Below, piece after piece: positions 1 to 64,000 of a DNA stretch of 64,000 bases. Below the pieces are notes generated by a model. It did no database searches. It was not told the DNA's origin and saw nothing but the letters and a program-made list of their open reading frames with translations. Numbering within the stretch: the first letter of the stretch is position 1; each line of letters begins with the position of its first letter. Source of the DNA: Duncaniella freteri (GTDB lineage: Bacteria; Bacteroidota; Bacteroidia; Bacteroidales; Muribaculaceae); the NCBI RefSeq assembly GCF_004766125.1, contig NZ_SJSA01000001.1, positions 2,046,001-2,110,000 of the forward strand, given 5' to 3'. A program made the position numbers and the translations under genes.

Positions 1-165
1 ATACAGTGGGATGATAAGATATTTAAATACTGGTATGGCGATAAGGCTGAATATCTTTTGCGCCTTATGGATTTTGATTCCAATAGAATCAATCTTTTTG
101 ATAATGTTTCGCTAAATTTAGCCGAGCCCAAAGTACAGAAATTACCACACTTTTCTTTTTTATAG
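1..165 (+). CDS. C-terminal end of an unidentified protein
   Basis: Frame 1 is open from the window edge to a TAG at 163-165 and gives the last 54 residues of a protein that begins outside the window. The tail is rich in aromatic and charged residues (it begins IQWDDKIFKYWYGDKAEY) and matches no family I recognise. The next gene starts 5 bases after the stop, so the two are probably co-transcribed. The frame could be a chance opening, but its spacing to the next start supports it as real. Confidence 0.55.
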   Translation: MQWDDKIFKYWYGDKAEYLLRLMDFDSNRINLFDNVSLNLAEPKVQKLPHFSFL

Positions 166-170
166 GAATA

Positions 171-521
171 ATGAATATGAAACTGATCGATAAACGATTC
201 TGGATAGCATGGACGGCTGTGGCAATGCTGATGGTGGTTGTTACTGCACAATGTTGTTTTAATGAGGACACGGTAATTCTTGGTATAGCCTATGCTTTGT
301 CGTTAATCTCAACGTGGCTATGCCACCGAATCAGACCAAAGGCAACTTTTAGCAATCTACTGGTTATGTTCCTATACAATACCATACTTGGCTATAACTT
401 GATTTTCAACAATCATGGTGGAGCCGGATTTACATGGTGGTTCTATCTTCTATTACTTAACGGAGTCCACTCGATTGTGCTATTGATATATACCTCATGT
501 ATTTACATAAAGAAACGATGA
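171..521 (+). CDS. Small multi-pass membrane protein, unknown
   Basis: 116 residues with about four hydrophobic segments (roughly residues 10-27, 36-50, 60-80 and 88-110) and a basic tail ending IYIKKR, so very likely an inner-membrane protein. A GGAATA sequence lies just before the ATG. The stop overlaps the next ATG as ATGA (518-521), which implies translational coupling with the downstream gene. No family is recognised and I give no function. Confidence 0.65.
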   Translation: MNMKLIDKRFWIAWTAVAMLMVVVTAQCCFNEDTVILGIAYALSLISTWLCHRIRPKATFSNLLVMFLYNTILGYNLIFNNHGGAGFTWWFYLLLLNGVHSIVLLIYTSCIYIKKR

Positions 522-1030
522 AACCTAAGAAAATCATCATTCTGACGATTATAGTGCTATTTGGAATAATGGGTGCGACTGTCTGCTATCGTCATGACAT
601 AAGCTATCAACAAATATGCTGCATTAAGAATCCGGATAGTAAAGACAATGCCAATACTTTGTTCTATCCTTATGGATTCGCCCTGTTGCATGACAGCATT
701 TCTCTGCAATCATACCGTGGCATAAACGAGAGCACCTTACGTATTGCAGACAATGTGGGTCAATGGGATTTTGAAAAATATTCCTATCTGATAACCTACG
801 GCAATAATGTGGAACAGCTATCATACAGTTGGCTTGACACATTCATTTATGATGAGTCTCCCAGCTATGCCAAATGTTGGAAAGAAGGCAAACAATTACT
901 GATTGTAGATTATCTGGGGTTCAATTACCGTCAACATTCACTTCTCAATGATAAAGAAATAAAAGGCAATGACAGCATATATGTCTATCGACTACCACAT
1001 TCACCATTCTTACGTGGCTTGCAAAACTAA
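518..1030 (+). CDS. Signal-anchored extracytoplasmic protein, unknown
   Basis: The ATG at 518 is preferred to the upstream ATG at 497 because it gives the 4-bp ATGA overlap with the preceding stop and begins MKPKK followed by a hydrophobic stretch (IIILTIIVLFGIMGATVC). That is a classic signal peptide or N-terminal anchor. The remaining ~145 residues are polar with many Tyr and Asp and contain no motif I recognise. It is probably exported and works with the membrane protein upstream; that link is inferred only from the coupling. Confidence 0.65.
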   Translation: MKPKKIIILTIIVLFGIMGATVCYRHDISYQQICCIKNPDSKDNANTLFYPYGFALLHDSISLQSYRGINESTLRIADNVGQWDFEKYSYLITYGNNVEQLSYSWLDTFIYDESPSYAKCWKEGKQLLIVDYLGFNYRQHSLLNDKEIKGNDSIYVYRLPHSPFLRGLQN

Positions 1031-1259
1031 TAACCACAAAAATATTCAAGACTTATGTAGCGGAGACTCTTCAATGGTAAATCGGAATCATGCAATGGCA
1101 ATAAGACCGAAGTAGCGAGAATACTCTACATCAATCCTCCGACACGATATCGCAAAACGAATAAATACGGCATAGTGCAAACCTCATAAAAAGTTGTTGC
1201 ACGAAAATAATTCTATGTAATTCCCTGAATTATATACACGAAAATCCAAATAAAAAACT

Positions 1260-1267
1260 TACCTTTG
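1260..1267 (+). promoter_or_regulatory. Bacteroidales -7 box with no gene behind it
   Basis: TACCTTTG fits the TAnnTTTG consensus in the otherwise gene-free stretch 1031-1346. Reading right it meets only the antisense 3' end of the truncated integrase, so it may be what is left of a gene lost in the same rearrangement. I see nothing else in 1031-1346. Confidence 0.35.
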
Positions 1268-1346
1268 CATTGAAGAAAAGCGTTTTTTGAATTGATGCAA
1301 AATCAGGCCGAACAAAGCATCTCGCTCGTTTCTAAATCGTTACCTA

Positions 1347-2465
1347 TTAAACCGTAAATCTCGGTAACTCATTAACAGCAAGCCGATAAAAATTTGAATA
1401 ATGTCTTGCGATGTGTGACGTGAGATGTTTGGAGATTTTCGCAAGGTCGGCAATCTCCTTGAGATACGCGTTGACTTTCTGGTTCGACATCACAGGAAGC
1501 ACCACACCGGTTGTCAGCACGACAGGGTGACCGCTGTATTTGCGCATGATTGTCTGCGGCACGTCAAGGAGCGGTATTACGCTCAGCTCCTCGGTCTTCT
1601 CACGGTTCTTCCTTATCCACATATTGCCGTTGGCGTCAGCCGATATGTCTGAACGTTTCAGCGTCTTGACATCAATGAACGCCAGCCCTGTGAAGCAGCA
1701 GAACACGAAAGTGTCCCTGACACATTCAAGTCTTGGAAAAGCCTTCAGGTCGAGAGCCATTATGCTTTTCAGCTCCGGCTCAGTGAGGAAGCCGCGGTCC
1801 GCCTTAGTGCGCTTGAAACGCTTTCCAAGAAACGGGTCGTCGCTGATCCACTTGTTGGCGATGGCATACTGGATCACATTCTTCAGGTAGCGCAGATACC
1901 GGACAGCGGTATTGTTGGCGCACTCCTTGCTCACACGCAGGAAATGCTCGAAATCCTGCACGAAACCGGCTGTCACATCCTTTATGGCTATATCCCTGTC
2001 GCCTCCGTGAGTGAGGGCGATGAACTCCTCCAGATAGGTGACACAACGCTCCCAGTGGCTGAAAGTGGCGTAGCCGATGTCACCGCGCTCATATTCCTCC
2101 CTGCGCTTCACGTTTGTCTCGCGGAACACGTCGCAGAGCATCTTAGGCTTTTCCACCATACCGAAATAATGGTTCTTCATTATCTGCGGATTGATGTAAC
2201 GGCCCTCGTTGAGCAGGCGGTTGTGTATCTCATAGAAACGGGAGCGCACCATTTCAAGATACTTGTTAAGCTCTAAGTCGCGGCGGGAGCGTCCCGCACT
2301 TTTCTGGGCGCGCTGGTCCCAGTTGGACGGATGTACCTTCCTGCCGATTGTAAACTCGGTCTTCTGACCTTCGGTTGTTATTCTCGCATAGATGGGGTAC
2401 TCCCCGTTGCCTTCCGAACGCGGCTTCCTCGGAAAGAAAGTCAGCGTAAAAAATGAATCCTTCAT
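1347..2465 (-). pseudogene. Tyrosine recombinase truncated at its C terminus
   Basis: A Bacteroidales integrase with an N-terminal arm-binding domain (residues ~1-90), a SAM-like core-binding domain (~105-215) and a catalytic domain from ~230. Box I reads CCFTGLAFID, with the first catalytic arginine replaced as in IntDOT-type enzymes. Box II begins SHIARH, but homology stops there. The last ~15 residues (from YSNFYRL) are unrelated, and the LGH motif and tyrosine nucleophile are missing. At 372 residues it is about 35 short of its relatives. The downstream DNA has therefore been replaced, with the breakpoint near 1405-1412, and the enzyme should be inactive. The repeat field at 2575-2864 lies upstream of its start. 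Confidence 0.8.
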
Positions 2466-2574
2466 ACTGTTGTGGGTTTAATGGTTATATAAATATAATC
2501 ATTTTCTGCCGGATTTGCAACAGGCAAAGAACAGTATGAATGTATGTTGTGTGACAGTAAGCGTCCGGCGTACT

Positions 2575-2864
2575 GCGTGAGTCAAAAATATCCCTGCAAC
2601 TCACGGAAAAGCACGGAGGAAACATCCTCAAATGTTAAATCCGTCCCGAAAAACACCCGTTGCACGCTCATTCCTTAAATGATGTTAATTTACGGGCTTT
2701 GTGCTTTGAAAAGTGGGGCCGGAGGGTGGAGCCATGAACCCTGAGCCTCCCGTATCTGGACTGCATATCGCAGTAAAACACTGAACAGCAGGTGACTCAC
2801 TCACCGGTTACTGCAATCGTGAGTCATTTGCCTCACGATGCGTGTGACTCACGCAAAACTCACG
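2575..2864. repeat. Cluster of GTGAGTCA / TGACTCAC motifs
   Basis: At least six copies of a 7-9-bp motif in both orientations lie upstream of the truncated integrase: 2575-2584, 2599-2605, 2791-2805 (a double copy), 2818-2826, 2844-2853 and 2858-2864. Arrays like this beside an integrase gene usually bind the integrase arm domain or an excisionase; that role is inferred. The cluster and the att-like core at 2967 are what I find in the gene-free stretch 2466-3156, apart from a small hairpin at 2950-2965. Confidence 0.45.
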
Positions 2865-2966
2865 CTCATGTGCCGAACTCCGCTGTATTATGCCGGATAG
2901 GGTAAAAAGAAAAACGCTGGAAATCAAGTGATTTTCAGTGTTTTGCGGTGGAAGTCCGTACTTCCT

Positions 2967-2981
2967 TGTGATCCGCCTGGG
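2967..2981. repeat. att-like 15-bp direct repeat, left copy
   Basis: TGTGATCCGCCTGGG recurs at 10840-10854 in the same orientation. Read on the minus strand, CCCAGGCGGATCA fits the end of a tRNA T-stem plus the acceptor 3' strand, although no tRNA body adjoins either copy. The two copies bracket a 7.9-kb segment with an integrase at its right end, which suggests attL and attR of an island. A hairpin (GGAAGT, loop CCGT, ACTTCC; 2950-2965) lies just to the left. Confidence 0.55.
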
Positions 2982-3156
2982 AGTGACATTTGTGAATCGC
3001 ATTGAATCGTAATGAATTTTAGCGTTCAAAGCTAATTATCATGCATTGATTGATTGTCAGCATCTTATCGTAACAAAGCCATTTGCAACATTGAACTTTG
3101 GAAATCATCGGGGCGCAAGTAGAGGCAGAAGATGTGGACAAAGCGTGGACGAAAAT

Positions 3157-3187
3157 TTTGTCGTGTGGACAAAATTCAGTAATTTTG
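3157..3187 (+). promoter_or_regulatory. Promoter of the recombinase at 3215
   Basis: TTTG (3157-3160), a 19-nt spacer and TAATTTTG (3180-3187) match the Bacteroidales consensus. The predicted transcript start is about 20 nt upstream of the ATG at 3215. Two copies of GTGGACAAA (near 3134 and 3165) and a near-palindrome around 3147-3162 overlap the upstream element and could be operator sites. Confidence 0.65.
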
Positions 3188-3214
3188 TACCACATCAAAA
3201 TAATCTCTCTGAAT

Positions 3215-4561
3215 ATGGCAACCATAACACGCTCTCTATCCTCTAAGGTCAACGCCAATGGCGAAGCTGAAATCATGTTGCGACTGTCGGTGTCGCGCGA
3301 ACTGCGTCTGCGCCTGAAAAGCGGCATCTTTGTTGAGGCTACCCGTTTTCGTGACGGTAAGATCATTATGCCACGCGCAGACCGAAAGACACTGGCAAAG
3401 TTACAAATAATAAATGACAATCTGATATCTTTGGAGAGCCGACTGATTTCACTCTGTGTAAGCACACCACAAAAGTCTCTCTCCAAAGAATTTTTCGAGG
3501 ACGCTATTCTGCGTCACCACCACCCGGAACTGTTTGAGGCCGCTCTGAAGAAGATGTCGTTTTTCGATGTGTTCAATGAATTTCTCGACAAGCATCTTGA
3601 CGGCGCACCACTGTCAGGCCACTACAAGGTGCTTGCCCGACTGTTGCGTCGCTTTGAGCTGTACAGGCAGAAAACGACCCGGACAAAGTTCACGCTTATT
3701 CTCAACGACTTTGATTCCGCTGAGATAGAGCGGTTCAAGGAATTTGTGGTCAATGAGCCGAAAATTTATGACAAATATCCCTCAATATACAAGACCGCCT
3801 CTGATGTCGTTGAGACTGCACGTAAGCCCCGTCGCCCGGAGAAACGCGGCGAGAATTCTGTCATAGGGATACTAAAAAGGCTTCGGGCTTTCTTCAACTG
3901 GTGTGTGAGACGTGGCTATCTCGACCGTACTCCGTTCGCAACTTTCACAGGTATAGGCAGTGAGAAATACGGCACTCCTTACTATATCACAATAGAGGAG
4001 CGCGATTTGATAGCCGATTTCGACCTGTCGGATAAACCGGCTTTGGAGGTGCAACGCGACATATTTGTTTTTCAGTGCCTTATCGGTTGCCGAGTGTCGG
4101 ACTTGTTGGAAATGACGTCGGGAAGCATCATAAACGGTGCAATCGAGTACATCCCCAACAAGACCAAGAATGAACGCCCGGGGGTTGTACGAGTGCCACT
4201 TAATACACGCGCACGGCAATTGGTGGAGAAATATTCTGCCAAAGGAGCTGAGAAACTGTTTCCTTTCATCAGCGCACAGAAATACAACGAGGCAATAAAA
4301 AAGATATTCACTCTCTGCGAGATAACCCGAATGGTGACTGTCCGCAATCCAAAGACCGGGGAAGAGGAGAAACGCCCGATAAATGAGATTGCAAGCAGCC
4401 ATGTGGCACGGCGTACATTCATCGGCAATCTATACAAGAAAGTCAAGGATCCCAGTCTTGTTGGGGCTTTGTCAGGGCATAAAGAGGGCAGCAAGGCTTT
4501 CGCCAGATACAGGGAGATTGACGAGGATATGAAAAAAGAACTTGTCAGCTTGCTCGACTGA
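3215..4561 (+). CDS. Tyrosine recombinase, complete
   Basis: 448 residues from the ATG at 3215, chosen because it begins MATITRSLSSKV, the usual start of the arm-binding domain, and follows a good promoter. The core-binding domain covers about residues 110-250. The catalytic domain has box I GCRVSD with the arginine present, box II SHVARR, then LSGHKEGSKAFARY with the tyrosine nucleophile. All catalytic residues seem present, so it should be active. It differs from the IntDOT-like enzymes on either side and may be an island-borne integrase or an invertase. The other genes on the left side of this island lie downstream in the same direction. Confidence 0.85.
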   Translation: MATITRSLSSKVNANGEAEIMLRLSVSRELRLRLKSGIFVEATRFRDGKIIMPRADRKTLAKLQIINDNLISLESRLISLCVSTPQKSLSKEFFEDAILRHHHPELFEAALKKMSFFDVFNEFLDKHLDGAPLSGHYKVLARLLRRFELYRQKTTRTKFTLILNDFDSAEIERFKEFVVNEPKIYDKYPSIYKTASDVVETARKPRRPEKRGENSVIGILKRLRAFFNWCVRRGYLDRTPFATFTGIGSEKYGTPYYITIEERDLIADFDLSDKPALEVQRDIFVFQCLIGCRVSDLLEMTSGSIINGAIEYIPNKTKNERPGVVRVPLNTRARQLVEKYSAKGAEKLFPFISAQKYNEAIKKIFTLCEITRMVTVRNPKTGEEEKRPINEIASSHVARRTFIGNLYKKVKDPSLVGALSGHKEGSKAFARYREIDEDMKKELVSLLD

Positions 4562-4607
4562 TGTTATTTTATCAGCCTATTAAGCTGATTATGTGAGAAA
4601 TTTGTTG

Positions 4608-4615
4608 TACCTTTG
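4608..4615 (+). promoter_or_regulatory. -7 box upstream of the small gene and nuclease
   Basis: TACCTTTG lies 30 nt before the ATG at 4645. A weak hairpin (ATCAGC / GCTGAT, near 4571-4589) just after the recombinase stop may end the previous transcript. I see no clear -33 element. Confidence 0.45.
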
Positions 4616-4644
4616 TAATTGAATTAGTAAAAGGAGATAAAACT

Positions 4645-4824
4645 ATGGCAATGACAATTAAAACATCCCCCGAACTTTGGGGCGAAGATGCAAGAATCTT
4701 CACCGAGGAAGCGGAGCGCAATGGCAAATTGCCTACGCCAAAACTCTCGGAATCACAGCGTAAGGTGCTTTCCACCATGTTGGAGAGTGCCAAGAACATC
4801 ATATTTCCTCCTCATAATGGCTGA
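4645..4824 (+). CDS. 59-residue protein upstream of the nuclease, unknown
   Basis: ATG at 4645 with AAGGAG at 4631-4636, one of the few strong Shine-Dalgarno sites in the window; the stop is TGA at 4822-4824. The product begins MAMTIKTSPELWGEDARIF and is rich in Glu, Lys and Ser with no Cys. It ends 29 nt before the nuclease gene, and both follow the same -7 box. A small soluble protein directly before a toxic-type nuclease suggests an antitoxin, partner or inhibitor, but nothing in the sequence proves that. Confidence 0.65.
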   Translation: MAMTIKTSPELWGEDARIFTEEAERNGKLPTPKLSESQRKVLSTMLESAKNIIFPPHNG

Positions 4825-4853
4825 CTAAGCCGAATTATTTTCAAGCATTTGGC

Positions 4854-5951
4854 ATGAGCAAACTGATTAAAACCGATGCCGAATACGCACGGTGGATACA
4901 TGAGTTAAAAGAACGCTACCGTAGCAGTCAGATTAAGGCAGCCACACGGGTAAACCAAGAGATGCTGCGCTTCTATTGGTCGTTGGGTCGTGACATAGTG
5001 GCTCGTGACGCTGAAAACAAATACGGCACGGGGTTTTACAAGCTTCTTAGCCAAGACCTTAAAGACGCAATCCCCGAAGCGGAGGGCTTCTCCCGACAGA
5101 ATTTGCAGTACATGAAGAAGATGTATCTTCTTTACAGTCATGCGGCTGCAAATTGCCAACAACTTGTTGGCAATTCTGAGGGAGAGATATGCCAACAAGC
5201 TGTTGGCAATTTATCCGACACCCCGGCTGAAATATTGTTCTCTGTTCCGTGGGGACATCATTGCACCATTATTGACAAATATTTTTCAAAGTCAGACTAT
5301 GATGCAGCGTTGTTTTATGTAAGGAAAGTTGTTGAGGATGGTTGGTCAAGAGGGGTGCTACGCTCATTCATTGACACAAATCTGCATTTAAGGCAGGGAA
5401 AGGCATTGACAAGTTTTTCGCGCTTGCTTCCTGCTCCCAATAGCGACCTTGCACAAGAACTGACAAAAGACCCGTATATCTTTGATTTTACCGAGATGAC
5501 GGAGCCATATAAAGAGCGTGAATTGAAAAAAGCTCTTATGGCTAACATTTCACGATTTCTTCTTGAACTGGGTTCCGGCTTCGCTTATGTTGGCCAGGAA
5601 TACCGATTAAAAGTAGGGCATACGGAGCAATTCATTGATTTGTTGTTCTATAACATTAAATTGCACGCTTATTGTGTGATAGAGGTCAAGACCGCCACAT
5701 TTGGAGCGGGCGACATCGGTCAACTTGGAACATATATGACAGCCGTCAATCATATCCTCAAAACCAAACAGGATAATCCTACAATCGGGCTGCTGATATG
5801 CAAGGACAAAGACAATGTGCTTGCTCAATATGCCCTCGAATCCTCATCGCAACCTATCGGAGTGGCTGAATTTCAGCTCACAAAATTTATTCCCGATGAG
5901 TTCAAGAGTTCATTACCCTCAATTGAGGATATTGAATCAGAACTGAAATAA
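4854..5951 (+). CDS. YhcG-family (DUF1016) PD-(D/E)XK nuclease
   Basis: 365 residues. The N-terminal DUF1016 domain (~10-150) has the typical pattern LRFYWSLGRDI, TGFYKLLSQDL and FSRQNLQYMKKMY. The C-terminal nuclease domain (~190-350) carries the PD-(D/E)XK core in FIDLLFYN followed ~12 residues later by IEVKTATF. This family cleaves or processes DNA and is common beside restriction systems and mobile elements; the exact substrate is not known from sequence. The inserted repeat NCQQLVGN / ICQQAVGN (residues ~100-125) is unusual. It is probably a defence or stability gene of the island. Confidence 0.88.
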   Translation: MSKLIKTDAEYARWIHELKERYRSSQIKAATRVNQEMLRFYWSLGRDIVARDAENKYGTGFYKLLSQDLKDAIPEAEGFSRQNLQYMKKMYLLYSHAAANCQQLVGNSEGEICQQAVGNLSDTPAEILFSVPWGHHCTIIDKYFSKSDYDAALFYVRKVVEDGWSRGVLRSFIDTNLHLRQGKALTSFSRLLPAPNSDLAQELTKDPYIFDFTEMTEPYKERELKKALMANISRFLLELGSGFAYVGQEYRLKVGHTEQFIDLLFYNIKLHAYCVIEVKTATFGAGDIGQLGTYMTAVNHILKTKQDNPTIGLLICKDKDNVLAQYALESSSQPIGVAEFQLTKFIPDEFKSSLPSIEDIESELK

Positions 5952-6090
5952 GTTGCATTTTCTGTATTATCCGCATTTTATCCACAAATAATAGAGATGT
6001 AGAATATCTGAAATACGACCAAAAATATTCTTGTAAAACTCAAATCCCCAATGTTTCTCAACAATGCATATTAAGGCAGATTATATATAA

Positions 6091-7459
6091 CAATGATTCG
6101 GTAAAATTTTAGGTTGTTCATCCTAGGCTAAGCCGCTAACTGAGTCAACCGATGATTTATTTTCTGAATTATTTTTAGATGCGGAGATTTTCCGCAAGTC
6201 GAAATAATTGTTGAGGCGAGATAAGATTCAAACATAAGCCGTTTGAACTGCGCTACCGAAAGATCCGGATAATCCTTCCTTATGACCTCTTTGCAGACAT
6301 TGAGGGCAGTGAAGGAAAGATTGAACGCAAAGTCAAGCCGCTCCCTGTCGCGGGTCTGCTGTGACTGAAGTCCGGTAAACTGCTTGGCATCGCGTATACC
6401 GAACTCAATCTGAAAGCGGGTGCGGTAGAAACCGATGATCTTTTCAGGCCTCATATTGGTGTCGGTAGAGAAGTAAAGAAGAGGCTCTGCGTTTTCAACC
6501 GGACAGACCACGATACGGATGTCGCGTTTCAATGCCCTCGAATGCACGACCGCCGTGTGACATCGGTTTTTGTTTCCTTTGGAATCCTCATATATGAATG
6601 AAGTGAACACGGACATGTCAAGGTTGGAGAAATCCACTTTCTCTCCATACTTTTTCTTTCTGCCGCGTCTTCGCGGGGCGGAGGAATCCGGTATGGCCAG
6701 ATACCTCAGATATGAGTTGGCACGTAATCTCCCGACAAATCGAAATCCCATGCCAATCACTTCATTCACAAATTCATATTTGGAAAAGAAGGCATCGGCA
6801 ACCAGAATATCCGTCAGTGAGAGCAGCTCTGTCGCCTTTGACCTGACAAGTGCCACATACCAGCCAAGCATTGACATTTGTTTCTCAGATTCAAGAGTCC
6901 TGAAGTTCGGTGACTGGACAGCACCGAGCATCACGCATGTATGTTTACTCAGACTTATTGCCCCGATCGCCATTATCTCCAGACCGCGTTTCACACGTTG
7001 TGCCACCCCTGACCAGAAACGGCCTATGCCATACGTCAGTCTGCCTGACTTTGAAATGAACGACGGATCGATTGCCACTGCCATGTCATCGGCCGGCTCA
7101 AAACAATCCTGCGCCATACCTATGTTGACTTTCATCCAGTCTACGGATGTCTTGAAATTGGAAGCAAAGGTCTTGGCTGTACGACCGCCATAGCGCGACA
7201 GCCGGGTAAAATTGACTTTGCCCGGAATCAACGCCACAGTGCGTATTGTTAAAATCAGCCAGTTGAGGAACCTTTTGCTCATCTTGGTTGTAGTATTTTC
7301 AAATACCGACTTACACCGAAAGGTGAAGTCTTTGAGAATCGCCAATACGTTCATGGTATAAGATTTTTATAATGAACGCTTTGGCGATTCATTTGTATTT
7401 GACAATTCGAGATATTAACTTAAGTTTCAACTACTTCGGTAATTTTTACCGAATCATTG
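6091..7459 (-). mobile_element. IS4-family insertion sequence, complete
   Basis: 1369 bp with perfect 16-bp terminal inverted repeats CAATGATTCGGTAAAA (6091-6106 and 7444-7459), flanked by the same six bases ATATAA (6085-6090 and 7460-7465), a likely target duplication. It carries one transposase gene on the minus strand. It landed at the very end of the gene read leftwards from 7905 and supplies that gene's last 13 codons. Confidence 0.88.
6128..7354 (-). CDS. IS4-family DDE transposase
   Basis: 408 residues, full length. The DDE triad is visible: Asp96 in AIDPSF, Asp187 in VADAFFS, and the glutamate in FYRTRFQIEFGIRDAKQ, which is the IS4 YREK signature (Y-2-R-3-E-6-K). It catalyses cut-and-paste transposition of the surrounding element. 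The frame is intact and both terminal repeats are present, so the copy could still be mobile. Confidence 0.93.
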   Translation of the reverse strand: MNVLAILKDFTFRCKSVFENTTTKMSKRFLNWLILTIRTVALIPGKVNFTRLSRYGGRTAKTFASNFKTSVDWMKVNIGMAQDCFEPADDMAVAIDPSFISKSGRLTYGIGRFWSGVAQRVKRGLEIMAIGAISLSKHTCVMLGAVQSPNFRTLESEKQMSMLGWYVALVRSKATELLSLTDILVADAFFSKYEFVNEVIGMGFRFVGRLRANSYLRYLAIPDSSAPRRRGRKKKYGEKVDFSNLDMSVFTSFIYEDSKGNKNRCHTAVVHSRALKRDIRIVVCPVENAEPLLYFSTDTNMRPEKIIGFYRTRFQIEFGIRDAKQFTGLQSQQTRDRERLDFAFNLSFTALNVCKEVIRKDYPDLSVAQFKRLMFESYLASTIISTCGKSPHLKIIQKINHRLTQLAA

Positions 7460-7905
7460 ATATAATATATGTCCCCAAAGGTGTCCCCAACAGTGTCGGA
7501 AGAAGTGTCCCCATTTGTGGGGGATTGAGCTTCTGAAGAAGCCCCGATAGCCGCTGTATCCTGTGAAGCCATGATTGAAAAGCCGGGTATCTGATCCATG
7601 ACAAGCACCGTGTATAGTGTCGCGTTGCCTATTTCAAGTCTCCGTATCCACTTCTGCGCTTCAAAAATCCTCATGTATCTTCCTACTGTGTCTTTGTCCG
7701 CTCCGATTGAGGCGGCCAGTTTTCGTGTCGAGGCTACGAACTGACCGGGCAGGATGTCTATTGTTGTGCCTTTTATGGGGTATGTGCCTTTGGCTCTCAG
7801 CACGCGAAAAAGTATCTCCAGCCAGAGATGTACCATCCGGCTCTCGGAGTAGAGCCATTCCTCGTTGCGGAGATAGTGCATTACGGGTATCCATGAACGG
7901 TTCAT
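7420..7905 (-). CDS. Winged-helix DNA-binding protein with an IS-encoded tail
   Basis: 161 residues. Residues ~30-110 look like the winged-helix region of replication-initiator or DnaD-like proteins of Bacteroidales mobile elements (ASTRKLAASIGADKDTVGRYMRIFEAQKWI, quoted in parts: ASTRKLAASIG, DKDTVGRYMRIFE). A low-complexity Ser/Thr/Asp tail follows. The last 13 residues (INDSVKITEVVET) are encoded inside the IS4 right end. Rejoining the flanks in silico with one target copy gives a stop seven codons further on, so the insertion changed little. A replication or regulatory role is inferred. Confidence 0.6.
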   Translation of the reverse strand: MNRSWIPVMHYLRNEEWLYSESRMVHLWLEILFRVLRAKGTYPIKGTTIDILPGQFVASTRKLAASIGADKDTVGRYMRIFEAQKWIRRLEIGNATLYTVLVMDQIPGFSIMASQDTAAIGASSEAQSPTNGDTSSDTVGDTFGDIYYINDSVKITEVVET

Positions 7906-7958
7906 TTCGGCTGTTTATATTCTTGGGGTACATATATATGGGAGTTGGTGCGTGAGCC

Positions 7959-8234
7959 TCAGGCTTTTCCACATGAAGTGTCAACATCGCGGTCTGTCAC
8001 ATAGAGTTCATTCGGGAACACCACACATCCGGCAATCCTCTCTATCTCTTTCTTGCAGAAGGAGGGTATGCAGCAGCATCCGGCTTTCCAGTTGTAGAAT
8101 GTCTTGCGTTTGATGCCTTCTCCGCAGGCTCTTACTACCGCTGTCACGAAAAAACGGTGGTCTGTATGGGGTAATGTGGCGAGATAGTCGTTAAGGCACT
8201 TGGAGTCAATCTCCTTGATCTGTTGTGTAGTCAT
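7959..8234 (-). CDS. Small phage-like protein, unknown
   Basis: 91 residues with the pattern KRKTFYNWKAG and a Cys-rich stretch (CCCIPSFCKKEIERIAG). This is reminiscent of short proteins lying between the excisionase-like and replication-like genes of Bacteroidales islands. A DNA-binding role is possible but cannot be shown. It lies 27 nt downstream of the HTH gene at 8261-8536 on the same strand and is probably in one operon with it and the gene at 7420-7905. Confidence 0.55.
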   Translation of the reverse strand: MTTQQIKEIDSKCLNDYLATLPHTDHRFFVTAVVRACGEGIKRKTFYNWKAGCCCIPSFCKKEIERIAGCVVFPNELYVTDRDVDTSCGKA

Positions 8235-8260
8235 AATTTCGTCCTTTAAGATTAAATGAA

Positions 8261-8536
8261 TCAGGTCTGCCGTTTTTTTTCAAGTGTTGCGTATCCGGCT
8301 CGCGCCCTCACATCGTAAAGAGAGAGGAAAAAACGCCGTCCGTTACGCTCCGCTTTAAGTGATCCGTCGTGTATGGCATCGCGCACACGCTGGTCTGAAC
8401 AGTGCATTATCTCGGCTGCCTCACGCACGGTTATCTTCCTGTCAGGAGGCATTGGTGCGGTGATGTTCCGCTTTATCTCTTCAAGGGTGTTCTCAATCCT
8501 CGTGAGCCTCATTGTTATGCGCCGGTCTTCACTCAT
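8261..8536 (-). CDS. Excisionase-type helix-turn-helix protein
   Basis: 91 residues. A short N-terminal coiled segment is followed by ITVREAAEIMHCSDQRVRDAIHDGSL and FFLSLYDVRA, the MerR/excisionase HTH_17 pattern (first helix, recognition helix, then a wing). In mobile elements such proteins control excision direction or the early operon. It is transcribed away from the repressor gene at 8747, with the dyad-rich region 8537-8746 between them, like a phage switch. Confidence 0.75.
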   Translation of the reverse strand: MSEDRRITMRLTRIENTLEEIKRNITAPMPPDRKITVREAAEIMHCSDQRVRDAIHDGSLKAERNGRRFFLSLYDVRARAGYATLEKKRQT

Positions 8537-8607
8537 AGTCGTATCCGTTTATAAGCTGTTTGACATTTTTTCTGTTAGCAACCATTAGCTATATTTAGAA
8601 AAATGAT

Positions 8608-8699
8608 TATCTTTGCGATTAGAAATAATTAATCTAAATTAGGTAGTTGCAATAACACTAACAAACTAATCGTGCTAAATGATTGTTTGAAGTGTTATT
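8608..8699. promoter_or_regulatory. Divergent control region: -7 box and long dyad
   Basis: TATCTTTG at 8608-8615 is a + strand -7 box for the repressor gene. Further on, AATAACACT (8651-8659) and AGTGTTATT (8691-8699) are perfect inverted repeats, and the pairing continues inward (ACAAAC against GTTTG) with one unpaired base. TTAGA / TCTAA repeats lie around 8619-8637. The dyad could be the operator of the repressor at 8747 or a leader hairpin. Confidence 0.5.
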
Positions 8700-8746
8700 A
8701 TTGGAAATACCTAATCAAATTTATTAGAAAATATAAACGCAAGTTT

Positions 8747-9211
8747 ATGGACAGCATAAGAGAAAGAGTGAGACAGGCGATGGAATGGCTGAAAGACAAC
8801 AGGCTGTTCAACTCCAACCGTGCCATTGCGGAAAAGATGGGCTACAATCCAAGTGTCGTATCTCAGGTGATAACCGGCAAATCCAACGTGTCGGAACGCT
8901 TTGTCAAGAGCCTTTGCAGCATATATCCACTCCTGAGTTTTGAATGGATATGGAGCGGGAATGGAAACATGATACAGGAGACAGCTGCACGGCAGCAGGA
9001 GTCGGATCCTGAGCCTCCGCAGTTTGACCGCTTCTCGTATATCCTTGCTGACATGGCGGAGATAATAAAGAACATGACCGCCTTCATGGGGCCGATGAAT
9101 AACCGGCTTGAACGACTGGAAAAACGGATTGATGAACAGGCAAAGGAGATTGAGCGGCTACGCTCTGAACTGTCAGCAAAAGAGAAAGCCGCCACCTCCC
9201 GGAAGAAGTGA
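8747..9211 (+). CDS. Phage-type repressor with C-terminal coiled coil
   Basis: 154 residues from the ATG at 8747. I prefer this start to 8672 because it begins MDSIRERVRQAMEWL, the usual start of these regulators. The N-terminal HTH is NSNRAIAEKMGYNPSVVSQVITGK. After a linker, residues ~100-150 form a charged coiled coil with heptads (MNNRLERLEKRIDEQAKEIERL, ending in KK). No protease domain is present. It probably binds the divergent region upstream and silences the excisionase-like operon. Confidence 0.78.
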   Translation: MDSIRERVRQAMEWLKDNRLFNSNRAIAEKMGYNPSVVSQVITGKSNVSERFVKSLCSIYPLLSFEWIWSGNGNMIQETAARQQESDPEPPQFDRFSYILADMAEIIKNMTAFMGPMNNRLERLEKRIDEQAKEIERLRSELSAKEKAATSRKK

Positions 9212-9237
9212 CGGCTGTGTCTGTGTTACGACAGATA

Positions 9238-10362
9238 TTATTTGAGTTTACCGAAGCCCTGTATGACGCTCGTCTGAAGCACCTGGGCGTATTTCTCGGT
9301 CATTGTCACGTTGGAATGGGCGAGCATCTTGCTCACAGTCTCGATGCCCACGCCCTTTGTCAACGCCCACGTCGCAAACGTGTGGCGGCCGACGTGCATT
9401 GTCAGGTTGATGTGCAGCTTGGCAAGATTGGCGATTATCTTCAGCTGGTCGTTGCATTTCTGGTTGCTCATCAGATTGAGGTCGTAATTATACTTTTTCA
9501 GTATGGCTATCGCCTTAGGCAACAGCACAATCGTATAGGGCATACCGGTTTTCATACGCTTGTCGCGTATGCAGTAGTCATCGCCCTGCCTGAACACGTC
9601 CGACTTCTTTATCTTCACGAGGTCGGAGTATGCCAGCCCCGTGTAGCACGAGAAAATGAACATATCGCGCACTTTCTCCGTCATGCCGTAGAGTTCGAGG
9701 GCTTCCACACGGTCACGTTCCTCTTCGGTAAGGAATTTTATACCCTCCGACTTTCCTCGGGAAATCCTCATGCCGTCGTAGGGGTTGGACTCCAGCTTCT
9801 CAAACTGTATCGCCTCCACGATATAGGGCTTGAGGCGTTTGTGATAGCCATGAACCGATGCCTGGGCTGTCACACGCTTGCGTATGAAATCGTCCCATAG
9901 TCTGATATTCTTCGGGGTGAGGTCGCTGAAAAAGCGTATCAGCCCGAAGTCGCGCAGGCAGTTGAGCATGACCTTGTGCTGCTTGCGTGTTGACTCCGTG
10001 ACAGGGCGCATGTCGATACGTTCCTCCAGCCAGTCGAGGAAACTTGCCGACGAACCCTGCAACTTTGTTTTCTTGACCTTTTTGAGAAGCGACAGGTCGT
10101 ATTCGCCCTTTGTCGAAGCTATGGACGACATCTTCTCATGGATACCGTCATAGACACGGCGTATCTGTTCGTTCAGATGGTCGGCCTGAGGGTGGTTGAC
10201 TACCTCCTTGCCGCTCCACTGCTGTTTTAGGACAGCGACGCCGGTGGAGAGACGGACGCGCTCACGGTTGTACGACACCTCAATCTCAACGGTGCCGGGG
10301 TTGACGGCCGATGCCTTCTTGCGGCGGTCGAAAACAATCTTAATCTGTGGTATTCCTGCCAT
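9238..10362 (-). CDS. IntDOT-like tyrosine recombinase (island integrase)
   Basis: 374 residues, complete. The arm-binding domain covers ~1-85 and the core-binding domain ~105-205. The catalytic domain has box I CYTGLAYSD (first Arg replaced, as in IntDOT), box II MHVGRH and LAHSNVTMTEKYAQV with the tyrosine nucleophile. It lies at the right end of the 2967-10854 island. Upstream of its start come a field of TGTGGTACA repeats and then the att-like core, the same order as for the truncated integrase at 1347-2465. It probably integrates the island into the tRNA-like site. Confidence 0.9.
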   Translation of the reverse strand: MAGIPQIKIVFDRRKKASAVNPGTVEIEVSYNRERVRLSTGVAVLKQQWSGKEVVNHPQADHLNEQIRRVYDGIHEKMSSIASTKGEYDLSLLKKVKKTKLQGSSASFLDWLEERIDMRPVTESTRKQHKVMLNCLRDFGLIRFFSDLTPKNIRLWDDFIRKRVTAQASVHGYHKRLKPYIVEAIQFEKLESNPYDGMRISRGKSEGIKFLTEEERDRVEALELYGMTEKVRDMFIFSCYTGLAYSDLVKIKKSDVFRQGDDYCIRDKRMKTGMPYTIVLLPKAIAILKKYNYDLNLMSNQKCNDQLKIIANLAKLHINLTMHVGRHTFATWALTKGVGIETVSKMLAHSNVTMTEKYAQVLQTSVIQGFGKLK

Positions 10363-10404
10363 AAGTAAAAGATTTTAAGAATGATACATTAAAATTTCTC
10401 GTGA

Positions 10405-10676
10405 TGTGGTACACGAAAAAGCGTGTACCACAAATTCCGGGAAATGTACCACACGTGTACCACATACCATTCCAACGCATACGGCAACGAGGCTGTTGCA
10501 CGCCCCGAATCTTTTGGAAACATTTAGCACAAAATAGCAAATATCAGAGAGTTGGCACTCTGAACAGGCTCCGGTCGCTATGGCAAGACCGGGGCAGGAG
10601 ACAATGGCTGATATTTGATGGAAAAGCTGGTACATTTGTGGTACTTTTTTGTGGTACATCCACGAAATTTGTACCA
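10405..10676. repeat. Iterated TGTGGTACA / TGTACCACA motifs
   Basis: About eight copies in both orientations lie upstream of the integrase: a perfect inverted pair TGTGGTACACG (10405-10415) and CGTGTACCACA (10422-10432), direct copies at 10445-10453 and 10456-10464, and four more between 10629 and 10676. They resemble arm-type binding sites for an integrase or excisionase; the role is inferred from position. Confidence 0.55.
10538..10617. other. Cloverleaf-like foldable element
   Basis: CAAATATCAG (10538-10547) pairs perfectly with CTGATATTTG (10608-10617) across a 60-nt interior that holds two more hairpins: CAGAG (10545-10549) with CTCTG (10558-10562), sharing its first three bases with the outer arm, and CCGGTC (10571-10576) with GACCGG (10587-10592). 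It lies inside the repeat field between integrase and att core. It could be a cruciform used in recombination or a small RNA. It is not a tRNA: there is no anticodon loop of 7 and no T-loop. Confidence 0.45.
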
Positions 10677-10810
10677 AAGATAATGTGCTAATTCCGAACT
10701 AACAAATGCTAACTTTGGCTATCGGCAGGAATTATTGTTTGTGCTAAATCTTTCTAAATCAAGATTTTATAAAATTGCTAACACTTGCACATCAGTCACT
10801 TACAGGCATG

Positions 10811-10836
10811 AAAAAAGGGCCACATAATTGTGACCC
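10811..10836 (-). terminator. Rho-independent terminator
   Basis: On the minus strand, GGGTCACA, loop ATTA, TGTGGCCC (one G-U pair) is followed by six Ts. It stands right beyond the tRNA-like 3' end at 10840-10854, where the terminator of a tRNA gene would be expected. Confidence 0.6.
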
Positions 10837-10839
10837 TTC

Positions 10840-10854
10840 TGTGATCCGCCTGGG
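10840..10854. repeat. att-like 15-bp direct repeat, right copy
   Basis: Identical to 2967-2981 and in the same orientation. It sits 478 bp from the start of the intact integrase; the left copy sits 502 bp from the start of the truncated integrase. The spacing is as expected if two related elements used the same core site in tandem. No tRNA body follows; 10855-11095 has no gene I can support. Confidence 0.55.
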
Positions 10855-11095
10855 GTTGGCGAATCTTATACTTTGCATTGATAATCAAGTTGTTGGCATT
10901 GCTCTTCCTGTGGTGTACACGTTACGCACACGACAGTGTTTCAATGTTCTTCGTCATTTTTCATCCGATAGTGCAAATTTAATCATTTTCCGCGATGTAC
11001 ACGCTATCCTAAATGTTAAAGTTTCTGCAATCGGAATCAGCATATTAGCCGTTATACTGCTGTCAAATCTCAATTATCTTGTCTCTCTTGGAATC

Positions 11096-11215
11096 TCAGT
11101 GCTCGTTTGAGGGATGTTCGGAAAGGACTTCATCGCAGGCTGTGTCTCCGATAATCACAAAGTTGTCAGAGAAGTCGGCAAACGCTTCCCTGAATTTTTC
11201 AAGTCCTCCTACCAT
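11096..11215 (-). pseudogene. N-terminal stump of an AbiEii-type nucleotidyltransferase toxin
   Basis: A 39-codon frame too short for ordinary ORF calling. It reads MVGGLEKFREAFADF then SDNFVIIGDTACDEVL, which is the start of AbiEii-like nucleotidyltransferases of Bacteroidales. These normally have an IIGGTACD motif and run to several hundred residues. Here the second glycine is Asp, and the frame ends SEHPSNEH-stop shortly after. Its ATG overlaps the end of the antitoxin gene by 7 nt, the usual arrangement. The toxin has been lost. Confidence 0.7.
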
Positions 11216-12138
11216 TTTATTTTATTCATCATTATTGCAATTTCTTTCTCAACCCGTGGGTCGTTATCATCTTTCAATGTCAGGAACAATGACAATTTAT
11301 CCACATAGCCGGAAGTGCCTGACGGCGGATACTTCCATATCTCGATGCGCTGTGTATCTTCAAAAGAGTGCAATTCGGGTATGGAGTATTTATGTTCACG
11401 CACCCACTCCGCAGTCAAAACTCTTGTCGGGACATCCTCCGGGGCGAGCATTGAGTAATGCGACAGAGCCGAGATTCCGCCAATATCTCCTTCGGGAAAT
11501 ACATCTGATGTGTATTCTATGCTTTTGATTGGATCAATTAGATTGGTTGACGCCTTATCCCAAAGTTCTTTCCCTGACAGTTCAAACACAAGTTTCTTAT
11601 TCCTGCTGCCTTCCAGACTAACCAATCCCAATGCTTCAAGTTGCTTTATGGATTTGGCGATTGTCTTATATTTATAAGGTACTTTATCCTCCAACTCTTT
11701 AAGCGACAAACCGTCAAGGCTCTCGATCTGTAGATGATAAAGAAGAATATATTGTGTTGACGGATAAAACAATTCTTTAATCTCACTTTTTGTTGACAGC
11801 CTGTTGATAATCAAGGTAGGCACAAATGCAAATTTATCGGCTACGATAAAATACACTCCTTGCTCCACTAATCGGTCACGCTCATAAGTCAATAAATTGT
11901 CAAAGTAAAATACAGCCGGAATATGCTTGATGCTTTCAATTCTTTCCGAAATCTTACGACGCTGCACATTGGTATAATCCATTTCACCTTTGGCCACAAG
12001 CAAAAGCATAACCTGCCCATTGAAATCAAACTGCATCATCTTGAAATTTGCAATGAGTTCAAGCCACAGACCTTTTTGGTCTTGCTTGGATAGATTCCGA
12101 AGCTCTATCTGCTGTCCGGCGATTGTTATCTCCTTCAT
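11209..12138 (-). CDS. AbiEi-like antitoxin / transcriptional regulator
   Basis: 309 residues. The N-terminal part (~1-120) resembles the domain found before AbiEii toxins in Bacteroidales, and the centre has a winged-helix segment (LSLKELEDKVPYKYKTIAKS, then IKQLEALGLV) typical of DNA-binding antitoxins. In this type IV toxin-antitoxin class the antitoxin represses its own operon and counters a nucleotidyltransferase toxin. The operon starts under a 16-bp palindrome (12150-12188). The toxin that should follow is only a stump, so this is an orphan antitoxin that may now protect against AbiE toxins of other elements (inference). Confidence 0.75.
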   Translation of the reverse strand: MKEITIAGQQIELRNLSKQDQKGLWLELIANFKMMQFDFNGQVMLLLVAKGEMDYTNVQRRKISERIESIKHIPAVFYFDNLLTYERDRLVEQGVYFIVADKFAFVPTLIINRLSTKSEIKELFYPSTQYILLYHLQIESLDGLSLKELEDKVPYKYKTIAKSIKQLEALGLVSLEGSRNKKLVFELSGKELWDKASTNLIDPIKSIEYTSDVFPEGDIGGISALSHYSMLAPEDVPTRVLTAEWVREHKYSIPELHSFEDTQRIEIWKYPPSGTSGYVDKLSLFLTLKDDNDPRVEKEIAIMMNKIKW

Positions 12139-12149
12139 GTTCTACGATA

Positions 12150-12202
12150 TTTTGCATTATTCTCCGAGTGTTGGAGAATAATGCAAAATTGCGGAGAATA
12201 AT
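12150..12202 (-). promoter_or_regulatory. Operator palindrome of the AbiEi-like gene
   Basis: TTTTGCATTATTCTCC (12150-12165) and its exact reverse complement (12173-12188) are separated by 7 nt, and a third half-site GGAGAATAAT follows at 12193-12202. The array ends 12 nt before the start codon and lies just downstream of the -7 box at 12212-12219. AbiEi-type antitoxins are known to bind inverted repeats at this position. Confidence 0.75.
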
Positions 12203-12211
12203 CTAATTTTA

Positions 12212-12219
12212 CAAATATA
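12212..12219 (-). promoter_or_regulatory. -7 box of the AbiEi-like operon
   Basis: On the minus strand the sequence is TATATTTG, a good TAnnTTTG match. Transcription would begin around 12203-12206, at the edge of the operator array. I see no convincing -33 element. Confidence 0.55.
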
Positions 12220-12280
12220 TCAGGATTCATTTTTTTAACAGGGACACATTTTACATCAATCCCAGTTATAATACACCGTG

Positions 12281-12382
12281 GTGTTCAATGTCATTGAACA
12301 CTGCAAGGTATATGAATTAATTCGGAATAACACGCTCCTCCTTAATTTCGGCAATAGAACCTTGCTTATTGCCGAAATTAAG
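12281..12382. repeat. Two strong dyads downstream of rloB
   Basis: GTGTTCAATG / CATTGAACAC with a 1-nt centre (12281-12301), and CTTAATTTCGGCAATA / its exact complement with a 10-nt loop (12341-12356 and 12367-12382). The second has a 16-bp perfect stem but no T-run on either side, so it is not an ordinary terminator. Either could be a regulator site, an RNA-stabilising hairpin or the end of a cassette. They fill most of the gene-free stretch 12220-12426. Confidence 0.6.
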
Positions 12383-12426
12383 TTATTGTGATAGCCATGC
12401 TTTTTCCCCATCGTGCCGTGGTGTTG

Positions 12427-12444
12427 ACGAGCGAACACACTTCA
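12427..12444. repeat. Direct repeat flanking the Rlo cassette, left copy
   Basis: ACGAGCGAACACACTTCA matches 17 of 18 bases at 15055-15072 in the same orientation. The two copies bracket rloB, rloA and the structured non-coding block (2.6 kb). This suggests either insertion by site-specific recombination or homology of the flanks. Confidence 0.6.
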
Positions 12445-12460
12445 TACTATACTGACAAAA

Positions 12461-13075
12461 TCAGACAATTCCCAGCTCTTTGAACATTGAGCCTATTTCG
12501 GAATAGGTATAATCCCGTTCTCCGTCAATCAGGCATTTCTCAGATTTCAGGGCATTCTCAATCGCCCTTACCCAATCACCGCCTTTCTTCTGGAAATATT
12601 GATGCAATGGATGTGTCCTGAAAAACCGTTGAGTTTTTTCATATCCACATATCCGGCAAAGCTCGTCCTCTATGCTTTTTGAATCGGCATAATTTTGTCC
12701 CGTATATCTGAAATAATAAAGGAAGAACAGTTCAGTGCAGCGGTCAGTCTCAAAGAAACGGACTTCATAATTGAGCCCCTTTTTCTCATTGTGGACCTTC
12801 TTGCCATGATATTTCCGTTTCAATTCAGAATAGGCTGCCCAACTTGTCGGGTCTTTCTTCTTATTGTCCATGTCGATAAGACAAAAAATCCTGTCATATC
12901 CGATTGCTATTGCAGATTCAATCGAGCGTTCCAATTCACGCAGGCTCGTATTCTTCGGAGTGTCCGGTTTGATGCTCTGTAACTGGCGGAACTCATCCTT
13001 CAATGAATTGAGATAGAAGAACTCCGTAGGGCCTTCGCCGATAATCACAGTGGTTTGTTTCCTTACTTTTGGCAT
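12461..13075 (-). CDS. rloB: RloB-like TOPRIM-type effector
   Basis: 204 residues. EGPTE (14-18) and LIDMDN with Asp68 and Asp70 are the TOPRIM-like acid motifs of the RloB family, followed by a conserved C-terminal region with ETDRCTELFFLYYF. RloB proteins travel with an SMC/ABC-like ATPase (RloA), first noted in type I restriction loci, and resemble the ATPase-TOPRIM anti-phage pairs (OLD, PARIS). The rloA gene ends 3 nt upstream on the same strand, so the two form one operon. The predicted role is a nuclease effector switched on by the ATPase, probably in phage defence. Confidence 0.85.
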   Translation of the reverse strand: MPKVRKQTTVIIGEGPTEFFYLNSLKDEFRQLQSIKPDTPKNTSLRELERSIESAIAIGYDRIFCLIDMDNKKKDPTSWAAYSELKRKYHGKKVHNEKKGLNYEVRFFETDRCTELFFLYYFRYTGQNYADSKSIEDELCRICGYEKTQRFFRTHPLHQYFQKKGGDWVRAIENALKSEKCLIDGERDYTYSEIGSMFKELGIV

Positions 13076-13078
13076 GGC

Positions 13079-14278
13079 TCATTCCTGATTTAAGATGAAC
13101 GGCGAACCCAACACAGGTTTTGACCCAAACCGACCGATACGATAGGAATTGTAGAGTGAGTGTTCCCTGCGGAGGCCGAGTTTGTCAGCGCGGGTATATT
13201 CAGATGCCGCCGTTTCAGATGACTTCTCTACGAACCACACTGATTGACGGTTTTCATTAAACTGATCTTCTGAAAGCAATGTCATCTCCTGTGTTGTGAA
13301 AAACAACTGCGATTGGCACGAATTGGCAAGGAAGACCTGAATATAATACAGTAGCAGATCATAATGCAAATCCTCGCCTAATTCGTCAAGCATATAGATA
13401 TGGTCTCCGGTTATGGCATTATACAGATAGTTAAGATCAACCAGATATTTAATTGTTCCGGCAGACTGTGTGGAGAGAGGCAACATGAAGTTACCTTCAT
13501 CTGATGTATTTACAAATTCCACATGATTTTCGACACCATCCGATATGACGCTGAAATTTGAAATATTGAAATCAGCCTTTTTCAACATCTGTATGAAGAA
13601 TTCTTTCTTTTTCTCATCCTGACTTACTTCCTTCAAAAGAGAGACGAGGCTTTCACCGTCATTGCTGACTCCATGTACATGGGACTTAATCCAATTGTAC
13701 AGTGCCGCAATCTTACATGCGTCTTCCGGCAAGGACACTTTTCCATACGTAGAGAGGACCGAATGATTGTTGAGAGTATGCTCTTTCAGAACCCGGAGGG
13801 TCTTCGCCTTTATCCCGATGCTTGTTCCAAATTTAATCTCGCATTGTCTGTCTTCACCGGCAAACTCGCGTTCATAAAACAGAGACTTGCTCTTATTGGG
13901 ATAGTAATTCAATTCCTCTCTGATGATATGGCTTTCGAGATATGAAATCATATAATCATATCTGATACCGTCGGCATAAAAAGACACGAACATCTTTGTC
14001 GGCTGATTCTTGATCAAAGCAAAAGGCATTTCAGAATGTACTCTTTCATTTCGATCCTTACGGTCAATGAACATAAGTTCAAAAGCATTCTGCATCGCTT
14101 TGAGCATATTCGATTTGCCCGAAGCGTTGGCTCCGAATATTATTCCCACACGGCCAAGATGAACTCCTTTTGAGATTTCGGCACTCATCCAGTTTTCATC
14201 ATCGCCGTCCGTCTCGAAGTTCATCGTTTGGCGTTCCCGAATTGACAGGTAGTTTTCAGTCCAGAATTCGCGTATCAT
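13079..14278 (-). CDS. rloA: RloA-like AAA/ABC ATPase of a defence pair
   Basis: 399 residues. The Walker A motif GANASGKS is at 49-56. The C-terminal half has the signature-like LPLSTQSAGTIKYLVD and a Walker B region IYMLDELGEDLH, the layout of AAA_15/AAA_21 ATPases in OLD-like defence systems. It should sense a trigger and control RloB. No restriction-modification genes adjoin, so this is a stand-alone RloAB pair inside a conjugative element. Its start is followed upstream by 845 bp without a gene. Confidence 0.87.
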   Translation of the reverse strand: MIREFWTENYLSIRERQTMNFETDGDDENWMSAEISKGVHLGRVGIIFGANASGKSNMLKAMQNAFELMFIDRKDRNERVHSEMPFALIKNQPTKMFVSFYADGIRYDYMISYLESHIIREELNYYPNKSKSLFYEREFAGEDRQCEIKFGTSIGIKAKTLRVLKEHTLNNHSVLSTYGKVSLPEDACKIAALYNWIKSHVHGVSNDGESLVSLLKEVSQDEKKKEFFIQMLKKADFNISNFSVISDGVENHVEFVNTSDEGNFMLPLSTQSAGTIKYLVDLNYLYNAITGDHIYMLDELGEDLHYDLLLYYIQVFLANSCQSQLFFTTQEMTLLSEDQFNENRQSVWFVEKSSETAASEYTRADKLGLRREHSLYNSYRIGRFGSKPVLGSPFILNQE

Positions 14279-15123
14279 TTTGTGTTTTATCTAAAATTTA
14301 AGCCTATATTACAGGCTGACTGCAAAATTAGCTATAATTTTTGGCGTTTCCAAGAAAATCAAGGCTAAATCTGGTAGATGCTTTATTCAGATGCGATTTT
14401 CAGCAATGTAAACTCCAGAGAGGCGTGACGGCTGAGCTTGTCATCGCATAGCGAAGCATTGTCAGGTAATGGCAATGCCGTCAGCGGCGTTTGCCGGAGG
14501 CTGCTCTACCGCAGACCGCATTACCAAATGTTAAGAGCGGGCTAAACACCGAGTTGCTGAACGCCGGAGCCGGAGCTTCGCCAATCCTGCTCTTGCTTAT
14601 CCGCAACTCCGTATTCTTAACGCCCGCTCCATTGCTTGTTTCTTTTAGCCGTCGCGCCACTCTTCCGTTGTCTGCACTCCACGATGCGAAAGAACGTGAC
14701 GGCCTCCGTATATTACGGCAAGCCTCCATTTCCTGATTCCGTCGCATACATTCGCCTTTCCGGGAGTGTGGCATTTCAAATTTCATGTAGGTAACACTTC
14801 GACTGATTTTAGAAAAAACATTTCCGTATGTCGGTTATTCTGTGTCTCCAAAGAGGCACTTCGGCTCTATGTTTATTCGGCAATTTCAACATAATGCAAT
14901 CAACTGTTGGAAAGCATATTCGCTCGTGATGGAATAACGTGCCGGGAACGGGCTATTCTTTTGCCGCCTGTCAGAAAAATCTCCAGCCCTACGGGTAGTA
15001 TTTTTCTGCCGTCGGCGAACAGCCCGCTATTTCCCCGTCACGCAGGGATAGTAAACGAGCGAACATACTTCAAACAGTGATTAGACGCATTAAGCGGAAA
15101 ATCAAATAAAAAAATATCGCCTT
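14279..15123. other. Gene-free block with several nested hairpins
   Basis: I see no convincing gene here but much dyad symmetry: TGACGGC / GCCGTCA (14426-14483); GAGCGGGC and GAGTTGC paired with GCAACTC and GCCCGCTC (14535-14629); CCGTA / TACGG (14706-14718); and a long imperfect stem opening with TTCGCTCGT (14919-14927) and closing with ACGAGCGAA (15055-15063). That last stem contains CAGAAAAAT / ATTTTTCTG. The block is GC-rich compared with its neighbours and lies between the defence pair and the pcfK operon. Its role is unknown; candidates are an oriT-like site, an integration hotspot or a structured leader. Confidence 0.5.
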
Positions 15124-15145
15124 ATGACACAGAATAACCGACATA
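14827..15145. repeat. 20-bp perfect inverted repeat over a start codon
   Basis: Bases 14827-14846 (TATGTCGGTTATTCTGTGTC) are the exact reverse complement of 15126-15145. The right arm begins on the last base of the ATG of the small membrane protein gene (15124). It encloses the long stem at 14919-15063. In RNA it would bury the start codon region; alternatively the left arm could belong to an antisense transcript. Confidence 0.65.
15055..15072. repeat. Direct repeat flanking the Rlo cassette, right copy
   Basis: ACGAGCGAACATACTTCA, 17/18 identical to 12427-12444. Its first nine bases are also the right arm of the 145-nt stem that starts at 14919. Confidence 0.6.
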
Positions 15146-15339
15146 TTAGAAATACGAGCTTCACACCATCACCAGCTCATACCGCATTAAGACGGCTGAC
15201 TAAGGTGGTCGGGATAATACTCGGAATGATAATCGGGATTGTCCTTTGGGTGGTAGTGAAACCGATGATAAGAGGTATCGGGTGGCTCATCAGCATACTG
15301 ACCCTTATCGCAATGATATACGTTGTATTAACATTCTAA
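15124..15339 (+). CDS. Small membrane protein of a conjugative element
   Basis: 71 residues. A polar, basic N terminus (~25 residues) is followed by two hydrophobic segments, VVGIILGMIIGIVLWVVV and IGWLISILTLIAMIYVVL, so it is a likely two-pass inner-membrane protein. It is the first gene of a + strand operon with pcfK, pcfJ and the DUF3873 gene. Its start codon overlaps the arm of a 20-bp inverted repeat. No family is recognised. Confidence 0.65.
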   Translation: MTQNNRHIRNTSFTPSPAHTALRRLTKVVGIILGMIIGIVLWVVVKPMIRGIGWLISILTLIAMIYVVLTF

Positions 15340-15352
15340 AATATATACGACT

Positions 15353-15805
15353 ATGGCAAACGAAATGAAATCATCAAACGCAGTTATGGATGTTGTCCGT
15401 AACTATATGGAGGAGCGTTGCGCAAGCGACCCTATCCTCGCTATCAAATATGCAAATCCGGCCAAATCATTGGAAAAGGCTCTGAACTATGTGGCTCACG
15501 AGGTGCAGAAAAGCGGACTCACCATTATGGACTCGGATAGCGTGTTCTCTCTAATCCTTCACTATTACGATGAGAATTTGGAGGATGTCCCCAATGTCAA
15601 CTGCAAGATAGCGGTCGCAAAGGAACTCACCGATACCGAGAGAGCCGAAGCAAAGGAACAGGCTCTGGAGCAGTACAAGGAGGAACAACTCCGAGAACTC
15701 CGCAGACAGAACCAGCCGAAGGCAACCGCACCCAAGCACACCACCGCACCGAAAGCAGGTGAAGAAATCAATGTTCAACCCAATCTCTTCGGAGATGACT
15801 TCTAA
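15353..15805 (+). CDS. pcfK: PcfK-like protein
   Basis: 150 residues. Its features match PcfK-like proteins of Bacteroidetes conjugative elements: an N-terminal helical domain (MKSSNAVMDVVRNYMEERC, LEKALNYVAHEVQKSG), an acidic centre with DSVFSLILHYYDEN, a highly charged coiled segment, and a tail ending NLFGDDF. Members were named from plasmid pCF10, where the pcf genes serve conjugation; the exact function is not known. It lies 13 nt after the upstream gene and 11 nt before pcfJ. Confidence 0.8.
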   Translation: MANEMKSSNAVMDVVRNYMEERCASDPILAIKYANPAKSLEKALNYVAHEVQKSGLTIMDSDSVFSLILHYYDENLEDVPNVNCKIAVAKELTDTERAEAKEQALEQYKEEQLRELRRQNQPKATAPKHTTAPKAGEEINVQPNLFGDDF

Positions 15806-15816
15806 AGCATACGACT

Positions 15817-17079
15817 ATGAAACCGAGAAACAAGAAGCAAGAGCAGATATTGGCAATGAGTGGGCAGCTTCGCCCACTCACCACCGCCCAAAAGCAGTGG
15901 GCACTGACCCATACAATTGACAACTATGCCCTTAAATTCAAGAAAGGGAAAGCCGTATGTCTGATATGCGGTCACGAGTGGGAAGCCGAGGAAGGAATGT
16001 GCCGTTGCCCACATTGTGGCGCAAAGGTTGAGGTCAAGGCTACCACTCAGCGAGTTGTAAGGGAGAGGTCATACTTCAACATCATCACCGCAGTCAAGGG
16101 TTTTCAAGTAATCCGAATGTTTCTGATGATTGTGGAGTTCCGCAAGGGTATGAAGGCAAATCCCGGCTTTGTTGAAATCGGCTCCTATTGGATTGACAAG
16201 CACGGACACACCACAGTTGTAGGGCTTCAGCGCACATTAGGTCACTACATTGACTCATTCGCTTTCGGCTCTCCATTGGAAATCAGACACGACAATGACG
16301 CATTTTGGCACATCGCCAACCAATGGGTATATCCCCGAATCAAGGTGACTGACACAATCAAGCGCAACGGATACACAACGTATGCCTATGGCGCTCACCC
16401 CGTGACTATGTTTCAGCAGTTGCTCACCAACCCCAAGGCTGAAACTCTGATGAAAGCCGGAGAGGGAGGGTTGTTCCGCTACCTCTGCCACCACCCTAAA
16501 GAGGTTGACAAATATTGGGACACAATCAAGGTGGCACGCAGGGCAGGTTACAAGATTGACGACCCGCAGATGTGGTTTGACTACATCAAGATGTTGGATA
16601 GAATGGGCAGAGACCTCCATTCCCCCACGTTGGTAGCGCCAAAAGACCTTAAAGCCGTACACGATGAATATGTGGCAAAGGCTGAACGTCAGCGTATCAA
16701 GGAGCAGAGAGAGAAAGACCGCAAGAGAGCGGAGGAAGATGAAGCCAAGTTTGAGGAACTCAAAGGCAGATACACCGGATTGGTGATGACAGACGGAGAA
16801 ATCGTTGTCCATACCCTCAACTCCGTAGCCGAGTATTACGATGAGGGAAGCCGTCAGCACATCTGCGTAGGTTCATCATCCTACTACCTCAAAGAGAACA
16901 CATTGGTATTCACCGCCAAAATCAAGGACAAGACAATCGCCACGATTGAAATCTCCCTCAAAGACTACTCAATCATTCAATGCAGGGCATTTGCCAACAA
17001 GGTCTGCCAATATCAAGACCGCATTGCCCAAATCATCAGCGACAATATCAAGATGATAGCCGAGAGAAAGAGAGCATAA
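15817..17079 (+). CDS. pcfJ: PcfJ-like protein with zinc ribbon
   Basis: 420 residues. Near the N terminus is a C4 zinc ribbon, CLICGHEW and CRCPHCG (residues ~48-68). The centre is charged and basic (KEQREKDRKRAEEDEAKFEEL), and the C terminus has the PcfJ signature EYYDEGSRQHICVGSSSYYL with conserved Cys and His. PcfJ-like proteins accompany PcfK in conjugative elements and may bind nucleic acid. Their role in transfer is not settled. Confidence 0.82.
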   Translation: MKPRNKKQEQILAMSGQLRPLTTAQKQWALTHTIDNYALKFKKGKAVCLICGHEWEAEEGMCRCPHCGAKVEVKATTQRVVRERSYFNIITAVKGFQVIRMFLMIVEFRKGMKANPGFVEIGSYWIDKHGHTTVVGLQRTLGHYIDSFAFGSPLEIRHDNDAFWHIANQWVYPRIKVTDTIKRNGYTTYAYGAHPVTMFQQLLTNPKAETLMKAGEGGLFRYLCHHPKEVDKYWDTIKVARRAGYKIDDPQMWFDYIKMLDRMGRDLHSPTLVAPKDLKAVHDEYVAKAERQRIKEQREKDRKRAEEDEAKFEELKGRYTGLVMTDGEIVVHTLNSVAEYYDEGSRQHICVGSSSYYLKENTLVFTAKIKDKTIATIEISLKDYSIIQCRAFANKVCQYQDRIAQIISDNIKMIAERKRA

Positions 17080-17088
17080 GTTTAATCC

Positions 17089-17113
17089 GACCTCCACCGC
17101 ACCGGTGGAGGTC
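17089..17113 (+). promoter_or_regulatory. Perfect hairpin between pcfJ and the DUF3873 gene
   Basis: GACCTCCACCG, loop CAC, then the exact complement: an 11-bp GC-rich stem with no T-run after it. It probably protects or attenuates the message between the two genes rather than ending it. Confidence 0.55.
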
Positions 17114-17130
17114 ACAATACCCCACCAGCT

Positions 17131-17337
17131 ATGACACACATGACACAAAACGGAATATCGACCACGCAGAGAGGTCAAGAGCAATACGAAGCCTTCTACT
17201 ATACTCATAGAGGTGAACGAGTGGAACAAATTATGTATGATTATCGTACCGAGTATGGCGAACTATTCTCCGTGGTAGCACCCACCCTTAAAGAGTGCCG
17301 ACAGAAGCGAGACGAATGGCTCGCCAAGAAAAAATAG
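17131..17337 (+). CDS. DUF3873 family protein
   Basis: 68 residues. The sequence NGISTTQRGQEQYEAFYY, then YDYRTEYGELFSVVAPTLKECRQKRDEWL is the full DUF3873 pattern (shown in pieces: GQEQYEAFYY, GELFSVVAPTLKECR). These small proteins are found almost only in Bacteroidales conjugative transposons; their function is unknown. It is the last gene of the pcf operon and a terminator-like hairpin follows at 17361. Confidence 0.85.
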   Translation: MTHMTQNGISTTQRGQEQYEAFYYTHRGERVEQIMYDYRTEYGELFSVVAPTLKECRQKRDEWLAKKK

Positions 17338-17360
17338 CCAATAGTCGTAATATACGCCAA

Positions 17361-17392
17361 AGCGGTGCAGCCCTGTGAAGAGTTGCACCGCT
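17361..17392 (+). terminator. Hairpin ending the pcf operon
   Basis: AGCGGTGCA (17361-17369) pairs with TGCACCGCT (17384-17392) across 14 nt, 24 bases after the last stop. The T-run is weak (GATTTACTCTC). Confidence 0.5.
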
Positions 17393-17422
17393 GATTTACT
17401 CTCAAAATTTCCAAAAATTTCG

Positions 17423-17440
17423 GCCGCCTTTAGAGGCGGC
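17423..17440 (-). terminator. Terminator of the leftward envelope operon
   Basis: GCCGCCT, loop of 4, AGGCGGC, followed on the minus strand by CGAAATTTTTGG. It lies just beyond the stop at 17449 and separates convergent operons. Confidence 0.65.
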
Positions 17441-17448
17441 GAATACCA

Positions 17449-17787
17449 TTAGTAATCCATCGGATAACTTAATCCAACATGAGGTTCTGAAATTGGCAAT
17501 TGTTCCTCCAACATAATAGTGAGCTTTTCTTTAGTTACTACGGCTCCTACATCATCTGCAATTATAAGGTTTGCAATCAACATCTTTTCTTTTTCTTCGC
17601 CTGACAGTTCAGTCCATGATTTACTCTTATGAGTTTCCCAATAATCCCATGCAGAAATTTCAGTTTCTTTTTTGTATGCAATACCTGAAGCTACGCAGTA
17701 CATCATTAAAACTATAATGCAGATGAATACTATCGCAATAATAATGAAACCTAATATGATATATACAATTGTTGCTAAAAAGCTCAT
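17449..17787 (-). CDS. Small membrane protein, unknown
   Basis: 112 residues from the ATG at 17787. An earlier ATG at 17820 would overlap the upstream gene and add a poor leader. One long hydrophobic segment (residues ~5-38) is followed by a soluble acidic part with HKSKSWTELSGEEKEKML, so it is a single- or double-pass protein with a cytoplasmic tail. It lies 20 nt after the previous gene in the operon. No family recognised. Confidence 0.6.
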   Translation of the reverse strand: MSFLATIVYIILGFIIIAIVFICIIVLMMYCVASGIAYKKETEISAWDYWETHKSKSWTELSGEEKEKMLIANLIIADDVGAVVTKEKLTIMLEEQLPISEPHVGLSYPMDY

Positions 17788-17807
17788 GTATCGGTAGATT
17801 AAAAGAT

Positions 17808-18986
17808 TTATTTTATACAATTTGTTCGCATTGCAAGGGTTATGGTTTCTCCGACTAAGGCTATATTGGCGAGAAGATAGCGTCGCTTACCATTCCATGA
17901 TACTGTATGACCTGCGATTTCAGCGGTTTTTAGCAGATGTTTTCGTAGGTCAGTGTCGTTGAAATATGTGGCACAGCCTATGCCGAAGGCTGTGCCTGAC
18001 GGACTAAGCCCGAAGATTATAGGCCCGGCATCCATATCCATTCCAAGAAAGCCACTGCCATCGGGATATTCCTTGAATCCGGTCAGCCATGAATCTTTCA
18101 GAAAAGCTTCTTTGAGATGTGAGTATTGCTCTTTAGCAAATTCCGAGTCTATCTGCGTGAGGTAATATGTGTTGAGAGTTGAATAGGATCCCTTGATTGG
18201 TGACAGTACAGAGGTGTTACCATCAAGAGGGAGAAAAGAGCGGAGCAACCCTGTTTCGCTGTCAATCCATTCCGATTTAGCCCGTTGAATCCAACGGTTG
18301 ACGGTGTTTTGGTATTTCCCATTGTTTAGCTGGGCATAATCTGTGAGCGCTACAATGGCAACGAGCATATCGGGTATGTATATGTCCTCACCGGGATATG
18401 TAGGAAGATTCATACATTCAGACTCCAGTATCCGGCGATTCATCGCTTTACAAAGTGAGTCATGGAGCGCGTTGTAATTATCACCTCCGCCGATTTTGCG
18501 ATAGTTGCCTATCATCCATGCCAAATGGCTCAGATATGATATATGGCTCTTATCTCCGGCAATCGAATCTAACGGATCTTCTCCCCAACGCATCTTGTCA
18601 TATAGTCTCAGTTCCGGAGATTTAACTATCTGAATGAGGCTATCTATTGTATTTATTGATTCCTGTTTGGTTTCGGGATAAAGAATCGAAATGTTAGAAA
18701 AAGCCTTTGAAAACATAGAGCAGGAATACAATGCCCATTCGCCTTGAAATTGCAGTCCCAATCCTCCCGGCATTTCCTTCAACAACTGTCGAGGCTCAAC
18801 GACAATTTTATCTACGAGCCAATTCTTTCGCTGAAGAATATCATTTTTCTCTTTCTGTTGGCTTCCAATGCTCCAACAACCCCAAACTACCCATGCCACT
18901 TTAATCAGCACAAGTACAACCATACTGACAAGCAAAATTTTATGTCTGAGTATCCAACATTTTATTTTACTTAGAATTTGTGCCAT
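17808..18986 (-). CDS. Membrane-anchored protein with helical-barrel look, unknown
   Basis: 392 residues. A basic start and one transmembrane segment (residues ~17-40) are followed by a large exported domain. Repeated aromatic helices (LAWMIGNYRK, GGFGIG-like glycine motifs, SPSGTAFGIGCATYF) recall the alpha/alpha barrels of six-hairpin enzymes. I cannot assign a catalytic family. It is co-transcribed with the YdcF fusion gene 27 nt upstream. Confidence 0.55.
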   Translation of the reverse strand: MAQILSKIKCWILRHKILLVSMVVLVLIKVAWVVWGCWSIGSQQKEKNDILQRKNWLVDKIVVEPRQLLKEMPGGLGLQFQGEWALYSCSMFSKAFSNISILYPETKQESINTIDSLIQIVKSPELRLYDKMRWGEDPLDSIAGDKSHISYLSHLAWMIGNYRKIGGGDNYNALHDSLCKAMNRRILESECMNLPTYPGEDIYIPDMLVAIVALTDYAQLNNGKYQNTVNRWIQRAKSEWIDSETGLLRSFLPLDGNTSVLSPIKGSYSTLNTYYLTQIDSEFAKEQYSHLKEAFLKDSWLTGFKEYPDGSGFLGMDMDAGPIIFGLSPSGTAFGIGCATYFNDTDLRKHLLKTAEIAGHTVSWNGKRRYLLANIALVGETITLAMRTNCIK

Positions 18987-19013
18987 ACAGAGTCTTTTTC
19001 AAGTGACAAGATA

Positions 19014-20375
19014 TTACTGTTTTACTTTCAATACAACAAAATTTGAGGCGTAAGGGAGCGGTTTATTGTGAAGGTATTTGGGGGAGGACTCATCTGCATT
19101 AAGGCGATAGAAGCAGTAGTTCCAACCTTGCCCCATGTCGGTGTAAAGAGCCTCTTTTACACCTTGTGAGAGTAAGGCGTTGATGAAGTTGCCGAAGGTG
19201 ACAATGCCGAGACTCTCATATAGAGCCAACTGGTTTTCTTTGTTGAGGCATAGGGCACGGAAAACGTTCTTGTTGCCCAATTTTCGAGCCGTCTTCACAC
19301 CTTTACAATGGTGTATCATCATTTCCTGTGCAAAGCCCATTCCACCTTCTCTTGCTGCCTTTTCCATTGCTGATTGATAATCGTCATAGAAGAACTGAGG
19401 GCCGGAAAGTGGTGACCATGTGAAAGCACCGGTGTTTCGCTTGCAACGATAACCTCTATATATCTTGCCTCCCGAAACATGGTTCCCGGCTATATTGATG
19501 TGTCCTTTGCCTGATGTTGACCCGGTGAAAGCTCCTGCAAAAGCCAAAACGATAGAATCGTTGTCGGCTGAGGGTATCTCACCGCAAATCATATCCATAG
19601 TTAAGCGACTCATATCTGGCTTCAGGCAAATTAAATCTCCATATTCTGTTTGTATATGTGATTCTGACAAGAACTCCAGTTTTGACTCAGTAAAATCACT
19701 GACCATTGACTCCTTGATGTCGGGTTGCACATCTCTGACAATATCAATGAAAAGTTTTACGCGGGCAAGGACCTCACGCCCACGATTACGCCACCATGAT
19801 GTACGACGACCGGGGGTCTTGGCATTATATCCGATTGCATCTATTCCAAGATGTTTGGATTGATACAAGGCACGCTCGTTATGGTATTCTTGCGAAATTA
19901 TTACGATTGAGTCCAGCCGATACACATCACGCATCTTAGCTATTGAGTTAAGTGTGCGAGTGCCGTCATAGTCAAGAACTATGTGGATTGAATCGACTCC
20001 CTGCTTTATCAGAGAATCACGCATAGCCACCGGCTCATCATATCCGTTCTCTGTATTGCGATAATCGCCACCACTGACTACAAGCCAATCAACTTTACCG
20101 GTGTTATATAGGTCTGCGGCCGCTTTTATACGATGATCAAAGTAATAGTTCCTTCGCCCATTCCATGTAGATATGGGCGAAGTGCCAAGCACAAGCCCGA
20201 CCTTACGATGTGGCATATCCTCCACTGAATCATAAAGCCGATCCTTAGCGGCATGATTAACCATTCGGTCGCATACAACCATGACTATTACCAACGAGGC
20301 AATAAGAGCACCTGAAGCCCACGCAATTCTTTTAGCAATCTTATTTTTTAGCATACGGAGAATTGTATTTTTCAA
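19014..20375 (-). CDS. YdcF/SanA (DUF218) domain fused to a phosphodiester-glycosidase-like domain
   Basis: 453 residues. An N-terminal anchor (~18-36) is followed by the ElyC/SanA/YdcF domain (~55-215: VGLVLGTSP, DWLVVSGGD, GTRTLNSIAKMR, ISQEYHNERALY), a family tied to envelope homeostasis. The second half (~225-453) resembles the NAGPA-like phosphodiester glycosidase fold (AFAGAFTG, IAGNHVSGG, LYTDMGQGWNYCFYR) and is paralogous to the protein at 21006-21785. ATG 20375 overlaps the upstream gene by 35 nt; ATG 20354 is an alternative start. The fusion suggests remodelling of an envelope glycan or lipid-linked phosphosugar, by inference. Confidence 0.7.
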   Translation of the reverse strand: MKNTILRMLKNKIAKRIAWASGALIASLVIVMVVCDRMVNHAAKDRLYDSVEDMPHRKVGLVLGTSPISTWNGRRNYYFDHRIKAAADLYNTGKVDWLVVSGGDYRNTENGYDEPVAMRDSLIKQGVDSIHIVLDYDGTRTLNSIAKMRDVYRLDSIVIISQEYHNERALYQSKHLGIDAIGYNAKTPGRRTSWWRNRGREVLARVKLFIDIVRDVQPDIKESMVSDFTESKLEFLSESHIQTEYGDLICLKPDMSRLTMDMICGEIPSADNDSIVLAFAGAFTGSTSGKGHINIAGNHVSGGKIYRGYRCKRNTGAFTWSPLSGPQFFYDDYQSAMEKAAREGGMGFAQEMMIHHCKGVKTARKLGNKNVFRALCLNKENQLALYESLGIVTFGNFINALLSQGVKEALYTDMGQGWNYCFYRLNADESSPKYLHNKPLPYASNFVVLKVKQ

Positions 20376-21009
20376 GGATTACGTGTTCAAGGTCAAGGGA
20401 ATCGACCATTACGCCGTCTTCGTCAAAGACTTGAAGGAAAGTATAGCGACCGGCAATGTCAGGGTTAGAGACATATCTGTATGAGCGGAAAATCAAATAT
20501 CCTTCTTCTGTACGGCCAAGCAATCCGCTATTAGCCGGAATGTATTTTGCTGTATGCCTGTCCACGTCAATGAAGTGAGAGAATTCATTACGACAATCCG
20601 GGACTCCCTCCACGATGAGTTGGAGGGGATTATCATTGATAATGTAAGCTCTGGATATGGCTGTGATAGAATCAATCGGAACATCAATCCACTGGTCTCC
20701 ATCGCTCATATACCAGCAATGCCAGTCGGGTCTCACTGTTTGCAGAAGCTTCTTTTCAGAACCGTCTGATTTATTGTGTATCCATAGAGCAATTATCGGC
20801 ACGTCAAATTCATCTTTGGCAGAGTCAACTACTTCACAAAGAATTTGAACGCTATCGTTTTCTGCAAGAATATCTTTGTTGGCTATAGGATTATTGTGAG
20901 CCTTTTCGCATCCCAATAAAGAAATTTGAGCAAAAGCAACAATTACAACTGAAACTATCAGAGCCCGATAGATTAAAAATTTAGGTTTCATTATTCGTTG
21001 GATTTTCAT
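20341..21009 (-). CDS. Lipoprotein, unknown
   Basis: 222 residues. A hydrophobic signal segment ends in a lipobox, SLLGC (Cys at ~34), so the mature protein is a lipoprotein. The rest is beta-rich with many Asp (DVPIDSITAISRAYI, FLQVFDEDGVMVDSLDLEH). The start ATG (21009) overlaps the stop of the upstream gene as ATGA, so translation is coupled. A start at residue 7 (MKPKFLIYR) is also possible. No family recognised. Confidence 0.65.
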   Translation of the reverse strand: MKIQRIMKPKFLIYRALIVSVVIVAFAQISLLGCEKAHNNPIANKDILAENDSVQILCEVVDSAKDEFDVPIIALWIHNKSDGSEKKLLQTVRPDWHCWYMSDGDQWIDVPIDSITAISRAYIINDNPLQLIVEGVPDCRNEFSHFIDVDRHTAKYIPANSGLLGRTEEGYLIFRSYRYVSNPDIAGRYTFLQVFDEDGVMVDSLDLEHVILEKYNSPYAKK

Positions 21010-21785
21010 CGCTTAGCCTTTATGAAAAGCCAGTTGGTTTGATAAGTAGATTTATAATCGAAGAGTTTAATGGCGGGAGACTCAGTATTCTCGCGATACC
21101 AACCATAGTTCCAGCCTCTACCCATATCAAGATAGAGAGCATCGCTAACGCCCATTTCTATCAGAGAGTTGATGAAATCGTTTAATGGTAATGCTTTTGT
21201 CGATTGGATAACAGCAAAACTACCGTCATTCAAAATACATGCACTCCTATATATATTGGGGGTTGCCTGCTTAATGGGCGTTCCCTTATAAACGTTCTTT
21301 CCGTTCTGTACCATTAGAATTTGTTGGAAGAGGGTGCCTCCATTTTCCTGTGCTTTGGCAATCCATTCATCACAATGTTGAGAAGATGATATGGTGTAGA
21401 TTTTCTTGTCAGCGTAAAGGAATCCGGTATTCGCCTTACACTTGTACCCTTTATGGAAGACACCATCAATAACGTAATCACCACCGATGTTCGTTGTTTT
21501 GAACTCTTTAAGTAACTCTCCCGTAAAAGCCGCCTCAACACACAATCCTATTGTCGAATCAGTTTCAGAAGGTATAACGGAGTCCACCATTGAAATATAA
21601 GCAGTCTCATTGTTCATCTTTAACATGATGAATGGCATGGAATCTATTTCCATATTCGACACAGTTACAAGTGTGTCAGGCACAGAATCTTCAATTATTT
21701 CCTTTTGCTCATTTACAGCCTTAGTTGACGATACTTGACATGATGCCAGAATCGTCGAGACTAAAATTATTGGTAAATATCTCAT
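21006..21785 (-). CDS. Secreted phosphodiester-glycosidase-like lipoprotein
   Basis: 259 residues. The signal peptide ends ILASC, a lipobox. The remaining ~240 residues align by eye with the second half of the protein at 19014-20375: AAFTGE against GAFTGS, KCKANTGFLYADKK against KRKNTGAF-type text, and ALYLDMGRGWNYGWYR against ALYTDMGQGWNYCFYR. The pair is likely to act on the same envelope substrate. It heads a coupled group of four genes read leftwards. Confidence 0.68.
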   Translation of the reverse strand: MRYLPIILVSTILASCQVSSTKAVNEQKEIIEDSVPDTLVTVSNMEIDSMPFIMLKMNNETAYISMVDSVIPSETDSTIGLCVEAAFTGELLKEFKTTNIGGDYVIDGVFHKGYKCKANTGFLYADKKIYTISSSQHCDEWIAKAQENGGTLFQQILMVQNGKNVYKGTPIKQATPNIYRSACILNDGSFAVIQSTKALPLNDFINSLIEMGVSDALYLDMGRGWNYGWYRENTESPAIKLFDYKSTYQTNWLFIKAKR

Positions 21786-21942
21786 CGATCTGATATTTTA
21801 CGGTTTTGATATTATTCAACTCCTGTTGTTGCTATATGTATTCAGTGTGATGAACGATATAATCTCTGCCATAGTCATTATTTCCCCAGATTCCTGAAAA
21901 CGCATATCATATAATCTGTTTGCATAAAATCCGTAGACAGCG

Positions 21943-23067
21943 TTATTCAATCCATTTTGGAAGTTCGACCCTTTTCGGGTCAGCATCTTCAGCCATTTTC
22001 ATATACTTTGCAGCTTTCTCTGAATTACCGAGTTTTTCTCCATATACTTGACTGAGCATTGCTAATGCACCAGCACCTTGAGGAGATTTCGCCAGTTTCT
22101 TTACATTAGGCTCATACAATTTCACAATTTCATTGAAATCAGTCAAGAAAAAAATCTTAAGTGACATCATATGGCCGTATTGATCCCAGAGTTGACGTTT
22201 CTCACTAATTGGAATAAGTTTGTCCATTAACGTATTCGCACGTTCACGAAGTGTCGGAGTTGGCATTTCAAGGTATGTCCATAACAATGCGAAGTGCGGA
22301 TAAAGATCATCCGGGTCAATTAAATTCATCTGTTCGGCCAACCATTCCATAGGAAATGCTGCACTGGCTCCAGTCCCGTTTAGCTTGTTCCATCGAGTGA
22401 GTTCATCAATGCCAAATTCATAGATAGCATAGTTATCAGCAGATTTCTGATTGGCATTGTTCATTTTTACAATACGCTCCAATGGGCCAATGGAATACGG
22501 ATTGATGTGGAAAGCCTCTTTGAAGTATGCGGTGGCATGAGGCAGATTATTTTCTGATTGAGCCTTCAGCCCTAAATCCATCATCTCTTGATAGCCGATA
22601 GAATCAATAGGCACAGCATCGAAGTAATCATCATCTTCATCCTGCTCAGAGTTCAATTTGAAGTTTATAGGGAGAGTAAACCACGTCTTTACTGCCTCCC
22701 CGTTCTTTTCTCCGGGTTTAAAACCTTTCAGGAGTGACACAACACGGAGCGCCTCTTGATTAAGAACAGGATATTTGCCCGACATTATCTCAGGATATTC
22801 AACATCGCCTTTTGTGTTAACAATAAACTTTACAATTACCTTGTCTTGGAGGTTATTGGCCATCGCCTCCTGAGGATACACAAGATTCTGTGAAAGGAAT
22901 CTCATCAGCGCATTTATACCACCGGGATATTCCGGCTGTTTATCTGGAACTTCATCCACATATTCATTATCGGGTACGATAGAGATTTCCGTGTAATGCT
23001 GGGCAAGCATAGGCACAAAAGAAGATACTATAAAGGCTAAAGCTGTAAAGAGAATATTGATCTTCAT
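21943..23067 (-). CDS. TonB C-terminal domain protein with helical repeats
   Basis: 374 residues from the ATG at 23067; the longer frame to 23169 would start inside the IS21 end. A signal peptide (MKINILFTALAFIVSS...) is followed by a TonB-like domain (~35-125: PEYPGGINALMRFLSQNLVYP, then KVIVKFIVNTKGDVEYPEI). A TPR-like helical part (~150-374) follows with AYFKEAFHINPYSIGPL and AAKYMKMAEDADPKRVELP. Such secreted TonB-domain proteins are common in Bacteroidetes and are not necessarily energy couplers. Insertion of the IS21 38 bp upstream may have replaced its promoter. Confidence 0.72.
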   Translation of the reverse strand: MKINILFTALAFIVSSFVPMLAQHYTEISIVPDNEYVDEVPDKQPEYPGGINALMRFLSQNLVYPQEAMANNLQDKVIVKFIVNTKGDVEYPEIMSGKYPVLNQEALRVVSLLKGFKPGEKNGEAVKTWFTLPINFKLNSEQDEDDDYFDAVPIDSIGYQEMMDLGLKAQSENNLPHATAYFKEAFHINPYSIGPLERIVKMNNANQKSADNYAIYEFGIDELTRWNKLNGTGASAAFPMEWLAEQMNLIDPDDLYPHFALLWTYLEMPTPTLRERANTLMDKLIPISEKRQLWDQYGHMMSLKIFFLTDFNEIVKLYEPNVKKLAKSPQGAGALAMLSQVYGEKLGNSEKAAKYMKMAEDADPKRVELPKWIE

Positions 23068-23171
23068 AATTATACAATTATTTTGAAACTGGACGAATAG
23101 GTAGGTGGAAAAACCGGAGCAGACTGGGACAGTGCGCCGGAGCAGACTGGGACACTTTTGATGCTGCAAAG

Positions 23172-23894
23172 TTAATGATTTTTTCTGAGACTGTCGCCTT
23201 TTAGCTCAAAACGTATCGCTGAGTGCACCATCCGGTCGAGTATGGCGTCGGCGGCGGTGGTGTTTGTCTCCAGACAGTCGTACCAGTCGGAGACGGGGAT
23301 TTGCGAGGCTATGATTGTCGCCTTGCGGCCGTGGCGGTCCTCGATGATCTCCATAAGGTCGAGTATCTGCTCGTTGTTGAGTTTCTTGATTCCGAAGTCG
23401 TCGATTATGATCAGGTCGTAAGAGGCTATCTTCTCGAAGAGCCTCTTGGTCTGACGCTCGACTCTTGCCATGGCGAGGTCTTCCATGAGTTTGAGGATGC
23501 TCCAGTAGCGGGTCTTGAAGCCGGATATGCAGGCATGATGTCCGAGGGCCGATGCGAGCCAGCTTTTGCCCGTGCCGGTGGCTCCGGTTATGATCACAGG
23601 AATGCCGCGCCTGATGTATTCGCCGGCACACATCTGGGTGATGTATGCTTTGTCAAGACCACGCGCAGAGTCGTATGCGAGTTCGTCGACTGACACCTGA
23701 TAGCGGAACCGGGCGTTTTTGAGAAGCCGGGCATTCCGGTTTGCCCGGCGCATGTCGTGTTCTCCCTGAAGGAGAAGACGGAGTCCGTCCACGATGTTGA
23801 GTGAAGTTGCCTGACGTGTTTCCATCAGGCTCTGCCATGTCTGCGCCATTCCCGGAAGGCGCATCTGTCGGAGTTCAGAAAGGATTCTTTCCAT
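23172..23894 (-). CDS. istB: IstB-like AAA+ ATPase helper
   Basis: 240 residues. Walker A is GATGTGKS and Walker B is LIIIDDFG, with the DnaC-like fold of IstB. It forms an ATP-driven complex that selects target DNA and stimulates the IstA transposase. It follows istA by 33 nt on the same strand, the standard IS21 order. Length is normal for the family. Confidence 0.94.
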   Translation of the reverse strand: MERILSELRQMRLPGMAQTWQSLMETRQATSLNIVDGLRLLLQGEHDMRRANRNARLLKNARFRYQVSVDELAYDSARGLDKAYITQMCAGEYIRRGIPVIITGATGTGKSWLASALGHHACISGFKTRYWSILKLMEDLAMARVERQTKRLFEKIASYDLIIIDDFGIKKLNNEQILDLMEIIEDRHGRKATIIASQIPVSDWYDCLETNTTAADAILDRMVHSAIRFELKGDSLRKNH

Positions 23895-23927
23895 TGATTG
23901 TGTTGTTTTTATGTAAATGGTGGATTA

Positions 23928-25481
23928 TTATGCGAAAGCCGCTTTTCCGCGGATGTTGGAGTGATTTCCGGGAGGCGTCAGTTCATCGGCGTTCTCACGG
24001 AAGCCCTCGCATTGTGTCTTGATGAGAGCCTTGACGAACCTGTAGCGCAGATTGCCGTGGCAGACGGCTATGGTACATGCCTGACGGAACAGGGCCGGGT
24101 CGCTGTCGCGTTGGAGACTGAAGAAGCCCTGGGCAGTGCGGAAGTATACCTGTTCGGGCTGTCCTCCGGCGAATATGGCCTCTATTATTGTCTTGAACTC
24201 GGGGCTGATGCGTTCGGCTTTGGATATGAAGTACTCGGCGCTGTATGCGCGGTATTCCCTTGATTTTGGAGGAAGGTGCTCCTCGACATAGGTGTAGTCG
24301 TTGCGGCGGTATGAGCGCATGTGTGTGGCCACGCATTCTCCCGAGTGATATACGCGTACCTGCGTGGCTGTGAAGGTGACATCCACCTGCTGCCCGATCA
24401 GACGGTAAGGCACGGAGTATGAGTTGCGGTTCGCCCCGAAGGTGATGAAGCTGTTCGGGGCCACCTTCAGTGTGGCGCGGCGTTTGAACTCGAACGGAGC
24501 CTGCGGTAGCGGAGCCAGCATCGGTTTCTCGGAGGCCAGGAAGCACTCACGCCGCGAGTAATCGCAGCCGGTCAGCCGCTTCTGGTTATAGCGGTCGACA
24601 AGCTCAGCGACTGCCTCGTTTAGTTCTTCCAGAGAGTGGAAGATGCGGTTGCGCAGCGGGGCGTAGATATGACGGTAGGCCTTGTTGACGGCATCCTCGA
24701 CCAGAGCCTTGTCCTTGGGCTTGCGAACTCTCGCGGGCTGTGCCACACACAGATAGTGGTTGGCAAGGTCGTTCATGCCTGTAGTCAGGTCAGGTTCGTA
24801 GGAATCGGCCTTCTTGACCGCCGATTTCAGATTGTCAGGCACCAGTATCTTCGGGACACCTCCGAAAAACTCCAGAGCCCTGACCGTGGCCATCAGAAAC
24901 TGCTCTATCCCCTGTGACCGCACGCACATGACAAAAGTCATGCCCGAGTACGGCATTATGGCCACATACGTCTCCACAAACACCTCCTCCCCTGTGTCAG
25001 TGTCAATATACGACAGACGGTCCCCGGCAAAGTCAATCAGCATCTTCTGTCCCGGCTGATACAGGTCGCGAAGTAACGTCGAGGGAGTGACCGCTTTCAT
25101 ATGCTGGGATATGTGATAGCGGAACTGCGACAGGCTGTAGCCGTCGGGGTGATCTCTGCGGTATTCCTCCCATAACAGCTGCGATGTGACATGCGGTTTT
25201 TTCAGTTCTTTCTCCAAAGCGGGCAGAAGTTCCTTCAGAACTTCCATCCGCTCATCGCAATACGCCGGGCTGCCCCCGTTGAAACGGTGGTTCAGAACCG
25301 TGTCCTCCAGCGCTATAAGTTCGCGTGTCGTAAGAGGGTCCGCCTCAGCTATCGACTTGTAGCGGCTGACTGTGTTCTTGCTGATATGGAGCGCTGAAGC
25401 AATTGAACGGATCGATTCCTTTTGCGACAGGCGTATCAGCACCTGCTTGATGATATTCATGCTTATCGGTTGTGTTGCCAT
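23928..25481 (-). CDS. istA: IS21-family transposase IstA
   Basis: 517 residues. The N-terminal HTH (SIRSIASALHISKNTVSRY) is followed by an integrase core with the DDE residues in MLIDFAGD, ILVPDNLKSAV and DKALVEDAV, and a C-terminal Mu-type beta-barrel region. It catalyses transposition together with IstB. The frame is intact. Confidence 0.94.
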   Translation of the reverse strand: MATQPISMNIIKQVLIRLSQKESIRSIASALHISKNTVSRYKSIAEADPLTTRELIALEDTVLNHRFNGGSPAYCDERMEVLKELLPALEKELKKPHVTSQLLWEEYRRDHPDGYSLSQFRYHISQHMKAVTPSTLLRDLYQPGQKMLIDFAGDRLSYIDTDTGEEVFVETYVAIMPYSGMTFVMCVRSQGIEQFLMATVRALEFFGGVPKILVPDNLKSAVKKADSYEPDLTTGMNDLANHYLCVAQPARVRKPKDKALVEDAVNKAYRHIYAPLRNRIFHSLEELNEAVAELVDRYNQKRLTGCDYSRRECFLASEKPMLAPLPQAPFEFKRRATLKVAPNSFITFGANRNSYSVPYRLIGQQVDVTFTATQVRVYHSGECVATHMRSYRRNDYTYVEEHLPPKSREYRAYSAEYFISKAERISPEFKTIIEAIFAGGQPEQVYFRTAQGFFSLQRDSDPALFRQACTIAVCHGNLRYRFVKALIKTQCEGFRENADELTPPGNHSNIRGKAAFA

Positions 25482-25791
25482 GGCTATATTCCTTATTTAT
25501 GGGAATATAGCTGAAAATCATCAAAAGTGTCCCAGCATGCTCCGGTTTTTTGCGCCAGGCGCCCGACAGCCAGAGACTTGCGTCAGAGCGACTGTCCCAG
25601 CATGCTCCGGTTTTCTGCGCGGCGCGGCGTGCTTTCGGCCATTTGTCCCAGCATGCTCCGGTTTTTACGCCTGTCGACCCCGAACTCAGGACGCAATTAG
25701 CTGATAATCAATCCTGCCTTCCGGCTCTAAAATGCAGATTTCGGCACTGTTTTATGCCTCCCATGCTGTCCCAGCATGCTCCGGTCTCTCC

Positions 25792-25959
25792 AAAATATTT
25801 GAAGAAATTGCTGACACGAGGATCATCGCAGTTGCACAGCACTGTCTTACCACGAAAGTGTTCGCGGTAATGGCGCAGCTCATTGTTTATGTCTTCAAGT
25901 TGAGTATAAAACTCATCTTTCTTGGCTTCCTTAGCCTTATTCAAGTTCTTGTTTGCCAT
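25792..25959 (-). pseudogene. 5' fragment of an EcoRI-type adenine methylase
   Basis: The ATG at 25959 opens a frame beginning MANKNLNKAKEAKKDEFY, then TVLCNCDDPRVSNFFKYF, the conserved N terminus of the MT_EcoRI family of DNA adenine methylases (full proteins have roughly 300 or more residues). After 56 codons it runs into the IS21 right end, and the remainder is not on the other side of the IS, so it was deleted. The start codon lies 1 nt from the recombination site of invertible cassette A. The gene must have been phase-variable before it was cut (inference). Confidence 0.82.
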
Positions 25960-25960
25960 T

Positions 25961-26164
25961 ATCTCTATCCAAGAGATTGTGATGGCAAACAAAATCGTCT
26001 AAATCAATAAAATATCGCCATAGGCTGAGAGCGTTTGCTAAACAAACTCTACCTATGGCGTTTCTATTTTCGTTTCAAAATGAAATAATGCTGTTACAAA
26101 CGGCGTTATTATTCAGGATATTGACTAACTTTGCATTTTGAATAAGTAACTCTTGGATAGAGAT
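25961..26164. promoter_or_regulatory. Invertible promoter cassette A
   Basis: Perfect 15-bp inverted repeats at 25961-25975 and 26150-26164 (CTCTATCCAAGAG core on the left) enclose 174 bp. A promoter -7 box TAACTTTG (26126-26133) reads right, 17 nt before the right core. TTGCTAAAC occurs 60 nt inside the left site (26035-26043) and 11 nt outside the right core (26173-26181). In the present orientation the promoter points away from the methylase start at 25959. Inversion would place it about 40 nt upstream of that ATG, a textbook ON state. The left site is embedded in a larger palindrome, GTTTGCCAT / ATGGCAAAC. Confidence 0.75.
26016..26070 (+). terminator. Hairpin with T-rich tail inside cassette A
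   Basis: CGCCATAGG (26016-26024) and CCTATGGCG (26052-26060) form the outer stem, with GTTTG / CAAAC around CTAAA inside; TTTCTATTTT follows. It would stop rightward transcripts in the present orientation and leftward ones after inversion. Confidence 0.6.
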
Positions 26165-26208
26165 TTGGACGTTTGCTAAACATTCTTGCCAATCGTTGTT
26201 ATATATAA

Positions 26209-27195
26209 TCACTCAAATTCTTCAAATGGAATACACAACTGGTGTACTTGCATGATATCCTCTAAATTTACTACTCTGTAATCCGTAATTTCATTACTCT
26301 CACAAAATGAGTTTATCTTTTGAAGATTCTGATTCTTAAAGTCACTAAATTGCCATTGTGCATCTTTGAACTTTAATGCTAAATATTGTATATATGGCAC
26401 ATCTACATCTGATAAGGATAAACCATATATACAAATATTTTTTACTTCATCCATTGTCCCTATAAAATCAGCGAACCTATGTAAGAGCGTATCAACAGGT
26501 TTCCTTTGTGCGGCAACACCACTGATAGCCGCGTCCAGTGCAAGTTGTTCATGGAGTTCTTGTCCTACTGCGTTATCCTCATAAAATTGAGCAAGCTCAT
26601 CCGAAGATATGTCTTCTGGAGGTTTGGGCAATTCAATACTGTTCAGTTGTTGGAGTTCATCAAAACTTTTCCCATGCCCTAAAATAAACTCCTCGTCATA
26701 ATCAACACAACCATGAATGTGTAAAATGTGTTTAGGATTGATATTATATAAATTTTCCAGCGTTAGAGTGTAGTTGAAATTTACAAAGAGAGCCTCTTTA
26801 GCCTCCAATTTTATTTTTCTGGCATATACCGGTGTATTCAGTTGAATAATCCAATTATGGAAATCTTGTCTAAGAGAACAGAAAAGTCCCTCTAATTCCT
26901 GTTCGACTGCGATCTGAGCATCATTCCAAGTCCTATCGCAGTGTTCAGACATCAAATCTGGCTGATTCTCGAAAGCAATACCTCCACTATATTCTATAGC
27001 ATTTAGGGATGCCAATTGGTTTTCAAAGTCTTTCCACCAATCAGAATCACAATCACCATAAATTTTATCAAACTGATAGAGTAAATCGCAATCATTTTCG
27101 GACAGCCATTCTCGGAAATTTCCATAGGAACTATTTATTCCATGATGTAAATCAAATCCGTTCCCGATAATATATAAACTGCTGATTGTAGCCAT
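26209..27195 (-). CDS. abiH: AbiH-family abortive infection protein
   Basis: 328 residues. The N terminus LYIIGNGFDLHHGI, then SYGNFREWL is the hallmark of AbiH, with the later motifs LFVNFNYTLTLENLY and HIHGC typical of the family. AbiH proteins block phage growth by abortive infection; the mechanism is not known in detail. It is a single gene in the strip between the invertible cassette and the small genes at 27207-28483. The start is clear (MATISSLYIIG). Confidence 0.88.
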   Translation of the reverse strand: MATISSLYIIGNGFDLHHGINSSYGNFREWLSENDCDLLYQFDKIYGDCDSDWWKDFENQLASLNAIEYSGGIAFENQPDLMSEHCDRTWNDAQIAVEQELEGLFCSLRQDFHNWIIQLNTPVYARKIKLEAKEALFVNFNYTLTLENLYNINPKHILHIHGCVDYDEEFILGHGKSFDELQQLNSIELPKPPEDISSDELAQFYEDNAVGQELHEQLALDAAISGVAAQRKPVDTLLHRFADFIGTMDEVKNICIYGLSLSDVDVPYIQYLALKFKDAQWQFSDFKNQNLQKINSFCESNEITDYRVVNLEDIMQVHQLCIPFEEFE

Positions 27196-27206
27196 AGCTA
27201 ATAGAT

Positions 27207-27572
27207 CTAATCAAATATGATTTTGCCTTTTGTATAACCGTAGTTGGATTCTATTATCAGAACAACTTTCTCTGAGAATGATGCCCATTCGTGACAATAG
27301 CGGGTTTCAATACATAGATCAGTGTCTTTTACTTGATAGAGATTGTCCCCAATTTTCTTTACCTCAACCACATACTTGCCCTTGTCCACCTTTGTTGGTG
27401 ATAGGATATATTCAACGTCAACGACCTTATCATATCTGCCGACAGCCTTCGTGCCAGATGTCGGTTTGATTACTGAGTAGAATTCGGATATGTCATAACT
27501 GCTTTCGGCATATGCAAAACGACACGACAATAGTAGCGATAAACAGAAAATTATTTTGCGGATATGTTTCAT
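27207..27572 (-). CDS. Secreted small protein, unknown
   Basis: 121 residues with a clear signal peptide (MKHIRKIIFCLSLLLSCRFAYA, cleaved near residue 22). The mature part is beta-rich with two Cys (LCIETRYC) that could form a disulfide. It lies upstream of abiH on the same strand with an 11-nt gap. No family recognised. Confidence 0.62.
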   Translation of the reverse strand: MKHIRKIIFCLSLLLSCRFAYAESSYDISEFYSVIKPTSGTKAVGRYDKVVDVEYILSPTKVDKGKYVVEVKKIGDNLYQVKDTDLCIETRYCHEWASFSEKVVLIIESNYGYTKGKIIFD

Positions 27573-27593
27573 GATATTGTTGGTTGCAAGATT

Positions 27594-28064
27594 CTATTTT
27601 CTCTCATTGTCCGATTGTGATTGAAGCATAAGCAATGTACGTCCGTCTCTTTTCCCAGCAAAGAATTTTAACAATACTTGGTTGAAGATGTTGTCAGGGC
27701 AAACGGAATCAAACAACGTCATGGATGACCGTAATTTTGCTGCATCCAATTCACCAAATATAATCTTTGCATCGTTTTCGTCAGATGCCAATAGAATGGC
27801 AAGGAGAGTGTTCATGTGGTCACTGAGAAGAGGATTCTCCAGATAATTTTTTGCCTCTTCAAGATTGGTAATCCCATAATAATTGGAATTATAGGTATGA
27901 CCCAAACCTCGAAGTTGGGGAAATATATACCAAATCCAGTGGGACTCTTTCCGACCGTTACAAATCTCGGCCAAGGCGGTCTCATACATATTTTCATGTG
28001 CCTTTACGAATCTGGTGATGTCGTCACTCCATTCGTTTTTCCATGAAGCGTGTCGTAATTGCAT
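27594..28064 (-). CDS. DUF1810 family protein
   Basis: 156 residues from the ATG at 28064 (MQLRHASWKNEW), preferred to 28088 because the family starts just before the conserved FVKAHENMYETALAEI. The signature GRKESHWIWYIFPQLRGLG and YYGITNLEEAKNYL is diagnostic. Members are cytoplasmic and of unknown function. It lies between envelope and defence genes and I infer no role. Confidence 0.85.
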   Translation of the reverse strand: MQLRHASWKNEWSDDITRFVKAHENMYETALAEICNGRKESHWIWYIFPQLRGLGHTYNSNYYGITNLEEAKNYLENPLLSDHMNTLLAILLASDENDAKIIFGELDAAKLRSSMTLFDSVCPDNIFNQVLLKFFAGKRDGRTLLMLQSQSDNERK

Positions 28065-28132
28065 TTTGTTGATTATAAGAAAGCACACCGGGAAGTAATT
28101 CCCCGATGTGCTTTCGGGTTTCTGTATTCGTC

Positions 28133-28483
28133 TTAATAATCGTATTCGCGAAGTGCCTGACGGGTCTCCTCTTTGAGTTCTTCAACCTGCCTATCAATGT
28201 CGGCATCGTTGAAGAGCTCATCATAGTCGGCACCTGCCTCGCGACATGCTTGGCGGAGTTCTGCTTTAGTCTCATCCGCTACACCGTCATACATCTCATC
28301 CACTTCATCACATGAGGAATAACTCCCGGAATATGATGGCGTAGAATACGACTCTGAAGAAGTGTCGTAGTATTCGGTAGAACCCGATGTTTCTTGATTG
28401 TTACTCTCGGTCGCTTGTTTGGAGTTACAGCCTGTTGCCATAACAGACAGCGCGACCATGGTTGAAATTGCAAGAGCTTTCAT
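28133..28483 (-). CDS. Small acidic lipoprotein
   Basis: 116 residues from the ATG at 28483. The hydrophobic leader ends SVMATGC, a lipobox, and the mature protein has a Ser/Tyr-rich linker and an acidic helical end (ADIDRQVEELKEETRQALREYDY). The longer frame to 28594 overlaps the Ca2+ ATPase gene and adds a poor leader. It lies 7 nt downstream of the ATPase stop and so belongs to the Ter operon transcript. Confidence 0.68.
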   Translation of the reverse strand: MKALAISTMVALSVMATGCNSKQATESNNQETSGSTEYYDTSSESYSTPSYSGSYSSCDEVDEMYDGVADETKAELRQACREAGADYDELFNDADIDRQVEELKEETRQALREYDY

Positions 28484-28490
28484 ATCAGAT

Positions 28491-31340
28491 CTATTTGAAG
28501 AGACGGTAGATTTCGCGAATCCAAAGAACGAGTGATGATGCTCCCACGATGATGAGGAGATCGAGCGCACCGGAGGGGTTGAAGCTCCAGTCAAGGGTAT
28601 GGAGCATGGGCTCTACATTGAAGAATTCGTAAGCGATTTCGGTTATGAATAGCTGGCCGATGACTATGATTGCGACTATTGTCCAGAATCCGCTGCTCAT
28701 TTTGAGTTTGAAAACGCTTTCGCCGGTTTCAAAGCTGCGGGCGTTGAACATATACCAGAAGTGAGTCCATACGAAAATTGAGAACAGTAGGGTCGCCTCG
28801 TAAGGTGTCATTTCCTGTGCTGCTCCAATGACGGTGTGGAACATCTGTGGAATGGAAGTAATAGTTGCATGGTTAAATAACCAGTAGAATCCGAGAGTAA
28901 TCGCGAAGAATATGAAGCCCACACTGCAAAGTTCCCACAACATGGAACTGGAAAGGATAGAGGCTTCGCGACGGCGAGGTTTTTCATTCATCACGCTTTC
29001 CGATGGGGGCAGAGATGCCAAAGCCATTGCTCCGAAGGTATCCATAATCAGGTTGACCCACAGCATCTGTGTTACGGTAAGCGGCGACTCTGTGCCCATG
29101 AATGAGCCGAACAGCACGAGGAAGCAGGCTGCCACGTTAACTGTGAGCTGGAACAGCAGGAAACGCTGGATGTTTTTGTAGAGTGAGCGTCCCCACATCA
29201 CCGCACGACCAATCGAAGAGAATGAGTTGTCGATGATAGTAATGTCGGAGGCCTCTTTAGCAACGGATGTTCCGTCGCCCATCGAAAGACCGACATGGGC
29301 CGTTTTCAGTGCAGGTGCATCGTTTGTGCCGTCACCAGTTACGGCAACAATCTCATTGTTTGCTTGGAGCGCTTCAACCAACCGCTTCTTATCCATCGGG
29401 CGGGCGCGGGCAATAATCTTCAGATCTCCGACACGTTCACAGAGTTGACTATCCGTAAGTTCTGCGAACTCAACACCAGTGATGATATTGCGGTCGGTGT
29501 CAGTCTCATCATTCCAAAGACCAATCTGACGTCCGATTTCCTTTGCTGTTCCGGGGGTATCGCCTGTTACAATCTTAACCTTGATTCCTGCGTCTATTAC
29601 CTCGTTTACGGCATTAGGAACATCTATACGAACCGGATCGGAAATAGCCACAATTCCGAGGAATGTAAGGCTTGTGGCAACGACTTTGCCATTTTCAATC
29701 GTCACATCCTTGTCGCCAAGTTCCTGATATGCGAAGCCGAGGGTACGCATGGCCTGATTCTGATATTCGAGAAGTTGTGCATTAACCTCTCTATCGGTTA
29801 CGCCACATGTATTTTTGCACATTCCGAAAACGATTTCGGGTGCGCCTTTGACGTAGAGGATATTTTTGCCGGTGGCTGACTTAACCACTGTTGCCATGTA
29901 TTTGCGTTCAGTAGTGAATGGCAATTCTTCAATGCGGCTTGCTTTGGTACGAAGTCGCTGATAATCCGCTCCGCGTTCTTTCAGCCATAATAGCAACGCG
30001 CCTTCTGTTGGATTTCCAAGAACGGTTGGTTTGTCACCTGTGAGGTCAAGTTGAGCGGTTGAGTTTACAGCAATACCTTCATATAGAACCTCATTTGAAG
30101 GTTCACCAAAGAAATTGGTCTTATAGACCTGCATCTGATTCTGTGTCAGTGTACCGGTTTTGTCGGTACAGATAACTGTGGTTGCTCCCATTGTCTCGCA
30201 AGCGTGCATCTTGCGCACGAGGTTGTTGGTCTTGAGCATTCGGCTCATACTGTATGCCAACGAAAGAGTAACAGCCATCGGCAGACCTTCAGGCACGGCA
30301 ACCACAATAAGCGTAACTGCAACCATCAGAGTTTTGAGTGTATGGGCGAGCAAGAGTGACCAGTCGGCGCTTGTTGCTTCAGGTGTAACCATAGAGAACG
30401 CACCTATCACCATCCCAAAGAAGATGATAAAGAAGCCAACGATTGTAAATATACACTTGGCTTTTGACCAATCTTCAAATTTCTTGATAACGAGCCAGAA
30501 GAATAGTGCAACAGGCACAATCAGAGTGTAGGCTTGCCAATTACTCCAACCGAGGAAATGGATAAGCTGACCAACGATGATAAGACCGGCGAAACCATAG
30601 CTGACATTGGTAATCCAATCTGCAAGGCCATCAAGCTGCTCATTGAGGGGAGTCTTGACACTATCATCAATTTGAGCTTCCTCAAAGACTTTGCCCATTT
30701 CAGTAGCATCACCCACTTTGAGAACACGCATAACGCCATGCCCTTCCATTACCTTTGTGCCACGCATAACGTGGTTTGAAGGATAGGTAGCATCTTTATC
30801 GAAGTGTGCCGGATCAGTTGTTTTGGCACAAAGCGGTTCTCCGGTAAGGGTTGATTCGTCAATGCTGAGGGTCACGGCATCGAGAAGTTCGCCGTCTGCG
30901 GGGATTTCATCGCCTGTATTGATGATGACTATATCCCCGGCAACAACATCTTTGCGAGGAATTGTTGTTGTGGTTCCGTTGCGCATCACCTCCACCAACT
31001 CATCATCATTTACCTGATTGAGGATTTGAAATGCCTTGTTGGCCCGCTGTTCAAAAATGAATGCGAGTGTCGTTGCAAGACCAATGGCAACGAAAATGCC
31101 GATTGGCTCAAAGAATACTTTCCAGTCCTGGCCCAATCCGAAATATTCATAGAATGAGATTCCGATTGAGAGGACACCTGCAACCAACAGGATAATGATT
31201 AACGGGTCAGAGAACTTGTCGAGAAACTCTTTCCACCACGGATCCTTTTCGGGAGGGGTAAGAACGTTGACCCCATTCTTTCTGCGGCTCTCCAACACTT
31301 CCGCATCGGTCAAGCCTGTGTAATGTTGTTTTTGTGACAT
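28491..31340 (-). CDS. P-type Ca2+-transporting ATPase (PMCA type)
   Basis: 949 residues. TGEP (166-169) is the actuator loop, PEGLP (350-354) the ion site in M4 and DKTGT (393-397) the phosphorylated aspartate. TGDGTNDAPALK and a set of ten membrane segments complete the P2 type. The order of domains and the PEGLP motif point to calcium export at ATP cost. Its place at the end of the Ter operon fits the calcium-binding TerD proteins encoded upstream. Confidence 0.92.
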   Translation of the reverse strand: MSQKQHYTGLTDAEVLESRRKNGVNVLTPPEKDPWWKEFLDKFSDPLIIILLVAGVLSIGISFYEYFGLGQDWKVFFEPIGIFVAIGLATTLAFIFEQRANKAFQILNQVNDDELVEVMRNGTTTTIPRKDVVAGDIVIINTGDEIPADGELLDAVTLSIDESTLTGEPLCAKTTDPAHFDKDATYPSNHVMRGTKVMEGHGVMRVLKVGDATEMGKVFEEAQIDDSVKTPLNEQLDGLADWITNVSYGFAGLIIVGQLIHFLGWSNWQAYTLIVPVALFFWLVIKKFEDWSKAKCIFTIVGFFIIFFGMVIGAFSMVTPEATSADWSLLLAHTLKTLMVAVTLIVVAVPEGLPMAVTLSLAYSMSRMLKTNNLVRKMHACETMGATTVICTDKTGTLTQNQMQVYKTNFFGEPSNEVLYEGIAVNSTAQLDLTGDKPTVLGNPTEGALLLWLKERGADYQRLRTKASRIEELPFTTERKYMATVVKSATGKNILYVKGAPEIVFGMCKNTCGVTDREVNAQLLEYQNQAMRTLGFAYQELGDKDVTIENGKVVATSLTFLGIVAISDPVRIDVPNAVNEVIDAGIKVKIVTGDTPGTAKEIGRQIGLWNDETDTDRNIITGVEFAELTDSQLCERVGDLKIIARARPMDKKRLVEALQANNEIVAVTGDGTNDAPALKTAHVGLSMGDGTSVAKEASDITIIDNSFSSIGRAVMWGRSLYKNIQRFLLFQLTVNVAACFLVLFGSFMGTESPLTVTQMLWVNLIMDTFGAMALASLPPSESVMNEKPRRREASILSSSMLWELCSVGFIFFAITLGFYWLFNHATITSIPQMFHTVIGAAQEMTPYEATLLFSIFVWTHFWYMFNARSFETGESVFKLKMSSGFWTIVAIIVIGQLFITEIAYEFFNVEPMLHTLDWSFNPSGALDLLIIVGASSLVLWIREIYRLFK

Positions 31341-31361
31341 ATGATTGTTGTTTAATTATTG

Positions 31362-31787
31362 TTATTCTTGTGGATTTTGCAAGGCTCTCGTTGATTCAAG
31401 AATTGGAAGATTGGTTTCCGTTGGCACATATATTACGGTCTTGTTGTTCAGGTCTCCTTGCTGACGCACCCATAGATATTGAATATAGGTTGGGGTAATG
31501 GAGCCGTTTTCAATTCGTATAGCCTCCGCCGCTCCTTTAGCGCGTTCAATTTCTGCCTGCGCGTTTAGTTTTTCGGCTTCCAGATTAGCTTTAGCCTCCT
31601 CAATTTTGATTTTACGGTTCTGTTCAGCTTTAGCAAATTCTGCTTTACCTTCCATTTCCTGCGACCATACATTGTACCAAGGACGGATGAAGGCCATAGC
31701 AACGATAAGAAGCACGATTCCTGCCACTCCCCATATTGCGCCCTTTATGAGTTTTGGGGTGATATTGATATTATTGTTGTTATACAT
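31362..31787 (-). CDS. Small single-pass protein with a stomatin-like coiled coil
   Basis: 141 residues. One transmembrane segment (~17-34) is followed by a charged coiled coil (~45-90: KIKIEEAKANLEAEKLNAQAE, shown in part) resembling the C-terminal half of SPFH/band 7 proteins, then IQYLWVRQQGDLNN. The SPFH core itself is missing. It probably oligomerises at the inner membrane beside the Ca2+ ATPase and the DUF4407 protein. Confidence 0.65.
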   Translation of the reverse strand: MYNNNNINITPKLIKGAIWGVAGIVLLIVAMAFIRPWYNVWSQEMEGKAEFAKAEQNRKIKIEEAKANLEAEKLNAQAEIERAKGAAEAIRIENGSITPTYIQYLWVRQQGDLNNKTVIYVPTETNLPILESTRALQNPQE

Positions 31788-31798
31788 AATTCTATGAT

Positions 31799-32776
31799 TT
31801 AATTGGTTAATGATACTTCTGTGTTATGGAGCATAGTTCTCTTATGGCTTAACTGATGTTCTACTATCAGCTCGTAATTGCATGGCTTTTCTCCCATTTT
31901 GATTGTGAGTACGAATAATTCTAAGAATATAAGGAAAGCAAACATAACCAGATAGAAAGTTAGGGATACCCAACTTTGTGATATTACACGTATTGTGGCT
32001 TCAAGTTCTTCTATAAACCCTGTTGGACGACTATTGATTTCGTCACGTGTTGTCTTGTCAATGTCCTTCTTATCTAATCTTAACTGTTCAAGTTGCTCAG
32101 TGTAGATCTTTATTTGCTCTTCGTTGCCTTGGGCTTGTGCGATACGAGGATTCGGTACAATGGTCTTATTGACACTCTGGACAGTAGTCTTTATAGGTTT
32201 TCCATCCTCGCCCATGCCGGCAATTTGTTCAGATGAAGACACTGCTGTTACGGTTGTTGTTGGTTTTGCTTCTATCTGTTTATATAGTTCATCATTGCAT
32301 CGGCTAATTGAATCCACGGCCATAGTGATTCTTGCAATGTCAGAGTCATATACTGCAAGTCGCTTGTTAACAGTCTTTGTGATAACATCTTCTCGATGAG
32401 ATGCTATCTCTTGTTGTATGTCATTGTGGAAAATAAGTTGGTCAAATATGCTTGCTCCAAGTATAGCCATGCAGAGCGCAAGGAAAAGTCGCATAAGAGC
32501 CATCCCATGATTTTTACCGACAGAAAGTATTATGACTCGTTCTATGCAGAGAATTATTGTCATAAATACCAAAGATACACCTATACGCCCAAAAATGCTT
32601 GTGATATTGAGATAATTGTCAGCAAAGCAATAACCAACAGTACCCCAAAGTATCATCATTATTGACACCGCTGAAATCAGTTTTCTGAACTGTCGTTTAC
32701 TGGCTTCTCCACAGGTAGATAGGATTTTAGCATCCCAACCAATTAACTGGCATCCGAAATTAGTAGCTTTATTCAT
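31799..32776 (-). CDS. DUF4407 membrane protein
   Basis: 325 residues. Three hydrophobic segments near the N terminus (~35-110), a long coiled-coil stretch (~120-250) and a C-terminal transmembrane segment (~270-300) give the usual DUF4407 layout. It opens with WDAKILSTCGEASKRQF. The function is unknown; it is found with Ter-type operons and band-7-like proteins. It lies 4 nt after the previous gene. Confidence 0.78.
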   Translation of the reverse strand: MNKATNFGCQLIGWDAKILSTCGEASKRQFRKLISAVSIMMILWGTVGYCFADNYLNITSIFGRIGVSLVFMTIILCIERVIILSVGKNHGMALMRLFLALCMAILGASIFDQLIFHNDIQQEIASHREDVITKTVNKRLAVYDSDIARITMAVDSISRCNDELYKQIEAKPTTTVTAVSSSEQIAGMGEDGKPIKTTVQSVNKTIVPNPRIAQAQGNEEQIKIYTEQLEQLRLDKKDIDKTTRDEINSRPTGFIEELEATIRVISQSWVSLTFYLVMFAFLIFLELFVLTIKMGEKPCNYELIVEHQLSHKRTMLHNTEVSLTN

Positions 32777-32780
32777 TTCT

Positions 32781-33350
32781 TCAAGCGGTTATGCGGTTAG
32801 GATTTAGGAAGTTTGCAGTTTGAGCGGCACAGCCTTTGGTGAAACCTCGGCGATATGACTCAATCATTGTCATCATTTCAGGATCTTTGGCATTAACTTT
32901 CTCAATCATGCCTTGGATTTCGGAGATATGTTCTTCACACGTTTCCTTGTGAGCTGTCAGTTGTGAAGCACTTGTGAGGGCAAAGAGAGATTTGGCATTA
33001 TCAATCTGAACATCAATCTCTCGAATTTCACCACGATAACGAAGTAGGACACGACGGAAGAGTTGGTTGAGTTCGTTGAGAATGATGTTCTCCTTTGCAG
33101 TGCAGTACTCCACGCTGGTGTTAACGAGAGCATCCTGATAACCGTCCTGCTCATAATTATGGGCAATAAAAGCATAGATTACATCAATCGGCATCCCCGT
33201 TCCGTATGTGATTGAAATCACATTACCAGAAGATTTGCAGTTATTCTCTGCTGACAACTTTGGATGTTCTTCCATAGGAAGTACCATTGTGTCAACTTCT
33301 GTAGTCGTGGCAGATGTTGATGACTTTTTGAAGAGGTCGAAGAGTTTCAT
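32781..33350 (-). CDS. Ter-operon soluble protein, unknown
   Basis: 189 residues from the ATG at 33350 (MKLFDLFKKSS); the longer frame runs into the neighbour. The central part (TYGTGMPIDVIYAFIAHNYE) is followed by long helices (NELNQLFRRVLLRYRGEIRE, SQLTAHKETCEEHISEIQGMI). No enzyme motif is visible. It sits between the TerB-like protein and the DUF4407 gene on the same strand, so it is part of the stress module. Confidence 0.65.
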   Translation of the reverse strand: MKLFDLFKKSSTSATTTEVDTMVLPMEEHPKLSAENNCKSSGNVISITYGTGMPIDVIYAFIAHNYEQDGYQDALVNTSVEYCTAKENIILNELNQLFRRVLLRYRGEIREIDVQIDNAKSLFALTSASQLTAHKETCEEHISEIQGMIEKVNAKDPEMMTMIESYRRGFTKGCAAQTANFLNPNRITA

Positions 33351-33480
33351 ATACGTCCGTTTTAGTTTATTTTGATGGTACAAAGTTACAACCTGAGCAA
33401 TCCTTAACATGGATTGTCGGAATGTTATAACCCATAGACATATATATTCTGCTTGATTCCATTGCAACCTTGCAGGTGTG

Positions 33481-34881
33481 TTACCCGAGTTTAGATAGGT
33501 TGATGAATAATTCTGAATCAAAGATACTTATTGGCTGTTCTCCACTGAAATCTTTGCTTGTAAAGACATCTGGGATGGCAGAAATGCCATATATACCATT
33601 CTTGTCGCGGTTGATTACAAAGCGCTCAGCATCATATATTTTTTCCGCCTGCTTATTTATAGCTCGTCTTATACCACTGATCATAGGCAAACGAATATCT
33701 GCTTTTGTAATATCAGGCGCGTTTTTTTCTTCACCACCAAACGCGGCATATATTTTGGCGTATCTGCGTTGCAAAATTTCCATACGGCGGTCAAACTTTG
33801 GGAGTTGTTTGACCGATTGAGGTGGGGTAAAACTTATCCCACCATTTTGAGTCTCATATACGAATAATGTATATAATGCCTTTTCTTTACGATGCAAGCC
33901 AGAAAGCGTTACATCAATTTCAGGGAACGATATAGTGCCATGAATGAAATCAATCAACATATGGCACATTACAGCTTTCTGAAGCAATAAGATTTCAAAG
34001 ACTTGCCTATAAAAGCCTTTATAAAGGAAACTCCCTTTCTCATCCTTTTTATGAGATACGACAATCCTGTCGCTACTATGATAATCCAGAAATGTATCGA
34101 CCATATCCTGAACGATGGAAACAGCATCCCCAGTCAGCTCAATTCGTAGAAAATTCGTATAAATATCATTTCCGACTCTTGACTGGCTAATTCTAAACAT
34201 CAAAGATGGCGGAGTGTCTATCAGATCCTCGAACCCCAATTTATGATGTAGCTGTTCAATGCAGAAAGTATCAGTTTTGAAAAGTTTGATTTTTGTAAGT
34301 AACCCAGCTACTGCACTTTCAGTCAAAGATGGTGAAAGCATTGCAACAACCTCATGTAGCAACTCTTTGGGTGTTGTGATATAATGATGAACTATTTCCG
34401 GAAGATAAACAAAGTCCAGTCCACATAATTTCAATTCTCGTGATATTGCTCGCAAATTTGAAGATATTGAGAAATTCACTTCTTTGGCATGATGCGACTC
34501 GACATATAATACTTGACGCTCATCGAACCACGATTCATCAATTTTTGTGGAAATCACATCACTTTCGAGGTTCTCATTCCTCAAACAATACTGAAGCATA
34601 AGCATTAACAATGCTTCCTCACGCGCACAAAAGCCATCGCTAATAGTCATATCCTCAAAAGTTCCTAAAAGGTCTGACTTAGTACTGTCTTCCATTTCCT
34701 TAATAATGTGAACAGCCTTATTAAGTGGCATAAGATATGCCTCTATCTCATCTTGACGTGAAATAGAAAATTGCTCTTTTAAGTTACGATACAAGTCCAT
34801 CTCTCGGCTATCAATAACTTTGTCAGCCTTTATGAGATCTATCAATATTCTGGATATTGCTGCCCGTTCAATTGCTTTCAT
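33481..34881 (-). CDS. TerB-like domain protein
   Basis: 466 residues. The N-terminal ~125 residues look like a TerB-type helical domain (ISRILIDLIKADKVIDSREMDLY, shown in parts, and the matching MTISDGFCAREEALLMLMLQYC), which binds divalent metal in relatives through acidic residues. The C-terminal ~340 residues have no family I recognise. It is the fixed partner of the kinase/phosphatase genes in this type of Ter cluster. Confidence 0.68.
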   Translation of the reverse strand: MKAIERAAISRILIDLIKADKVIDSREMDLYRNLKEQFSISRQDEIEAYLMPLNKAVHIIKEMEDSTKSDLLGTFEDMTISDGFCAREEALLMLMLQYCLRNENLESDVISTKIDESWFDERQVLYVESHHAKEVNFSISSNLRAISRELKLCGLDFVYLPEIVHHYITTPKELLHEVVAMLSPSLTESAVAGLLTKIKLFKTDTFCIEQLHHKLGFEDLIDTPPSLMFRISQSRVGNDIYTNFLRIELTGDAVSIVQDMVDTFLDYHSSDRIVVSHKKDEKGSFLYKGFYRQVFEILLLQKAVMCHMLIDFIHGTISFPEIDVTLSGLHRKEKALYTLFVYETQNGGISFTPPQSVKQLPKFDRRMEILQRRYAKIYAAFGGEEKNAPDITKADIRLPMISGIRRAINKQAEKIYDAERFVINRDKNGIYGISAIPDVFTSKDFSGEQPISIFDSELFINLSKLG

Positions 34882-34888
34882 AGGTCAT

Positions 34889-35932
34889 TCACTTGATAAG
34901 TTTTGTCTGGTAATCCTGTGCTTGTCTGAGGTAGGTTGTCAACAAGAAAACAGCTATAAATGTAATTGGCAGTGCAATTAACATCCCAAGATATGAACTA
35001 CAGAAAGTATCATACAATCCGTGCATCACACTTGGGATTGATATTGCAAGGAAATACAAAGCATGACGATATAAAGGATATAGCTTTGCAAAGCCAATGA
35101 AATACCCTGCTATACCGGTCCATATTGCATGTATGAAAGGAAGGCTGGTTAGCCGCGCGATATTCATGAAGAATGAGGATGTGTAATCAAGTTGTATATT
35201 CACAGACATTTGATATTGAACACCCTCAAATACACCGAAGGCTATACCAGACATAAGTCCATAAAAGACCAATGTTTTTGGCTGTAATGGTTCTTTTGCA
35301 AATCTATATATCAATAAAAGAGGAAGCAATTTTACGAGTTCCTCAGTCAATCCTACACCAAAGATATATCCGAATAGGTCTAAAATGAATACTGTGTCAA
35401 TCAGTTGATAAAATGGGTTAAGGGATGGAAGTCCCAGTACATCCCAAAGAATGAATACAAAACCTTGTGTCAAAAAGAATACGGATAACGTAATCTTTAG
35501 TCTGACTTGTTGTGTCTTGAAGAAATAATAGAAAAATAATCCCCATATAGCCGAGAAATATAATGCAACAGCATAAAAAACACCAAATCCATGAATTGGC
35601 AACAACATAATTACACTGGGACCAAGACCAATGAGAGCCAGTAGCAATAATCTTTTGTCTGACAACCATTGTTTGCTTTTTAATAAGCCTACTGGCAAAA
35701 TGAGTTCAGAGCCAATCGCTTTTAATTGGTCCACGAACGAACCTTTGCTTTTAATTTTTACCTTGGCGTTATTCCGCCTTAGATAATATCCTACGGTGTT
35801 CATAACACCGGTATTAGAATCTTTCGCTTGATCGTGCAAAAGAATCCTCCCATCATCTACATATTGCTTTAGCACAGCAACTTCATAAGGGCCATATTCG
35901 GTATTGTTGCGTAGGATATAATATCTCATCAC
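34889..35932 (-). CDS. PrsW-like intramembrane protease with GYF_2 domain
   Basis: 347 residues. The N-terminal GYF_2 domain (YYILRNNTEYGPYEVAVLKQYV, in parts) binds peptides. Eight or so membrane segments follow, with the PrsW motifs TEELVK (Glu-Glu), FGVFEGVQY, PFIHAIW and SVMHGLYD supplying the metal-binding Glu and His. PrsW proteases cleave membrane-bound anti-sigma factors. Here the enzyme may release a stress signal under Ter control (inference). It overlaps the upstream stop by 4 nt. Confidence 0.85.
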   Translation of the reverse strand: MMRYYILRNNTEYGPYEVAVLKQYVDDGRILLHDQAKDSNTGVMNTVGYYLRRNNAKVKIKSKGSFVDQLKAIGSELILPVGLLKSKQWLSDKRLLLLALIGLGPSVIMLLPIHGFGVFYAVALYFSAIWGLFFYYFFKTQQVRLKITLSVFFLTQGFVFILWDVLGLPSLNPFYQLIDTVFILDLFGYIFGVGLTEELVKLLPLLLIYRFAKEPLQPKTLVFYGLMSGIAFGVFEGVQYQMSVNIQLDYTSSFFMNIARLTSLPFIHAIWTGIAGYFIGFAKLYPLYRHALYFLAISIPSVMHGLYDTFCSSYLGMLIALPITFIAVFLLTTYLRQAQDYQTKLIK

Positions 35933-37104
35933 AAAAACTTTAAGTTGTTAATTATGTAGGCTACCGGTGAATTTGTCTCGGAACTTGAATATCCTGAGAT
36001 CAAACAAACCTTTCCTGACGCATGATGAAACACAAGGGCAAATTCCCAATCTACAGGATTTTCTACATTTACACGTATCAACTTATAAAATACCGTGACA
36101 TCATCATTTGACTTCTTTTCATCCTTTACGACTGCATAGTCAATGTTATCCAATTCATCGGATTTCCATCCTCTCCAATACTGATTAAAGTTTTTCTTGG
36201 TCACATCAGTATCGTAATCACTTACAATAGTTACTTCGGCTCCTGTTTCAGCATCGGATAGAGAGAATACCTTCGTGTTCTCTGCCATAGTTTCATCACA
36301 ATCTACACCATCCGGTACAGATAAAACAACCCTACCGTCACTAAACTGATTTGCGCCAAGAGACAGATTCGTTAAGGCAACTGTTTCAGTCTCGGTATGC
36401 GATTTTTTCTCTGAAGCAATTCCCAAACCAATACAGATAAATGGGAGTAGGACCACGGTAGCAATTATAATCCAATCACGGGTTTTGGTTCTTCTATAGC
36501 TTTTAGGGATTATGTTTTGAACTTGATTGGAACTACACAAGAATATGAACCAAATACAGCACCATATAATGGATCGTATCATTCTCAAAACCATCTTGTC
36601 ACTCCCAACTTCTCCATCAGATACAAATAGTGCAAGCAAATTTGACGCAAAACAAAGAATTACAAATGTTTTAGCCAAAAAAACAGCATCGGTATCTCGC
36701 TTATAAAAGGCCACCAAGGTGAAAATGCCTGTTGCTAAATACACCAAAGCAAATGCGACATCTGAAGCAGAGAACCAAAAGTTGTCAGCAGCTTCAAACG
36801 TTACAAAGCTAATTATTAGTGAAGCAAAAGACCCGATTCCTACAAAGAAAATAAGGAAGAACTTCAACCAGCCATGAATATCCTCATCACTGGGCTGTTC
36901 AATTTCATCATCGTAGAAATTGTCATCCTGATTTTCAGACTCAGTTTCAATCGGTTGCACTAAATCTGGGTACTCGTTCTCTTTCTCAAGGTTTATTCTT
37001 TTTGCATATACGTCGCAACTCGTTCCGTCAAATGAAGGAACGAGTTTTGTGCAGTTTCCACTATCTTGAAAACGGCAGTTCGCACATTGGTCTTTTATAG
37101 GCAT
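35929..37104 (-). CDS. Membrane protein with Cys cluster and exported C-terminal domain
   Basis: 391 residues. A Cys motif CANCRF...CTKL...CDVY at the N terminus (7-31) could bind metal. An acidic linker and four or five membrane segments (~78-205, DUF2569-like) follow, then another segment (~213-233) and an outer domain (~245-391). It is coupled to prsW by a 4-nt overlap and could be its substrate or partner (inference). Confidence 0.62.
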   Translation of the reverse strand: MPIKDQCANCRFQDSGNCTKLVPSFDGTSCDVYAKRINLEKENEYPDLVQPIETESENQDDNFYDDEIEQPSDEDIHGWLKFFLIFFVGIGSFASLIISFVTFEAADNFWFSASDVAFALVYLATGIFTLVAFYKRDTDAVFLAKTFVILCFASNLLALFVSDGEVGSDKMVLRMIRSIIWCCIWFIFLCSSNQVQNIIPKSYRRTKTRDWIIIATVVLLPFICIGLGIASEKKSHTETETVALTNLSLGANQFSDGRVVLSVPDGVDCDETMAENTKVFSLSDAETGAEVTIVSDYDTDVTKKNFNQYWRGWKSDELDNIDYAVVKDEKKSNDDVTVFYKLIRVNVENPVDWEFALVFHHASGKVCLISGYSSSETNSPVAYIINNLKFL

Positions 37105-37113
37105 ATCAATTCA

Positions 37114-38595
37114 TCAATTGCTGATTATCTGAACAATTATTAGTCTTCCTCCATCTTTCTTTGACAAGAGAATTTTTCGACCTTCCGTCAAGGGCACGTA
37201 TCCGCCAATGGGAATTTGTTTATCATCTGTTTTGTCCCACATATCTGGGAGCCGGCGGTTTATGAGTATCCATTGTCCGTTATGGAAATGGAAATCTCCG
37301 ACAGGCTTTTTATCTTCAGCAGAAGTTTTCTCGTTGGCTACAACAAAACGATTTACATGCCACATATAAAGTGTCTGCTTGTCATATACCATCAGACGGT
37401 AATTCTCTGGAGTAAATTTACCATCGTTCCTTGGTGAATAGTAAAGATTTAGCACCGGAAGCTGGCCGTGGTATTCTGTACCACAGAACGGACAACGAGG
37501 CTTCATCTTATTATCAAAGACAAACCAGTGAGCTTCGCAGTTGGGATTTTGACATGGTTGCATTAAGTCAGTGGTTTTTACCAGTGCTTGCTCCCATTCA
37601 TCAGCAGTAGGGCGTCTTGACGGATCATGCAGAGCTGTAATAAATGCTCTGTCAAACAAATCTTTCAAGTATGGGCCACATATGGTATATGGTAATTTTG
37701 ATGGGTCGCCTTGTGGGAGTTCTGCTTTGCCAAGATTCTGAGGTTTTACTCTGTTTGACGTATCAGTAGGATGTTCTATGAAAAGTGCTTTCTCTCCCAT
37801 AGACATAGCCTCATCACGTTTTTCATCGTTAACATCGTGAACTTTTCCTCCTCGCAGAGGATGGCGGTAAAGCAGATTCATATAGACCATTACAGCGAGT
37901 GCATGTAAGTCCGTTGCTCTACAAGGAAGTTTCTTATTGGAGTCTCCAATCTTTAACTCACGGGTTTGCAGTACTTCAGGAGCGATAAAATCGGGAGTAC
38001 CAACAACTTCAGGAGGATACTTGCCGGGAACAACCAAGGTATCACAGTCTATTATGCAGGCATTACCCCCGGCAGGATCCAGAAGAACATTGTTATATGA
38101 TAAGTCAGAATGGGCTAATCCAGCTGCGTGTAAGCGTTTTACAGCACGAGCTATCTTGATTAACATATGAAAATGACTCAACCATGTACCCTTATCCTGC
38201 GGACGAAGATGTCGATTGCGTAACTTGGCAGAGGCAAACCATTTTCCATTTTTTTCTTTCCCTTTGAATGGTCCGTCAGCAAAGAAAAAGTGTGCATCAT
38301 ATGCAGGACATACCAATCCGAATTTTCCATTCCACTCAACAAGCTTTGTTGGCCAACAGAAAAGATTTTTCCAATACTCACCACCCATTTGGTTGAATAT
38401 TCTCTCACGATACAACCCAACGATATTATTAAGGCGATCTTTAGAATTGGCATCAATCTTCTCTCTGAAGAACAGGACTACTTCTTTCTTTCCCGGACAC
38501 CAATACATATCTTTCATACCGCCCTGAGCCGAAATCTCATTTATGAATTCGACCTGAGTATTATCGGATGCGGTTAGTTTTACTATATCTGCCAT
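37114..38595 (-). CDS. TerY-associated protein kinase with zinc ribbon
   Basis: 493 residues. The kinase-like domain (~25-330) has a catalytic loop HSDLSYNN (162-169), with Ser in place of Arg, and a metal-binding IIDCDT (181-186) in place of DFG, then GTPDFIAPEVL. At ~345-370 there is a zinc ribbon (CQNPNC, CPFCG). With the PP2C and VWA genes next to it, it forms the TerY-phosphorylation triad predicted for Ter systems: kinase, phosphatase and VWA/metal adaptor. Confidence 0.87.
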   Translation of the reverse strand: MADIVKLTASDNTQVEFINEISAQGGMKDMYWCPGKKEVVLFFREKIDANSKDRLNNIVGLYRERIFNQMGGEYWKNLFCWPTKLVEWNGKFGLVCPAYDAHFFFADGPFKGKEKNGKWFASAKLRNRHLRPQDKGTWLSHFHMLIKIARAVKRLHAAGLAHSDLSYNNVLLDPAGGNACIIDCDTLVVPGKYPPEVVGTPDFIAPEVLQTRELKIGDSNKKLPCRATDLHALAVMVYMNLLYRHPLRGGKVHDVNDEKRDEAMSMGEKALFIEHPTDTSNRVKPQNLGKAELPQGDPSKLPYTICGPYLKDLFDRAFITALHDPSRRPTADEWEQALVKTTDLMQPCQNPNCEAHWFVFDNKMKPRCPFCGTEYHGQLPVLNLYYSPRNDGKFTPENYRLMVYDKQTLYMWHVNRFVVANEKTSAEDKKPVGDFHFHNGQWILINRRLPDMWDKTDDKQIPIGGYVPLTEGRKILLSKKDGGRLIIVQIISN

Positions 38596-38613
38596 GTGAT
38601 AATTTTCAATCTG

Positions 38614-40035
38614 TTAGTAAAGGATAGCTATTGTCCTATCATCATGATTGCCTGGGCTCCAAAAATCAAGCCATTTAAGCAGTTGATTTTTTGAGTTCTC
38701 GTTGTCATCTGAGAAATCAACTTCATTTACGAGATTCTCCCAGAGTTCATCCCATTTTTCTTTCTTTGCAAGATTTGCGTCCGTCTCAAAGAATGGGTCA
38801 CTTATGCCATCTGTCATAAGCATCAATGCAGTAAAGTCCGGCACTATTGACATCTTGATGCGTGTTCTGTCTCTAAAAATTGATTCCATCGTCAAGAAAC
38901 GAGTTTGACCTGCATACTCTCCTCCATCAGGTTCGTTAAGCAACTTTATAGAGTCGGCATTTTTATCATAAATAGCTATTGCACCGTCTCCAACACCAAA
39001 AGATGCGACAAACCAGCCAAAGCTAAATTTACGACATACTGCGAGCAATAAAGTCGTGGAGAAATCTTTCAACACAGCAGGTTCACTGCATTCATCAACT
39101 TTTTTAACAATTGCACGATGCGCTTCTGTTGCTGCTTTGAACAATATCTCGTGAATCTTTCCCACAACAGGTTTCAGATTCTCTTGTGTTTGATTTTCAG
39201 CATACATCTTTACGACAGCTTCAAATTCTTCACCTTGTTCTGCAAGTTTTTCTTTGCAATACTGCTCTACTGTTTCACAAGCGATGCGGGAACCCTCACG
39301 CGAATATTTAGCAGAACCTGCGCCATCAGCAACTGCAAGAACATACCAACCGTTTTGAGCATTGAAGCTAACACGGAAATCATCGTCACGAGGTTTCCCC
39401 TCCTGCGCATGGCTACGACCTCTCTTGCTGGCCACTACGATGTCTTTCTGTGGCAATCCTTCAAATTCTGGCACAAGGACGTAATCATTTGCCTCATCCT
39501 CCTTCTGAAATGGCAAATCGGCAGGAACAGGTTTGGGTTCCCAAAGGTCACGTGGGTCAGGATTAAACGCTATATTGAATTTACGTTCAAGAATAGGATC
39601 TCCTTGTTCCCATCCTTTGACTTTAGCACAGAGCTTAAAGTCATAAGTTTTAGCTTCGACCGGAGTTCCCGTAAGAGATATTAGACCAGTCTCAATGCTT
39701 ATATTGTCCAATAATCCTGTTTCCTCTAATCCTTCAAACCAGACATCCTCATAATTGGACATATTCAAACTTACCTCTTGATAATACTCTGAGCCTTTCT
39801 TCCCATTTGGAAATACTATAGTAGCTCCATTGAGATTATTTTGTTCAATCACATAGTTTGCCATACGTTCTTCTTGATAGCGTTTCCATTCATCTTTGAT
39901 ACGCCAAGCCAGAAAATCATCAATCTGACTATTAGATGGAGATACTCCTATCCCTTGAAGCACCTCAACCACAAGCATCCGCCCGTTGTCAACGACAGTG
40001 CGAATGCGGCGTATGATTCGTTCTTCTCTTTTCAT
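38614..40035 (-). CDS. PP2C-family phosphatase of the TerY triad
   Basis: 473 residues. The first ~190 have no known motif. The PP2C domain (~200-470) carries RSHAQEGKPRDDDF, ADGAGS (the metal-binding Asp), DGISD and the final DDRT. It hydrolyses phosphoserine or phosphothreonine with two metal ions and should reverse the neighbouring kinase. It ends 19 nt before the kinase start. Confidence 0.88.
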   Translation of the reverse strand: MKREERIIRRIRTVVDNGRMLVVEVLQGIGVSPSNSQIDDFLAWRIKDEWKRYQEERMANYVIEQNNLNGATIVFPNGKKGSEYYQEVSLNMSNYEDVWFEGLEETGLLDNISIETGLISLTGTPVEAKTYDFKLCAKVKGWEQGDPILERKFNIAFNPDPRDLWEPKPVPADLPFQKEDEANDYVLVPEFEGLPQKDIVVASKRGRSHAQEGKPRDDDFRVSFNAQNGWYVLAVADGAGSAKYSREGSRIACETVEQYCKEKLAEQGEEFEAVVKMYAENQTQENLKPVVGKIHEILFKAATEAHRAIVKKVDECSEPAVLKDFSTTLLLAVCRKFSFGWFVASFGVGDGAIAIYDKNADSIKLLNEPDGGEYAGQTRFLTMESIFRDRTRIKMSIVPDFTALMLMTDGISDPFFETDANLAKKEKWDELWENLVNEVDFSDDNENSKNQLLKWLDFWSPGNHDDRTIAILY

Positions 40036-40038
40036 AAC

Positions 40039-41082
40039 TTATCCTCTTGTTCTGGATATATCAATACCACCTTCGGCAGTGCCAAGCATTCCTTCCATGC
40101 CACACCACGGGCACTTATTCACTGGACTCTCGCCAACGCAGAACACATTACCACACTCACAAGTAACCAATCCAAACTGATTACCACAGCAGGGACATGT
40201 CGGAGCCCCAACCAGTTCCATGGAATTGATTTTTCGGTTTACGTTTTTACCGTCTGATAGCTGGTCATATGCTTCTCCGTCTATTGGATATGCACCAACC
40301 AACTTAAAGTCCATCGCATTGAACATTTCGAGACCTTCAAGTTTATGGCTACGTTTCGCATACTTGATAAGGTACTTCTTTCCTGTTGTCTGGCATTTAC
40401 CTACAAGTACTGCAAAATTCTCATCAACTTTAATCTGCTTATTGGGGTCAACCTTTTCGAGATTTATGCCGTCGATGGGGGCAAGTTTCACTTCATCGTC
40501 ATTGTAGTCAGTTACAGACATACTGGTAGTTTTTATAGAGTCAGTAACCCATTTGAAGAAGTATTTATAAGATAATGCGTCACTCGGATTAAAACGTATT
40601 ATCTCACCCGTTAGCTGACCAAATAAGAGAGGATCAATATTATCCCCGATTGAAATCACAACCAGCTGAGTGCGGTTACGATACTTTTCATTCCAACGTT
40701 TTATTGCGTTAGTGGGGTCGTCCGTAGGAGTTCCATCAGTAAAAAGGAAAATAATTGGTTTCCAATCTCCTTTTTGCTCAACAGTTGTTTTTACAATATT
40801 TGTATCAATGTCTCTCATCAGGAATTCAAGGGCTGTTCCCAAAGATGTACCTCCACCAATTGGAATTATTGGAGGATAGAACTTGAATAGTTCGGTAAGT
40901 GGTGTCAGAGTCTGTGCTTTGCCTGCATATGCAATTACAGAGGCCCATGCAGTTTCCAAAGCATAAGGATCTGTGCGTAACTCTTGTATTATGTCACGCA
41001 TTCCTTTCTGTACTTGTTCAATTGGTTCTCCGACCATCGACTCTGATACGTCTATGACGAAATATATAGGTAATCTTCGCAT
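40039..41082 (-). CDS. terY: TerY-type VWA protein with zinc ribbon
   Basis: 347 residues. The VWA domain (~1-200) has the MIDAS site DVSESM with GGTSLG and FTDGTPTDD. The C terminus has two CxxC pairs (CPCCGNQF, CECGNVFCVG) plus CPWC, a double zinc ribbon. TerY-class proteins bind metal and act as adaptors of the kinase/phosphatase pair. It ends 3 nt before the PP2C gene. Confidence 0.87.
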   Translation of the reverse strand: MRRLPIYFVIDVSESMVGEPIEQVQKGMRDIIQELRTDPYALETAWASVIAYAGKAQTLTPLTELFKFYPPIIPIGGGTSLGTALEFLMRDIDTNIVKTTVEQKGDWKPIIFLFTDGTPTDDPTNAIKRWNEKYRNRTQLVVISIGDNIDPLLFGQLTGEIIRFNPSDALSYKYFFKWVTDSIKTTSMSVTDYNDDEVKLAPIDGINLEKVDPNKQIKVDENFAVLVGKCQTTGKKYLIKYAKRSHKLEGLEMFNAMDFKLVGAYPIDGEAYDQLSDGKNVNRKINSMELVGAPTCPCCGNQFGLVTCECGNVFCVGESPVNKCPWCGMEGMLGTAEGGIDISRTRG

Positions 41083-41090
41083 CGTTATAG

Positions 41091-41729
41091 TTATTGATTT
41101 ACTGGTTGATGAAATGTGCCCGGTGAGAGATATACTTGACCCGGACCGATTATTTTTAACATACTTAGTCCTTCTCCTCCTAAAAGGTTACCCAATGACC
41201 AGTTGGATGACATTTGACTTTCCGAAATTGAATGAAGTGCGAGGATATGATCTTCATCTACTTCTATAGTTTCACCCGGACGAAGACTTATTGAGATTGG
41301 AGTCCCTTTTGTATCAAGAAAGACAGTTGAATTACCTGATATTTTTTGTAGGAGCAACCCCATTCCTCCCACCAACCCGGCTATTGAGATTTTTGTGCTT
41401 ACATCAACTCGATTATTTGATGCCACATACACACTTCTATGGCAGATCATAGTTTCTCCAGTGATTTTTACAGGATGAAGTCCGTAATGACTGCCGATAA
41501 CGAGCTTCTTTGGTTGATTGCTTTTATTATATAACCTGATGATGAAGAGCGATTCGCCAGAAAGTTTTGCTCCTATGAGTCGACCCAAACCTGAACCATT
41601 AAAACTCAACTCTTTTTCTATGCCACTTTCAAGATAAATTAAAGCACCTTTTTCTACATAGAAATCCTCACCCGGAGATAGTATAATCTCCAGATGCTGA
41701 ACGAAATTTCCAACGAGTTTACAGTTCAT
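41091..41729 (-). CDS. AIM24 family protein
   Basis: 212 residues forming a beta-rich double-stranded fold. It has the family text GALIYLESGIEKE, GLGRLIGAKLSGESLFI and PGETIEVDEDHILAL. AIM24-like proteins are standard members of Ter clusters and may bind membranes or metal complexes; the function is not settled. It lies between two TerY-type VWA genes with gaps of 8 and 3 nt. Confidence 0.82.
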   Translation of the reverse strand: MNCKLVGNFVQHLEIILSPGEDFYVEKGALIYLESGIEKELSFNGSGLGRLIGAKLSGESLFIIRLYNKSNQPKKLVIGSHYGLHPVKITGETMICHRSVYVASNNRVDVSTKISIAGLVGGMGLLLQKISGNSTVFLDTKGTPISISLRPGETIEVDEDHILALHSISESQMSSNWSLGNLLGGEGLSMLKIIGPGQVYLSPGTFHQPVNQ

Positions 41730-41732
41730 AAC

Positions 41733-42368
41733 TTATACGATTAGATTAACTTCCTCTGGAGGTGGAGGTAGAACTAAATCTTCGGCTGAACCAACGCTTC
41801 GGTTACCAACACCGATTGAATCAGACACCCATTTGAAGAATTTTTTGAATCCGGCACTATCAAGTGTATCGAGCATATACACCTGTTCAGTCAGAAGTTT
41901 CAACGGTTCGGGCTTCGCCTTCATTCCAGCTGCACAGGCAACAATACTTGCAAATTTACGCTTCTTAACCTCATTTACAATATTGTTATATTCTTGTAAA
42001 TCCGAAGGCTTACCATCAGTTAACAAGAAAAGTAAAGGCATCCAATCTCCTTTGCGATCTGGAGTGATTAGTTGAACCTCTTTATCTACCTGTTCTATCA
42101 GCATTTTCAATGCAGCTCCTGTGTGAGTTGGGCCTGAATCGGGTGTGGTTATCTCAGGTAGCTGAAGATCTTCAAGCGGAGTCAGTGGTAGTATGCACTT
42201 AACATCCTTGTCAAATGTGATAATACTTATACAGGCGGATTCTAAGGCAAAAGGATCTTGTCGAAGACTTGACACCATTGCTTCAAGACCAACCTTCACC
42301 GACTCAATAGGTTCTCCTTTCATCGAGCCGGATGTGTCAATGAGTATATATACCGGTAGTCGTCTCAT
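41733..42368 (-). CDS. terY: TerY-type VWA protein
   Basis: 211 residues from the ATG at 42368 (MRRLPVYILIDTSGSM), chosen because both paralogues begin in the same way. The MIDAS motif DTSGSM, with TDGKPSD further on, marks a metal-dependent VWA fold. The tail is proline-rich (LPPPPEEVNLIV). It is 45-60 percent similar by eye to the next protein, so the pair arose by duplication. Confidence 0.87.
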   Translation of the reverse strand: MRRLPVYILIDTSGSMKGEPIESVKVGLEAMVSSLRQDPFALESACISIITFDKDVKCILPLTPLEDLQLPEITTPDSGPTHTGAALKMLIEQVDKEVQLITPDRKGDWMPLLFLLTDGKPSDLQEYNNIVNEVKKRKFASIVACAAGMKAKPEPLKLLTEQVYMLDTLDSAGFKKFFKWVSDSIGVGNRSVGSAEDLVLPPPPEEVNLIV

Positions 42369-42433
42369 AATAATTTGCAATAAGGGGTGATTGTTTTTTC
42401 AATCAAACCACCCCTTATTTGATGTTAATCAGT

Positions 42434-43072
42434 TTATACTACGATGTTAACTTCTGGAGGTGGCGGTGGAAGTTCGCTGAGTCCGGTTACTTCGCCAAAT
42501 CCATCTTCCACTTTCATTGAGCTTGTGCTGATAGAAGCAGATACCCACTTGAAGAAGGATTTAATTGTAGCGCTGTCAGCAGTATCGAGTTGAACCACAC
42601 ACTCGGTTATTTTTTTGAGTGTATCAGTATTGGCTCCCTGACCGGCAGCACAGGCTACGACAACACCCCATTTGCGTTTGTTGAAGTCATTCAGGCCTTT
42701 TTGAAGGTCATCAGTTGGCTCTCCATCAGTCATAATGAAAACCAATGGTTTCCAGTCGCCTTTTTGTTCTGCGGTTGTCTTTGTAACTTCAGCATCAGCT
42801 CTTTGAGCTAAAAGCGATAATGCGCCACCGAGAGCCGTACAACCACTTGCCGTTAAGTTGGGCTGCTGAAAAGATGACAACTCGGTAAGAGGGACATCCT
42901 GCTGAGCAGTGCTGTTAAATGTTATGACGCTGAGATATGCGGTTTCAAGTGCATAAGGGTCACTCCTGAGTGTTGACACAAGAATTTGAACACCGTTTTT
43001 GACGGCTTCAATAGGTTCACCATACATAGAACCTGATGTGTCAAGAAGAATGTAAACAGGTAATCTTCTCAT
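42434..43072 (-). CDS. terY: TerY-type VWA protein
   Basis: 212 residues. MIDAS site DTSGSM, GCTALGGAL and MTDGEPTDD are intact. It ends LPPPPPEVNIVV like its paralogue at 41733. Such VWA proteins are cytoplasmic and work with TerD proteins and the kinase/phosphatase pair. It follows the terD genes by 6 nt. Confidence 0.88.
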   Translation of the reverse strand: MRRLPVYILLDTSGSMYGEPIEAVKNGVQILVSTLRSDPYALETAYLSVITFNSTAQQDVPLTELSSFQQPNLTASGCTALGGALSLLAQRADAEVTKTTAEQKGDWKPLVFIMTDGEPTDDLQKGLNDFNKRKWGVVVACAAGQGANTDTLKKITECVVQLDTADSATIKSFFKWVSASISTSSMKVEDGFGEVTGLSELPPPPPEVNIVV

Positions 43073-43078
43073 ATTTCT

Positions 43079-43750
43079 TTATTTTGAATAGTCTTTCATG
43101 ACACGCGCCAACGTGTTGACAATAGAGCGGTCCGGGTAGGCATCACCGATGGCAGCGAATTTCCAGTCTCCGTTACGACGATAGAGTTTGCCAAGAATCA
43201 GTCCGCGCATTCCAGCACAGTCAGTCTTAGTTGCAACATCATACTGTGCGAACACCTCCTTGACCTTGGTAGGAGTACCCTCATACATTCTTATGTATGC
43301 GTAGGGTATTCCGGAAAAATCACCCTGATAGTCGTTGTTATTGTAGATGTTGAGAAAGAACACGATTGAATTGACATTGGGATTGATTTTAGTCAAGTCA
43401 ACAGTTATAATCTCATTGTCAAGACCGTCATCTCCTCCTTGGTCACCTGTAAGGTCGTCCCCGATATGATGAAGAGCATGGTCAAGTGTATCGAGTTTAC
43501 CGTTAGGCAAGCCAATGTTGCGGTCACCAAAACGATAAAGTGAAGAGTAGATGTGGTCGATAGGTTTTCCGTTTTGGTCAAACAGAAGGCAACTGAGGTC
43601 AAGATCGACATCTACGATAGAGGATGATAACCCAAAGAAAGCTTTCTTTGTCACCGCTCCCCAGTTGCAACCTACGCAAAACTGGGTAAGCTTCGAACCA
43701 TTGTTTTTTTCAAGGTTGATTCGCTGACCTTTTTCAAGTCTTATAGCCAT
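43079..43750 (-). CDS. TerD-family protein
   Basis: 223 residues from the ATG at 43750 (MAIRLEKGQRINL), the common start of the family; the frame to 43831 adds an unrelated leader. The calcium site DVDLDLS is followed by GGDDGLDNEIITVDL and KLYRRNGDWKFAAIGDAY. TerD folds bind Ca2+ with high affinity and respond to oxidative, tellurite and phage stress. Confidence 0.88.
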   Translation of the reverse strand: MAIRLEKGQRINLEKNNGSKLTQFCVGCNWGAVTKKAFFGLSSSIVDVDLDLSCLLFDQNGKPIDHIYSSLYRFGDRNIGLPNGKLDTLDHALHHIGDDLTGDQGGDDGLDNEIITVDLTKINPNVNSIVFFLNIYNNNDYQGDFSGIPYAYIRMYEGTPTKVKEVFAQYDVATKTDCAGMRGLILGKLYRRNGDWKFAAIGDAYPDRSIVNTLARVMKDYSK

Positions 43751-43763
43751 GTGTGATGATAGT

Positions 43764-44405
43764 TTAGTCTTTTGAACCGGCTGTGTAATTAAAGCCCCAG
43801 CCATAAGCCCGGTCACAGTCAGCGTGACCATTATGGAATGTTACAAGTTTCTTTACAGTGATGGAGTTATCTCCATTGAAATTGAGTTCGGCAATAGCAC
43901 AAAACTTTTTGTCACTGGTTTGCTGTCCCATTTTAACCTCAACAGTTTCTGTCCCTGGCACAGCAACCTTAACTACCGCATCGGTCTCAGCCCATCGAGC
44001 AGCACCTTCATAGATGAAGGTATATATAATCATCCGCTTAATGTCATTAACACCAGCTGGATTAACTGAAATATTTTCTCCTGATTGAGCATTTCCTCCT
44101 CGGTCATCTCCATTATGCCAGATATAAGGTGATTTGGTATAACATCCTTGACGAGTTTGTTGGTCTCTATTGCCTCCACGGCCATGAGAGAACTGTACGC
44201 CGTCAATCAGCATCTTTGAACCATCCCGCATTTCATAGAAACAACCGAGATCAAGGTCAATCGCACTCTTGAACATTCCGAAGAAGCCACCATTACCCTT
44301 ACTCCAGTCAAGATTGATGACAATCTCTCCGTTTAAGTTCGAGCCGGTTCGCTTTGTCAGGTCGATGCGGTGGGTATCACCACCTTTTTTCAGTTCTATA
44401 GCCAT
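43764..44405 (-). CDS. TerA/TerD-family protein, divergent
   Basis: 213 residues from the ATG at 44405 (MAIELKKGGDTHRIDL). The calcium loop is AIDLDLGCFY, with GDDRGGNAQSGE further on, a TerA-like variant of the TerD fold. The ending differs from its neighbours (YGWGFNYTAGSKD). It lies 13 nt upstream of the preceding terD gene in the operon. Confidence 0.83.
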   Translation of the reverse strand: MAIELKKGGDTHRIDLTKRTGSNLNGEIVINLDWSKGNGGFFGMFKSAIDLDLGCFYEMRDGSKMLIDGVQFSHGRGGNRDQQTRQGCYTKSPYIWHNGDDRGGNAQSGENISVNPAGVNDIKRMIIYTFIYEGAARWAETDAVVKVAVPGTETVEVKMGQQTSDKKFCAIAELNFNGDNSITVKKLVTFHNGHADCDRAYGWGFNYTAGSKD

Positions 44406-44406
44406 G

Positions 44407-45078
44407 TCATGTAAATTTAGCAACGAGTTCATCAAATTCGCCATGATGTCCGACACCAAGAGCTTTGATTTTCCATGTCCCGTTGTAACGATACAACTGA
44501 ACGAATTCTACTGAAGCGCAGGTTGAGAAGTCTTCGGTCAAGTCGTAGATAATTTCTTCTTGTCCAATCTCCTCATGTCCCTCAGAATATATACGGACGT
44601 AAGCATTCTCAACCTGCCCGAAATTTTGACCGCGATTCTTTGCATCATATATGCTTACACAGATGATAATCTTTTCGATGTCTGAGCGAACTTTAGAAAG
44701 TTCCATGTCGATAGTTTCGGCATCTCCTTCATCGCCTCCTTCTTCGTTATCAATTGAACCGATAACAGAAATTTCAGGATCAACAGGTCGCGACTGTGCT
44801 CTCATTTCATCATTGCTTCGCCATTCTGTATAAGGAACAATCTTGATTGGAGAAAGCAATTTGCCGTTCTCATCTGCTTTGAGCCTTTTTTCAGAATTGT
44901 AGAATACGAGATAATCATCAGTTGGAATCTTACCAGACGCATCCACCATAAAGGCGGATACATCAAGGTCGAAGTCATCCTTTGCCGAAGCGTCTTCTCG
45001 GACTTGCCAACCTAATCCGACTGAAAATTTTTCAAGTTTGATTTCGGTGGAACCGCCTTTTTGAATGCGTATAGCCAT
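44407..45078 (-). CDS. TerD-family protein with insertion
   Basis: 223 residues. MAIRIQKGGSTEIKL, calcium motif DDFDLDVSAFMVD, then an extra ~35 residues (KRLKADENGKLLSPIKIVPY in part) before the second calcium motif region GGDEGDAETIDMEL. It ends VQLYRYNGTWKIKALGVG. It resembles TerZ/TerF-type members. Stop and next start are 1 nt apart. Confidence 0.86.
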   Translation of the reverse strand: MAIRIQKGGSTEIKLEKFSVGLGWQVREDASAKDDFDLDVSAFMVDASGKIPTDDYLVFYNSEKRLKADENGKLLSPIKIVPYTEWRSNDEMRAQSRPVDPEISVIGSIDNEEGGDEGDAETIDMELSKVRSDIEKIIICVSIYDAKNRGQNFGQVENAYVRIYSEGHEEIGQEEIIYDLTEDFSTCASVEFVQLYRYNGTWKIKALGVGHHGEFDELVAKFT

Positions 45079-45084
45079 ATATGA

Positions 45085-45645
45085 TTAGTATGCGTATTTG
45101 TTTACAAAGTATTCCAGTCCTCCCTTGAAACCATTGCCAATAGCTTCAAATTTCCATTCGCCATTGCGACGATAGAGTCGGCCAAATTCTACAGCGGTCT
45201 CTACCGAGAAGTCTTCATCGAGGTCATATTTGGCAATTTCCTCATCAGTGAGAGCATTGTAGATGCGAATGTAGCTATTGCGAACTTGTCCGAAGTTCTG
45301 ACGACGATTTTCTGCATCATGTATGGTAGCAGTGAACAGGATCTCATTCACGCGAGGGTCAACCTTAGAAAGGTCAACAGTCAGAGTCTCGTCATCTCCA
45401 CCATCGCTATTGCCTCCAGTTAAATCATCGCCTGATGATTCAACGGCACTGTCGGGAGATTTCTGATTGTTGTAGAACACGAAGAACTCATCTGCCGGAA
45501 GTTTTTTGTTTTCACCAAGCATAAAAGCTGAGGCATCAAGGTCAAAGTCATAACCAGTACTTTCGTTGGGATCCCATCCCAAACCGACACCGACTTTCTT
45601 TAAGCCGATTTCGATACGCTGTCCTTTTTGAAGATTTATTGCCAT
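45085..45645 (-). CDS. terD: TerD, canonical
   Basis: 186 residues, close to the usual length of about 190. MAINLQKGQRIEIGL, YDFDLDASAFML (Ca2+ site) and GGDDETLTVDLSKV, with GRLYRRNGEWKFEAIGNGF at the end, match TerD throughout. It is the first gene of the 17-kb Ter operon. The promoter box is at 45681. Confidence 0.93.
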   Translation of the reverse strand: MAINLQKGQRIEIGLKKVGVGLGWDPNESTGYDFDLDASAFMLGENKKLPADEFFVFYNNQKSPDSAVESSGDDLTGGNSDGGDDETLTVDLSKVDPRVNEILFTATIHDAENRRQNFGQVRNSYIRIYNALTDEEIAKYDLDEDFSVETAVEFGRLYRRNGEWKFEAIGNGFKGGLEYFVNKYAY

Positions 45646-45680
45646 AATTTTAATTTTATAGTTTGTTGTTGATTACAATG

Positions 45681-45688
45681 CAAAATTA
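45681..45688 (-). promoter_or_regulatory. -7 box of the Ter operon
   Basis: TAATTTTG on the minus strand, 36 nt before the terD ATG, giving a leader of about 28 nt. I see no clear -33 element. Invertible cassette B begins 100 bp further upstream. Confidence 0.6.
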
Positions 45689-45787
45689 CAGACACAATCG
45701 GCCATCGGTTTATATTTTGGAATGTTTCAAGCAAGACCATTCAATGAGCAGTGATTGTGCTTGCAAGGTTTTAAGTCGGTTAGTCCT

Positions 45788-45976
45788 CTCTTGAAAAGAG
45801 TCTTGGATGACAATTATTCTGTTAACTTATACCTTCTTACGAATCAAGATAAACAGATATTGCTAAACAAAAATCTCACAACTGGTAAAACATTCATGTT
45901 GATTCCCATGATAGCTGTTCTGATTATCAATTATTTTGCTTACCTTTGCAATTGGTTAAGTATCTCTTTTCAAGAG
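45788..45976. promoter_or_regulatory. Invertible promoter cassette B
   Basis: CTCTTGAAAAGAG (45788-45800) and its exact complement CTCTTTTCAAGAG (45964-45976) enclose 163 bp. The -7 box TACCTTTG (45941-45948) reads right, 16 nt before the right core. TTGCTAAAC is at 45860-45868 (60 nt inside the left site) and 45987-45995 (11 nt outside the right core), the same geometry as cassettes A and C. In the opposite orientation the promoter would point at terD, adding to its own promoter. In the present orientation it reads into a short frame beginning MVAKRD. Confidence 0.7.
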
Positions 45977-46094
45977 ATTTGGATGGTTGCTAAACGAGAC
46001 AGGACATCGCGTGACGCAACTTGTGGCAACGTCCTTGACTATCTTGTATATGGTGTTTCGTTTCGTCATGCCGATATGGTTGTTGATAGTTAAC

Positions 46095-46292
46095 TCTAAA
46101 CAAGAGATTGGGATTTTTTAGTGCTCGCTGATAATCATGGAGATACGAATATCATCTCGTGAGATTTGCTCAACAAAGTGGCCATAAAGACTTTATATGT
46201 TGTAAAACATAATAAATTTGGTTAACGGTTTTAGTCCTCATTTCCAGATTTTTTCGTAACTTTGCAAACTGAATAAGTATCTCTTGTTTAGA
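46095..46292. promoter_or_regulatory. Invertible promoter cassette C
   Basis: TCTAAACAAGAGA (46095-46107) and its exact complement (46280-46292) enclose 172 bp. The -7 box TAACTTTG (46257-46264) reads right, 17 nt before the right core. A variant TTGCTCAAC is at 46166-46174 (59 nt inside the left site) and TTGCTAAAC at 46304-46312, 11 nt outside the right core. The cassette ends 62 bp from the recombinase gene at 46354, the likely invertase. Rightward it reads MLAKQN... into the recombinase terminator; leftward it would read a 37-codon frame at 46069-45956 (MTKRNTIYKIVKDVA). Confidence 0.75.
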
Positions 46293-46318
46293 GATTTGGA
46301 TGCTTGCTAAACAAAATA

Positions 46319-46342
46319 GCCTCGATGCCGGAGCACCGAGGC
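46319..46342 (-). terminator. Terminator of the recombinase gene
   Basis: GCCTCG-TGC / GCA-CGAGGC stem with one mismatch, followed on the minus strand by TATTTTGTTTAG, just after the recombinase stop. It would also stop rightward transcripts from cassette C. Confidence 0.65.
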
Positions 46343-46353
46343 GTTCGTGTGTT

Positions 46354-47556
46354 TTATAGGGACTTTAGGATTAGACTATTGGCTTTGTCAACGACTGAGG
46401 TGTCAAGGGAGGCGAGGTAGATTTGGGTAGTGGCTTCGCTGTCGTGGCCCATGCCTTCGCTGATTACGCTGAGGGGGATGCCCTTTGCTTTTGCGGCACT
46501 GGCCCATGAGTGGCGAGCAACGTACATCGTCAAGGGGATGTTTATTCTGACCAAGTCGGCTATCTTCTTCAAGTTGTGATTGATGTTGTAACCGATGTTG
46601 CGGTAGGCACATCGCTCGTTGATACCATCTGTCTTGATGATGGGTAACAAATATTGCGTAGGATTGTCGGGATATTTGTCGAGGATGGCTTGCATTTCCG
46701 GCGCCCATGCGATTGTGAGCTGCTGTCCGGTCTTGCGACGGCGATAGACAATTGATCCGTTTTTAAGGTCTGTTTTCTTCAAATAAGCCATATCTATGAA
46801 ACTCATACCACGAAGATAGAAACTCATCAGGAACATATCGCGGGCGTAGTCTAATGGCGGTGAGAGTGATAAGTCCAATGCCTTTATTTTCTTTATGGAG
46901 GGAAGAGGCAATGCGCGTTTAATGGTCTTATCTACGCCAGTATAGACATGACGGAAAGGATTGCGGTTCTCGATGATGTCATCCTCAACTGCCCGGTGAT
47001 AGACCGCCCGAAGAATGCGGGTGTAAAAGGATATGGTGTTAGGAGAATTGCCACGCTGCTTGTGCCATGCCTCGTATGCTTCCATTATCTCGGAGGTCAT
47101 GCAATCGAGCATGATGTCTTCGTCTTCTCGGAACTTCTTAAAACTGTTGAGTGCAGCTGTATAGGTTTCGGAGGTTCTTGTCTTACCGTGCTGCTTGAAC
47201 TTGATAATCAAACTCTCCATGAAATTGAACAATGAGTATTCGCTTGCATATCTGCGAAACTCGTCAATCACATCATCGGCGGTATAGGACAATCCTTCTG
47301 CATCAAGGCGTTTGTCAATTTTGGTCAGTCGCTCTACATCCCAGCGGATTCTCTCGCGGATTGAGAGAATGAATGATTTCCTTTCGCTGGATTGCTTTGT
47401 TGTTACCATTGAACGGTTTTCATCCCATTCATCAGGCATTACATGATACTCAGTGTTTAGTTGACGGACTTTTCTCTCATGGATAATCTGGTAGTAGATT
47501 GCACCCTCATGGTCTGCAATCGTTGATGGTCGGTATTTTACTTTTATTGAGGCCAT
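46354..47556 (-). CDS. Tyrosine-type DNA invertase / recombinase
   Basis: 400 residues, complete. The N-terminal arm domain covers ~1-95 and the SAM-like domain ~110-215. The catalytic part has YLRGMSFIDMAYL (first Arg present), MYVARHSWAS and EGMGHDSEATTQIYLAS with the tyrosine. The RGMSFIDMAYLKK signature is that of the Bacteroides recombinases known to invert promoters (Mpi/Tsr class) rather than of element integrases. It stands beside cassettes B and C. I infer that it flips these and perhaps cassette A 20 kb away. Confidence 0.88.
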   Translation of the reverse strand: MASIKVKYRPSTIADHEGAIYYQIIHERKVRQLNTEYHVMPDEWDENRSMVTTKQSSERKSFILSIRERIRWDVERLTKIDKRLDAEGLSYTADDVIDEFRRYASEYSLFNFMESLIIKFKQHGKTRTSETYTAALNSFKKFREDEDIMLDCMTSEIMEAYEAWHKQRGNSPNTISFYTRILRAVYHRAVEDDIIENRNPFRHVYTGVDKTIKRALPLPSIKKIKALDLSLSPPLDYARDMFLMSFYLRGMSFIDMAYLKKTDLKNGSIVYRRRKTGQQLTIAWAPEMQAILDKYPDNPTQYLLPIIKTDGINERCAYRNIGYNINHNLKKIADLVRINIPLTMYVARHSWASAAKAKGIPLSVISEGMGHDSEATTQIYLASLDTSVVDKANSLILKSL

Positions 47557-47576
47557 AGTGTATCGTTTTTTAGTCT

Positions 47577-47640
47577 ATAAGATACGACAAAGGGACACAC
47601 CCCGAATGGAGTGCATCCCTTCGACGCAACTTATTAGACT
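47577..47640. repeat. Imperfect dyad between lysozyme and recombinase genes
   Basis: AGTCTATAAG pairs with CTTATTAGACT (one bulged base) around a second stem, AAGGGA...TCCCTT. It may end the leftward tra transcript, but no T-run follows on the minus strand. Confidence 0.4.
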
Positions 47641-47644
47641 GTTA

Positions 47645-48172
47645 TTAAGGGAGAAAAAGGGCGGCAAGTTCCGTTAGCCTCCGAGTTAACAAACCTTTGT
47701 GTTTCTTGCCTTTGTAATGGCAATGGGAGGTGTAGGCTTTGAAGATGTTGCGGTTGCCGGATTTGAGGAGGCGGAGGACGCTGGATTTGTTGACTACGCC
47801 GGGGCCACAGTTGTATGCGAGGGCGGCGAGGAGATATTTGTCTTTGCCATATTTCTCATACAGTGCACAGAATTTGGAATAGTCTTTGCGAAGAAGTGCG
47901 TCAGCCTGTGTTTCGGTTAGTTGGCAACCACGGCGGTAGGGTTCGCCCGGCTGAACTTGGTGTCCATATCCAACGTAAGGCCAATGCTTCGGCTTATGGA
48001 GTGTTTCAAACTTCTTGATTATTAAAACTGCGCGCTCAAAGAGCGGCAATTCCATTATGCTTCTTTTTGTTTTATGCTCCCTTGTGGGGGCAGTTCGCTG
48101 TGAGGCGGCGTTGCCGGGCATTGTTCCCACGAGGGAGAACAATGCCACAAAGAGTATCAGAAGTTTCTTCAT
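47645..48172 (-). CDS. Phage-type lysozyme (GH24) of the conjugation operon
   Basis: 175 residues with a signal peptide (MKKLLILFVALFSLVG...). The GH24 core shows the catalytic Glu in KKFETLHKPKHWPYVGYGH and continues ALAYNCGPGVVNKS and TSHCHYKGK. It cleaves peptidoglycan, likely to open space for the transfer apparatus. It overlaps the traQ stop by 4 nt and is the last gene of the tra operon. Confidence 0.88.
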   Translation of the reverse strand: MKKLLILFVALFSLVGTMPGNAASQRTAPTREHKTKRSIMELPLFERAVLIIKKFETLHKPKHWPYVGYGHQVQPGEPYRRGCQLTETQADALLRKDYSKFCALYEKYGKDKYLLAALAYNCGPGVVNKSSVLRLLKSGNRNIFKAYTSHCHYKGKKHKGLLTRRLTELAALFLP

Positions 48173-48699
48173 TTGCCGATGGGTGTTAGTGTTCCGGGAT
48201 TGATAGGAGTCACAACCAGACTTCCTGTGCCGCCGTTGTCGTCGCTGTCGTTGTTATTGAACTCAAATGTTTGTTCCCAGTGGGTCCCATAATTATCCTC
48301 TACCGTGACCAGAAGTTCGTGTGAGCCTGTGCTTCGGGCGGTGTAGTTGAGTCGGAATTGTTTGGATTCGATTAGGACGCGGTCATTGTTGACGAGTGTC
48401 GGGCCATCGACAAGTTTCAGTGTACCTTTCCCCTCATACTGGAAGTATCGGATTGTGTAGAGGGTGTTGGTGTAATTCCCTTCGGGGACGATGGTCATAC
48501 GCAGTTCGACTGTTTCGCCATTGGCGATTTTGTCGGCGTATGGCATGACTTCCACGGTGAATGGATATGACTGCTGCACATCGAGGTCGTCAGAACATGA
48601 AGTGAGGGAGAACACGAGTGCGAAGAGGACTGCCCAGAATCCGAAGAAACAGGCGGGAGTGACGCGTATTGCGCCGATTCTATTGAGGATTGTTTTCAT
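48169..48699 (-). CDS. traQ: Conjugative transposon protein TraQ (DUF3872)
   Basis: 176 residues. The hydrophobic leader ends SLTSC, a lipobox, then the DUF3872 text YPFTVEVMPYADKIANGETVELRMTI (in parts) and TGSHELLVTVEDNYG. It is an immunoglobulin-like lipoprotein typical of Bacteroidales tra operons. Its start shares one base with the primase stop. Confidence 0.85.
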   Translation of the reverse strand: MKTILNRIGAIRVTPACFFGFWAVLFALVFSLTSCSDDLDVQQSYPFTVEVMPYADKIANGETVELRMTIVPEGNYTNTLYTIRYFQYEGKGTLKLVDGPTLVNNDRVLIESKQFRLNYTARSTGSHELLVTVEDNYGTHWEQTFEFNNNDSDDNGGTGSLVVTPINPGTLTPIGK

Positions 48700-49571
48700 C
48701 AGAGTTTGAGTTTTGATTTTGTTGTCTGTTTGGGATAGAGCGACATTAGATAGTCGTTCAGATCTTTGTGATTAGGGTAAAGTGCGGACTTGTCCATTAC
48801 CTTGTCGCCTAACTCCTGCTGGAGCTTGACGACGGCGGCTCGTCCTGCATTGTCGTTGTCGAGATAGCAACTCACCACGCTGTATTCTCTCAGTGGCGCA
48901 ATGGCCTTATTCAGATTTGATACGGAGTTAAGCACGATTGTATCAGTGCCGTCATTATATCCGAGTCGTTCCGCTGAGAGAAAGTCGATGAAGCCTTCAA
49001 AGACATTACATCGGGCGTTGCCATTGGAAATGTGGGTTATATGCTTGGGTGGATAAGAGCCTTTGAAAAAGGAATTTCGCAGTTCATAGCCATGCGCGTT
49101 ATTTTCAAAGCCGATGGCGTAAAACCTCTTGCCGTGCAATTCATAATCAACCTGCACACAATAGCATTGGGCTATGTCGCGTGATATGCCACGGTCAGCA
49201 AGGTATTTAAGCAGAGCCGGAGCCTCCAGTCTGGAGATTTCAACATTTTCAAAGGTTGGTTCTTCCTTGAACGGCATTGGATTGTAGGGCTTCTCCACAG
49301 CCAACTGCATCTTTTGGGCGATGAACTCCGCACGTTTGATGAAGTCTTTTTCGCCTGTCAATTCTCCGGCAAGATTGAAGATGTCGCCACCGGCACCGCT
49401 CCCAAAATCGTACCATAGATTTTTGCGAGGATTGACATGGAAAGACGGCTTTCGCTCATTGCGATATGGAGAGTAGAACCACAATCCTTTGCTGTCGCGG
49501 CCTGTCGGCTGATAGCCGAGGTGGTTGAGAAAATCCACCAACGGGATTTGTCTGATTTCGTCAATGTTCAT
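48699..49571 (-). CDS. traP: TraP-type primase (CHC2-like plus TOPRIM)
   Basis: 290 residues. The N-terminal CHC2-like region (LVDFLNHLGYQP, LWFYSPYRNERKPSFHVNP, YDFGSGAGGDIFNLA) lacks most zinc Cys. The TOPRIM part follows with VFEGFIDFLSAERL and SCYLDNDNAGRAA (acidic motifs). It may prime the single strand that enters the recipient. It overlaps the next gene upstream by 4 nt. Confidence 0.82.
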   Translation of the reverse strand: MNIDEIRQIPLVDFLNHLGYQPTGRDSKGLWFYSPYRNERKPSFHVNPRKNLWYDFGSGAGGDIFNLAGELTGEKDFIKRAEFIAQKMQLAVEKPYNPMPFKEEPTFENVEISRLEAPALLKYLADRGISRDIAQCYCVQVDYELHGKRFYAIGFENNAHGYELRNSFFKGSYPPKHITHISNGNARCNVFEGFIDFLSAERLGYNDGTDTIVLNSVSNLNKAIAPLREYSVVSCYLDNDNAGRAAVVKLQQELGDKVMDKSALYPNHKDLNDYLMSLYPKQTTKSKLKL

Positions 49572-50236
49572 AGACGCATCTTTCGTTTGGGCTTTGGCGG
49601 TTCAGTTTTCTCTTCGGCCTTCAACTGCTTTTTCTGTAAGGCGTTCATCTCACCGGCAATATATCGGTTTAGTTCCGACTTGTTGGCACAGCCGGTCATT
49701 TCATACGCAAGGTCATAGATTCCACCATTGGCACCAGACTTGGTATCACGCCATAAGTTCGTGCGGACATTGATAACCATCGTACCTTTGGCCGATGAAT
49801 CGTAGGGAGAATTGTAGATTCTCAAATCGCCGTCAGCGGCTACCGGGTGTTTCTGACCCAATGCCTTCATAAAGTCAGTGAGCTGCATCTTGGCAATGTC
49901 AAGGTGTATTACCTGTGGCTCAATGGCTCTTTTTGTGAGCATTTCTTTGGCTATCTCATTATCGTTCATCATCTTGACAATGTAGCCGCTAATATCCTTC
50001 CGATGGTCGCCCCTTGCTGTAAGTTCCGCTAAATCATATAAATTACCGGATTCATCAGTCCCGTGATCATACCAATTATTCATTTTGGTGTCAACCACTA
50101 ATAATGCCTCTGCATCATCACGGTACGGAGCATAGTAAAGTTTCAAATATCCATAGCCGCCAACTGACTTTTCGCCAAGGGCATCCAAGAATGCCGTAAT
50201 CGGCATTCCCGGAATATCTTTCTCAGTGTATCTCAT
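49568..50236 (-). CDS. Tandem CHC2-like domains, cysteine-free
   Basis: 222 residues. Two copies of the primase N-terminal fold follow each other: ITAFLDALG...LKLYYAPYRDD...NNWYDHGTDESGNLYDLAEL (~13-75) and LTDFMKALG...LRIYNSPYDSS...NLWRDTKSGANGGIYDLAYE (~120-185). Both keep the YDxG-G-IxDL pattern of the TraP N terminus but have no zinc ligands. The tail is basic. Together with TraP this gives three such domains in a row across two coupled genes. It probably binds ssDNA or primase. Confidence 0.68.
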   Translation of the reverse strand: MRYTEKDIPGMPITAFLDALGEKSVGGYGYLKLYYAPYRDDAEALLVVDTKMNNWYDHGTDESGNLYDLAELTARGDHRKDISGYIVKMMNDNEIAKEMLTKRAIEPQVIHLDIAKMQLTDFMKALGQKHPVAADGDLRIYNSPYDSSAKGTMVINVRTNLWRDTKSGANGGIYDLAYEMTGCANKSELNRYIAGEMNALQKKQLKAEEKTEPPKPKRKMRL

Positions 50237-50242
50237 AGTTTG

Positions 50243-50827
50243 TTAGTCCATCATAATTCTAATGCCCAGTCCGTAGGAGAAATGGCAGTGTCCCGTTGAG
50301 TTACCGAAAATGAATCTCTCTTTGAGGTTGGCGGTGAGGGCGATTCTGTCTGAGAGATAGAAGTCAGCCTGAATGTTGACTGCTCCACCATAGATAAAGG
50401 CGTCCGAGTTGTGGAGTGTTGCACCGTCGGATAAAAGTGTCTTACCCCAGTTGACCGTCTCATATCCGGCAAGAGCTGAGATTCCTCCATAAAGGTGAAA
50501 GAACTGTGTATAGTTGCTGTAAAGGTGGAGATTATATTCTGCTTCGCCAGTAAATTCAGCTACGGGGATACGACCTTTCTCGCCGTAAGACTTATAGGTT
50601 TGGAGATACTCACCCCCGAAGACCCATTCGTGGGCATTGTTGCCTTTGAAAACGGAGTAATAGACACCGAAAGAATAGCCACAATTGCGGGCTGAGCCGG
50701 TATAGAAACCGTCAACCATATTCGCCTTGACTTCTACCGACCTCATGCCGGGAAGTGTTCGCTGAGCCATTGCCTGCCCTGTGAAAAGGGCAAGCATGGC
50801 AGCGAAAATTATCATCGCTTTTCTCAT
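50243..50827 (-). CDS. traO: Conjugative transposon protein TraO
   Basis: 194 residues from the ATG at 50827 (MRKAMIIFAAMLALFTGQAMA, a signal peptide in parts); the ATG at 50854 would overlap traN. The mature part has alternating beta strands rich in Tyr and Gly (GYSFGVYYSVFKG, IYGGAVNIQADFYLSDRIAL), fitting an outer-membrane beta-barrel such as TraO. It probably forms part of the outer channel. Confidence 0.8.
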   Translation of the reverse strand: MRKAMIIFAAMLALFTGQAMAQRTLPGMRSVEVKANMVDGFYTGSARNCGYSFGVYYSVFKGNNAHEWVFGGEYLQTYKSYGEKGRIPVAEFTGEAEYNLHLYSNYTQFFHLYGGISALAGYETVNWGKTLLSDGATLHNSDAFIYGGAVNIQADFYLSDRIALTANLKERFIFGNSTGHCHFSYGLGIRIMMD

Positions 50828-50831
50828 TGGA

Positions 50832-51839
50832 TTACTGGATTGAAAGTTCATCAATTACGTTGGCTCTTACGATGTCTTCATTATCGACTACAAAGGACTG
50901 ATGGCGACCACCTTCTTTTTCGGCGACCTCGATAACGAGCTGTTTGTCATCGGGGATTGTGAATTTCTCCAAGGCGAACACTGTGTGTTCCGTTGATTTA
51001 CCGTGTACCACCGTCACATAGTTCTGGGCGCGTAGCGGTTCAAGAATCTGCTCCTGCATGGCGGTTCGTTTGATAACTTTCTTATCCACAATCTTGAACA
51101 TCACATAGTCAATGTCAAAAGCTATGTTTGAGGTATTCTTCAGTTCTGTGTGGAAATAGAGAAGTCCGTTGTTGGTGTAGATGCTTTTCAGTAGGAACTG
51201 GACTCCAAAACGCTTACTACCGATGTGCTTGATTTCTCGCTTGTTCTGCTTGTAGATACTTTTCATGATGAGCTTTACAAGCATCGGCGACTCCTGACCG
51301 AGTTTTTCCAGATAAATCTCCTGCGCGTTGTTGGGGCGGTTCACAGCCCCACCGTCATGGAGAAAATCAGTCATCTCGATACTGAGCAACTGCGGTTCTT
51401 TGGCGAATTTTACGTTAAATGTGTAATAGCTACCATCTTCAGTGATAACCGAAAGATTGGTTTCCTGCTTGAACGACTTGAAAGCTGATTTTACACGCAG
51501 CACATTCTTCGCACCATCGGCGAGTCCGGCAACAAGGTTCTCATTACCGAGATCCACGTAGGTAATCTCAGCCGGGAAGATGATATGCGTGGTTTTGTTG
51601 TAGCATACCTCCAGCGCATGAGGCGGAATCATTCGGTCGAAGCCGACTTTTCGGGTAAGACCATTGAATTTGTCGCCGTCGGTATAGTTAGCACCGTACA
51701 CATTCATGTCGTGTTCGGCGACCGTTTCAGTGTCAGAAGACACATTGCTATCGGTGTTTTTGACTGTTTTTGCGTTGACAGCGGTGGCTGCTCCGAAGAG
51801 CGCCACTGCCGCAACGAAGAGTTTTGTGATTGTTTTCAT
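50832..51839 (-). CDS. traN: Conjugative transposon protein TraN (VirB9-like)
   Basis: 335 residues from the ATG at 51839 (MKTITKLFVAAVALFGAATAVNA signal, in parts). The text HALEVCYNKTTHIIFPAEI and YVDLGNENLVAG, with KSAFKSFKQETNLSVIT, is the TraN pattern; the C terminus has FTIPDDKQLVIEVAEKEGGR. TraN is the outer-membrane-associated VirB9 counterpart. It lies 4 nt from traO. Confidence 0.88.
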   Translation of the reverse strand: MKTITKLFVAAVALFGAATAVNAKTVKNTDSNVSSDTETVAEHDMNVYGANYTDGDKFNGLTRKVGFDRMIPPHALEVCYNKTTHIIFPAEITYVDLGNENLVAGLADGAKNVLRVKSAFKSFKQETNLSVITEDGSYYTFNVKFAKEPQLLSIEMTDFLHDGGAVNRPNNAQEIYLEKLGQESPMLVKLIMKSIYKQNKREIKHIGSKRFGVQFLLKSIYTNNGLLYFHTELKNTSNIAFDIDYVMFKIVDKKVIKRTAMQEQILEPLRAQNYVTVVHGKSTEHTVFALEKFTIPDDKQLVIEVAEKEGGRHQSFVVDNEDIVRANVIDELSIQ

Positions 51840-51864
51840 TCGTTGTGTTGGTGTGTTTTGTTGA

Positions 51865-53067
51865 TTACTGCTCAACCTGTTTGAGCATCACTTTGTAGCC
51901 GGATTTCAGATGAACTTTCACCTGCCGGACTTTCTTGGTAAGATATTGACCTACGCCGTTGAGTAAGCCTCGACCCACGTCGGAGACAATCTGCGCTCCG
52001 GCATTGGTGGATATGTTGATTGAACTGCCGACGGTGCTCCCCATATTGGCTCCGATTTCTTTCAGTGCGTCAGACTCCATAGAGTTGGGTATGTTGATAC
52101 CCTCCTGACCATCGGAGTCATAGACAGCGAGGTCAACCTCCATGATACAACCTAATGCCTCAATGCTTTCAATCGTGATTTCAAGGCGTTCTCCTTGCAA
52201 TCGTGCCGAGCCGACAACGGTTGTATTCTTTGGCAACAGCGAGTTGCCTATCCACATAGGTTCAAGGGTTCTCAGTTTCACGCTCTGACCGTCAATTACC
52301 GACTGGTCAGAGGCTATGCACGCTGAAATGGTATTCTTGAAATTCTGACGCTTGCCGCCGACAGCGGTAGAGAATGACCGTTCAGATGTTGCCGCACTGA
52401 GAGAGGAAACCACATTACGGTTGACCTGATTCACGGGCATAACCTTACGCTCTTTCTCGGGTTCATCAACTATGACCGCCTGCTGACTGCCATTGCCGGT
52501 GCTGAAATACTGCGCCGCCAACTGATAAGACTTCTCCATCAGCTCCACTTCATTGGGCTGCTGAGTCTGCTGCTGGGCGTAGGCATTCTGCATTTCCAGT
52601 TCATCAATCCTCGCTTGAAGTTCTGCGACCTGTGCCGCAGACTGGTCTTCGGGAATATAAAAATCTTCAAGTGACGCTTGGACTGACTGGTATGCCTGTG
52701 CCGATGACTCTATTGCAGTCGGCTCTTCTGAAATATTTGTCGGCATCGTATCCGCCATTTCAGTGAATGTCTGGACTACGCTATCCTGTCGGTGCTTTTC
52801 ATCTTCAAGTGCCTTAGCCTCCATTGCTTTGAGTTTGTTCCCTTCAATTTCGGCATTGTCACCATCCGGCAGCTCCATATTGGCGTTGCTTGTGTCGGTC
52901 ATGTCTGACGAGAATCCACTGCCGAAAATTAACCAAAGGGCAACTATGAATGTCAGGAACATCGCGGGAAATACAATGGCATACTTTTTAAGTTTGGCTC
53001 TCTCAGCCTCATTTTTCGGCTGAAACCAGCCATTGACTTTCGTTTTCAGTTCTTCAAATGTCATCAA
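51865..53067 (-). CDS. traM: Conjugative transposon protein TraM (VirB10-like)
   Basis: 400 residues. One transmembrane segment (~31-50) is followed by a long acidic and Gln-rich periplasmic region with a coiled part, then the TraM domain (~250-400: IDGQSVKLRTLEPMWIGNSLLPKNT, in parts; NISTNAGAQIVSDVG). As a VirB10-type protein it links inner and outer membrane. The start may be M1 or M2; both overlap traL. Confidence 0.88.
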   Translation of the reverse strand: MMTFEELKTKVNGWFQPKNEAERAKLKKYAIVFPAMFLTFIVALWLIFGSGFSSDMTDTSNANMELPDGDNAEIEGNKLKAMEAKALEDEKHRQDSVVQTFTEMADTMPTNISEEPTAIESSAQAYQSVQASLEDFYIPEDQSAAQVAELQARIDELEMQNAYAQQQTQQPNEVELMEKSYQLAAQYFSTGNGSQQAVIVDEPEKERKVMPVNQVNRNVVSSLSAATSERSFSTAVGGKRQNFKNTISACIASDQSVIDGQSVKLRTLEPMWIGNSLLPKNTTVVGSARLQGERLEITIESIEALGCIMEVDLAVYDSDGQEGINIPNSMESDALKEIGANMGSTVGSSINISTNAGAQIVSDVGRGLLNGVGQYLTKKVRQVKVHLKSGYKVMLKQVEQ

Positions 53068-53356
53068 ATGTTGGTAGTGACTGTTTTTCAGTTGAAGCTG
53101 GTAACTCCACTGCCTTTATATGCTTTATCTCATCAATGTGCTGACGGGCTTGCCCCAGTCCTATGTGGTAACAGGCATTGCCGAACAATAGAAATGCGAT
53201 GAGGACAAACAATCCGAAGAATACACCCACGATTGTCAACCGTCGTTTCTGCGGTATATTATCACATTTGCATCTAAGGAAATTTCTCAATTTCCCTTTG
53301 GGAGTGTGCCACACCTTATTATATATGGTGTCGCGTACTTTTGATAAAACTCTCAC
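53054..53356 (-). CDS. traL: TraL-like small membrane protein
   Basis: 100 residues. A basic N terminus (KCDNIPQKRRL) precedes one transmembrane helix (~41-60: IVGVFFGLFVLIAFLLFG), followed by a short periplasmic tail. Size and position between traK and traM match TraL/DUF3989. It starts right after the traK stop. Confidence 0.75.
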   Translation of the reverse strand: MRVLSKVRDTIYNKVWHTPKGKLRNFLRCKCDNIPQKRRLTIVGVFFGLFVLIAFLLFGNACYHIGLGQARQHIDEIKHIKAVELPASTEKQSLPTFDDI

Positions 53357-53980
53357 TTATCGTTTGATTGTGGAAATATCTTTATTTTCAAGGATATTGA
53401 AACCCTCGATTATAAAGCCGTTAGGATTGTCATCTGATCTTGACGAATTGGTCAGCTTGCAGGTTGTTATAAGACTGCGCTCAGTCACGTTGCTCTGACG
53501 AATGATTTTCTGCTTCGCATAAGTCACCGCCGTGTATGGATAGTTGGTGAAGTTGCATACAACGCTGTCCACCTGACATATCTGGTTGATGTTGCCGGAG
53601 ATAATTCGGTTATAGTAACCTTTTTCCGAGAAGTCAGAGTAGTAATTGTATGCGCTGTTGTCAGAGAGAATCAATGCGCGGTTGATATTGTGTTCGATAG
53701 CTGATTTGTCCGGCGAGAGAGTGAAAAACAATTCATGGAAACGTCTTACATGCTCCCGTGCCTCTGCCGGACGGTTCTGGCTCATATCCTGTGACAAGGC
53801 AAGCATCAAAGACTTGCCATTGTCAAGGACATAGATTTTTTCACGCTGCTTCTCAGCAAAGTTGAAAACCATAACCAGAGCCACCGAGACAACCACCGCA
53901 CACATAGCCACAAATACAATTCCGAAAAGCCTTATCTGACGGAAAGATGACTCTATGTTTTTAAGTGATTTGAACTCCAT
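53357..53980 (-). CDS. traK: Conjugative transposon protein TraK (VirB8-like)
   Basis: 207 residues. MEFKSLKNIESSFRQIRLF leads into a transmembrane segment (~18-40). The family motifs YVLDNGKSLMLALSQD, RPAEAREHVRRFHELFFTLSPD and GFIIEGF follow. It is a VirB8-like inner-membrane component of the transfer channel. Confidence 0.92.
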   Translation of the reverse strand: MEFKSLKNIESSFRQIRLFGIVFVAMCAVVVSVALVMVFNFAEKQREKIYVLDNGKSLMLALSQDMSQNRPAEAREHVRRFHELFFTLSPDKSAIEHNINRALILSDNSAYNYYSDFSEKGYYNRIISGNINQICQVDSVVCNFTNYPYTAVTYAKQKIIRQSNVTERSLITTCKLTNSSRSDDNPNGFIIEGFNILENKDISTIKR

Positions 53981-53998
53981 TTAATCGGTGTTTGAATG

Positions 53999-55009
53999 TC
54001 ATTTTAATAGTTTTCCGGCTCTGCCGGCCACGTTGCCCACGACTGCACCTCCGACACTTCCGGCCATAGAACCAGCTTGCATCGCTGTATTGTTGACAGC
54101 CCGATTGTAGTTTCCGGCACCGCCGGCTTGGATAATCCACCCCGCCACAGTGGGTATTGTAAAGTAACCTATAATGCCAATAATCATAAAGATAACATAC
54201 GCGGTATTTGTCCCGTCGAGGTCTGCATTGGGGTTATTCGTCAGTTCTGAAATGTCGTTTTGAAGCATCAAAACTTGTATCTTGGCAAGAATGGTACTGA
54301 ACAAATCCGCCACAGGCAACCATAGATAAGTCTGAATATATCGCTGGATCCACATGGTCAGTGTTGACTGGAAGCCGTCCCATACCGAGAGGGCAAATGC
54401 AATCGGGCCGAGTATTGCCAACACAATCAAGAAGAATGTCCTTATTGTGTCTATCGTAAGGGAGGCTGCTTGAAAGAGCATTTCAAGTAATTCCCTGAAA
54501 AAGTTCTGAATGGCTTTCTTGACCTTATACATTCCACGCTCAATATACATACCGGCTGCTGTACCGATTTCCGTAACACCGAGTTCATCAATCTGACGGT
54601 CAAACTCAGCATCATCGACGAGGTAGGCAGTTGACGGGTCATTCATCATCTGCTCATATTCCAATCGGTCTTTTTCCTCACGGTATTTTTGCATATCGAG
54701 AGTTTGCCCCTCCAGCATCGAGGCTGTTCCTTGAACGATTGGCGACATCACCGCATTGATTGTCCCAAGTACCACCGAAGGGAAGAACATTATGCAGAAG
54801 CCGATAACAAAGGGGCGAAGCAACGGGAACACATCAATCGGTTCTGCTCTCGCCAGCGATTGCCAGATACGGTAGGCGACATAGAACAATGCGCCTAATC
54901 CGGCGATTGCCTGTGCCACGCCCGCCATATCTGAGCAAAGTGGCATCATCTCATCATAGAGCGAGCGGAGGATTGTGTGAAGGTTACTGAAATCTATCGA
55001 GCACAGCAT
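53999..55009 (-). CDS. traJ: Conjugative transposon protein TraJ (VirB6-like)
   Basis: 336 residues with at least five membrane segments, LYDEMMPLCSDMAGVAQAIAGLGAL near the start (in parts) and RPFVIGFCIMFFPSVVLGTINAVMSP. The Gly-rich C terminus (GSMAGSVGGAVVGNVAGRAG) is normal for TraJ. It forms the polytopic inner-membrane part of the channel. The start overlaps nothing and lies 2 nt after traI. Confidence 0.9.
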   Translation of the reverse strand: MLCSIDFSNLHTILRSLYDEMMPLCSDMAGVAQAIAGLGALFYVAYRIWQSLARAEPIDVFPLLRPFVIGFCIMFFPSVVLGTINAVMSPIVQGTASMLEGQTLDMQKYREEKDRLEYEQMMNDPSTAYLVDDAEFDRQIDELGVTEIGTAAGMYIERGMYKVKKAIQNFFRELLEMLFQAASLTIDTIRTFFLIVLAILGPIAFALSVWDGFQSTLTMWIQRYIQTYLWLPVADLFSTILAKIQVLMLQNDISELTNNPNADLDGTNTAYVIFMIIGIIGYFTIPTVAGWIIQAGGAGNYNRAVNNTAMQAGSMAGSVGGAVVGNVAGRAGKLLK

Positions 55010-55011
55010 GA

Positions 55012-55650
55012 TTACCAGTATTTTTCACTGCCGTCGCCGTAGAGGTTTACAACCCTTTGTGTGTCGGCTTTCTTTTTCGCCCTCAGATATGAGACGCTGA
55101 TGTTCTTATTGGTGTAATAAGCGGTCAGATTCTTCAACCGCTTCATCTCCTTGTAACAGTTATCCACCACATCCATACGGTCTTTGTCGGTCATGGAGAG
55201 AGTGGTAATGTTAACCACCTGTTTCAAATCTCCAAGTACACCATTGGCTTCTTCCAATATCCGGGTGTAGCCGGAGGCTATTGCAGACAGTTCCGAGGAA
55301 GTGAAGTTTGGATCCGTGAGCATCTTCTGGAAATTGTTGACATAGTATCCGGAGATATTGCCGAGCATGAGTATTGTCTGCTGCACCTTTCTGGCATCAC
55401 GGACGAGATTGTTGACCGACTGGAGAGCGTCGTAATATTTCTTCGCCTGCTGATAAATTTTCACGGTTTCCTGAAAATTTTTCACCATGTGGGTCGCCGT
55501 CTGCGACTCTTGAACGAGTGATTTGGAGTTGTTTACGATGCTCTGCGCAATGTTGGACGGGTCTATTACGGTCCATTGGGCACTTGCCTTATTTGTTCCA
55601 AGAAACAAGCAAATGGCAAATATCGGAATTAGAAATTTCAGTTGTTTCAT
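55012..55650 (-). CDS. traI: Conjugative transposon protein TraI (DUF4141)
   Basis: 212 residues with a signal peptide (KFLIPIFAICLFLGTNKASA). The mature protein starts QWTVIDPSNIAQSIVNNSK and is helical, with the conserved CYKEMKRLKNLTAYY near the end, as in DUF4141. It is a VirB5-like periplasmic component, by position. Confidence 0.88.
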   Translation of the reverse strand: MKQLKFLIPIFAICLFLGTNKASAQWTVIDPSNIAQSIVNNSKSLVQESQTATHMVKNFQETVKIYQQAKKYYDALQSVNNLVRDARKVQQTILMLGNISGYYVNNFQKMLTDPNFTSSELSAIASGYTRILEEANGVLGDLKQVVNITTLSMTDKDRMDVVDNCYKEMKRLKNLTAYYTNKNISVSYLRAKKKADTQRVVNLYGDGSEKYW

Positions 55651-55665
55651 TTTAGATTTTTGTTT

Positions 55666-56028
55666 TTATTCAAGACTAAAGTCAGTGTATTCAGATAGAG
55701 CTTTTTTAGTTAGTTTATAAGCGCCAAAAGAGTCGGCAAAAAGCTGAAGAAACACGTTCCCGTCTTCGAGCTGAATTAGTAATTCAGTGCGGATACCTTG
55801 TCGATAGAAATAGAATACCGAATTTTCTCGGTCAAAATGAAGTGGATAAAGTTCCGATTCTTCCATAAAATCCACATTCTCATCATCACTAAATAGGAAA
55901 ATGTAGAAATGCGCACTGTGGATATTGATGTCAATTGCCTTATCATTAAGGCAATTTTTCCACGAACCAAGAAGATTGAAACGTGGATCCTTTTTTAGTT
56001 GCTCAATAAGAGCTGATGTATAGTTCAT
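55666..56028 (-). CDS. DUF3876-like protein within the tra operon
   Basis: 120 residues, soluble, with many aromatic residues (HSAHFYIFLFSDDEN, RENSVFYFYRQG). It fits the small DUF3876-type proteins that occur between traG and traI in some Bacteroidales elements; the assignment rests on position and size more than on motif. Lower GC than its neighbours suggests it was acquired separately. Confidence 0.55.
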   Translation of the reverse strand: MNYTSALIEQLKKDPRFNLLGSWKNCLNDKAIDINIHSAHFYIFLFSDDENVDFMEESELYPLHFDRENSVFYFYRQGIRTELLIQLEDGNVFLQLFADSFGAYKLTKKALSEYTDFSLE

Positions 56029-56043
56029 ATCTTAGTTTAATGA

Positions 56044-56178
56044 TTATCTTATTTTGTGTGCCATGTGCACGATAATTTTGACTCCAAGTCCAAATATGAT
56101 CAGCGAAAATGTAAACAGGGCGATAAGATCACCTACAATACTAAATAGAATTGTCATAATGACTTTCATGAACTTCAT
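56044..56178 (-). CDS. 44-residue membrane protein coupled to traG
   Basis: The ATG at 56178 overlaps the traG stop as ATGA, and the frame ends with TAA at 56044. The product begins MKFMKVIMTILFSIVGD, has one or two hydrophobic stretches (ILFSIVGDLIALFTFSLIIF) and a basic end (VHMAHKIR). It is too short for ordinary gene callers. The exact stop-start overlap is the best evidence that it is real. It is possibly an accessory to the TraG ATPase. Confidence 0.6.
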   Translation of the reverse strand: MKFMKVIMTILFSIVGDLIALFTFSLIIFGLGVKIIVHMAHKIR

Positions 56179-58682
56179 GTCATACCCGCCCTTCGTTGCT
56201 GTGCCATCATTCGGATTGCCATTTCAAGATTGCCATCGAGTTTGGCGGCGCGTTGTTGCACCTCAACTTTTTCTGTTTCCTCCGTGGTGTAGCAATAGTA
56301 TTCCTCGCCAGACACTTCTGTTGCATAGACTGCCGATTGTGTTCCTCCGAGTCCAATCCACACCTCTTTATATAAGCGGTTGGGGTTGTTAGCCATATTG
56401 ATACTCAGTATCTGGGATTTCTCCTTATCGGTCAGACCTAACAATTCCTGAATCTGGTCGAAGCGGTTCATGTATTTGCGCTGGTCAAGAAGTATCTTGC
56501 AGTCGGAGTTGTTGATGATGGTTTCCTTGACAATCGGCGACGAAATTATGTCGTCAACCTCCTGTGTCACAACAACAGCCTCACCGAAATACTTTCGGAC
56601 GGTCTTGTAGAGGTACTTCATGTACTCAGCCATATTTGCCGAGGATAGAGCCTTCCAAGCCTCCTCACAGATAAGGACTTTACGGATACCCTTCAGACGG
56701 CGCATCTTGTTGATGAAAGCCTCCATGATGATGATTGTCACCACCGGAAACAATTCTCTATTATCCTTGATCGAATCAATCTCGAAGACAACAAACCGCT
56801 TGTTGAGCAGGTCTATATTGGCTTTGGAATTGAGCAGAAAGTCGAAGCGTCCACCGTGATAATACTGCCGTAGCGTGGTCAGGAAGTTGTCAATGTCGAA
56901 ATCCTGTTTGTAGATGGGTATCGGGCGATTTGCCATTTCCGCACGGTAATCATCACGCATGAACTCATAGAATGAGTTGAAACATGGAACAATGTCGCGG
57001 TCTTTTGCCATCTTATCGAGGAACATAGACAATGCAGAGCCAAGCTCGCCGGATTCTGTCTTTGTCACTCTGTCATCTTCCGATTTCCAGAGCGTCAGCA
57101 GCAATGTCTTGATTGAGTCTTTCTTCTCCACATCAAATACTCCGTCGTCTGTATAGAACGGATTAAAAGAGATTGGGTTATCCTCCGTATAGGTGAAGTA
57201 CACGCCATCTTCGTCATGAGTCCTGTTGCGAATCAAGTTGCTCAGACCTTCGTAGGAATTACCCGTATCAATCAGCAGGATATGCGCGCCCTGTTCGTAA
57301 TATTGTCGGACAAAGTGGTTGGTAAAGAACGACTTCCCACTACCTGACGGACCAAGTATGAACTTGTTTCGGTTGGTGGTTATACCTCGCTTCATCGGCT
57401 CATCAGATATATCCAAGTGGATAGGTTTGCCAGTGAGTCGGTCAACCATCTTTATCCCGAATGGAGAGAGAGAAGAACGGTAGTTTGTTTCGGCAGTGAA
57501 GAAGCAAACGGCAGGTTCGATGAATGTATAGAATGATTCCTCCGCAGGGAAGTCAGCCTCATTGCCGGGCATCGCAGCCCAAAACAGTGTCGGGCAGTCA
57601 ATAGTGTTGTGCCGTGGCATACAACCCATTGTCGCCAGTTGACCGCCAACATCATTTTTGACTCTCCTCAATTCCTCGGCATCATCGCTCCAAGCCATTA
57701 TGTTGCAATGGCAGCGCACGGAAATCAGTCCGTAACTGTGAGCCTCATTGAGATATTGGTCAATCCATTCTTTGTTGATAGCGTTGCTTCGGCTGTACTT
57801 TGACAGGGAGTTCATGTTGCGTGCCGTCTTTTCAAACCGCGTCAGATTCTCGTCAGGATCATCAATCAGTAGATGCTGGTTGTAGATATGGTTGCAAGGC
57901 AACAGCAACCCTACGGGAGAAGCGAAAGAAAGCCGGCAGTCGCTTCGGTCAGTTGATAACCGCTCATATCTGTTGTCTGTGCTGACCTTTGCGGGCAAAT
58001 CCTCAGTGTCTGAAAGGGTATGTAGGCAGAGTAACTTGTCGCCGATTCTCATCTCTTTTGCCGATAGGTCAATGTCCTCTAAGCAAGTGACGTCATCCAT
58101 TGAGAGCGACATATATTTCTCAATCAGGCCGGAGGTTGACTCAGTGCCTATCAGGTCTTCGTCATTGAGCCTTTGGAGTTTTATATAGCCGCTGTCATTC
58201 ATAATTCGCTCGAATTGCTCAACGCTTTCCATGAACTTCACAACCATTTCGTGATTCAAGTCCTTTGGCATTATACGTCCACGGCAGAGGGTGGAGAAGT
58301 TCGATTGCTTGCGCATACGTTCCTTTGTAGTCTTCGTCAGAAAGAGGTAGCACTTGTGAGCGAGATATGGGCGCTCGTTGAAGTGGCGTTCAAATGAACA
58401 GTCAAGAAAAGATAAATCCTCTTTTTGTAGTTCCGGCTTATACTTCTCACTAACAAACCAATCCTGCTTATGTACGACCGTATAGTGTGGCAAAACCTTG
58501 ATTGCCTTGCACCAAGCGGAGTGCATCGCTTCATATTCAGCAGAGGTGACAGTGAATAATTCCGGGAGGCTCACCTCAAAGGCCACGGTAACATCCGCGT
58601 CCTTTGAGATGATGCAGCCATGCTCGACCGCCAACAGCGGCAGCTTCGACTCCAGTGTTGTAGCTTTCAGTATATTCCTCAT
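56175..58682 (-). CDS. traG: Conjugation ATPase TraG (VirB4-like)
   Basis: 835 residues. Walker A GPSGSGKS (444-451) and a Walker B region KVLICEEAW (~678-687), with the VirB4 motif VVTQEVDDI nearby, mark the energy-supplying ATPase of the type IV secretion channel. The N-terminal half is the DUF3875-type domain typical of Bacteroidales TraG. It overlaps traF by 4 nt. Confidence 0.95.
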   Translation of the reverse strand: MRNILKATTLESKLPLLAVEHGCIISKDADVTVAFEVSLPELFTVTSAEYEAMHSAWCKAIKVLPHYTVVHKQDWFVSEKYKPELQKEDLSFLDCSFERHFNERPYLAHKCYLFLTKTTKERMRKQSNFSTLCRGRIMPKDLNHEMVVKFMESVEQFERIMNDSGYIKLQRLNDEDLIGTESTSGLIEKYMSLSMDDVTCLEDIDLSAKEMRIGDKLLCLHTLSDTEDLPAKVSTDNRYERLSTDRSDCRLSFASPVGLLLPCNHIYNQHLLIDDPDENLTRFEKTARNMNSLSKYSRSNAINKEWIDQYLNEAHSYGLISVRCHCNIMAWSDDAEELRRVKNDVGGQLATMGCMPRHNTIDCPTLFWAAMPGNEADFPAEESFYTFIEPAVCFFTAETNYRSSLSPFGIKMVDRLTGKPIHLDISDEPMKRGITTNRNKFILGPSGSGKSFFTNHFVRQYYEQGAHILLIDTGNSYEGLSNLIRNRTHDEDGVYFTYTEDNPISFNPFYTDDGVFDVEKKDSIKTLLLTLWKSEDDRVTKTESGELGSALSMFLDKMAKDRDIVPCFNSFYEFMRDDYRAEMANRPIPIYKQDFDIDNFLTTLRQYYHGGRFDFLLNSKANIDLLNKRFVVFEIDSIKDNRELFPVVTIIIMEAFINKMRRLKGIRKVLICEEAWKALSSANMAEYMKYLYKTVRKYFGEAVVVTQEVDDIISSPIVKETIINNSDCKILLDQRKYMNRFDQIQELLGLTDKEKSQILSINMANNPNRLYKEVWIGLGGTQSAVYATEVSGEEYYCYTTEETEKVEVQQRAAKLDGNLEMAIRMMAQQRRAGMT

Positions 58683-58996
58683 GTTTTATGCTTTATCAAT
58701 CGTGTTATGCGCAGACGGTTGATGATATATCGTGGTCGATATTTGACCGAGGTCAGTTTCATCAGACCGTACTGACCGTATTTGCCATTGAGGTGGAATG
58801 TGAGCCAGACAAGAAAGGACGCACCTGTCGCACCGAAGCCTATGCAGACCCATTGGGAGATTCCGGCGATATACATGATGACGAACACCACGAACATGGC
58901 AAGCAATCCTCCTGCGAAGATGAACAGGTATTGCGCTTTCAAACCTTTGTACTCAACCGACCGGCCAATGCCCTTATTGATTGAATACTCAGACAT
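58679..58996 (-). CDS. traF: Conjugative transposon protein TraF (DUF4133)
   Basis: 105 residues from the ATG at 58996. It begins MSEYSINKGIGRSVEYKGL, then YLFIFAGGLLAMFVVFVIMY, the DUF4133 pattern with two membrane segments (VirB3-like). The start shares one base with the traE stop (TGATG), and the longer frame to 59101 is not used. Confidence 0.9.
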   Translation of the reverse strand: MSEYSINKGIGRSVEYKGLKAQYLFIFAGGLLAMFVVFVIMYIAGISQWVCIGFGATGASFLVWLTFHLNGKYGQYGLMKLTSVKYRPRYIINRLRITRLIKHKT

Positions 58997-59349
58997 CAGA
59001 GGAAGAATGAGCGGAGGATTGTGGCTGCTACAATCAAGAAGATACAGGCCCCGAACCATGAGGCGGCAGTCTTGCTCGTGTCGGGGTCGCCACTCGACCA
59101 TTTGGAGTAAACCTTGATGCCGCCGATGAGACCGACAACAGCACCGATTGCGTACACCAGTTTCGTTCCCGGATCAAAATAGGAGGTGACCATTGAAGTG
59201 GCTTCATTGATGCCACTCAGACCGTTACCGGCGGCGAACATTTGGATTGCAGCCGTCAGAAGAAGCATTGCGGCAATAGGACGGCGGCGATGGGGTGCGT
59301 TCATAAACGCTACGGTTCTTTCATAGAATTTCTTGAAAAAATTAGACAT
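58996..59349 (-). CDS. traE: Conjugative transposon protein TraE (DUF4134)
   Basis: 117 residues. The signal-like segment is followed by GLSGINEATSMVTSYFDPGTKLVYAI (in parts) and the second segment, as in DUF4134, a VirB2-like pilin candidate. It matches this family over its whole length. The last base of its stop opens traF. Confidence 0.9.
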   Translation of the reverse strand: MSNFFKKFYERTVAFMNAPHRRRPIAAMLLLTAAIQMFAAGNGLSGINEATSMVTSYFDPGTKLVYAIGAVVGLIGGIKVYSKWSSGDPDTSKTAASWFGACIFLIVAATILRSFFL

Positions 59350-59387
59350 GAATTAAATTATAGATAGGTTTGCCTTGCGGCCAAGTG

Positions 59388-60152
59388 TCAATGATAGACA
59401 TTGAAATCAATTTCATCAATATCCGAGGTGTCGATGTCTGCGTGGAAAAGGATCTTTTTAGGTTTAGTTTGCTGTTCCACTGTTTCATCCTCATCCATTG
59501 TTGACGTAGTGGGTTGTTCATTTGATTCTTCATCTTTCTTTGGCAGATGAAGTTCGATAAGCATAATCCGCTTTTTTATGGCAGGATCGAGAGAAATCTC
59601 CTCCTTGATAGTGGTTCCCTCCAATTCCTGAAGCGTGCGTTGGGCAATCTTCATATCCTCCGGACTGTCTGACTTTTCTTTCAGGACATTCATGGTTGTG
59701 TTGATGTCATTGAAGTCTATTCCATCAGCACGGGGTTCTGTCGGTTCCGGAGTTTCCCCCATAATGTCGGCAACAGTCTTGTTTGAGAAAACCTCATCCA
59801 GTTTTTCAACAGGGACAACGCCGGTATCTGCTTTGATTGGAGGTTCCGGCAATCCTGCATCGGCATAACTGCCATACTCCTCAATTATCAAGGGGACGAC
59901 CTCCTTTACAACCTCTTCCACGATTTTTTTATATGTGTCAGGGTCATATTTGCTTTCTCCTACAACTGCGGCGACTTTTTCATCAAGAGAATTATTCGTA
60001 TCGGGTATGTAATTTTTTTCAGCCGTTCCCTCTGATACATTATTCTCTGCAATGTCCGAAGGTTCACTTGTCTTTTTAGAGTCCTTTGACAACAGCATTT
60101 TGGCAAGGAAGATATTGCTTGCCAACAACGCTAATACTAAAAATACTGTCAT
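59388..60152 (-). CDS. traD: TraD-like protein of the conjugative element
   Basis: 254 residues. An N-terminal hydrophobic anchor (~1-20) is followed by a long acidic region. Two conserved helical pieces (YKKIVEEVVKEVVPLIIEEY, ~75-95; IDFNDINTTMNVLKEK) are those of the TraD proteins between traC and traE in Bacteroidales elements. It overlaps the gene upstream by 4 nt. Confidence 0.7.
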   Translation of the reverse strand: MTVFLVLALLASNIFLAKMLLSKDSKKTSEPSDIAENNVSEGTAEKNYIPDTNNSLDEKVAAVVGESKYDPDTYKKIVEEVVKEVVPLIIEEYGSYADAGLPEPPIKADTGVVPVEKLDEVFSNKTVADIMGETPEPTEPRADGIDFNDINTTMNVLKEKSDSPEDMKIAQRTLQELEGTTIKEEISLDPAIKKRIMLIELHLPKKDEESNEQPTTSTMDEDETVEQQTKPKKILFHADIDTSDIDEIDFNVYH

Positions 60153-60451
60153 AGGAACAGCTCCTCCCGGCTATCTTCAAAGATGCGCTTCATTAAATCC
60201 GCATTCTTTGCAAAGTGGTCGAGGACGATGGCTGTAAGATACCCGCCGATTGTCGCTCCTGTCTGAGCGTTTGCTGCAACCATCAGCGAAAGCACTCTGT
60301 GGACTTCCGCCGTGACATGAACTTTGACATGGGTCGGGCAGTTTGAGCGGGTAAGATATTTGCTAACGTATGCTACCTGTTCAGGGTCTGCCGTTTTTAC
60401 CTCCGCCTCTACAATGTCGGGGGAGACTTTGATTGTTACTTTATGTGACAT
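60149..60451 (-). CDS. DUF3408-like / TraC-position protein
   Basis: 100 residues. HVKVHVTAEVHRVLSLMVAANAQTGATIGGYLTAIVLDHF (in parts: VHVTAEVHRVLSLMVA, GGYLTAIVLDHF) is a ribbon-helix-helix-like pattern. The same arrangement occurs in the next upstream protein, so the pair probably binds DNA at the operon promoter or oriT. It is placed where traC usually lies. Confidence 0.62.
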   Translation of the reverse strand: MSHKVTIKVSPDIVEAEVKTADPEQVAYVSKYLTRSNCPTHVKVHVTAEVHRVLSLMVAANAQTGATIGGYLTAIVLDHFAKNADLMKRIFEDSREELFL

Positions 60452-60454
60452 ATT

Positions 60455-60838
60455 CTATTGTCGTTTATTTATGAAGTTTTCATACTGCCGAAAATGTTCG
60501 GCAAGCACGTTATTGATATAGGCTTTGGTAGAACATACCGGTCCTGTTTCGTAAGACAACACACGCTTGATTTTCCGGATAAAGTCGGGATGGATGTCAA
60601 CCATAAGATATTTGCATAAAGGGCGCATGTGTTCCATATTCCTTACAAAAGTATCCAGATATTCATCTTCTTCCGGTAAAGGTTGTGATTGCACTTTCTT
60701 ACGTTTGGAGTCCGAAGCTCTGGCCGGTGTTTCAGTCTTATTCTCATTCTCTTTTTTCACGGTTGACTGGGAGGACTCCTCGCGGAAACTGCGGATGAAC
60801 TCATCGGGATCTACATCCGATTCATATACCTTCGACAT
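60455..60838 (-). CDS. DUF3408 family protein
   Basis: 127 residues. The charged N-terminal ~75 residues are followed by the DUF3408 core: MVDIHPDFIRKIKRVLSYE, STKAYINNVLAEHFRQYE. This is a probable ribbon-helix-helix DNA-binding fold, in the place of traB. It lies 9 nt after traA. Confidence 0.75.
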   Translation of the reverse strand: MSKVYESDVDPDEFIRSFREESSQSTVKKENENKTETPARASDSKRKKVQSQPLPEEDEYLDTFVRNMEHMRPLCKYLMVDIHPDFIRKIKRVLSYETGPVCSTKAYINNVLAEHFRQYENFINKRQ

Positions 60839-60847
60839 GGCTCAGGC

Positions 60848-61603
60848 TTAGTCTTTGAGGATTTTGAGAATCTCATCCGCAAGTTCAGTGAGACGTGTGC
60901 CTTTAAGCAGCGTCTTGTCCGGAGGCATGACCGTGGAGCGAAAAACCGCCCTTTCAAGGGTTTCCGAACCCTCACGGCGATACTTTTTTGTATCCGGTAC
61001 TTTTGTCCGAAGTGTTGCCAGTCCCAACTCTTCAAATAACTTCTCATAGCGGTCGTATAAGTCTGTTTTCTCACGGGCATCCATCATATTCCAGAGCATA
61101 TAAAGCCCTTTAATCTGAGAGCGGCCTGTCGTGAGCCATTCCTGTAATTTGAGAGCGAAGGCGAGCGAGCTTTCAAGGACAACATTGTCGGCGGCGATGG
61201 GAACGACCACCATATCCATGCAGTTCACCACATTCACTACGCCACGGTTGTTGACCGTTCCGGGCAAGTCGAAGAATACGATGTCAACATCTTCGCCTTC
61301 CTCTATCAAATCCCTTACTTTCTTCATCGCCTCTTCTGGAGGGCATACAAGAACAGGAAATGGCTTGAGCTTTGTACGGAGCAGGGTGTCGGAGAAGGTC
61401 TTTTTGAATGCCGGACTTAATTCCAGCAACATCTTCTCCCTTTCACGCATATCGTTTATGCTGTACTGCGGATAGTCGCAGTCAACAACGATAATCTTCA
61501 AGCCCATGCAGTAGTAAAGGTAACTTGCCATCGTTACTGTAAGGGTTGTTTTGCCAGCTCCACCTTTCTGAGTGGAGAAAGCCACGAATTTGGGTTCTTT
61601 CAT
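60848..61603 (-). CDS. traA: ParA-like ATPase TraA
   Basis: 251 residues. The deviant Walker A KGGAGKTT (13-20), the motif VVDCDYPQYS and VFFDLPGTVNN place it in the ParA/MinD class. It is the first gene of the leftward tra operon and is probably used in segregation or to position the transfer complex. Confidence 0.92.
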   Translation of the reverse strand: MKEPKFVAFSTQKGGAGKTTLTVTMASYLYYCMGLKIIVVDCDYPQYSINDMREREKMLLELSPAFKKTFSDTLLRTKLKPFPVLVCPPEEAMKKVRDLIEEGEDVDIVFFDLPGTVNNRGVVNVVNCMDMVVVPIAADNVVLESSLAFALKLQEWLTTGRSQIKGLYMLWNMMDAREKTDLYDRYEKLFEELGLATLRTKVPDTKKYRREGSETLERAVFRSTVMPPDKTLLKGTRLTELADEILKILKD

Positions 61604-61950
61604 TCATGTTTTTAGTTGATGTTCAGACACAAAGCGAGCCTGAGGCGCAAGTTCCGATTATCAATCCGGGTAATTGTTAACCGTCCCTTTCGTCTGTGTC
61701 TCAGTTGATAATAAAAAGTGGGGATGCCTTACTTCTGACTTTCAATGGTCCCTGACGTGCAGTCCCGCTTGGTAACTGTTTTGAACTCTGCGGTTACCAT
61801 TTTGTCGTCATCGTGTCAGCTGTGAGTTTTTTTGTTCGCATTTCAGATTCAGGAGCAGGCCGTCGCTGTTCCTATATCCATTCTCTTGAACGCACGGATG
61901 TTTCCATCGGCTGGAATGCTCTGCAAAATTACAACCCACAAGTTCCGTAT

Positions 61951-62500
61951 TCCAAATTTTCAGATAGCTCAACCGCATAAAGTCATGTTTTGGTCGCGTT
62001 TTTCCGCTTGTTGTTGACTCCGCTGATGAGCGACTGAAAATAGGTTTGGGTATTCCTTTAATTGCTCACTATGGACATCTGCCCATTGGGAATTGAGGAA
62101 TCGTGTACCCGAGGAACTTAGTTATATATAGTTCAATAAATAGATTTATCGGAGGACAAATCAATGTATCAATCTACATTCCGAATTTTCGATTGACCGA
62201 TATTTAATTAGATCTAACGATTAAATCTTCTGTTGACTCAACAATAAGCAGTTCCAAAGGTAGATAGTATGAACTGTATGGTAGTCGGCAAAATAATCTA
62301 ATTGTTGAACTCTCCGTTTTATATATGATCAGGCGATTGTCGGATAAATTATTCAAAAGATATAACTGACGGTCGAAGAATCGTTCCGAAGATTAGTATA
62401 TTGAACGTCTTGGAAGTCGGTCTGTCAATCGAACACGTTGCAAAGTTACTGCCTGAGTTATCGGATTTCCAAATATTTGCATAGCTCGACCGCATAAAGT
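61951..62500. repeat. Direct repeats in the tra-mob intergenic region
   Basis: Bases 61951-61983 and 62468-62500 are ~28/33 identical, ending ATAGCTC-ACCGCATAAAGT (one base differs). A further inverted pair TTCGATTGAC lies near 62188 and 62415, and ATTTAAT / ATTAAAT at 62202-62226. This 1.3-kb gene-free stretch (61604-62942) separates the divergent tra and mob operons, where an origin of transfer is expected. I cannot point to the nick site. Confidence 0.5.
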
Positions 62501-62629
62501 ACCCTTATTTCCGCTTATTTCCGCCTGTAGGGAAGCCTCGGATTCATCGCATATTTGAAGGATTTGGTTAGGTGGCAACAACTTGATTGATCTCTGTTTT
62601 CAAAAAAGTGCTTTCAAGAGGGTCAAAAA

Positions 62630-62662
62630 TTTGCATTTGGGGGTCTCCATGTCGTATCTTTG
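62630..62662 (+). promoter_or_regulatory. Promoter of the mobilization genes
   Basis: TTTG (62630-62633), a 21-nt spacer and TATCTTTG (62655-62662). The transcript would carry a leader of about 270 nt before the ATG at 62943, including a near-palindrome around GGGTTACCGGGTACCC (62817-62832). Confidence 0.55.
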
Positions 62663-62942
62663 TAAGAGCAATAGCGCATGACGCAGCCGAAAATCAGGCA
62701 GGAGCGAATGAAAAACACGGATTCTGATATACATCAATCCAAAATCCACTTCCTTATATTATATCGGATGTTCACAAGAACATAGCAAGGTGTCTTTTCA
62801 GTTACTGAAAAGGTTTTGGGTTACCGGGTACCCACAAAACGACCTTGCAATGTTGGGTAAATGCTCCGAAGTCGCATTTACCTTGAATAGACCTGCCGTC
62901 GGCTACAAAAACGCCATGCGTCACTTTCAATCCCGTTCTGTT

Positions 62943-63368
62943 ATGGCAGAAAATTTCAACAAAGGAGGGCGTCCAACGGTCGCCAACCGTTGCCACAACT
63001 GCGTAATGCTACGCTTCGATGACCTCGAATTTGACAAACTTATCCGTATGATGGAGCTTGCCGGGGAGAGCGTCAAGGCTACTTTCATCAAGGGTCTGGT
63101 CTTGGGCAAGACTTTTAAGGTGCATAAAATCGACAAGACAATGCTCGATTATCTCACCAAACTTTCAGCCCTATTTGCCGAATACCGCAACATCGGCGTC
63201 AACTACAACATCGTGGTGAAGGAACTCAAAGCCGGATTCTCCGAGAAAAAGGCAATGACGTTGCTCTACCGTCTTGAAAAAGAAACGAAGGATCTGGCGG
63301 CTGTCACCGCCAAAGTCCTTGCACTTACTGAGGATATGCGCAACCAATGGTCGCAAAAATCTCAGTAG
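62943..63368 (+). CDS. MobB-like relaxosome protein
   Basis: 141 residues from the ATG at 62943 (MAENFNKGGRPTVANRCHN). This start is chosen because the family begins with the GGRP motif; the ATG at 62790 would add 51 foreign residues. A ribbon-helix-helix region (NCVMLRFDDLEFDKLIRMMELAG in part) and helices with FAEYRNIGVNYNIVVKEL follow, as in BmgB/MobB-type accessory proteins that bind oriT. Its end overlaps the relaxase start. Confidence 0.82.
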   Translation: MAENFNKGGRPTVANRCHNCVMLRFDDLEFDKLIRMMELAGESVKATFIKGLVLGKTFKVHKIDKTMLDYLTKLSALFAEYRNIGVNYNIVVKELKAGFSEKKAMTLLYRLEKETKDLAAVTAKVLALTEDMRNQWSQKSQ

Positions 63369-64000
63369 GCAGCAGTCTGTACGGCGCACTCTCATACAAC
63401 GGAGAGAAAATCAACAAGGAGGAGGGTCGAGTCCTTTGTACCAATAAAATTTATGTGCCACCTGACGGAAAAATCGGCATCTCGGAAATGGTGGAGGATT
63501 TCAAAAACTACATGCCGAAGACCGGACGCACAAAGAAGCCGGTTCTCCATATCTCCCTCAATCCACATCCAGATGATGTGTTATCGGATTCTGACCTCGC
63601 CAACATTGCCCGAGAGTATCTTGACAAACTCGGATTCGGTGAGCAACCCTACATAATTTATAAGCACACCGATATAGAACGCCACCATATCCATATAGTG
63701 ACGGTCAATGTCGATGAACAGGGAAAGCGGCTCAACATGGATTTTATCCATCGGCGTAGCAAGAAAGCGACTACCGAGATTGAGGAGAAATACAATCTCC
63801 ATAAGGCCGAGCGTCAACGTCTGGAACCGGATACTCCATTAAAGAAAGTTGACTATAATGCCGGTGATGTAAAGCGTCAGGTTGCCAACACCGTCAAGCT
63901 CATAATGAGCCGTTACTCATTTCAGACAATGGGAGAATACAACGCTGTGTTGTCGCTCTATGGTTTGACCTCAGAAGAGACCAACGGCATGGTCAATGGC
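63347..64000 (+). CDS. Relaxase (MobA/BmgA type), cut by the window edge
   Basis: 218 codons visible from the ATG at 63347, open to the end of the window. MVAKISVGSSLYGALSYN is the usual relaxase start; the histidine motif is HTDIERHHIHIV, and the upstream motif LHISLNPHPDDVLSD completes the relaxase domain. It nicks oriT and carries the strand to the recipient. The coding region overlaps mobB by 22 nt, so the two are coupled. Confidence 0.92.
   Translation, partial: MVAKISVGSSLYGALSYNGEKINKEEGRVLCTNKIYVPPDGKIGISEMVEDFKNYMPKTGRTKKPVLHISLNPHPDDVLSDSDLANIAREYLDKLGFGEQPYIIYKHTDIERHHIHIVTVNVDEQGKRLNMDFIHRRSKKATTEIEEKYNLHKAERQRLEPDTPLKKVDYNAGDVKRQVANTVKLIMSRYSFQTMGEYNAVLSLYGLTSEETNGMVNG

Follow-up and report, generated by a model that had tools for sequence, protein, structure and literature searches.

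The window analysed here, a 64-kb stretch of DNA, very probably carries three phase-variable invertible promoters (cassettes A, B and C) that are flipped by the family of tyrosine recombinases to which an enzyme encoded beside B and C belongs. We hold with good confidence that, taken as a whole, the best explanation is one of recombinase-flipped invertible promoters on a conjugative element, possibly with an attachment-site (att) logic set by arm sites. This reading is carried by the observed anatomy of the cassettes, the covariation of their crossover centres, the presence of both orientations among homologs, and the element context.

Cassette anatomy

The pattern CTCT-N5-AGAG occurred seven times in the window; six occurrences formed three pairs (A, B and C) with interiors of 174, 163 and 174 nt, respectively, and the seventh, at 19213, was unpaired. 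Motif positions confirmed the original prediction of three cassettes of one design, each with a promoter inside inverted cores (Table 1), as well as the predicted complementarity of the 5-nt centres, which are exact reverse complements in all pairs: ATCCA/TGGAT (A), TGAAA/TTTCA (B), and AAACA/TGTTT (C). Some spacings required correction. TTGCT(A/C)AAC was present inside the left core of all three cassettes, starting exactly 59 nt after it (59–60 nt had been predicted), and beyond the right core of all three at exactly 10 nt rather than 11, and the -7 box was found to end 16 (A), 15 (B), and 16 (C) nt before the right core rather than 16–17. A ATTTGGATG-like sequence, absent from the original prediction, lies on the right-hand side of both cores, so that the sites are asymmetric despite their palindromic arms. 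As read here, all three cassettes face away from the likely operons and are likely OFF.

Table 1. Positions in the window of the cassette motifs and neighbouring genes
Feature	Position	Strand	Remark
Cassette A left core CTCT-ATCCA-AGAG	25963..25975	.	motif position
Cassette A inner arm-like site TTGCTAAAC	26035..26043	+	59 nt from left core
Cassette A -7 box TAACTTTG	26126..26133	+	rightward, away from methylase start
Cassette A right core CTCT-TGGAT-AGAG	26150..26162	.	motif position
Cassette A outer arm-like site TTGCTAAAC	26173..26181	+	10 nt from right core
Cassette B left core CTCT-TGAAA-AGAG	45788..45800	.	motif position
Cassette B inner arm-like site TTGCTAAAC	45860..45868	+	motif position
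Cassette B -7 box TACCTTTG	45941..45948	+	faces away from TerD genes (likely OFF)
Cassette B right core CTCT-TTTCA-AGAG	45964..45976	.	motif position
Cassette B outer arm-like site TTGCTAAAC	45987..45995	+	motif position
Cassette C left core CTCT-AAACA-AGAG	46094..46106	.	motif position
Cassette C inner arm-like site TTGCTCAAC	46166..46174	+	motif position
Cassette C -7 box TAACTTTG	46257..46264	+	faces recombinase 3' end; likely OFF for cargo
Cassette C right core CTCT-TGTTT-AGAG	46281..46293	.	motif position
Cassette C outer arm-like site TTGCTAAAC	46304..46312	+	motif position
Tyrosine recombinase, 400 aa	46354..47556	-	Arm-DNA-bind_5, Phage_int_SAM_5, Phage_integrase domains
Putative B/C target operon	37114..45645	-	same strand, close spacing; operon inferred
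Open frame, N-terminal part of EcoRI-type methylase	25708..25992	-	PF13651 profile positions 1-53 of 345 only

Recombinase, cargo genes and element context

The arm-binding (PF17293), core-binding (PF13102), and catalytic (PF00589) domains of the recombinase each scored above the gathering score. Its predicted position beside two cassettes, B and C, was upheld, and among the best 80 recombinase relatives, an exact pair lay near the recombinase in 41; for the other 39, no exact pair was found nearby, in some because the contig ends.

The putative B/C operon comprises three TerD-domain genes together with VWA, AIM24, TerY, PP2C, and kinase genes; in the orientation read here, B and C would not drive the TerD/TerY/PP2C/kinase genes. 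The likely start codon of the methylase frame (25959–25957) is 3 nt from core A, and cassette A, once flipped, would likely be the promoter of this frame, driving a methylase gene now reduced to its start. An IS21-type element adjoins the frame. At another locus (L082), a methylase homolog with the whole domain adjoins a cassette whose centre is identical to that of A. The cargo beside the window cassettes consists of the TerD/TerY/PP2C/kinase genes and the methylase remnant, with no antibiotic-resistance genes adjacent. Domains typical of conjugative elements (TraG, TraM, TraQ, and primase-like) are present in the window and, judging from the sequence, A, B and C are carried by a Bacteroidales conjugative element. 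A second recombinase–cassette module with other cargo was found elsewhere in the same genome, which has two nearly identical copies of the recombinase.

Distribution in the genome and in relatives

In the genome to which the window belongs, the pair pattern was found at eight loci versus none for a reversed-pattern control, and a script run on 12 stretches plus the window yielded nine pairs, all with complementary centres; one site type is present at nine loci of this genome. Around a 67%-identical recombinase copy (C2:277330), no inverted pair of at least 11 nt, 100–400 nt apart, was found in the surrounding 3.5 kb. The search for CTCT-N5-AGAG pairs in relatives recovered the pattern in 147 of 397 family genomes versus 7 for the control. 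Among 71 same-family genomes, 25 had both pattern and recombinase, 2 the cassette only, 13 the recombinase only, and 31 neither (Fisher 1.1e-7; counts across genomes and loci, here and throughout, are not phylogenetically independent). After removal of exact duplicates of recombinase-selected loci, a recognisable recombinase was located within 1.5 kb of 9 of 40 pattern-selected cassettes, and none was found for 31.

Evidence for inversion

Homologous cassettes were found in both orientations among relatives. The L051 cassette aligned without gaps over 172 nt to the reverse complement of that of L193 (score 98.5, versus 34.8 as is), and the recombinase-side flanks of the two loci matched colinearly. 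In addition, contigs ended 0–2 nt past a core in 3 of 73 cases (expected 0.035, P=7e-6), a count that leaves out L089, whose contig ends 9 nt past the core.

Crossover centres

Although the centre sequence varies, the centres were exact reverse complements in 98 of 101 pairs (loci fetched twice being counted twice) and in all 46 pairs from the best 80 recombinase relatives. Close homologs changed their centres at both sites together, as seen in L182/L189 (TGCTT versus TGCTA) and L031/L032 (TACCA versus TGCCA), and the tandem duplicates of L194 differed at both ends (TATTA versus TACTA). A few pairs (G097:C27, G146:C4, and G186:C52) had centres in direct orientation.

The further prediction that centres are private to each cassette failed as a rule: cassettes of the same genome shared a centre in 12 of 142 pairs (8.5%), compared with 378 of 9588 pairs (3.9%) between genomes, and permutation gave P=0.016 for at least this much within-genome sharing and P=0.99 for so little or less. 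This test covered 140 cassettes from 73 genomes, among the matches listed, one from the own-genome set; 16 of the genomes had been picked for their many cassettes. Excluded were dispersed repeats or chance pairs judged by eye (G418 all but one, G407, G345:C22, G237, and G090) as well as pairs whose centres were in direct orientation or not complementary (first pair of G012, G097:C27, G055, G146:C4, and G186:C52). Some look-alike cassettes within one genome retain the same centre, as judged by eye; two element copies in the genome of the window have centre AAACA in common, and L187 contains three neighbouring sites with one centre. A shufflon layout, with at least three sites sharing one crossover sequence, was not found in the window, where the cassettes are two-site and have three different centres.

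Arm sites

The TTGCTAAAC motif is sharply placed beside the cores of this candidate IntCTnDOT-type recombinase. Across 95 cassettes, with at most one mismatch and reading away from the core, it was present 31 times at +10 outside and 28 times at +59 inside; the inside positions 57–61 together accounted for 41 of the 95 cassettes, and any other place for at most 2. This placement is new here: the outside copy lies 10 nt from the recombinase-side core, and the inside copy lies 59 nt from the promoter-distal one. The geometry of outer (O) and inner (I) sites was OFF-type in 31 of the 95 cassettes and ON-type in 6; L305 is an example of ON, with both arm sites around one core. Neither site was found with up to two mismatches in 23 of the 95, and among 18 further cassettes from distant relatives, the outer site was not found in 10. 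At the order-level loci L271 and L273, which have a different core, exact TTGCTAAAC copies were found both outside and inside, with the inner site about 53 nt from the core centre versus 65.5.

TTGCTAAAC is probably bound by the N-terminal domain of the recombinase. Arm-site quality did not track the N-terminal domain significantly better than the catalytic one. Joint loss of arm domain and arm sites (L194, L204, and L207) was considered and set aside: there were not enough cases, and local alignment partly accounted for them.

Proposed mechanism

The catalytic part of the enzyme would bind a palindromic pair of half-sites (CTCT/AGAG, in many cases CTCTT/AAGAG) on either side of the 5-nt crossover centre. 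Because a centre of odd length is never self-complementary, each site gains polarity, and complementary centres at the two sites would lead to inversion. The N-terminal domain would bind both arm sites: O, which has a fixed place on the outer side of the recombinase-side core at a distance of 10 nt, and I, which is part of the invertible piece and is separated from the promoter-distal core by 59 nt. In the OFF state, each core would have one arm site, as in attL/attR; in the ON state, both arms would flank the recombinase-side core (attP-like), leaving the cargo-side core bare (attB-like). Since ON would be attP/attB-like and OFF attL/attR-like, ON-to-OFF flipping would be the integrase-like, favoured reaction.

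Such a directional att logic is possible, and we put it forward with reserve. The layout suggests a flipping enzyme that arose by conversion of a mobile-element integrase. More tentative still is the general proposal that invertons are integrase att pairs made into gene switches: flipping would be directional with OFF as the default, ON might need an excisionase-like factor or signal, armless cassettes would flip both ways, and centre identity alone would pick partners, from two-site switches to three-site arrays like that of L187.

Alternative explanations

Palindromic cores could form RNA hairpins, and the passages of PMC4747536 considered here describe lower transcription in B. fragilis with more repeats between promoter and gene, which would suit inverted repeats that are transcription attenuators or regulator-binding palindromes and not recombination sites. 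Hairpins, however, need no match between a centre and its partner about 180 bp away, yet 98 of 101 pairs match, and both the homologs in opposite orientations and the contigs ending at a core speak against this role, which we regard as highly improbable. Granting recombination, it is conceivable, though we are inclined to doubt it, that the window recombinase flips only B and C, with A and the chromosomal cassettes being targets of other recombinases or frozen relics. Two cassettes of the same genome (C2:659563 and C2:759036; L020 and L021) lack arm sites, many other tyrosine recombinases are present in that genome (22 matches), with a recombinase fragment adjoining cassette C1:89145, and such a recombinase is missing from the vicinity of most pattern-selected cassettes, all in keeping with local action. 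However, the arm sites of A are perfect and its core is of the same type, and the homolog of A, L082, lies directly beside a recombinase of the window enzyme's family. The window recombinase itself may flip all of the cassettes. Selection for privacy, isolating the switches of one genome, is an unlikely cause of the differences between centres: neighbouring centres are unlike in the ten tandem modules inspected (the window, L023, L029, L036, L041, L042, L194, L288, L290, and L291, several homologous to one another), including the recent duplicate L194 with its change at both ends, but within-genome sharing is not below chance and the three adjacent sites of L187 have one centre.

Orientation, which would affect transcription, was biased: the OFF:ON ratio was 44:8 for recombinase-linked and 10:12 for unlinked cassettes (P=0.0012). 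Divided by arm sites, all cassettes gave 33:5 versus 21:15 (P=0.008), a contrast confounded with linkage; within recombinase-linked cassettes, the arm-site effect was not significant (32:4 versus 12:4, P=0.23). The OFF excess fits directional flipping, and selection against expression explains it equally. Non-directional flipping, with the excess due to selection against costly cargo and TTGCTAAAC only helping to assemble or stabilise the synapse, is a real possibility, of which we are only slightly doubtful. It agrees with the non-significant arm effect among linked cassettes and with the passages of PMC8748976 considered here, in which promoters were predominantly ON in only 4 of 96 cases and a fitness cost was invoked. 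On the other hand, O and I are arranged like the arm sites of an integrase, and this geometry splits the two states asymmetrically. According to parts of PMC4747536, moreover, one B. fragilis recombinase left its local promoter about 1% ON and a distant one about 60% ON (inoculum), and the local bias was lost with a plasmid-borne enzyme, which fits an enzymatic component.

Significance and comparison with known systems

The directional reading offers a possible mechanistic reason for mostly-OFF element-linked promoters, for which published work invokes fitness cost or unknown regulation. The analysis also provides a site anatomy (core, polar centre, and two arm sites) for a recombinase family of gut Bacteroidales conjugative elements and plasmids. 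The neighbours of such switches, among them capsule and SusC/D loci, now also include a Ter-type operon and a locus for a methylase/endonuclease.

On pMMCAT-type plasmids of Bacteroides and Parabacteroides, a 49.5%-identical recombinase precedes a tandem pair of inverted-repeat cassettes, after which come UpxY and polysaccharide genes. One pMMCAT-type cassette (L288a) has the inner arm-like TTGCTCAAC seen in the window, whereas the core arms are altered (TTTC-TGAGA-GAAA and TCTC-CATAA-GAGA, as read) and the outer arm site is not recognisable. The CTnDOT integrase tolerates unlike coupling sequences; by contrast, the putative crossover centres here match in 98 of 101 pairs. Like the window recombinase, the IntCTnDOT subgroup, as described in part of PMC8138268, belongs to Bacteroidetes and has an N-terminal arm-binding domain, which in that subgroup contacts subterminal arm sites; its members move elements, whereas the window recombinase appears to invert promoters.

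A close arrangement is that of IP-ARG-1 to -3 of Bacteroidales; in the passages of PMC8748976 considered here, one or two invertible promoters adjoin a recombinase gene located immediately upstream of them. As here, the IP-ARG classes have a TANNTTTG promoter, reside on conjugative elements, are mostly OFF, and have repeats similar across classes, with an origin from glycan loci. Their cargo is antibiotic-resistance or glycan genes, compared with TerD/TerY genes and an EcoRI-type methylase remnant here, and those passages make no mention of arm sites or centre covariation. In Bacteroides fragilis, Tsr19/BF2766 (the parts of PMC4747536 considered here) is one tyrosine recombinase acting on a local OFF-biased and a distant unbiased promoter; its gene adjoins mpi, unlike that of the window recombinase. 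The inverton groups of gut Bacteroidota in PMC11892184, as far as its main text was covered, have shared repeat motifs linked to nearby tyrosine recombinase groups; the CTCT-N5-AGAG core may be among these motifs, and Muribaculaceae are unmentioned in that text. Mpi of B. fragilis, a single enzyme serving many promoters as the window recombinase may do, is a serine invertase, in contrast to the tyrosine recombinase described here.

Cassette architecture and complementarity of the centres

Rechecking the sequence of the window recovered the predicted layout of three candidate invertible promoters (cassettes A, B, and C), with inverted CTCT-N5-AGAG cores, a promoter, and a TTGCT(A/C)AAC element; each of the three core pairs had exactly complementary 5-nt centres (N5). 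The predicted spacings required small corrections, the outer element lying 10 rather than 11 nt from the core and the -7 box ending 15–16 rather than 16–17 nt from it. All three promoters point rightward and the TerD genes next to B and C and the methylase start next to A run leftward, so the cassettes are all OFF toward their likely targets. To the right, promoters A and C face the 3' ends of an AbiH gene and the recombinase gene, respectively. The genes that B and C precede had Pfam matches to TerD, VWA, AIM24, TerY, PP2C phosphatase, and kinase domains. The methylase near A is of EcoRI type and starts 3 nt from the cassette, but just its initial portion was seen; in a relative with the same centre as A (locus L082), recombinase, cassette, methylase with its whole domain, and a GmrSD/HNH gene lie in a row. 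Matches to TraG, TraM, TraQ, primase-like domains, and a phage-type lysozyme place the window on a Bacteroidales conjugative element.

Locations of features in the window, in its own genome, and in related loci (L) and genomes (G)
Feature	Location	Direction	Context
Another arm-domain tyrosine recombinase	window 9238-14278		near RloB-like gene and AAA gene
IS21-type element (IstB and Mu-type transposase genes)	window 23172-25481		adjoins methylase remnant by cassette A
AbiH-type abortive-infection gene	window 26209-27195	3' end toward promoter A	
TerD genes	window, from 45645	leftward	next to B and C
Recombinase gene	window 46354-47556	-	beside B and C
Recombinase fragment with stop codon	C1:88862-88993 (own genome)		adjoins cassette at C1:89145
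Cassette between NusG-type (UpxY-like) genes	L020:6945-8394 (own genome C2:659563)	genes divergent	genes 99% identical
Three sites with one centre	L187:4885-5287	two direct, one inverted	flanked by divergent paralogues of ~1100 aa (36% identity)
Cassette between paralogous genes	L205:4876-5064	genes divergent	991 and 988 aa, 35% identity
Pairs with identical centres	G097:C27:16319, G146:C4:150532, G186:C52:5450	direct	

Complementarity of the centres within a pair proved to be the rule. Among relatives, 419 recombinase loci were available and the best 80, whose titles mostly name Muribaculaceae or Bacteroidales, were searched for core pairs; the predicted sites occurred as 46 pairs spaced 140–260 nt at 41 loci, all 46 complementary; the other 39 had no exact pair, several because of a contig end or masking. 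The combined set (window, own-genome loci, the 80 relatives, and 43 further stretches, with some loci present twice) gave 101 pairs in a scripted count, of which 98 were complementary, two had one mismatch (L171, L196), and one was non-complementary (L187); among distinct pairs, 93 of 96 were exactly complementary. Removal of the L187 pair and exact duplicate interiors left 95 cassettes, L050 and L100 (99% alike) both being retained, and the 91 with a clear promoter gave the consensus ..TTTGCA....AATAAGTAT-CTCT-N5-AGAG-ATTTGGAT... The outer bases of the centre were T...A in 228 of 280 readings, so variability lies mainly in three bases. The original prediction that centres are private to each cassette found no support when tested; unlike centres between cassettes are not enforced.

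Several loci depart from the simple pair. The L187 sites form a small shufflon-like array, and exchange between centres identical in direct orientation, as in three genomes (table), would excise rather than invert. One pair, 137 nt past the recombinase of L102, has a 6-nt centre (TAGGTA) rather than 5, and four order-level relatives (L271, L272, L273, L284) keep the layout with a different core (TTTCTTAGACAGAGGGA).

Distribution and occurrence in both orientations

The own genome has two recombinase copies at 100% and one at 67%. CTCTN5AGAGAT matched 30 times there, sites with AT on both sides being scored twice, versus three for the reversed-pattern control, and the pair pattern occurred at eight loci versus none; a looser script over 12 of its stretches plus the window gave nine pairs, all complementary. 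A second element copy carries a C cassette with centre AAACA as in the window and a B-like cassette with a centre unlike B's. Its cargo differs and includes a tubulin-like match that is weak and scores under the curated cut-off. One chromosomal cassette precedes a SusC/SusD pair, another (L020) lies between the NusG-type genes, and others precede further loci. On either side of the L020 cassette lies one arm of an inverted repeat (~98%, about 600 bp), and the cassette's single promoter could drive one or the other of two polysaccharide loci. The fragment by C1:89145 suggests that cassettes can outlive their recombinase.

The pair pattern was present in 29 of 118 relative genomes (control, 4) and the recombinase (E<=1e-80) in 41. 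Among 71 same-family genomes, 25 had both, 13 the recombinase only, 31 neither, and two the cassette only (G033, G055), with a more distant recombinase fragment beside the G033 cassette (L204). Across 397 family genomes, 147 matched versus 7 for the control, the 147 taking in repeat-type false matches such as G407 and most G418 places. A recombinase match lay within 1.5 kb of 59 of the 95 cassettes, most of those loci having been picked via the recombinase, and of 9 of the 40 from pattern-picked stretches.

Both orientations occur among relatives, as predicted. In the 59 linked cassettes (recombinase within 1.5 kb), 51 promoters pointed toward the recombinase and 8 pointed away from it. The recombinase-side flanks of L051 and L193 are 80% identical over 278 nt, and L051 aligned ungapped over 172 nt with reverse-complemented L193 (score 98.5, versus 34.8 un-complemented). 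Compared with their best-scoring facing cassette, six of the eight away-pointing cassettes matched better inverted (L051, L067, L078, L083, L098, L177) and two uninverted (L188, L204). If exchange occurs inside the core, the recombinase-side core of a flipped cassette should be bordered left and right by TCCAAAT-like sequence; this signature was clear in L051, the second L065 cassette, and L067, and weak in L078, L083, and L098. Of 73 contig ends, 3 lay 0–2 nt past a core (L044, L055, L079), a pattern that would arise if the sequenced population held both orientations.

Candidate arm sites and OFF bias

Pfam divides the 400-aa recombinase into an arm-binding, a SAM-like, and a catalytic domain, and R249, K275, R348, H371, and Y380, positioned from motifs, occupy the places expected of the catalytic set. 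The recombinase matches of L194, L204, and L207, with adjoining cassettes, begin near residue 100, apparently without the arm-binding domain.

Read away from the core with at most one mismatch, TTGCTAAAC in the 95 cassettes was concentrated at two positions: +10 outside, with 31 occurrences, and +59 inside, with 28 (41 inside at 57–61). No other position had more than two. When two mismatches were allowed, 31 cassettes had outer and inner sites of OFF type, 6 both of ON type, 25 the inner only, 10 the outer only, and 23 neither; the single reversed inner site is in L018, whose promoter direction was corrected by hand and which was left out of the ON/OFF count. The outer site was recognisable in 8 of 18 further cassettes from distant relatives. 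Of these, L271 and L273, with their different core, have TTGCTAAAC exactly both outside and inside, the inner about 53 nt from the core centre versus the usual 65.5, and L305, which is ON, has both sites around one core. This supports candidate arm sites that would be read by a domain separate from the core-binding one, but a comparison of the sites with the recombinase domains (N-terminal versus catalytic) was not significant. None of the titles and abstract openings listed by literature searches named arm sites in promoter inversion or centre covariation in Bacteroidales; the negative holds for that coverage and does not extend to supplements or most subscription papers.

Judged against the direction of the genes, 44 linked cassettes were OFF and 8 ON, compared with 10 OFF and 12 ON among unlinked ones (P=0.0012); the count omits 21 of the 95 cassettes, which had genes on both sides or on neither. 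Both cassettes were OFF in plasmids L288, L290, and L291, the three of 12 fetched plasmid loci checked for direction; eight others are colinear with L288 and 99.9–100% identical, as is L294 except for an insertion, so the 12 are mostly one plasmid and not independent cases. Selection accounts for the OFF bias as well as a mechanism does. In published accounts, promoters were predominantly ON in only 4 of 96 cases (PMC8748976), and in B. fragilis a single enzyme left its local promoter about 1% ON and a distant one 60% ON (PMC4747536); these figures are in line with the OFF bias observed here.
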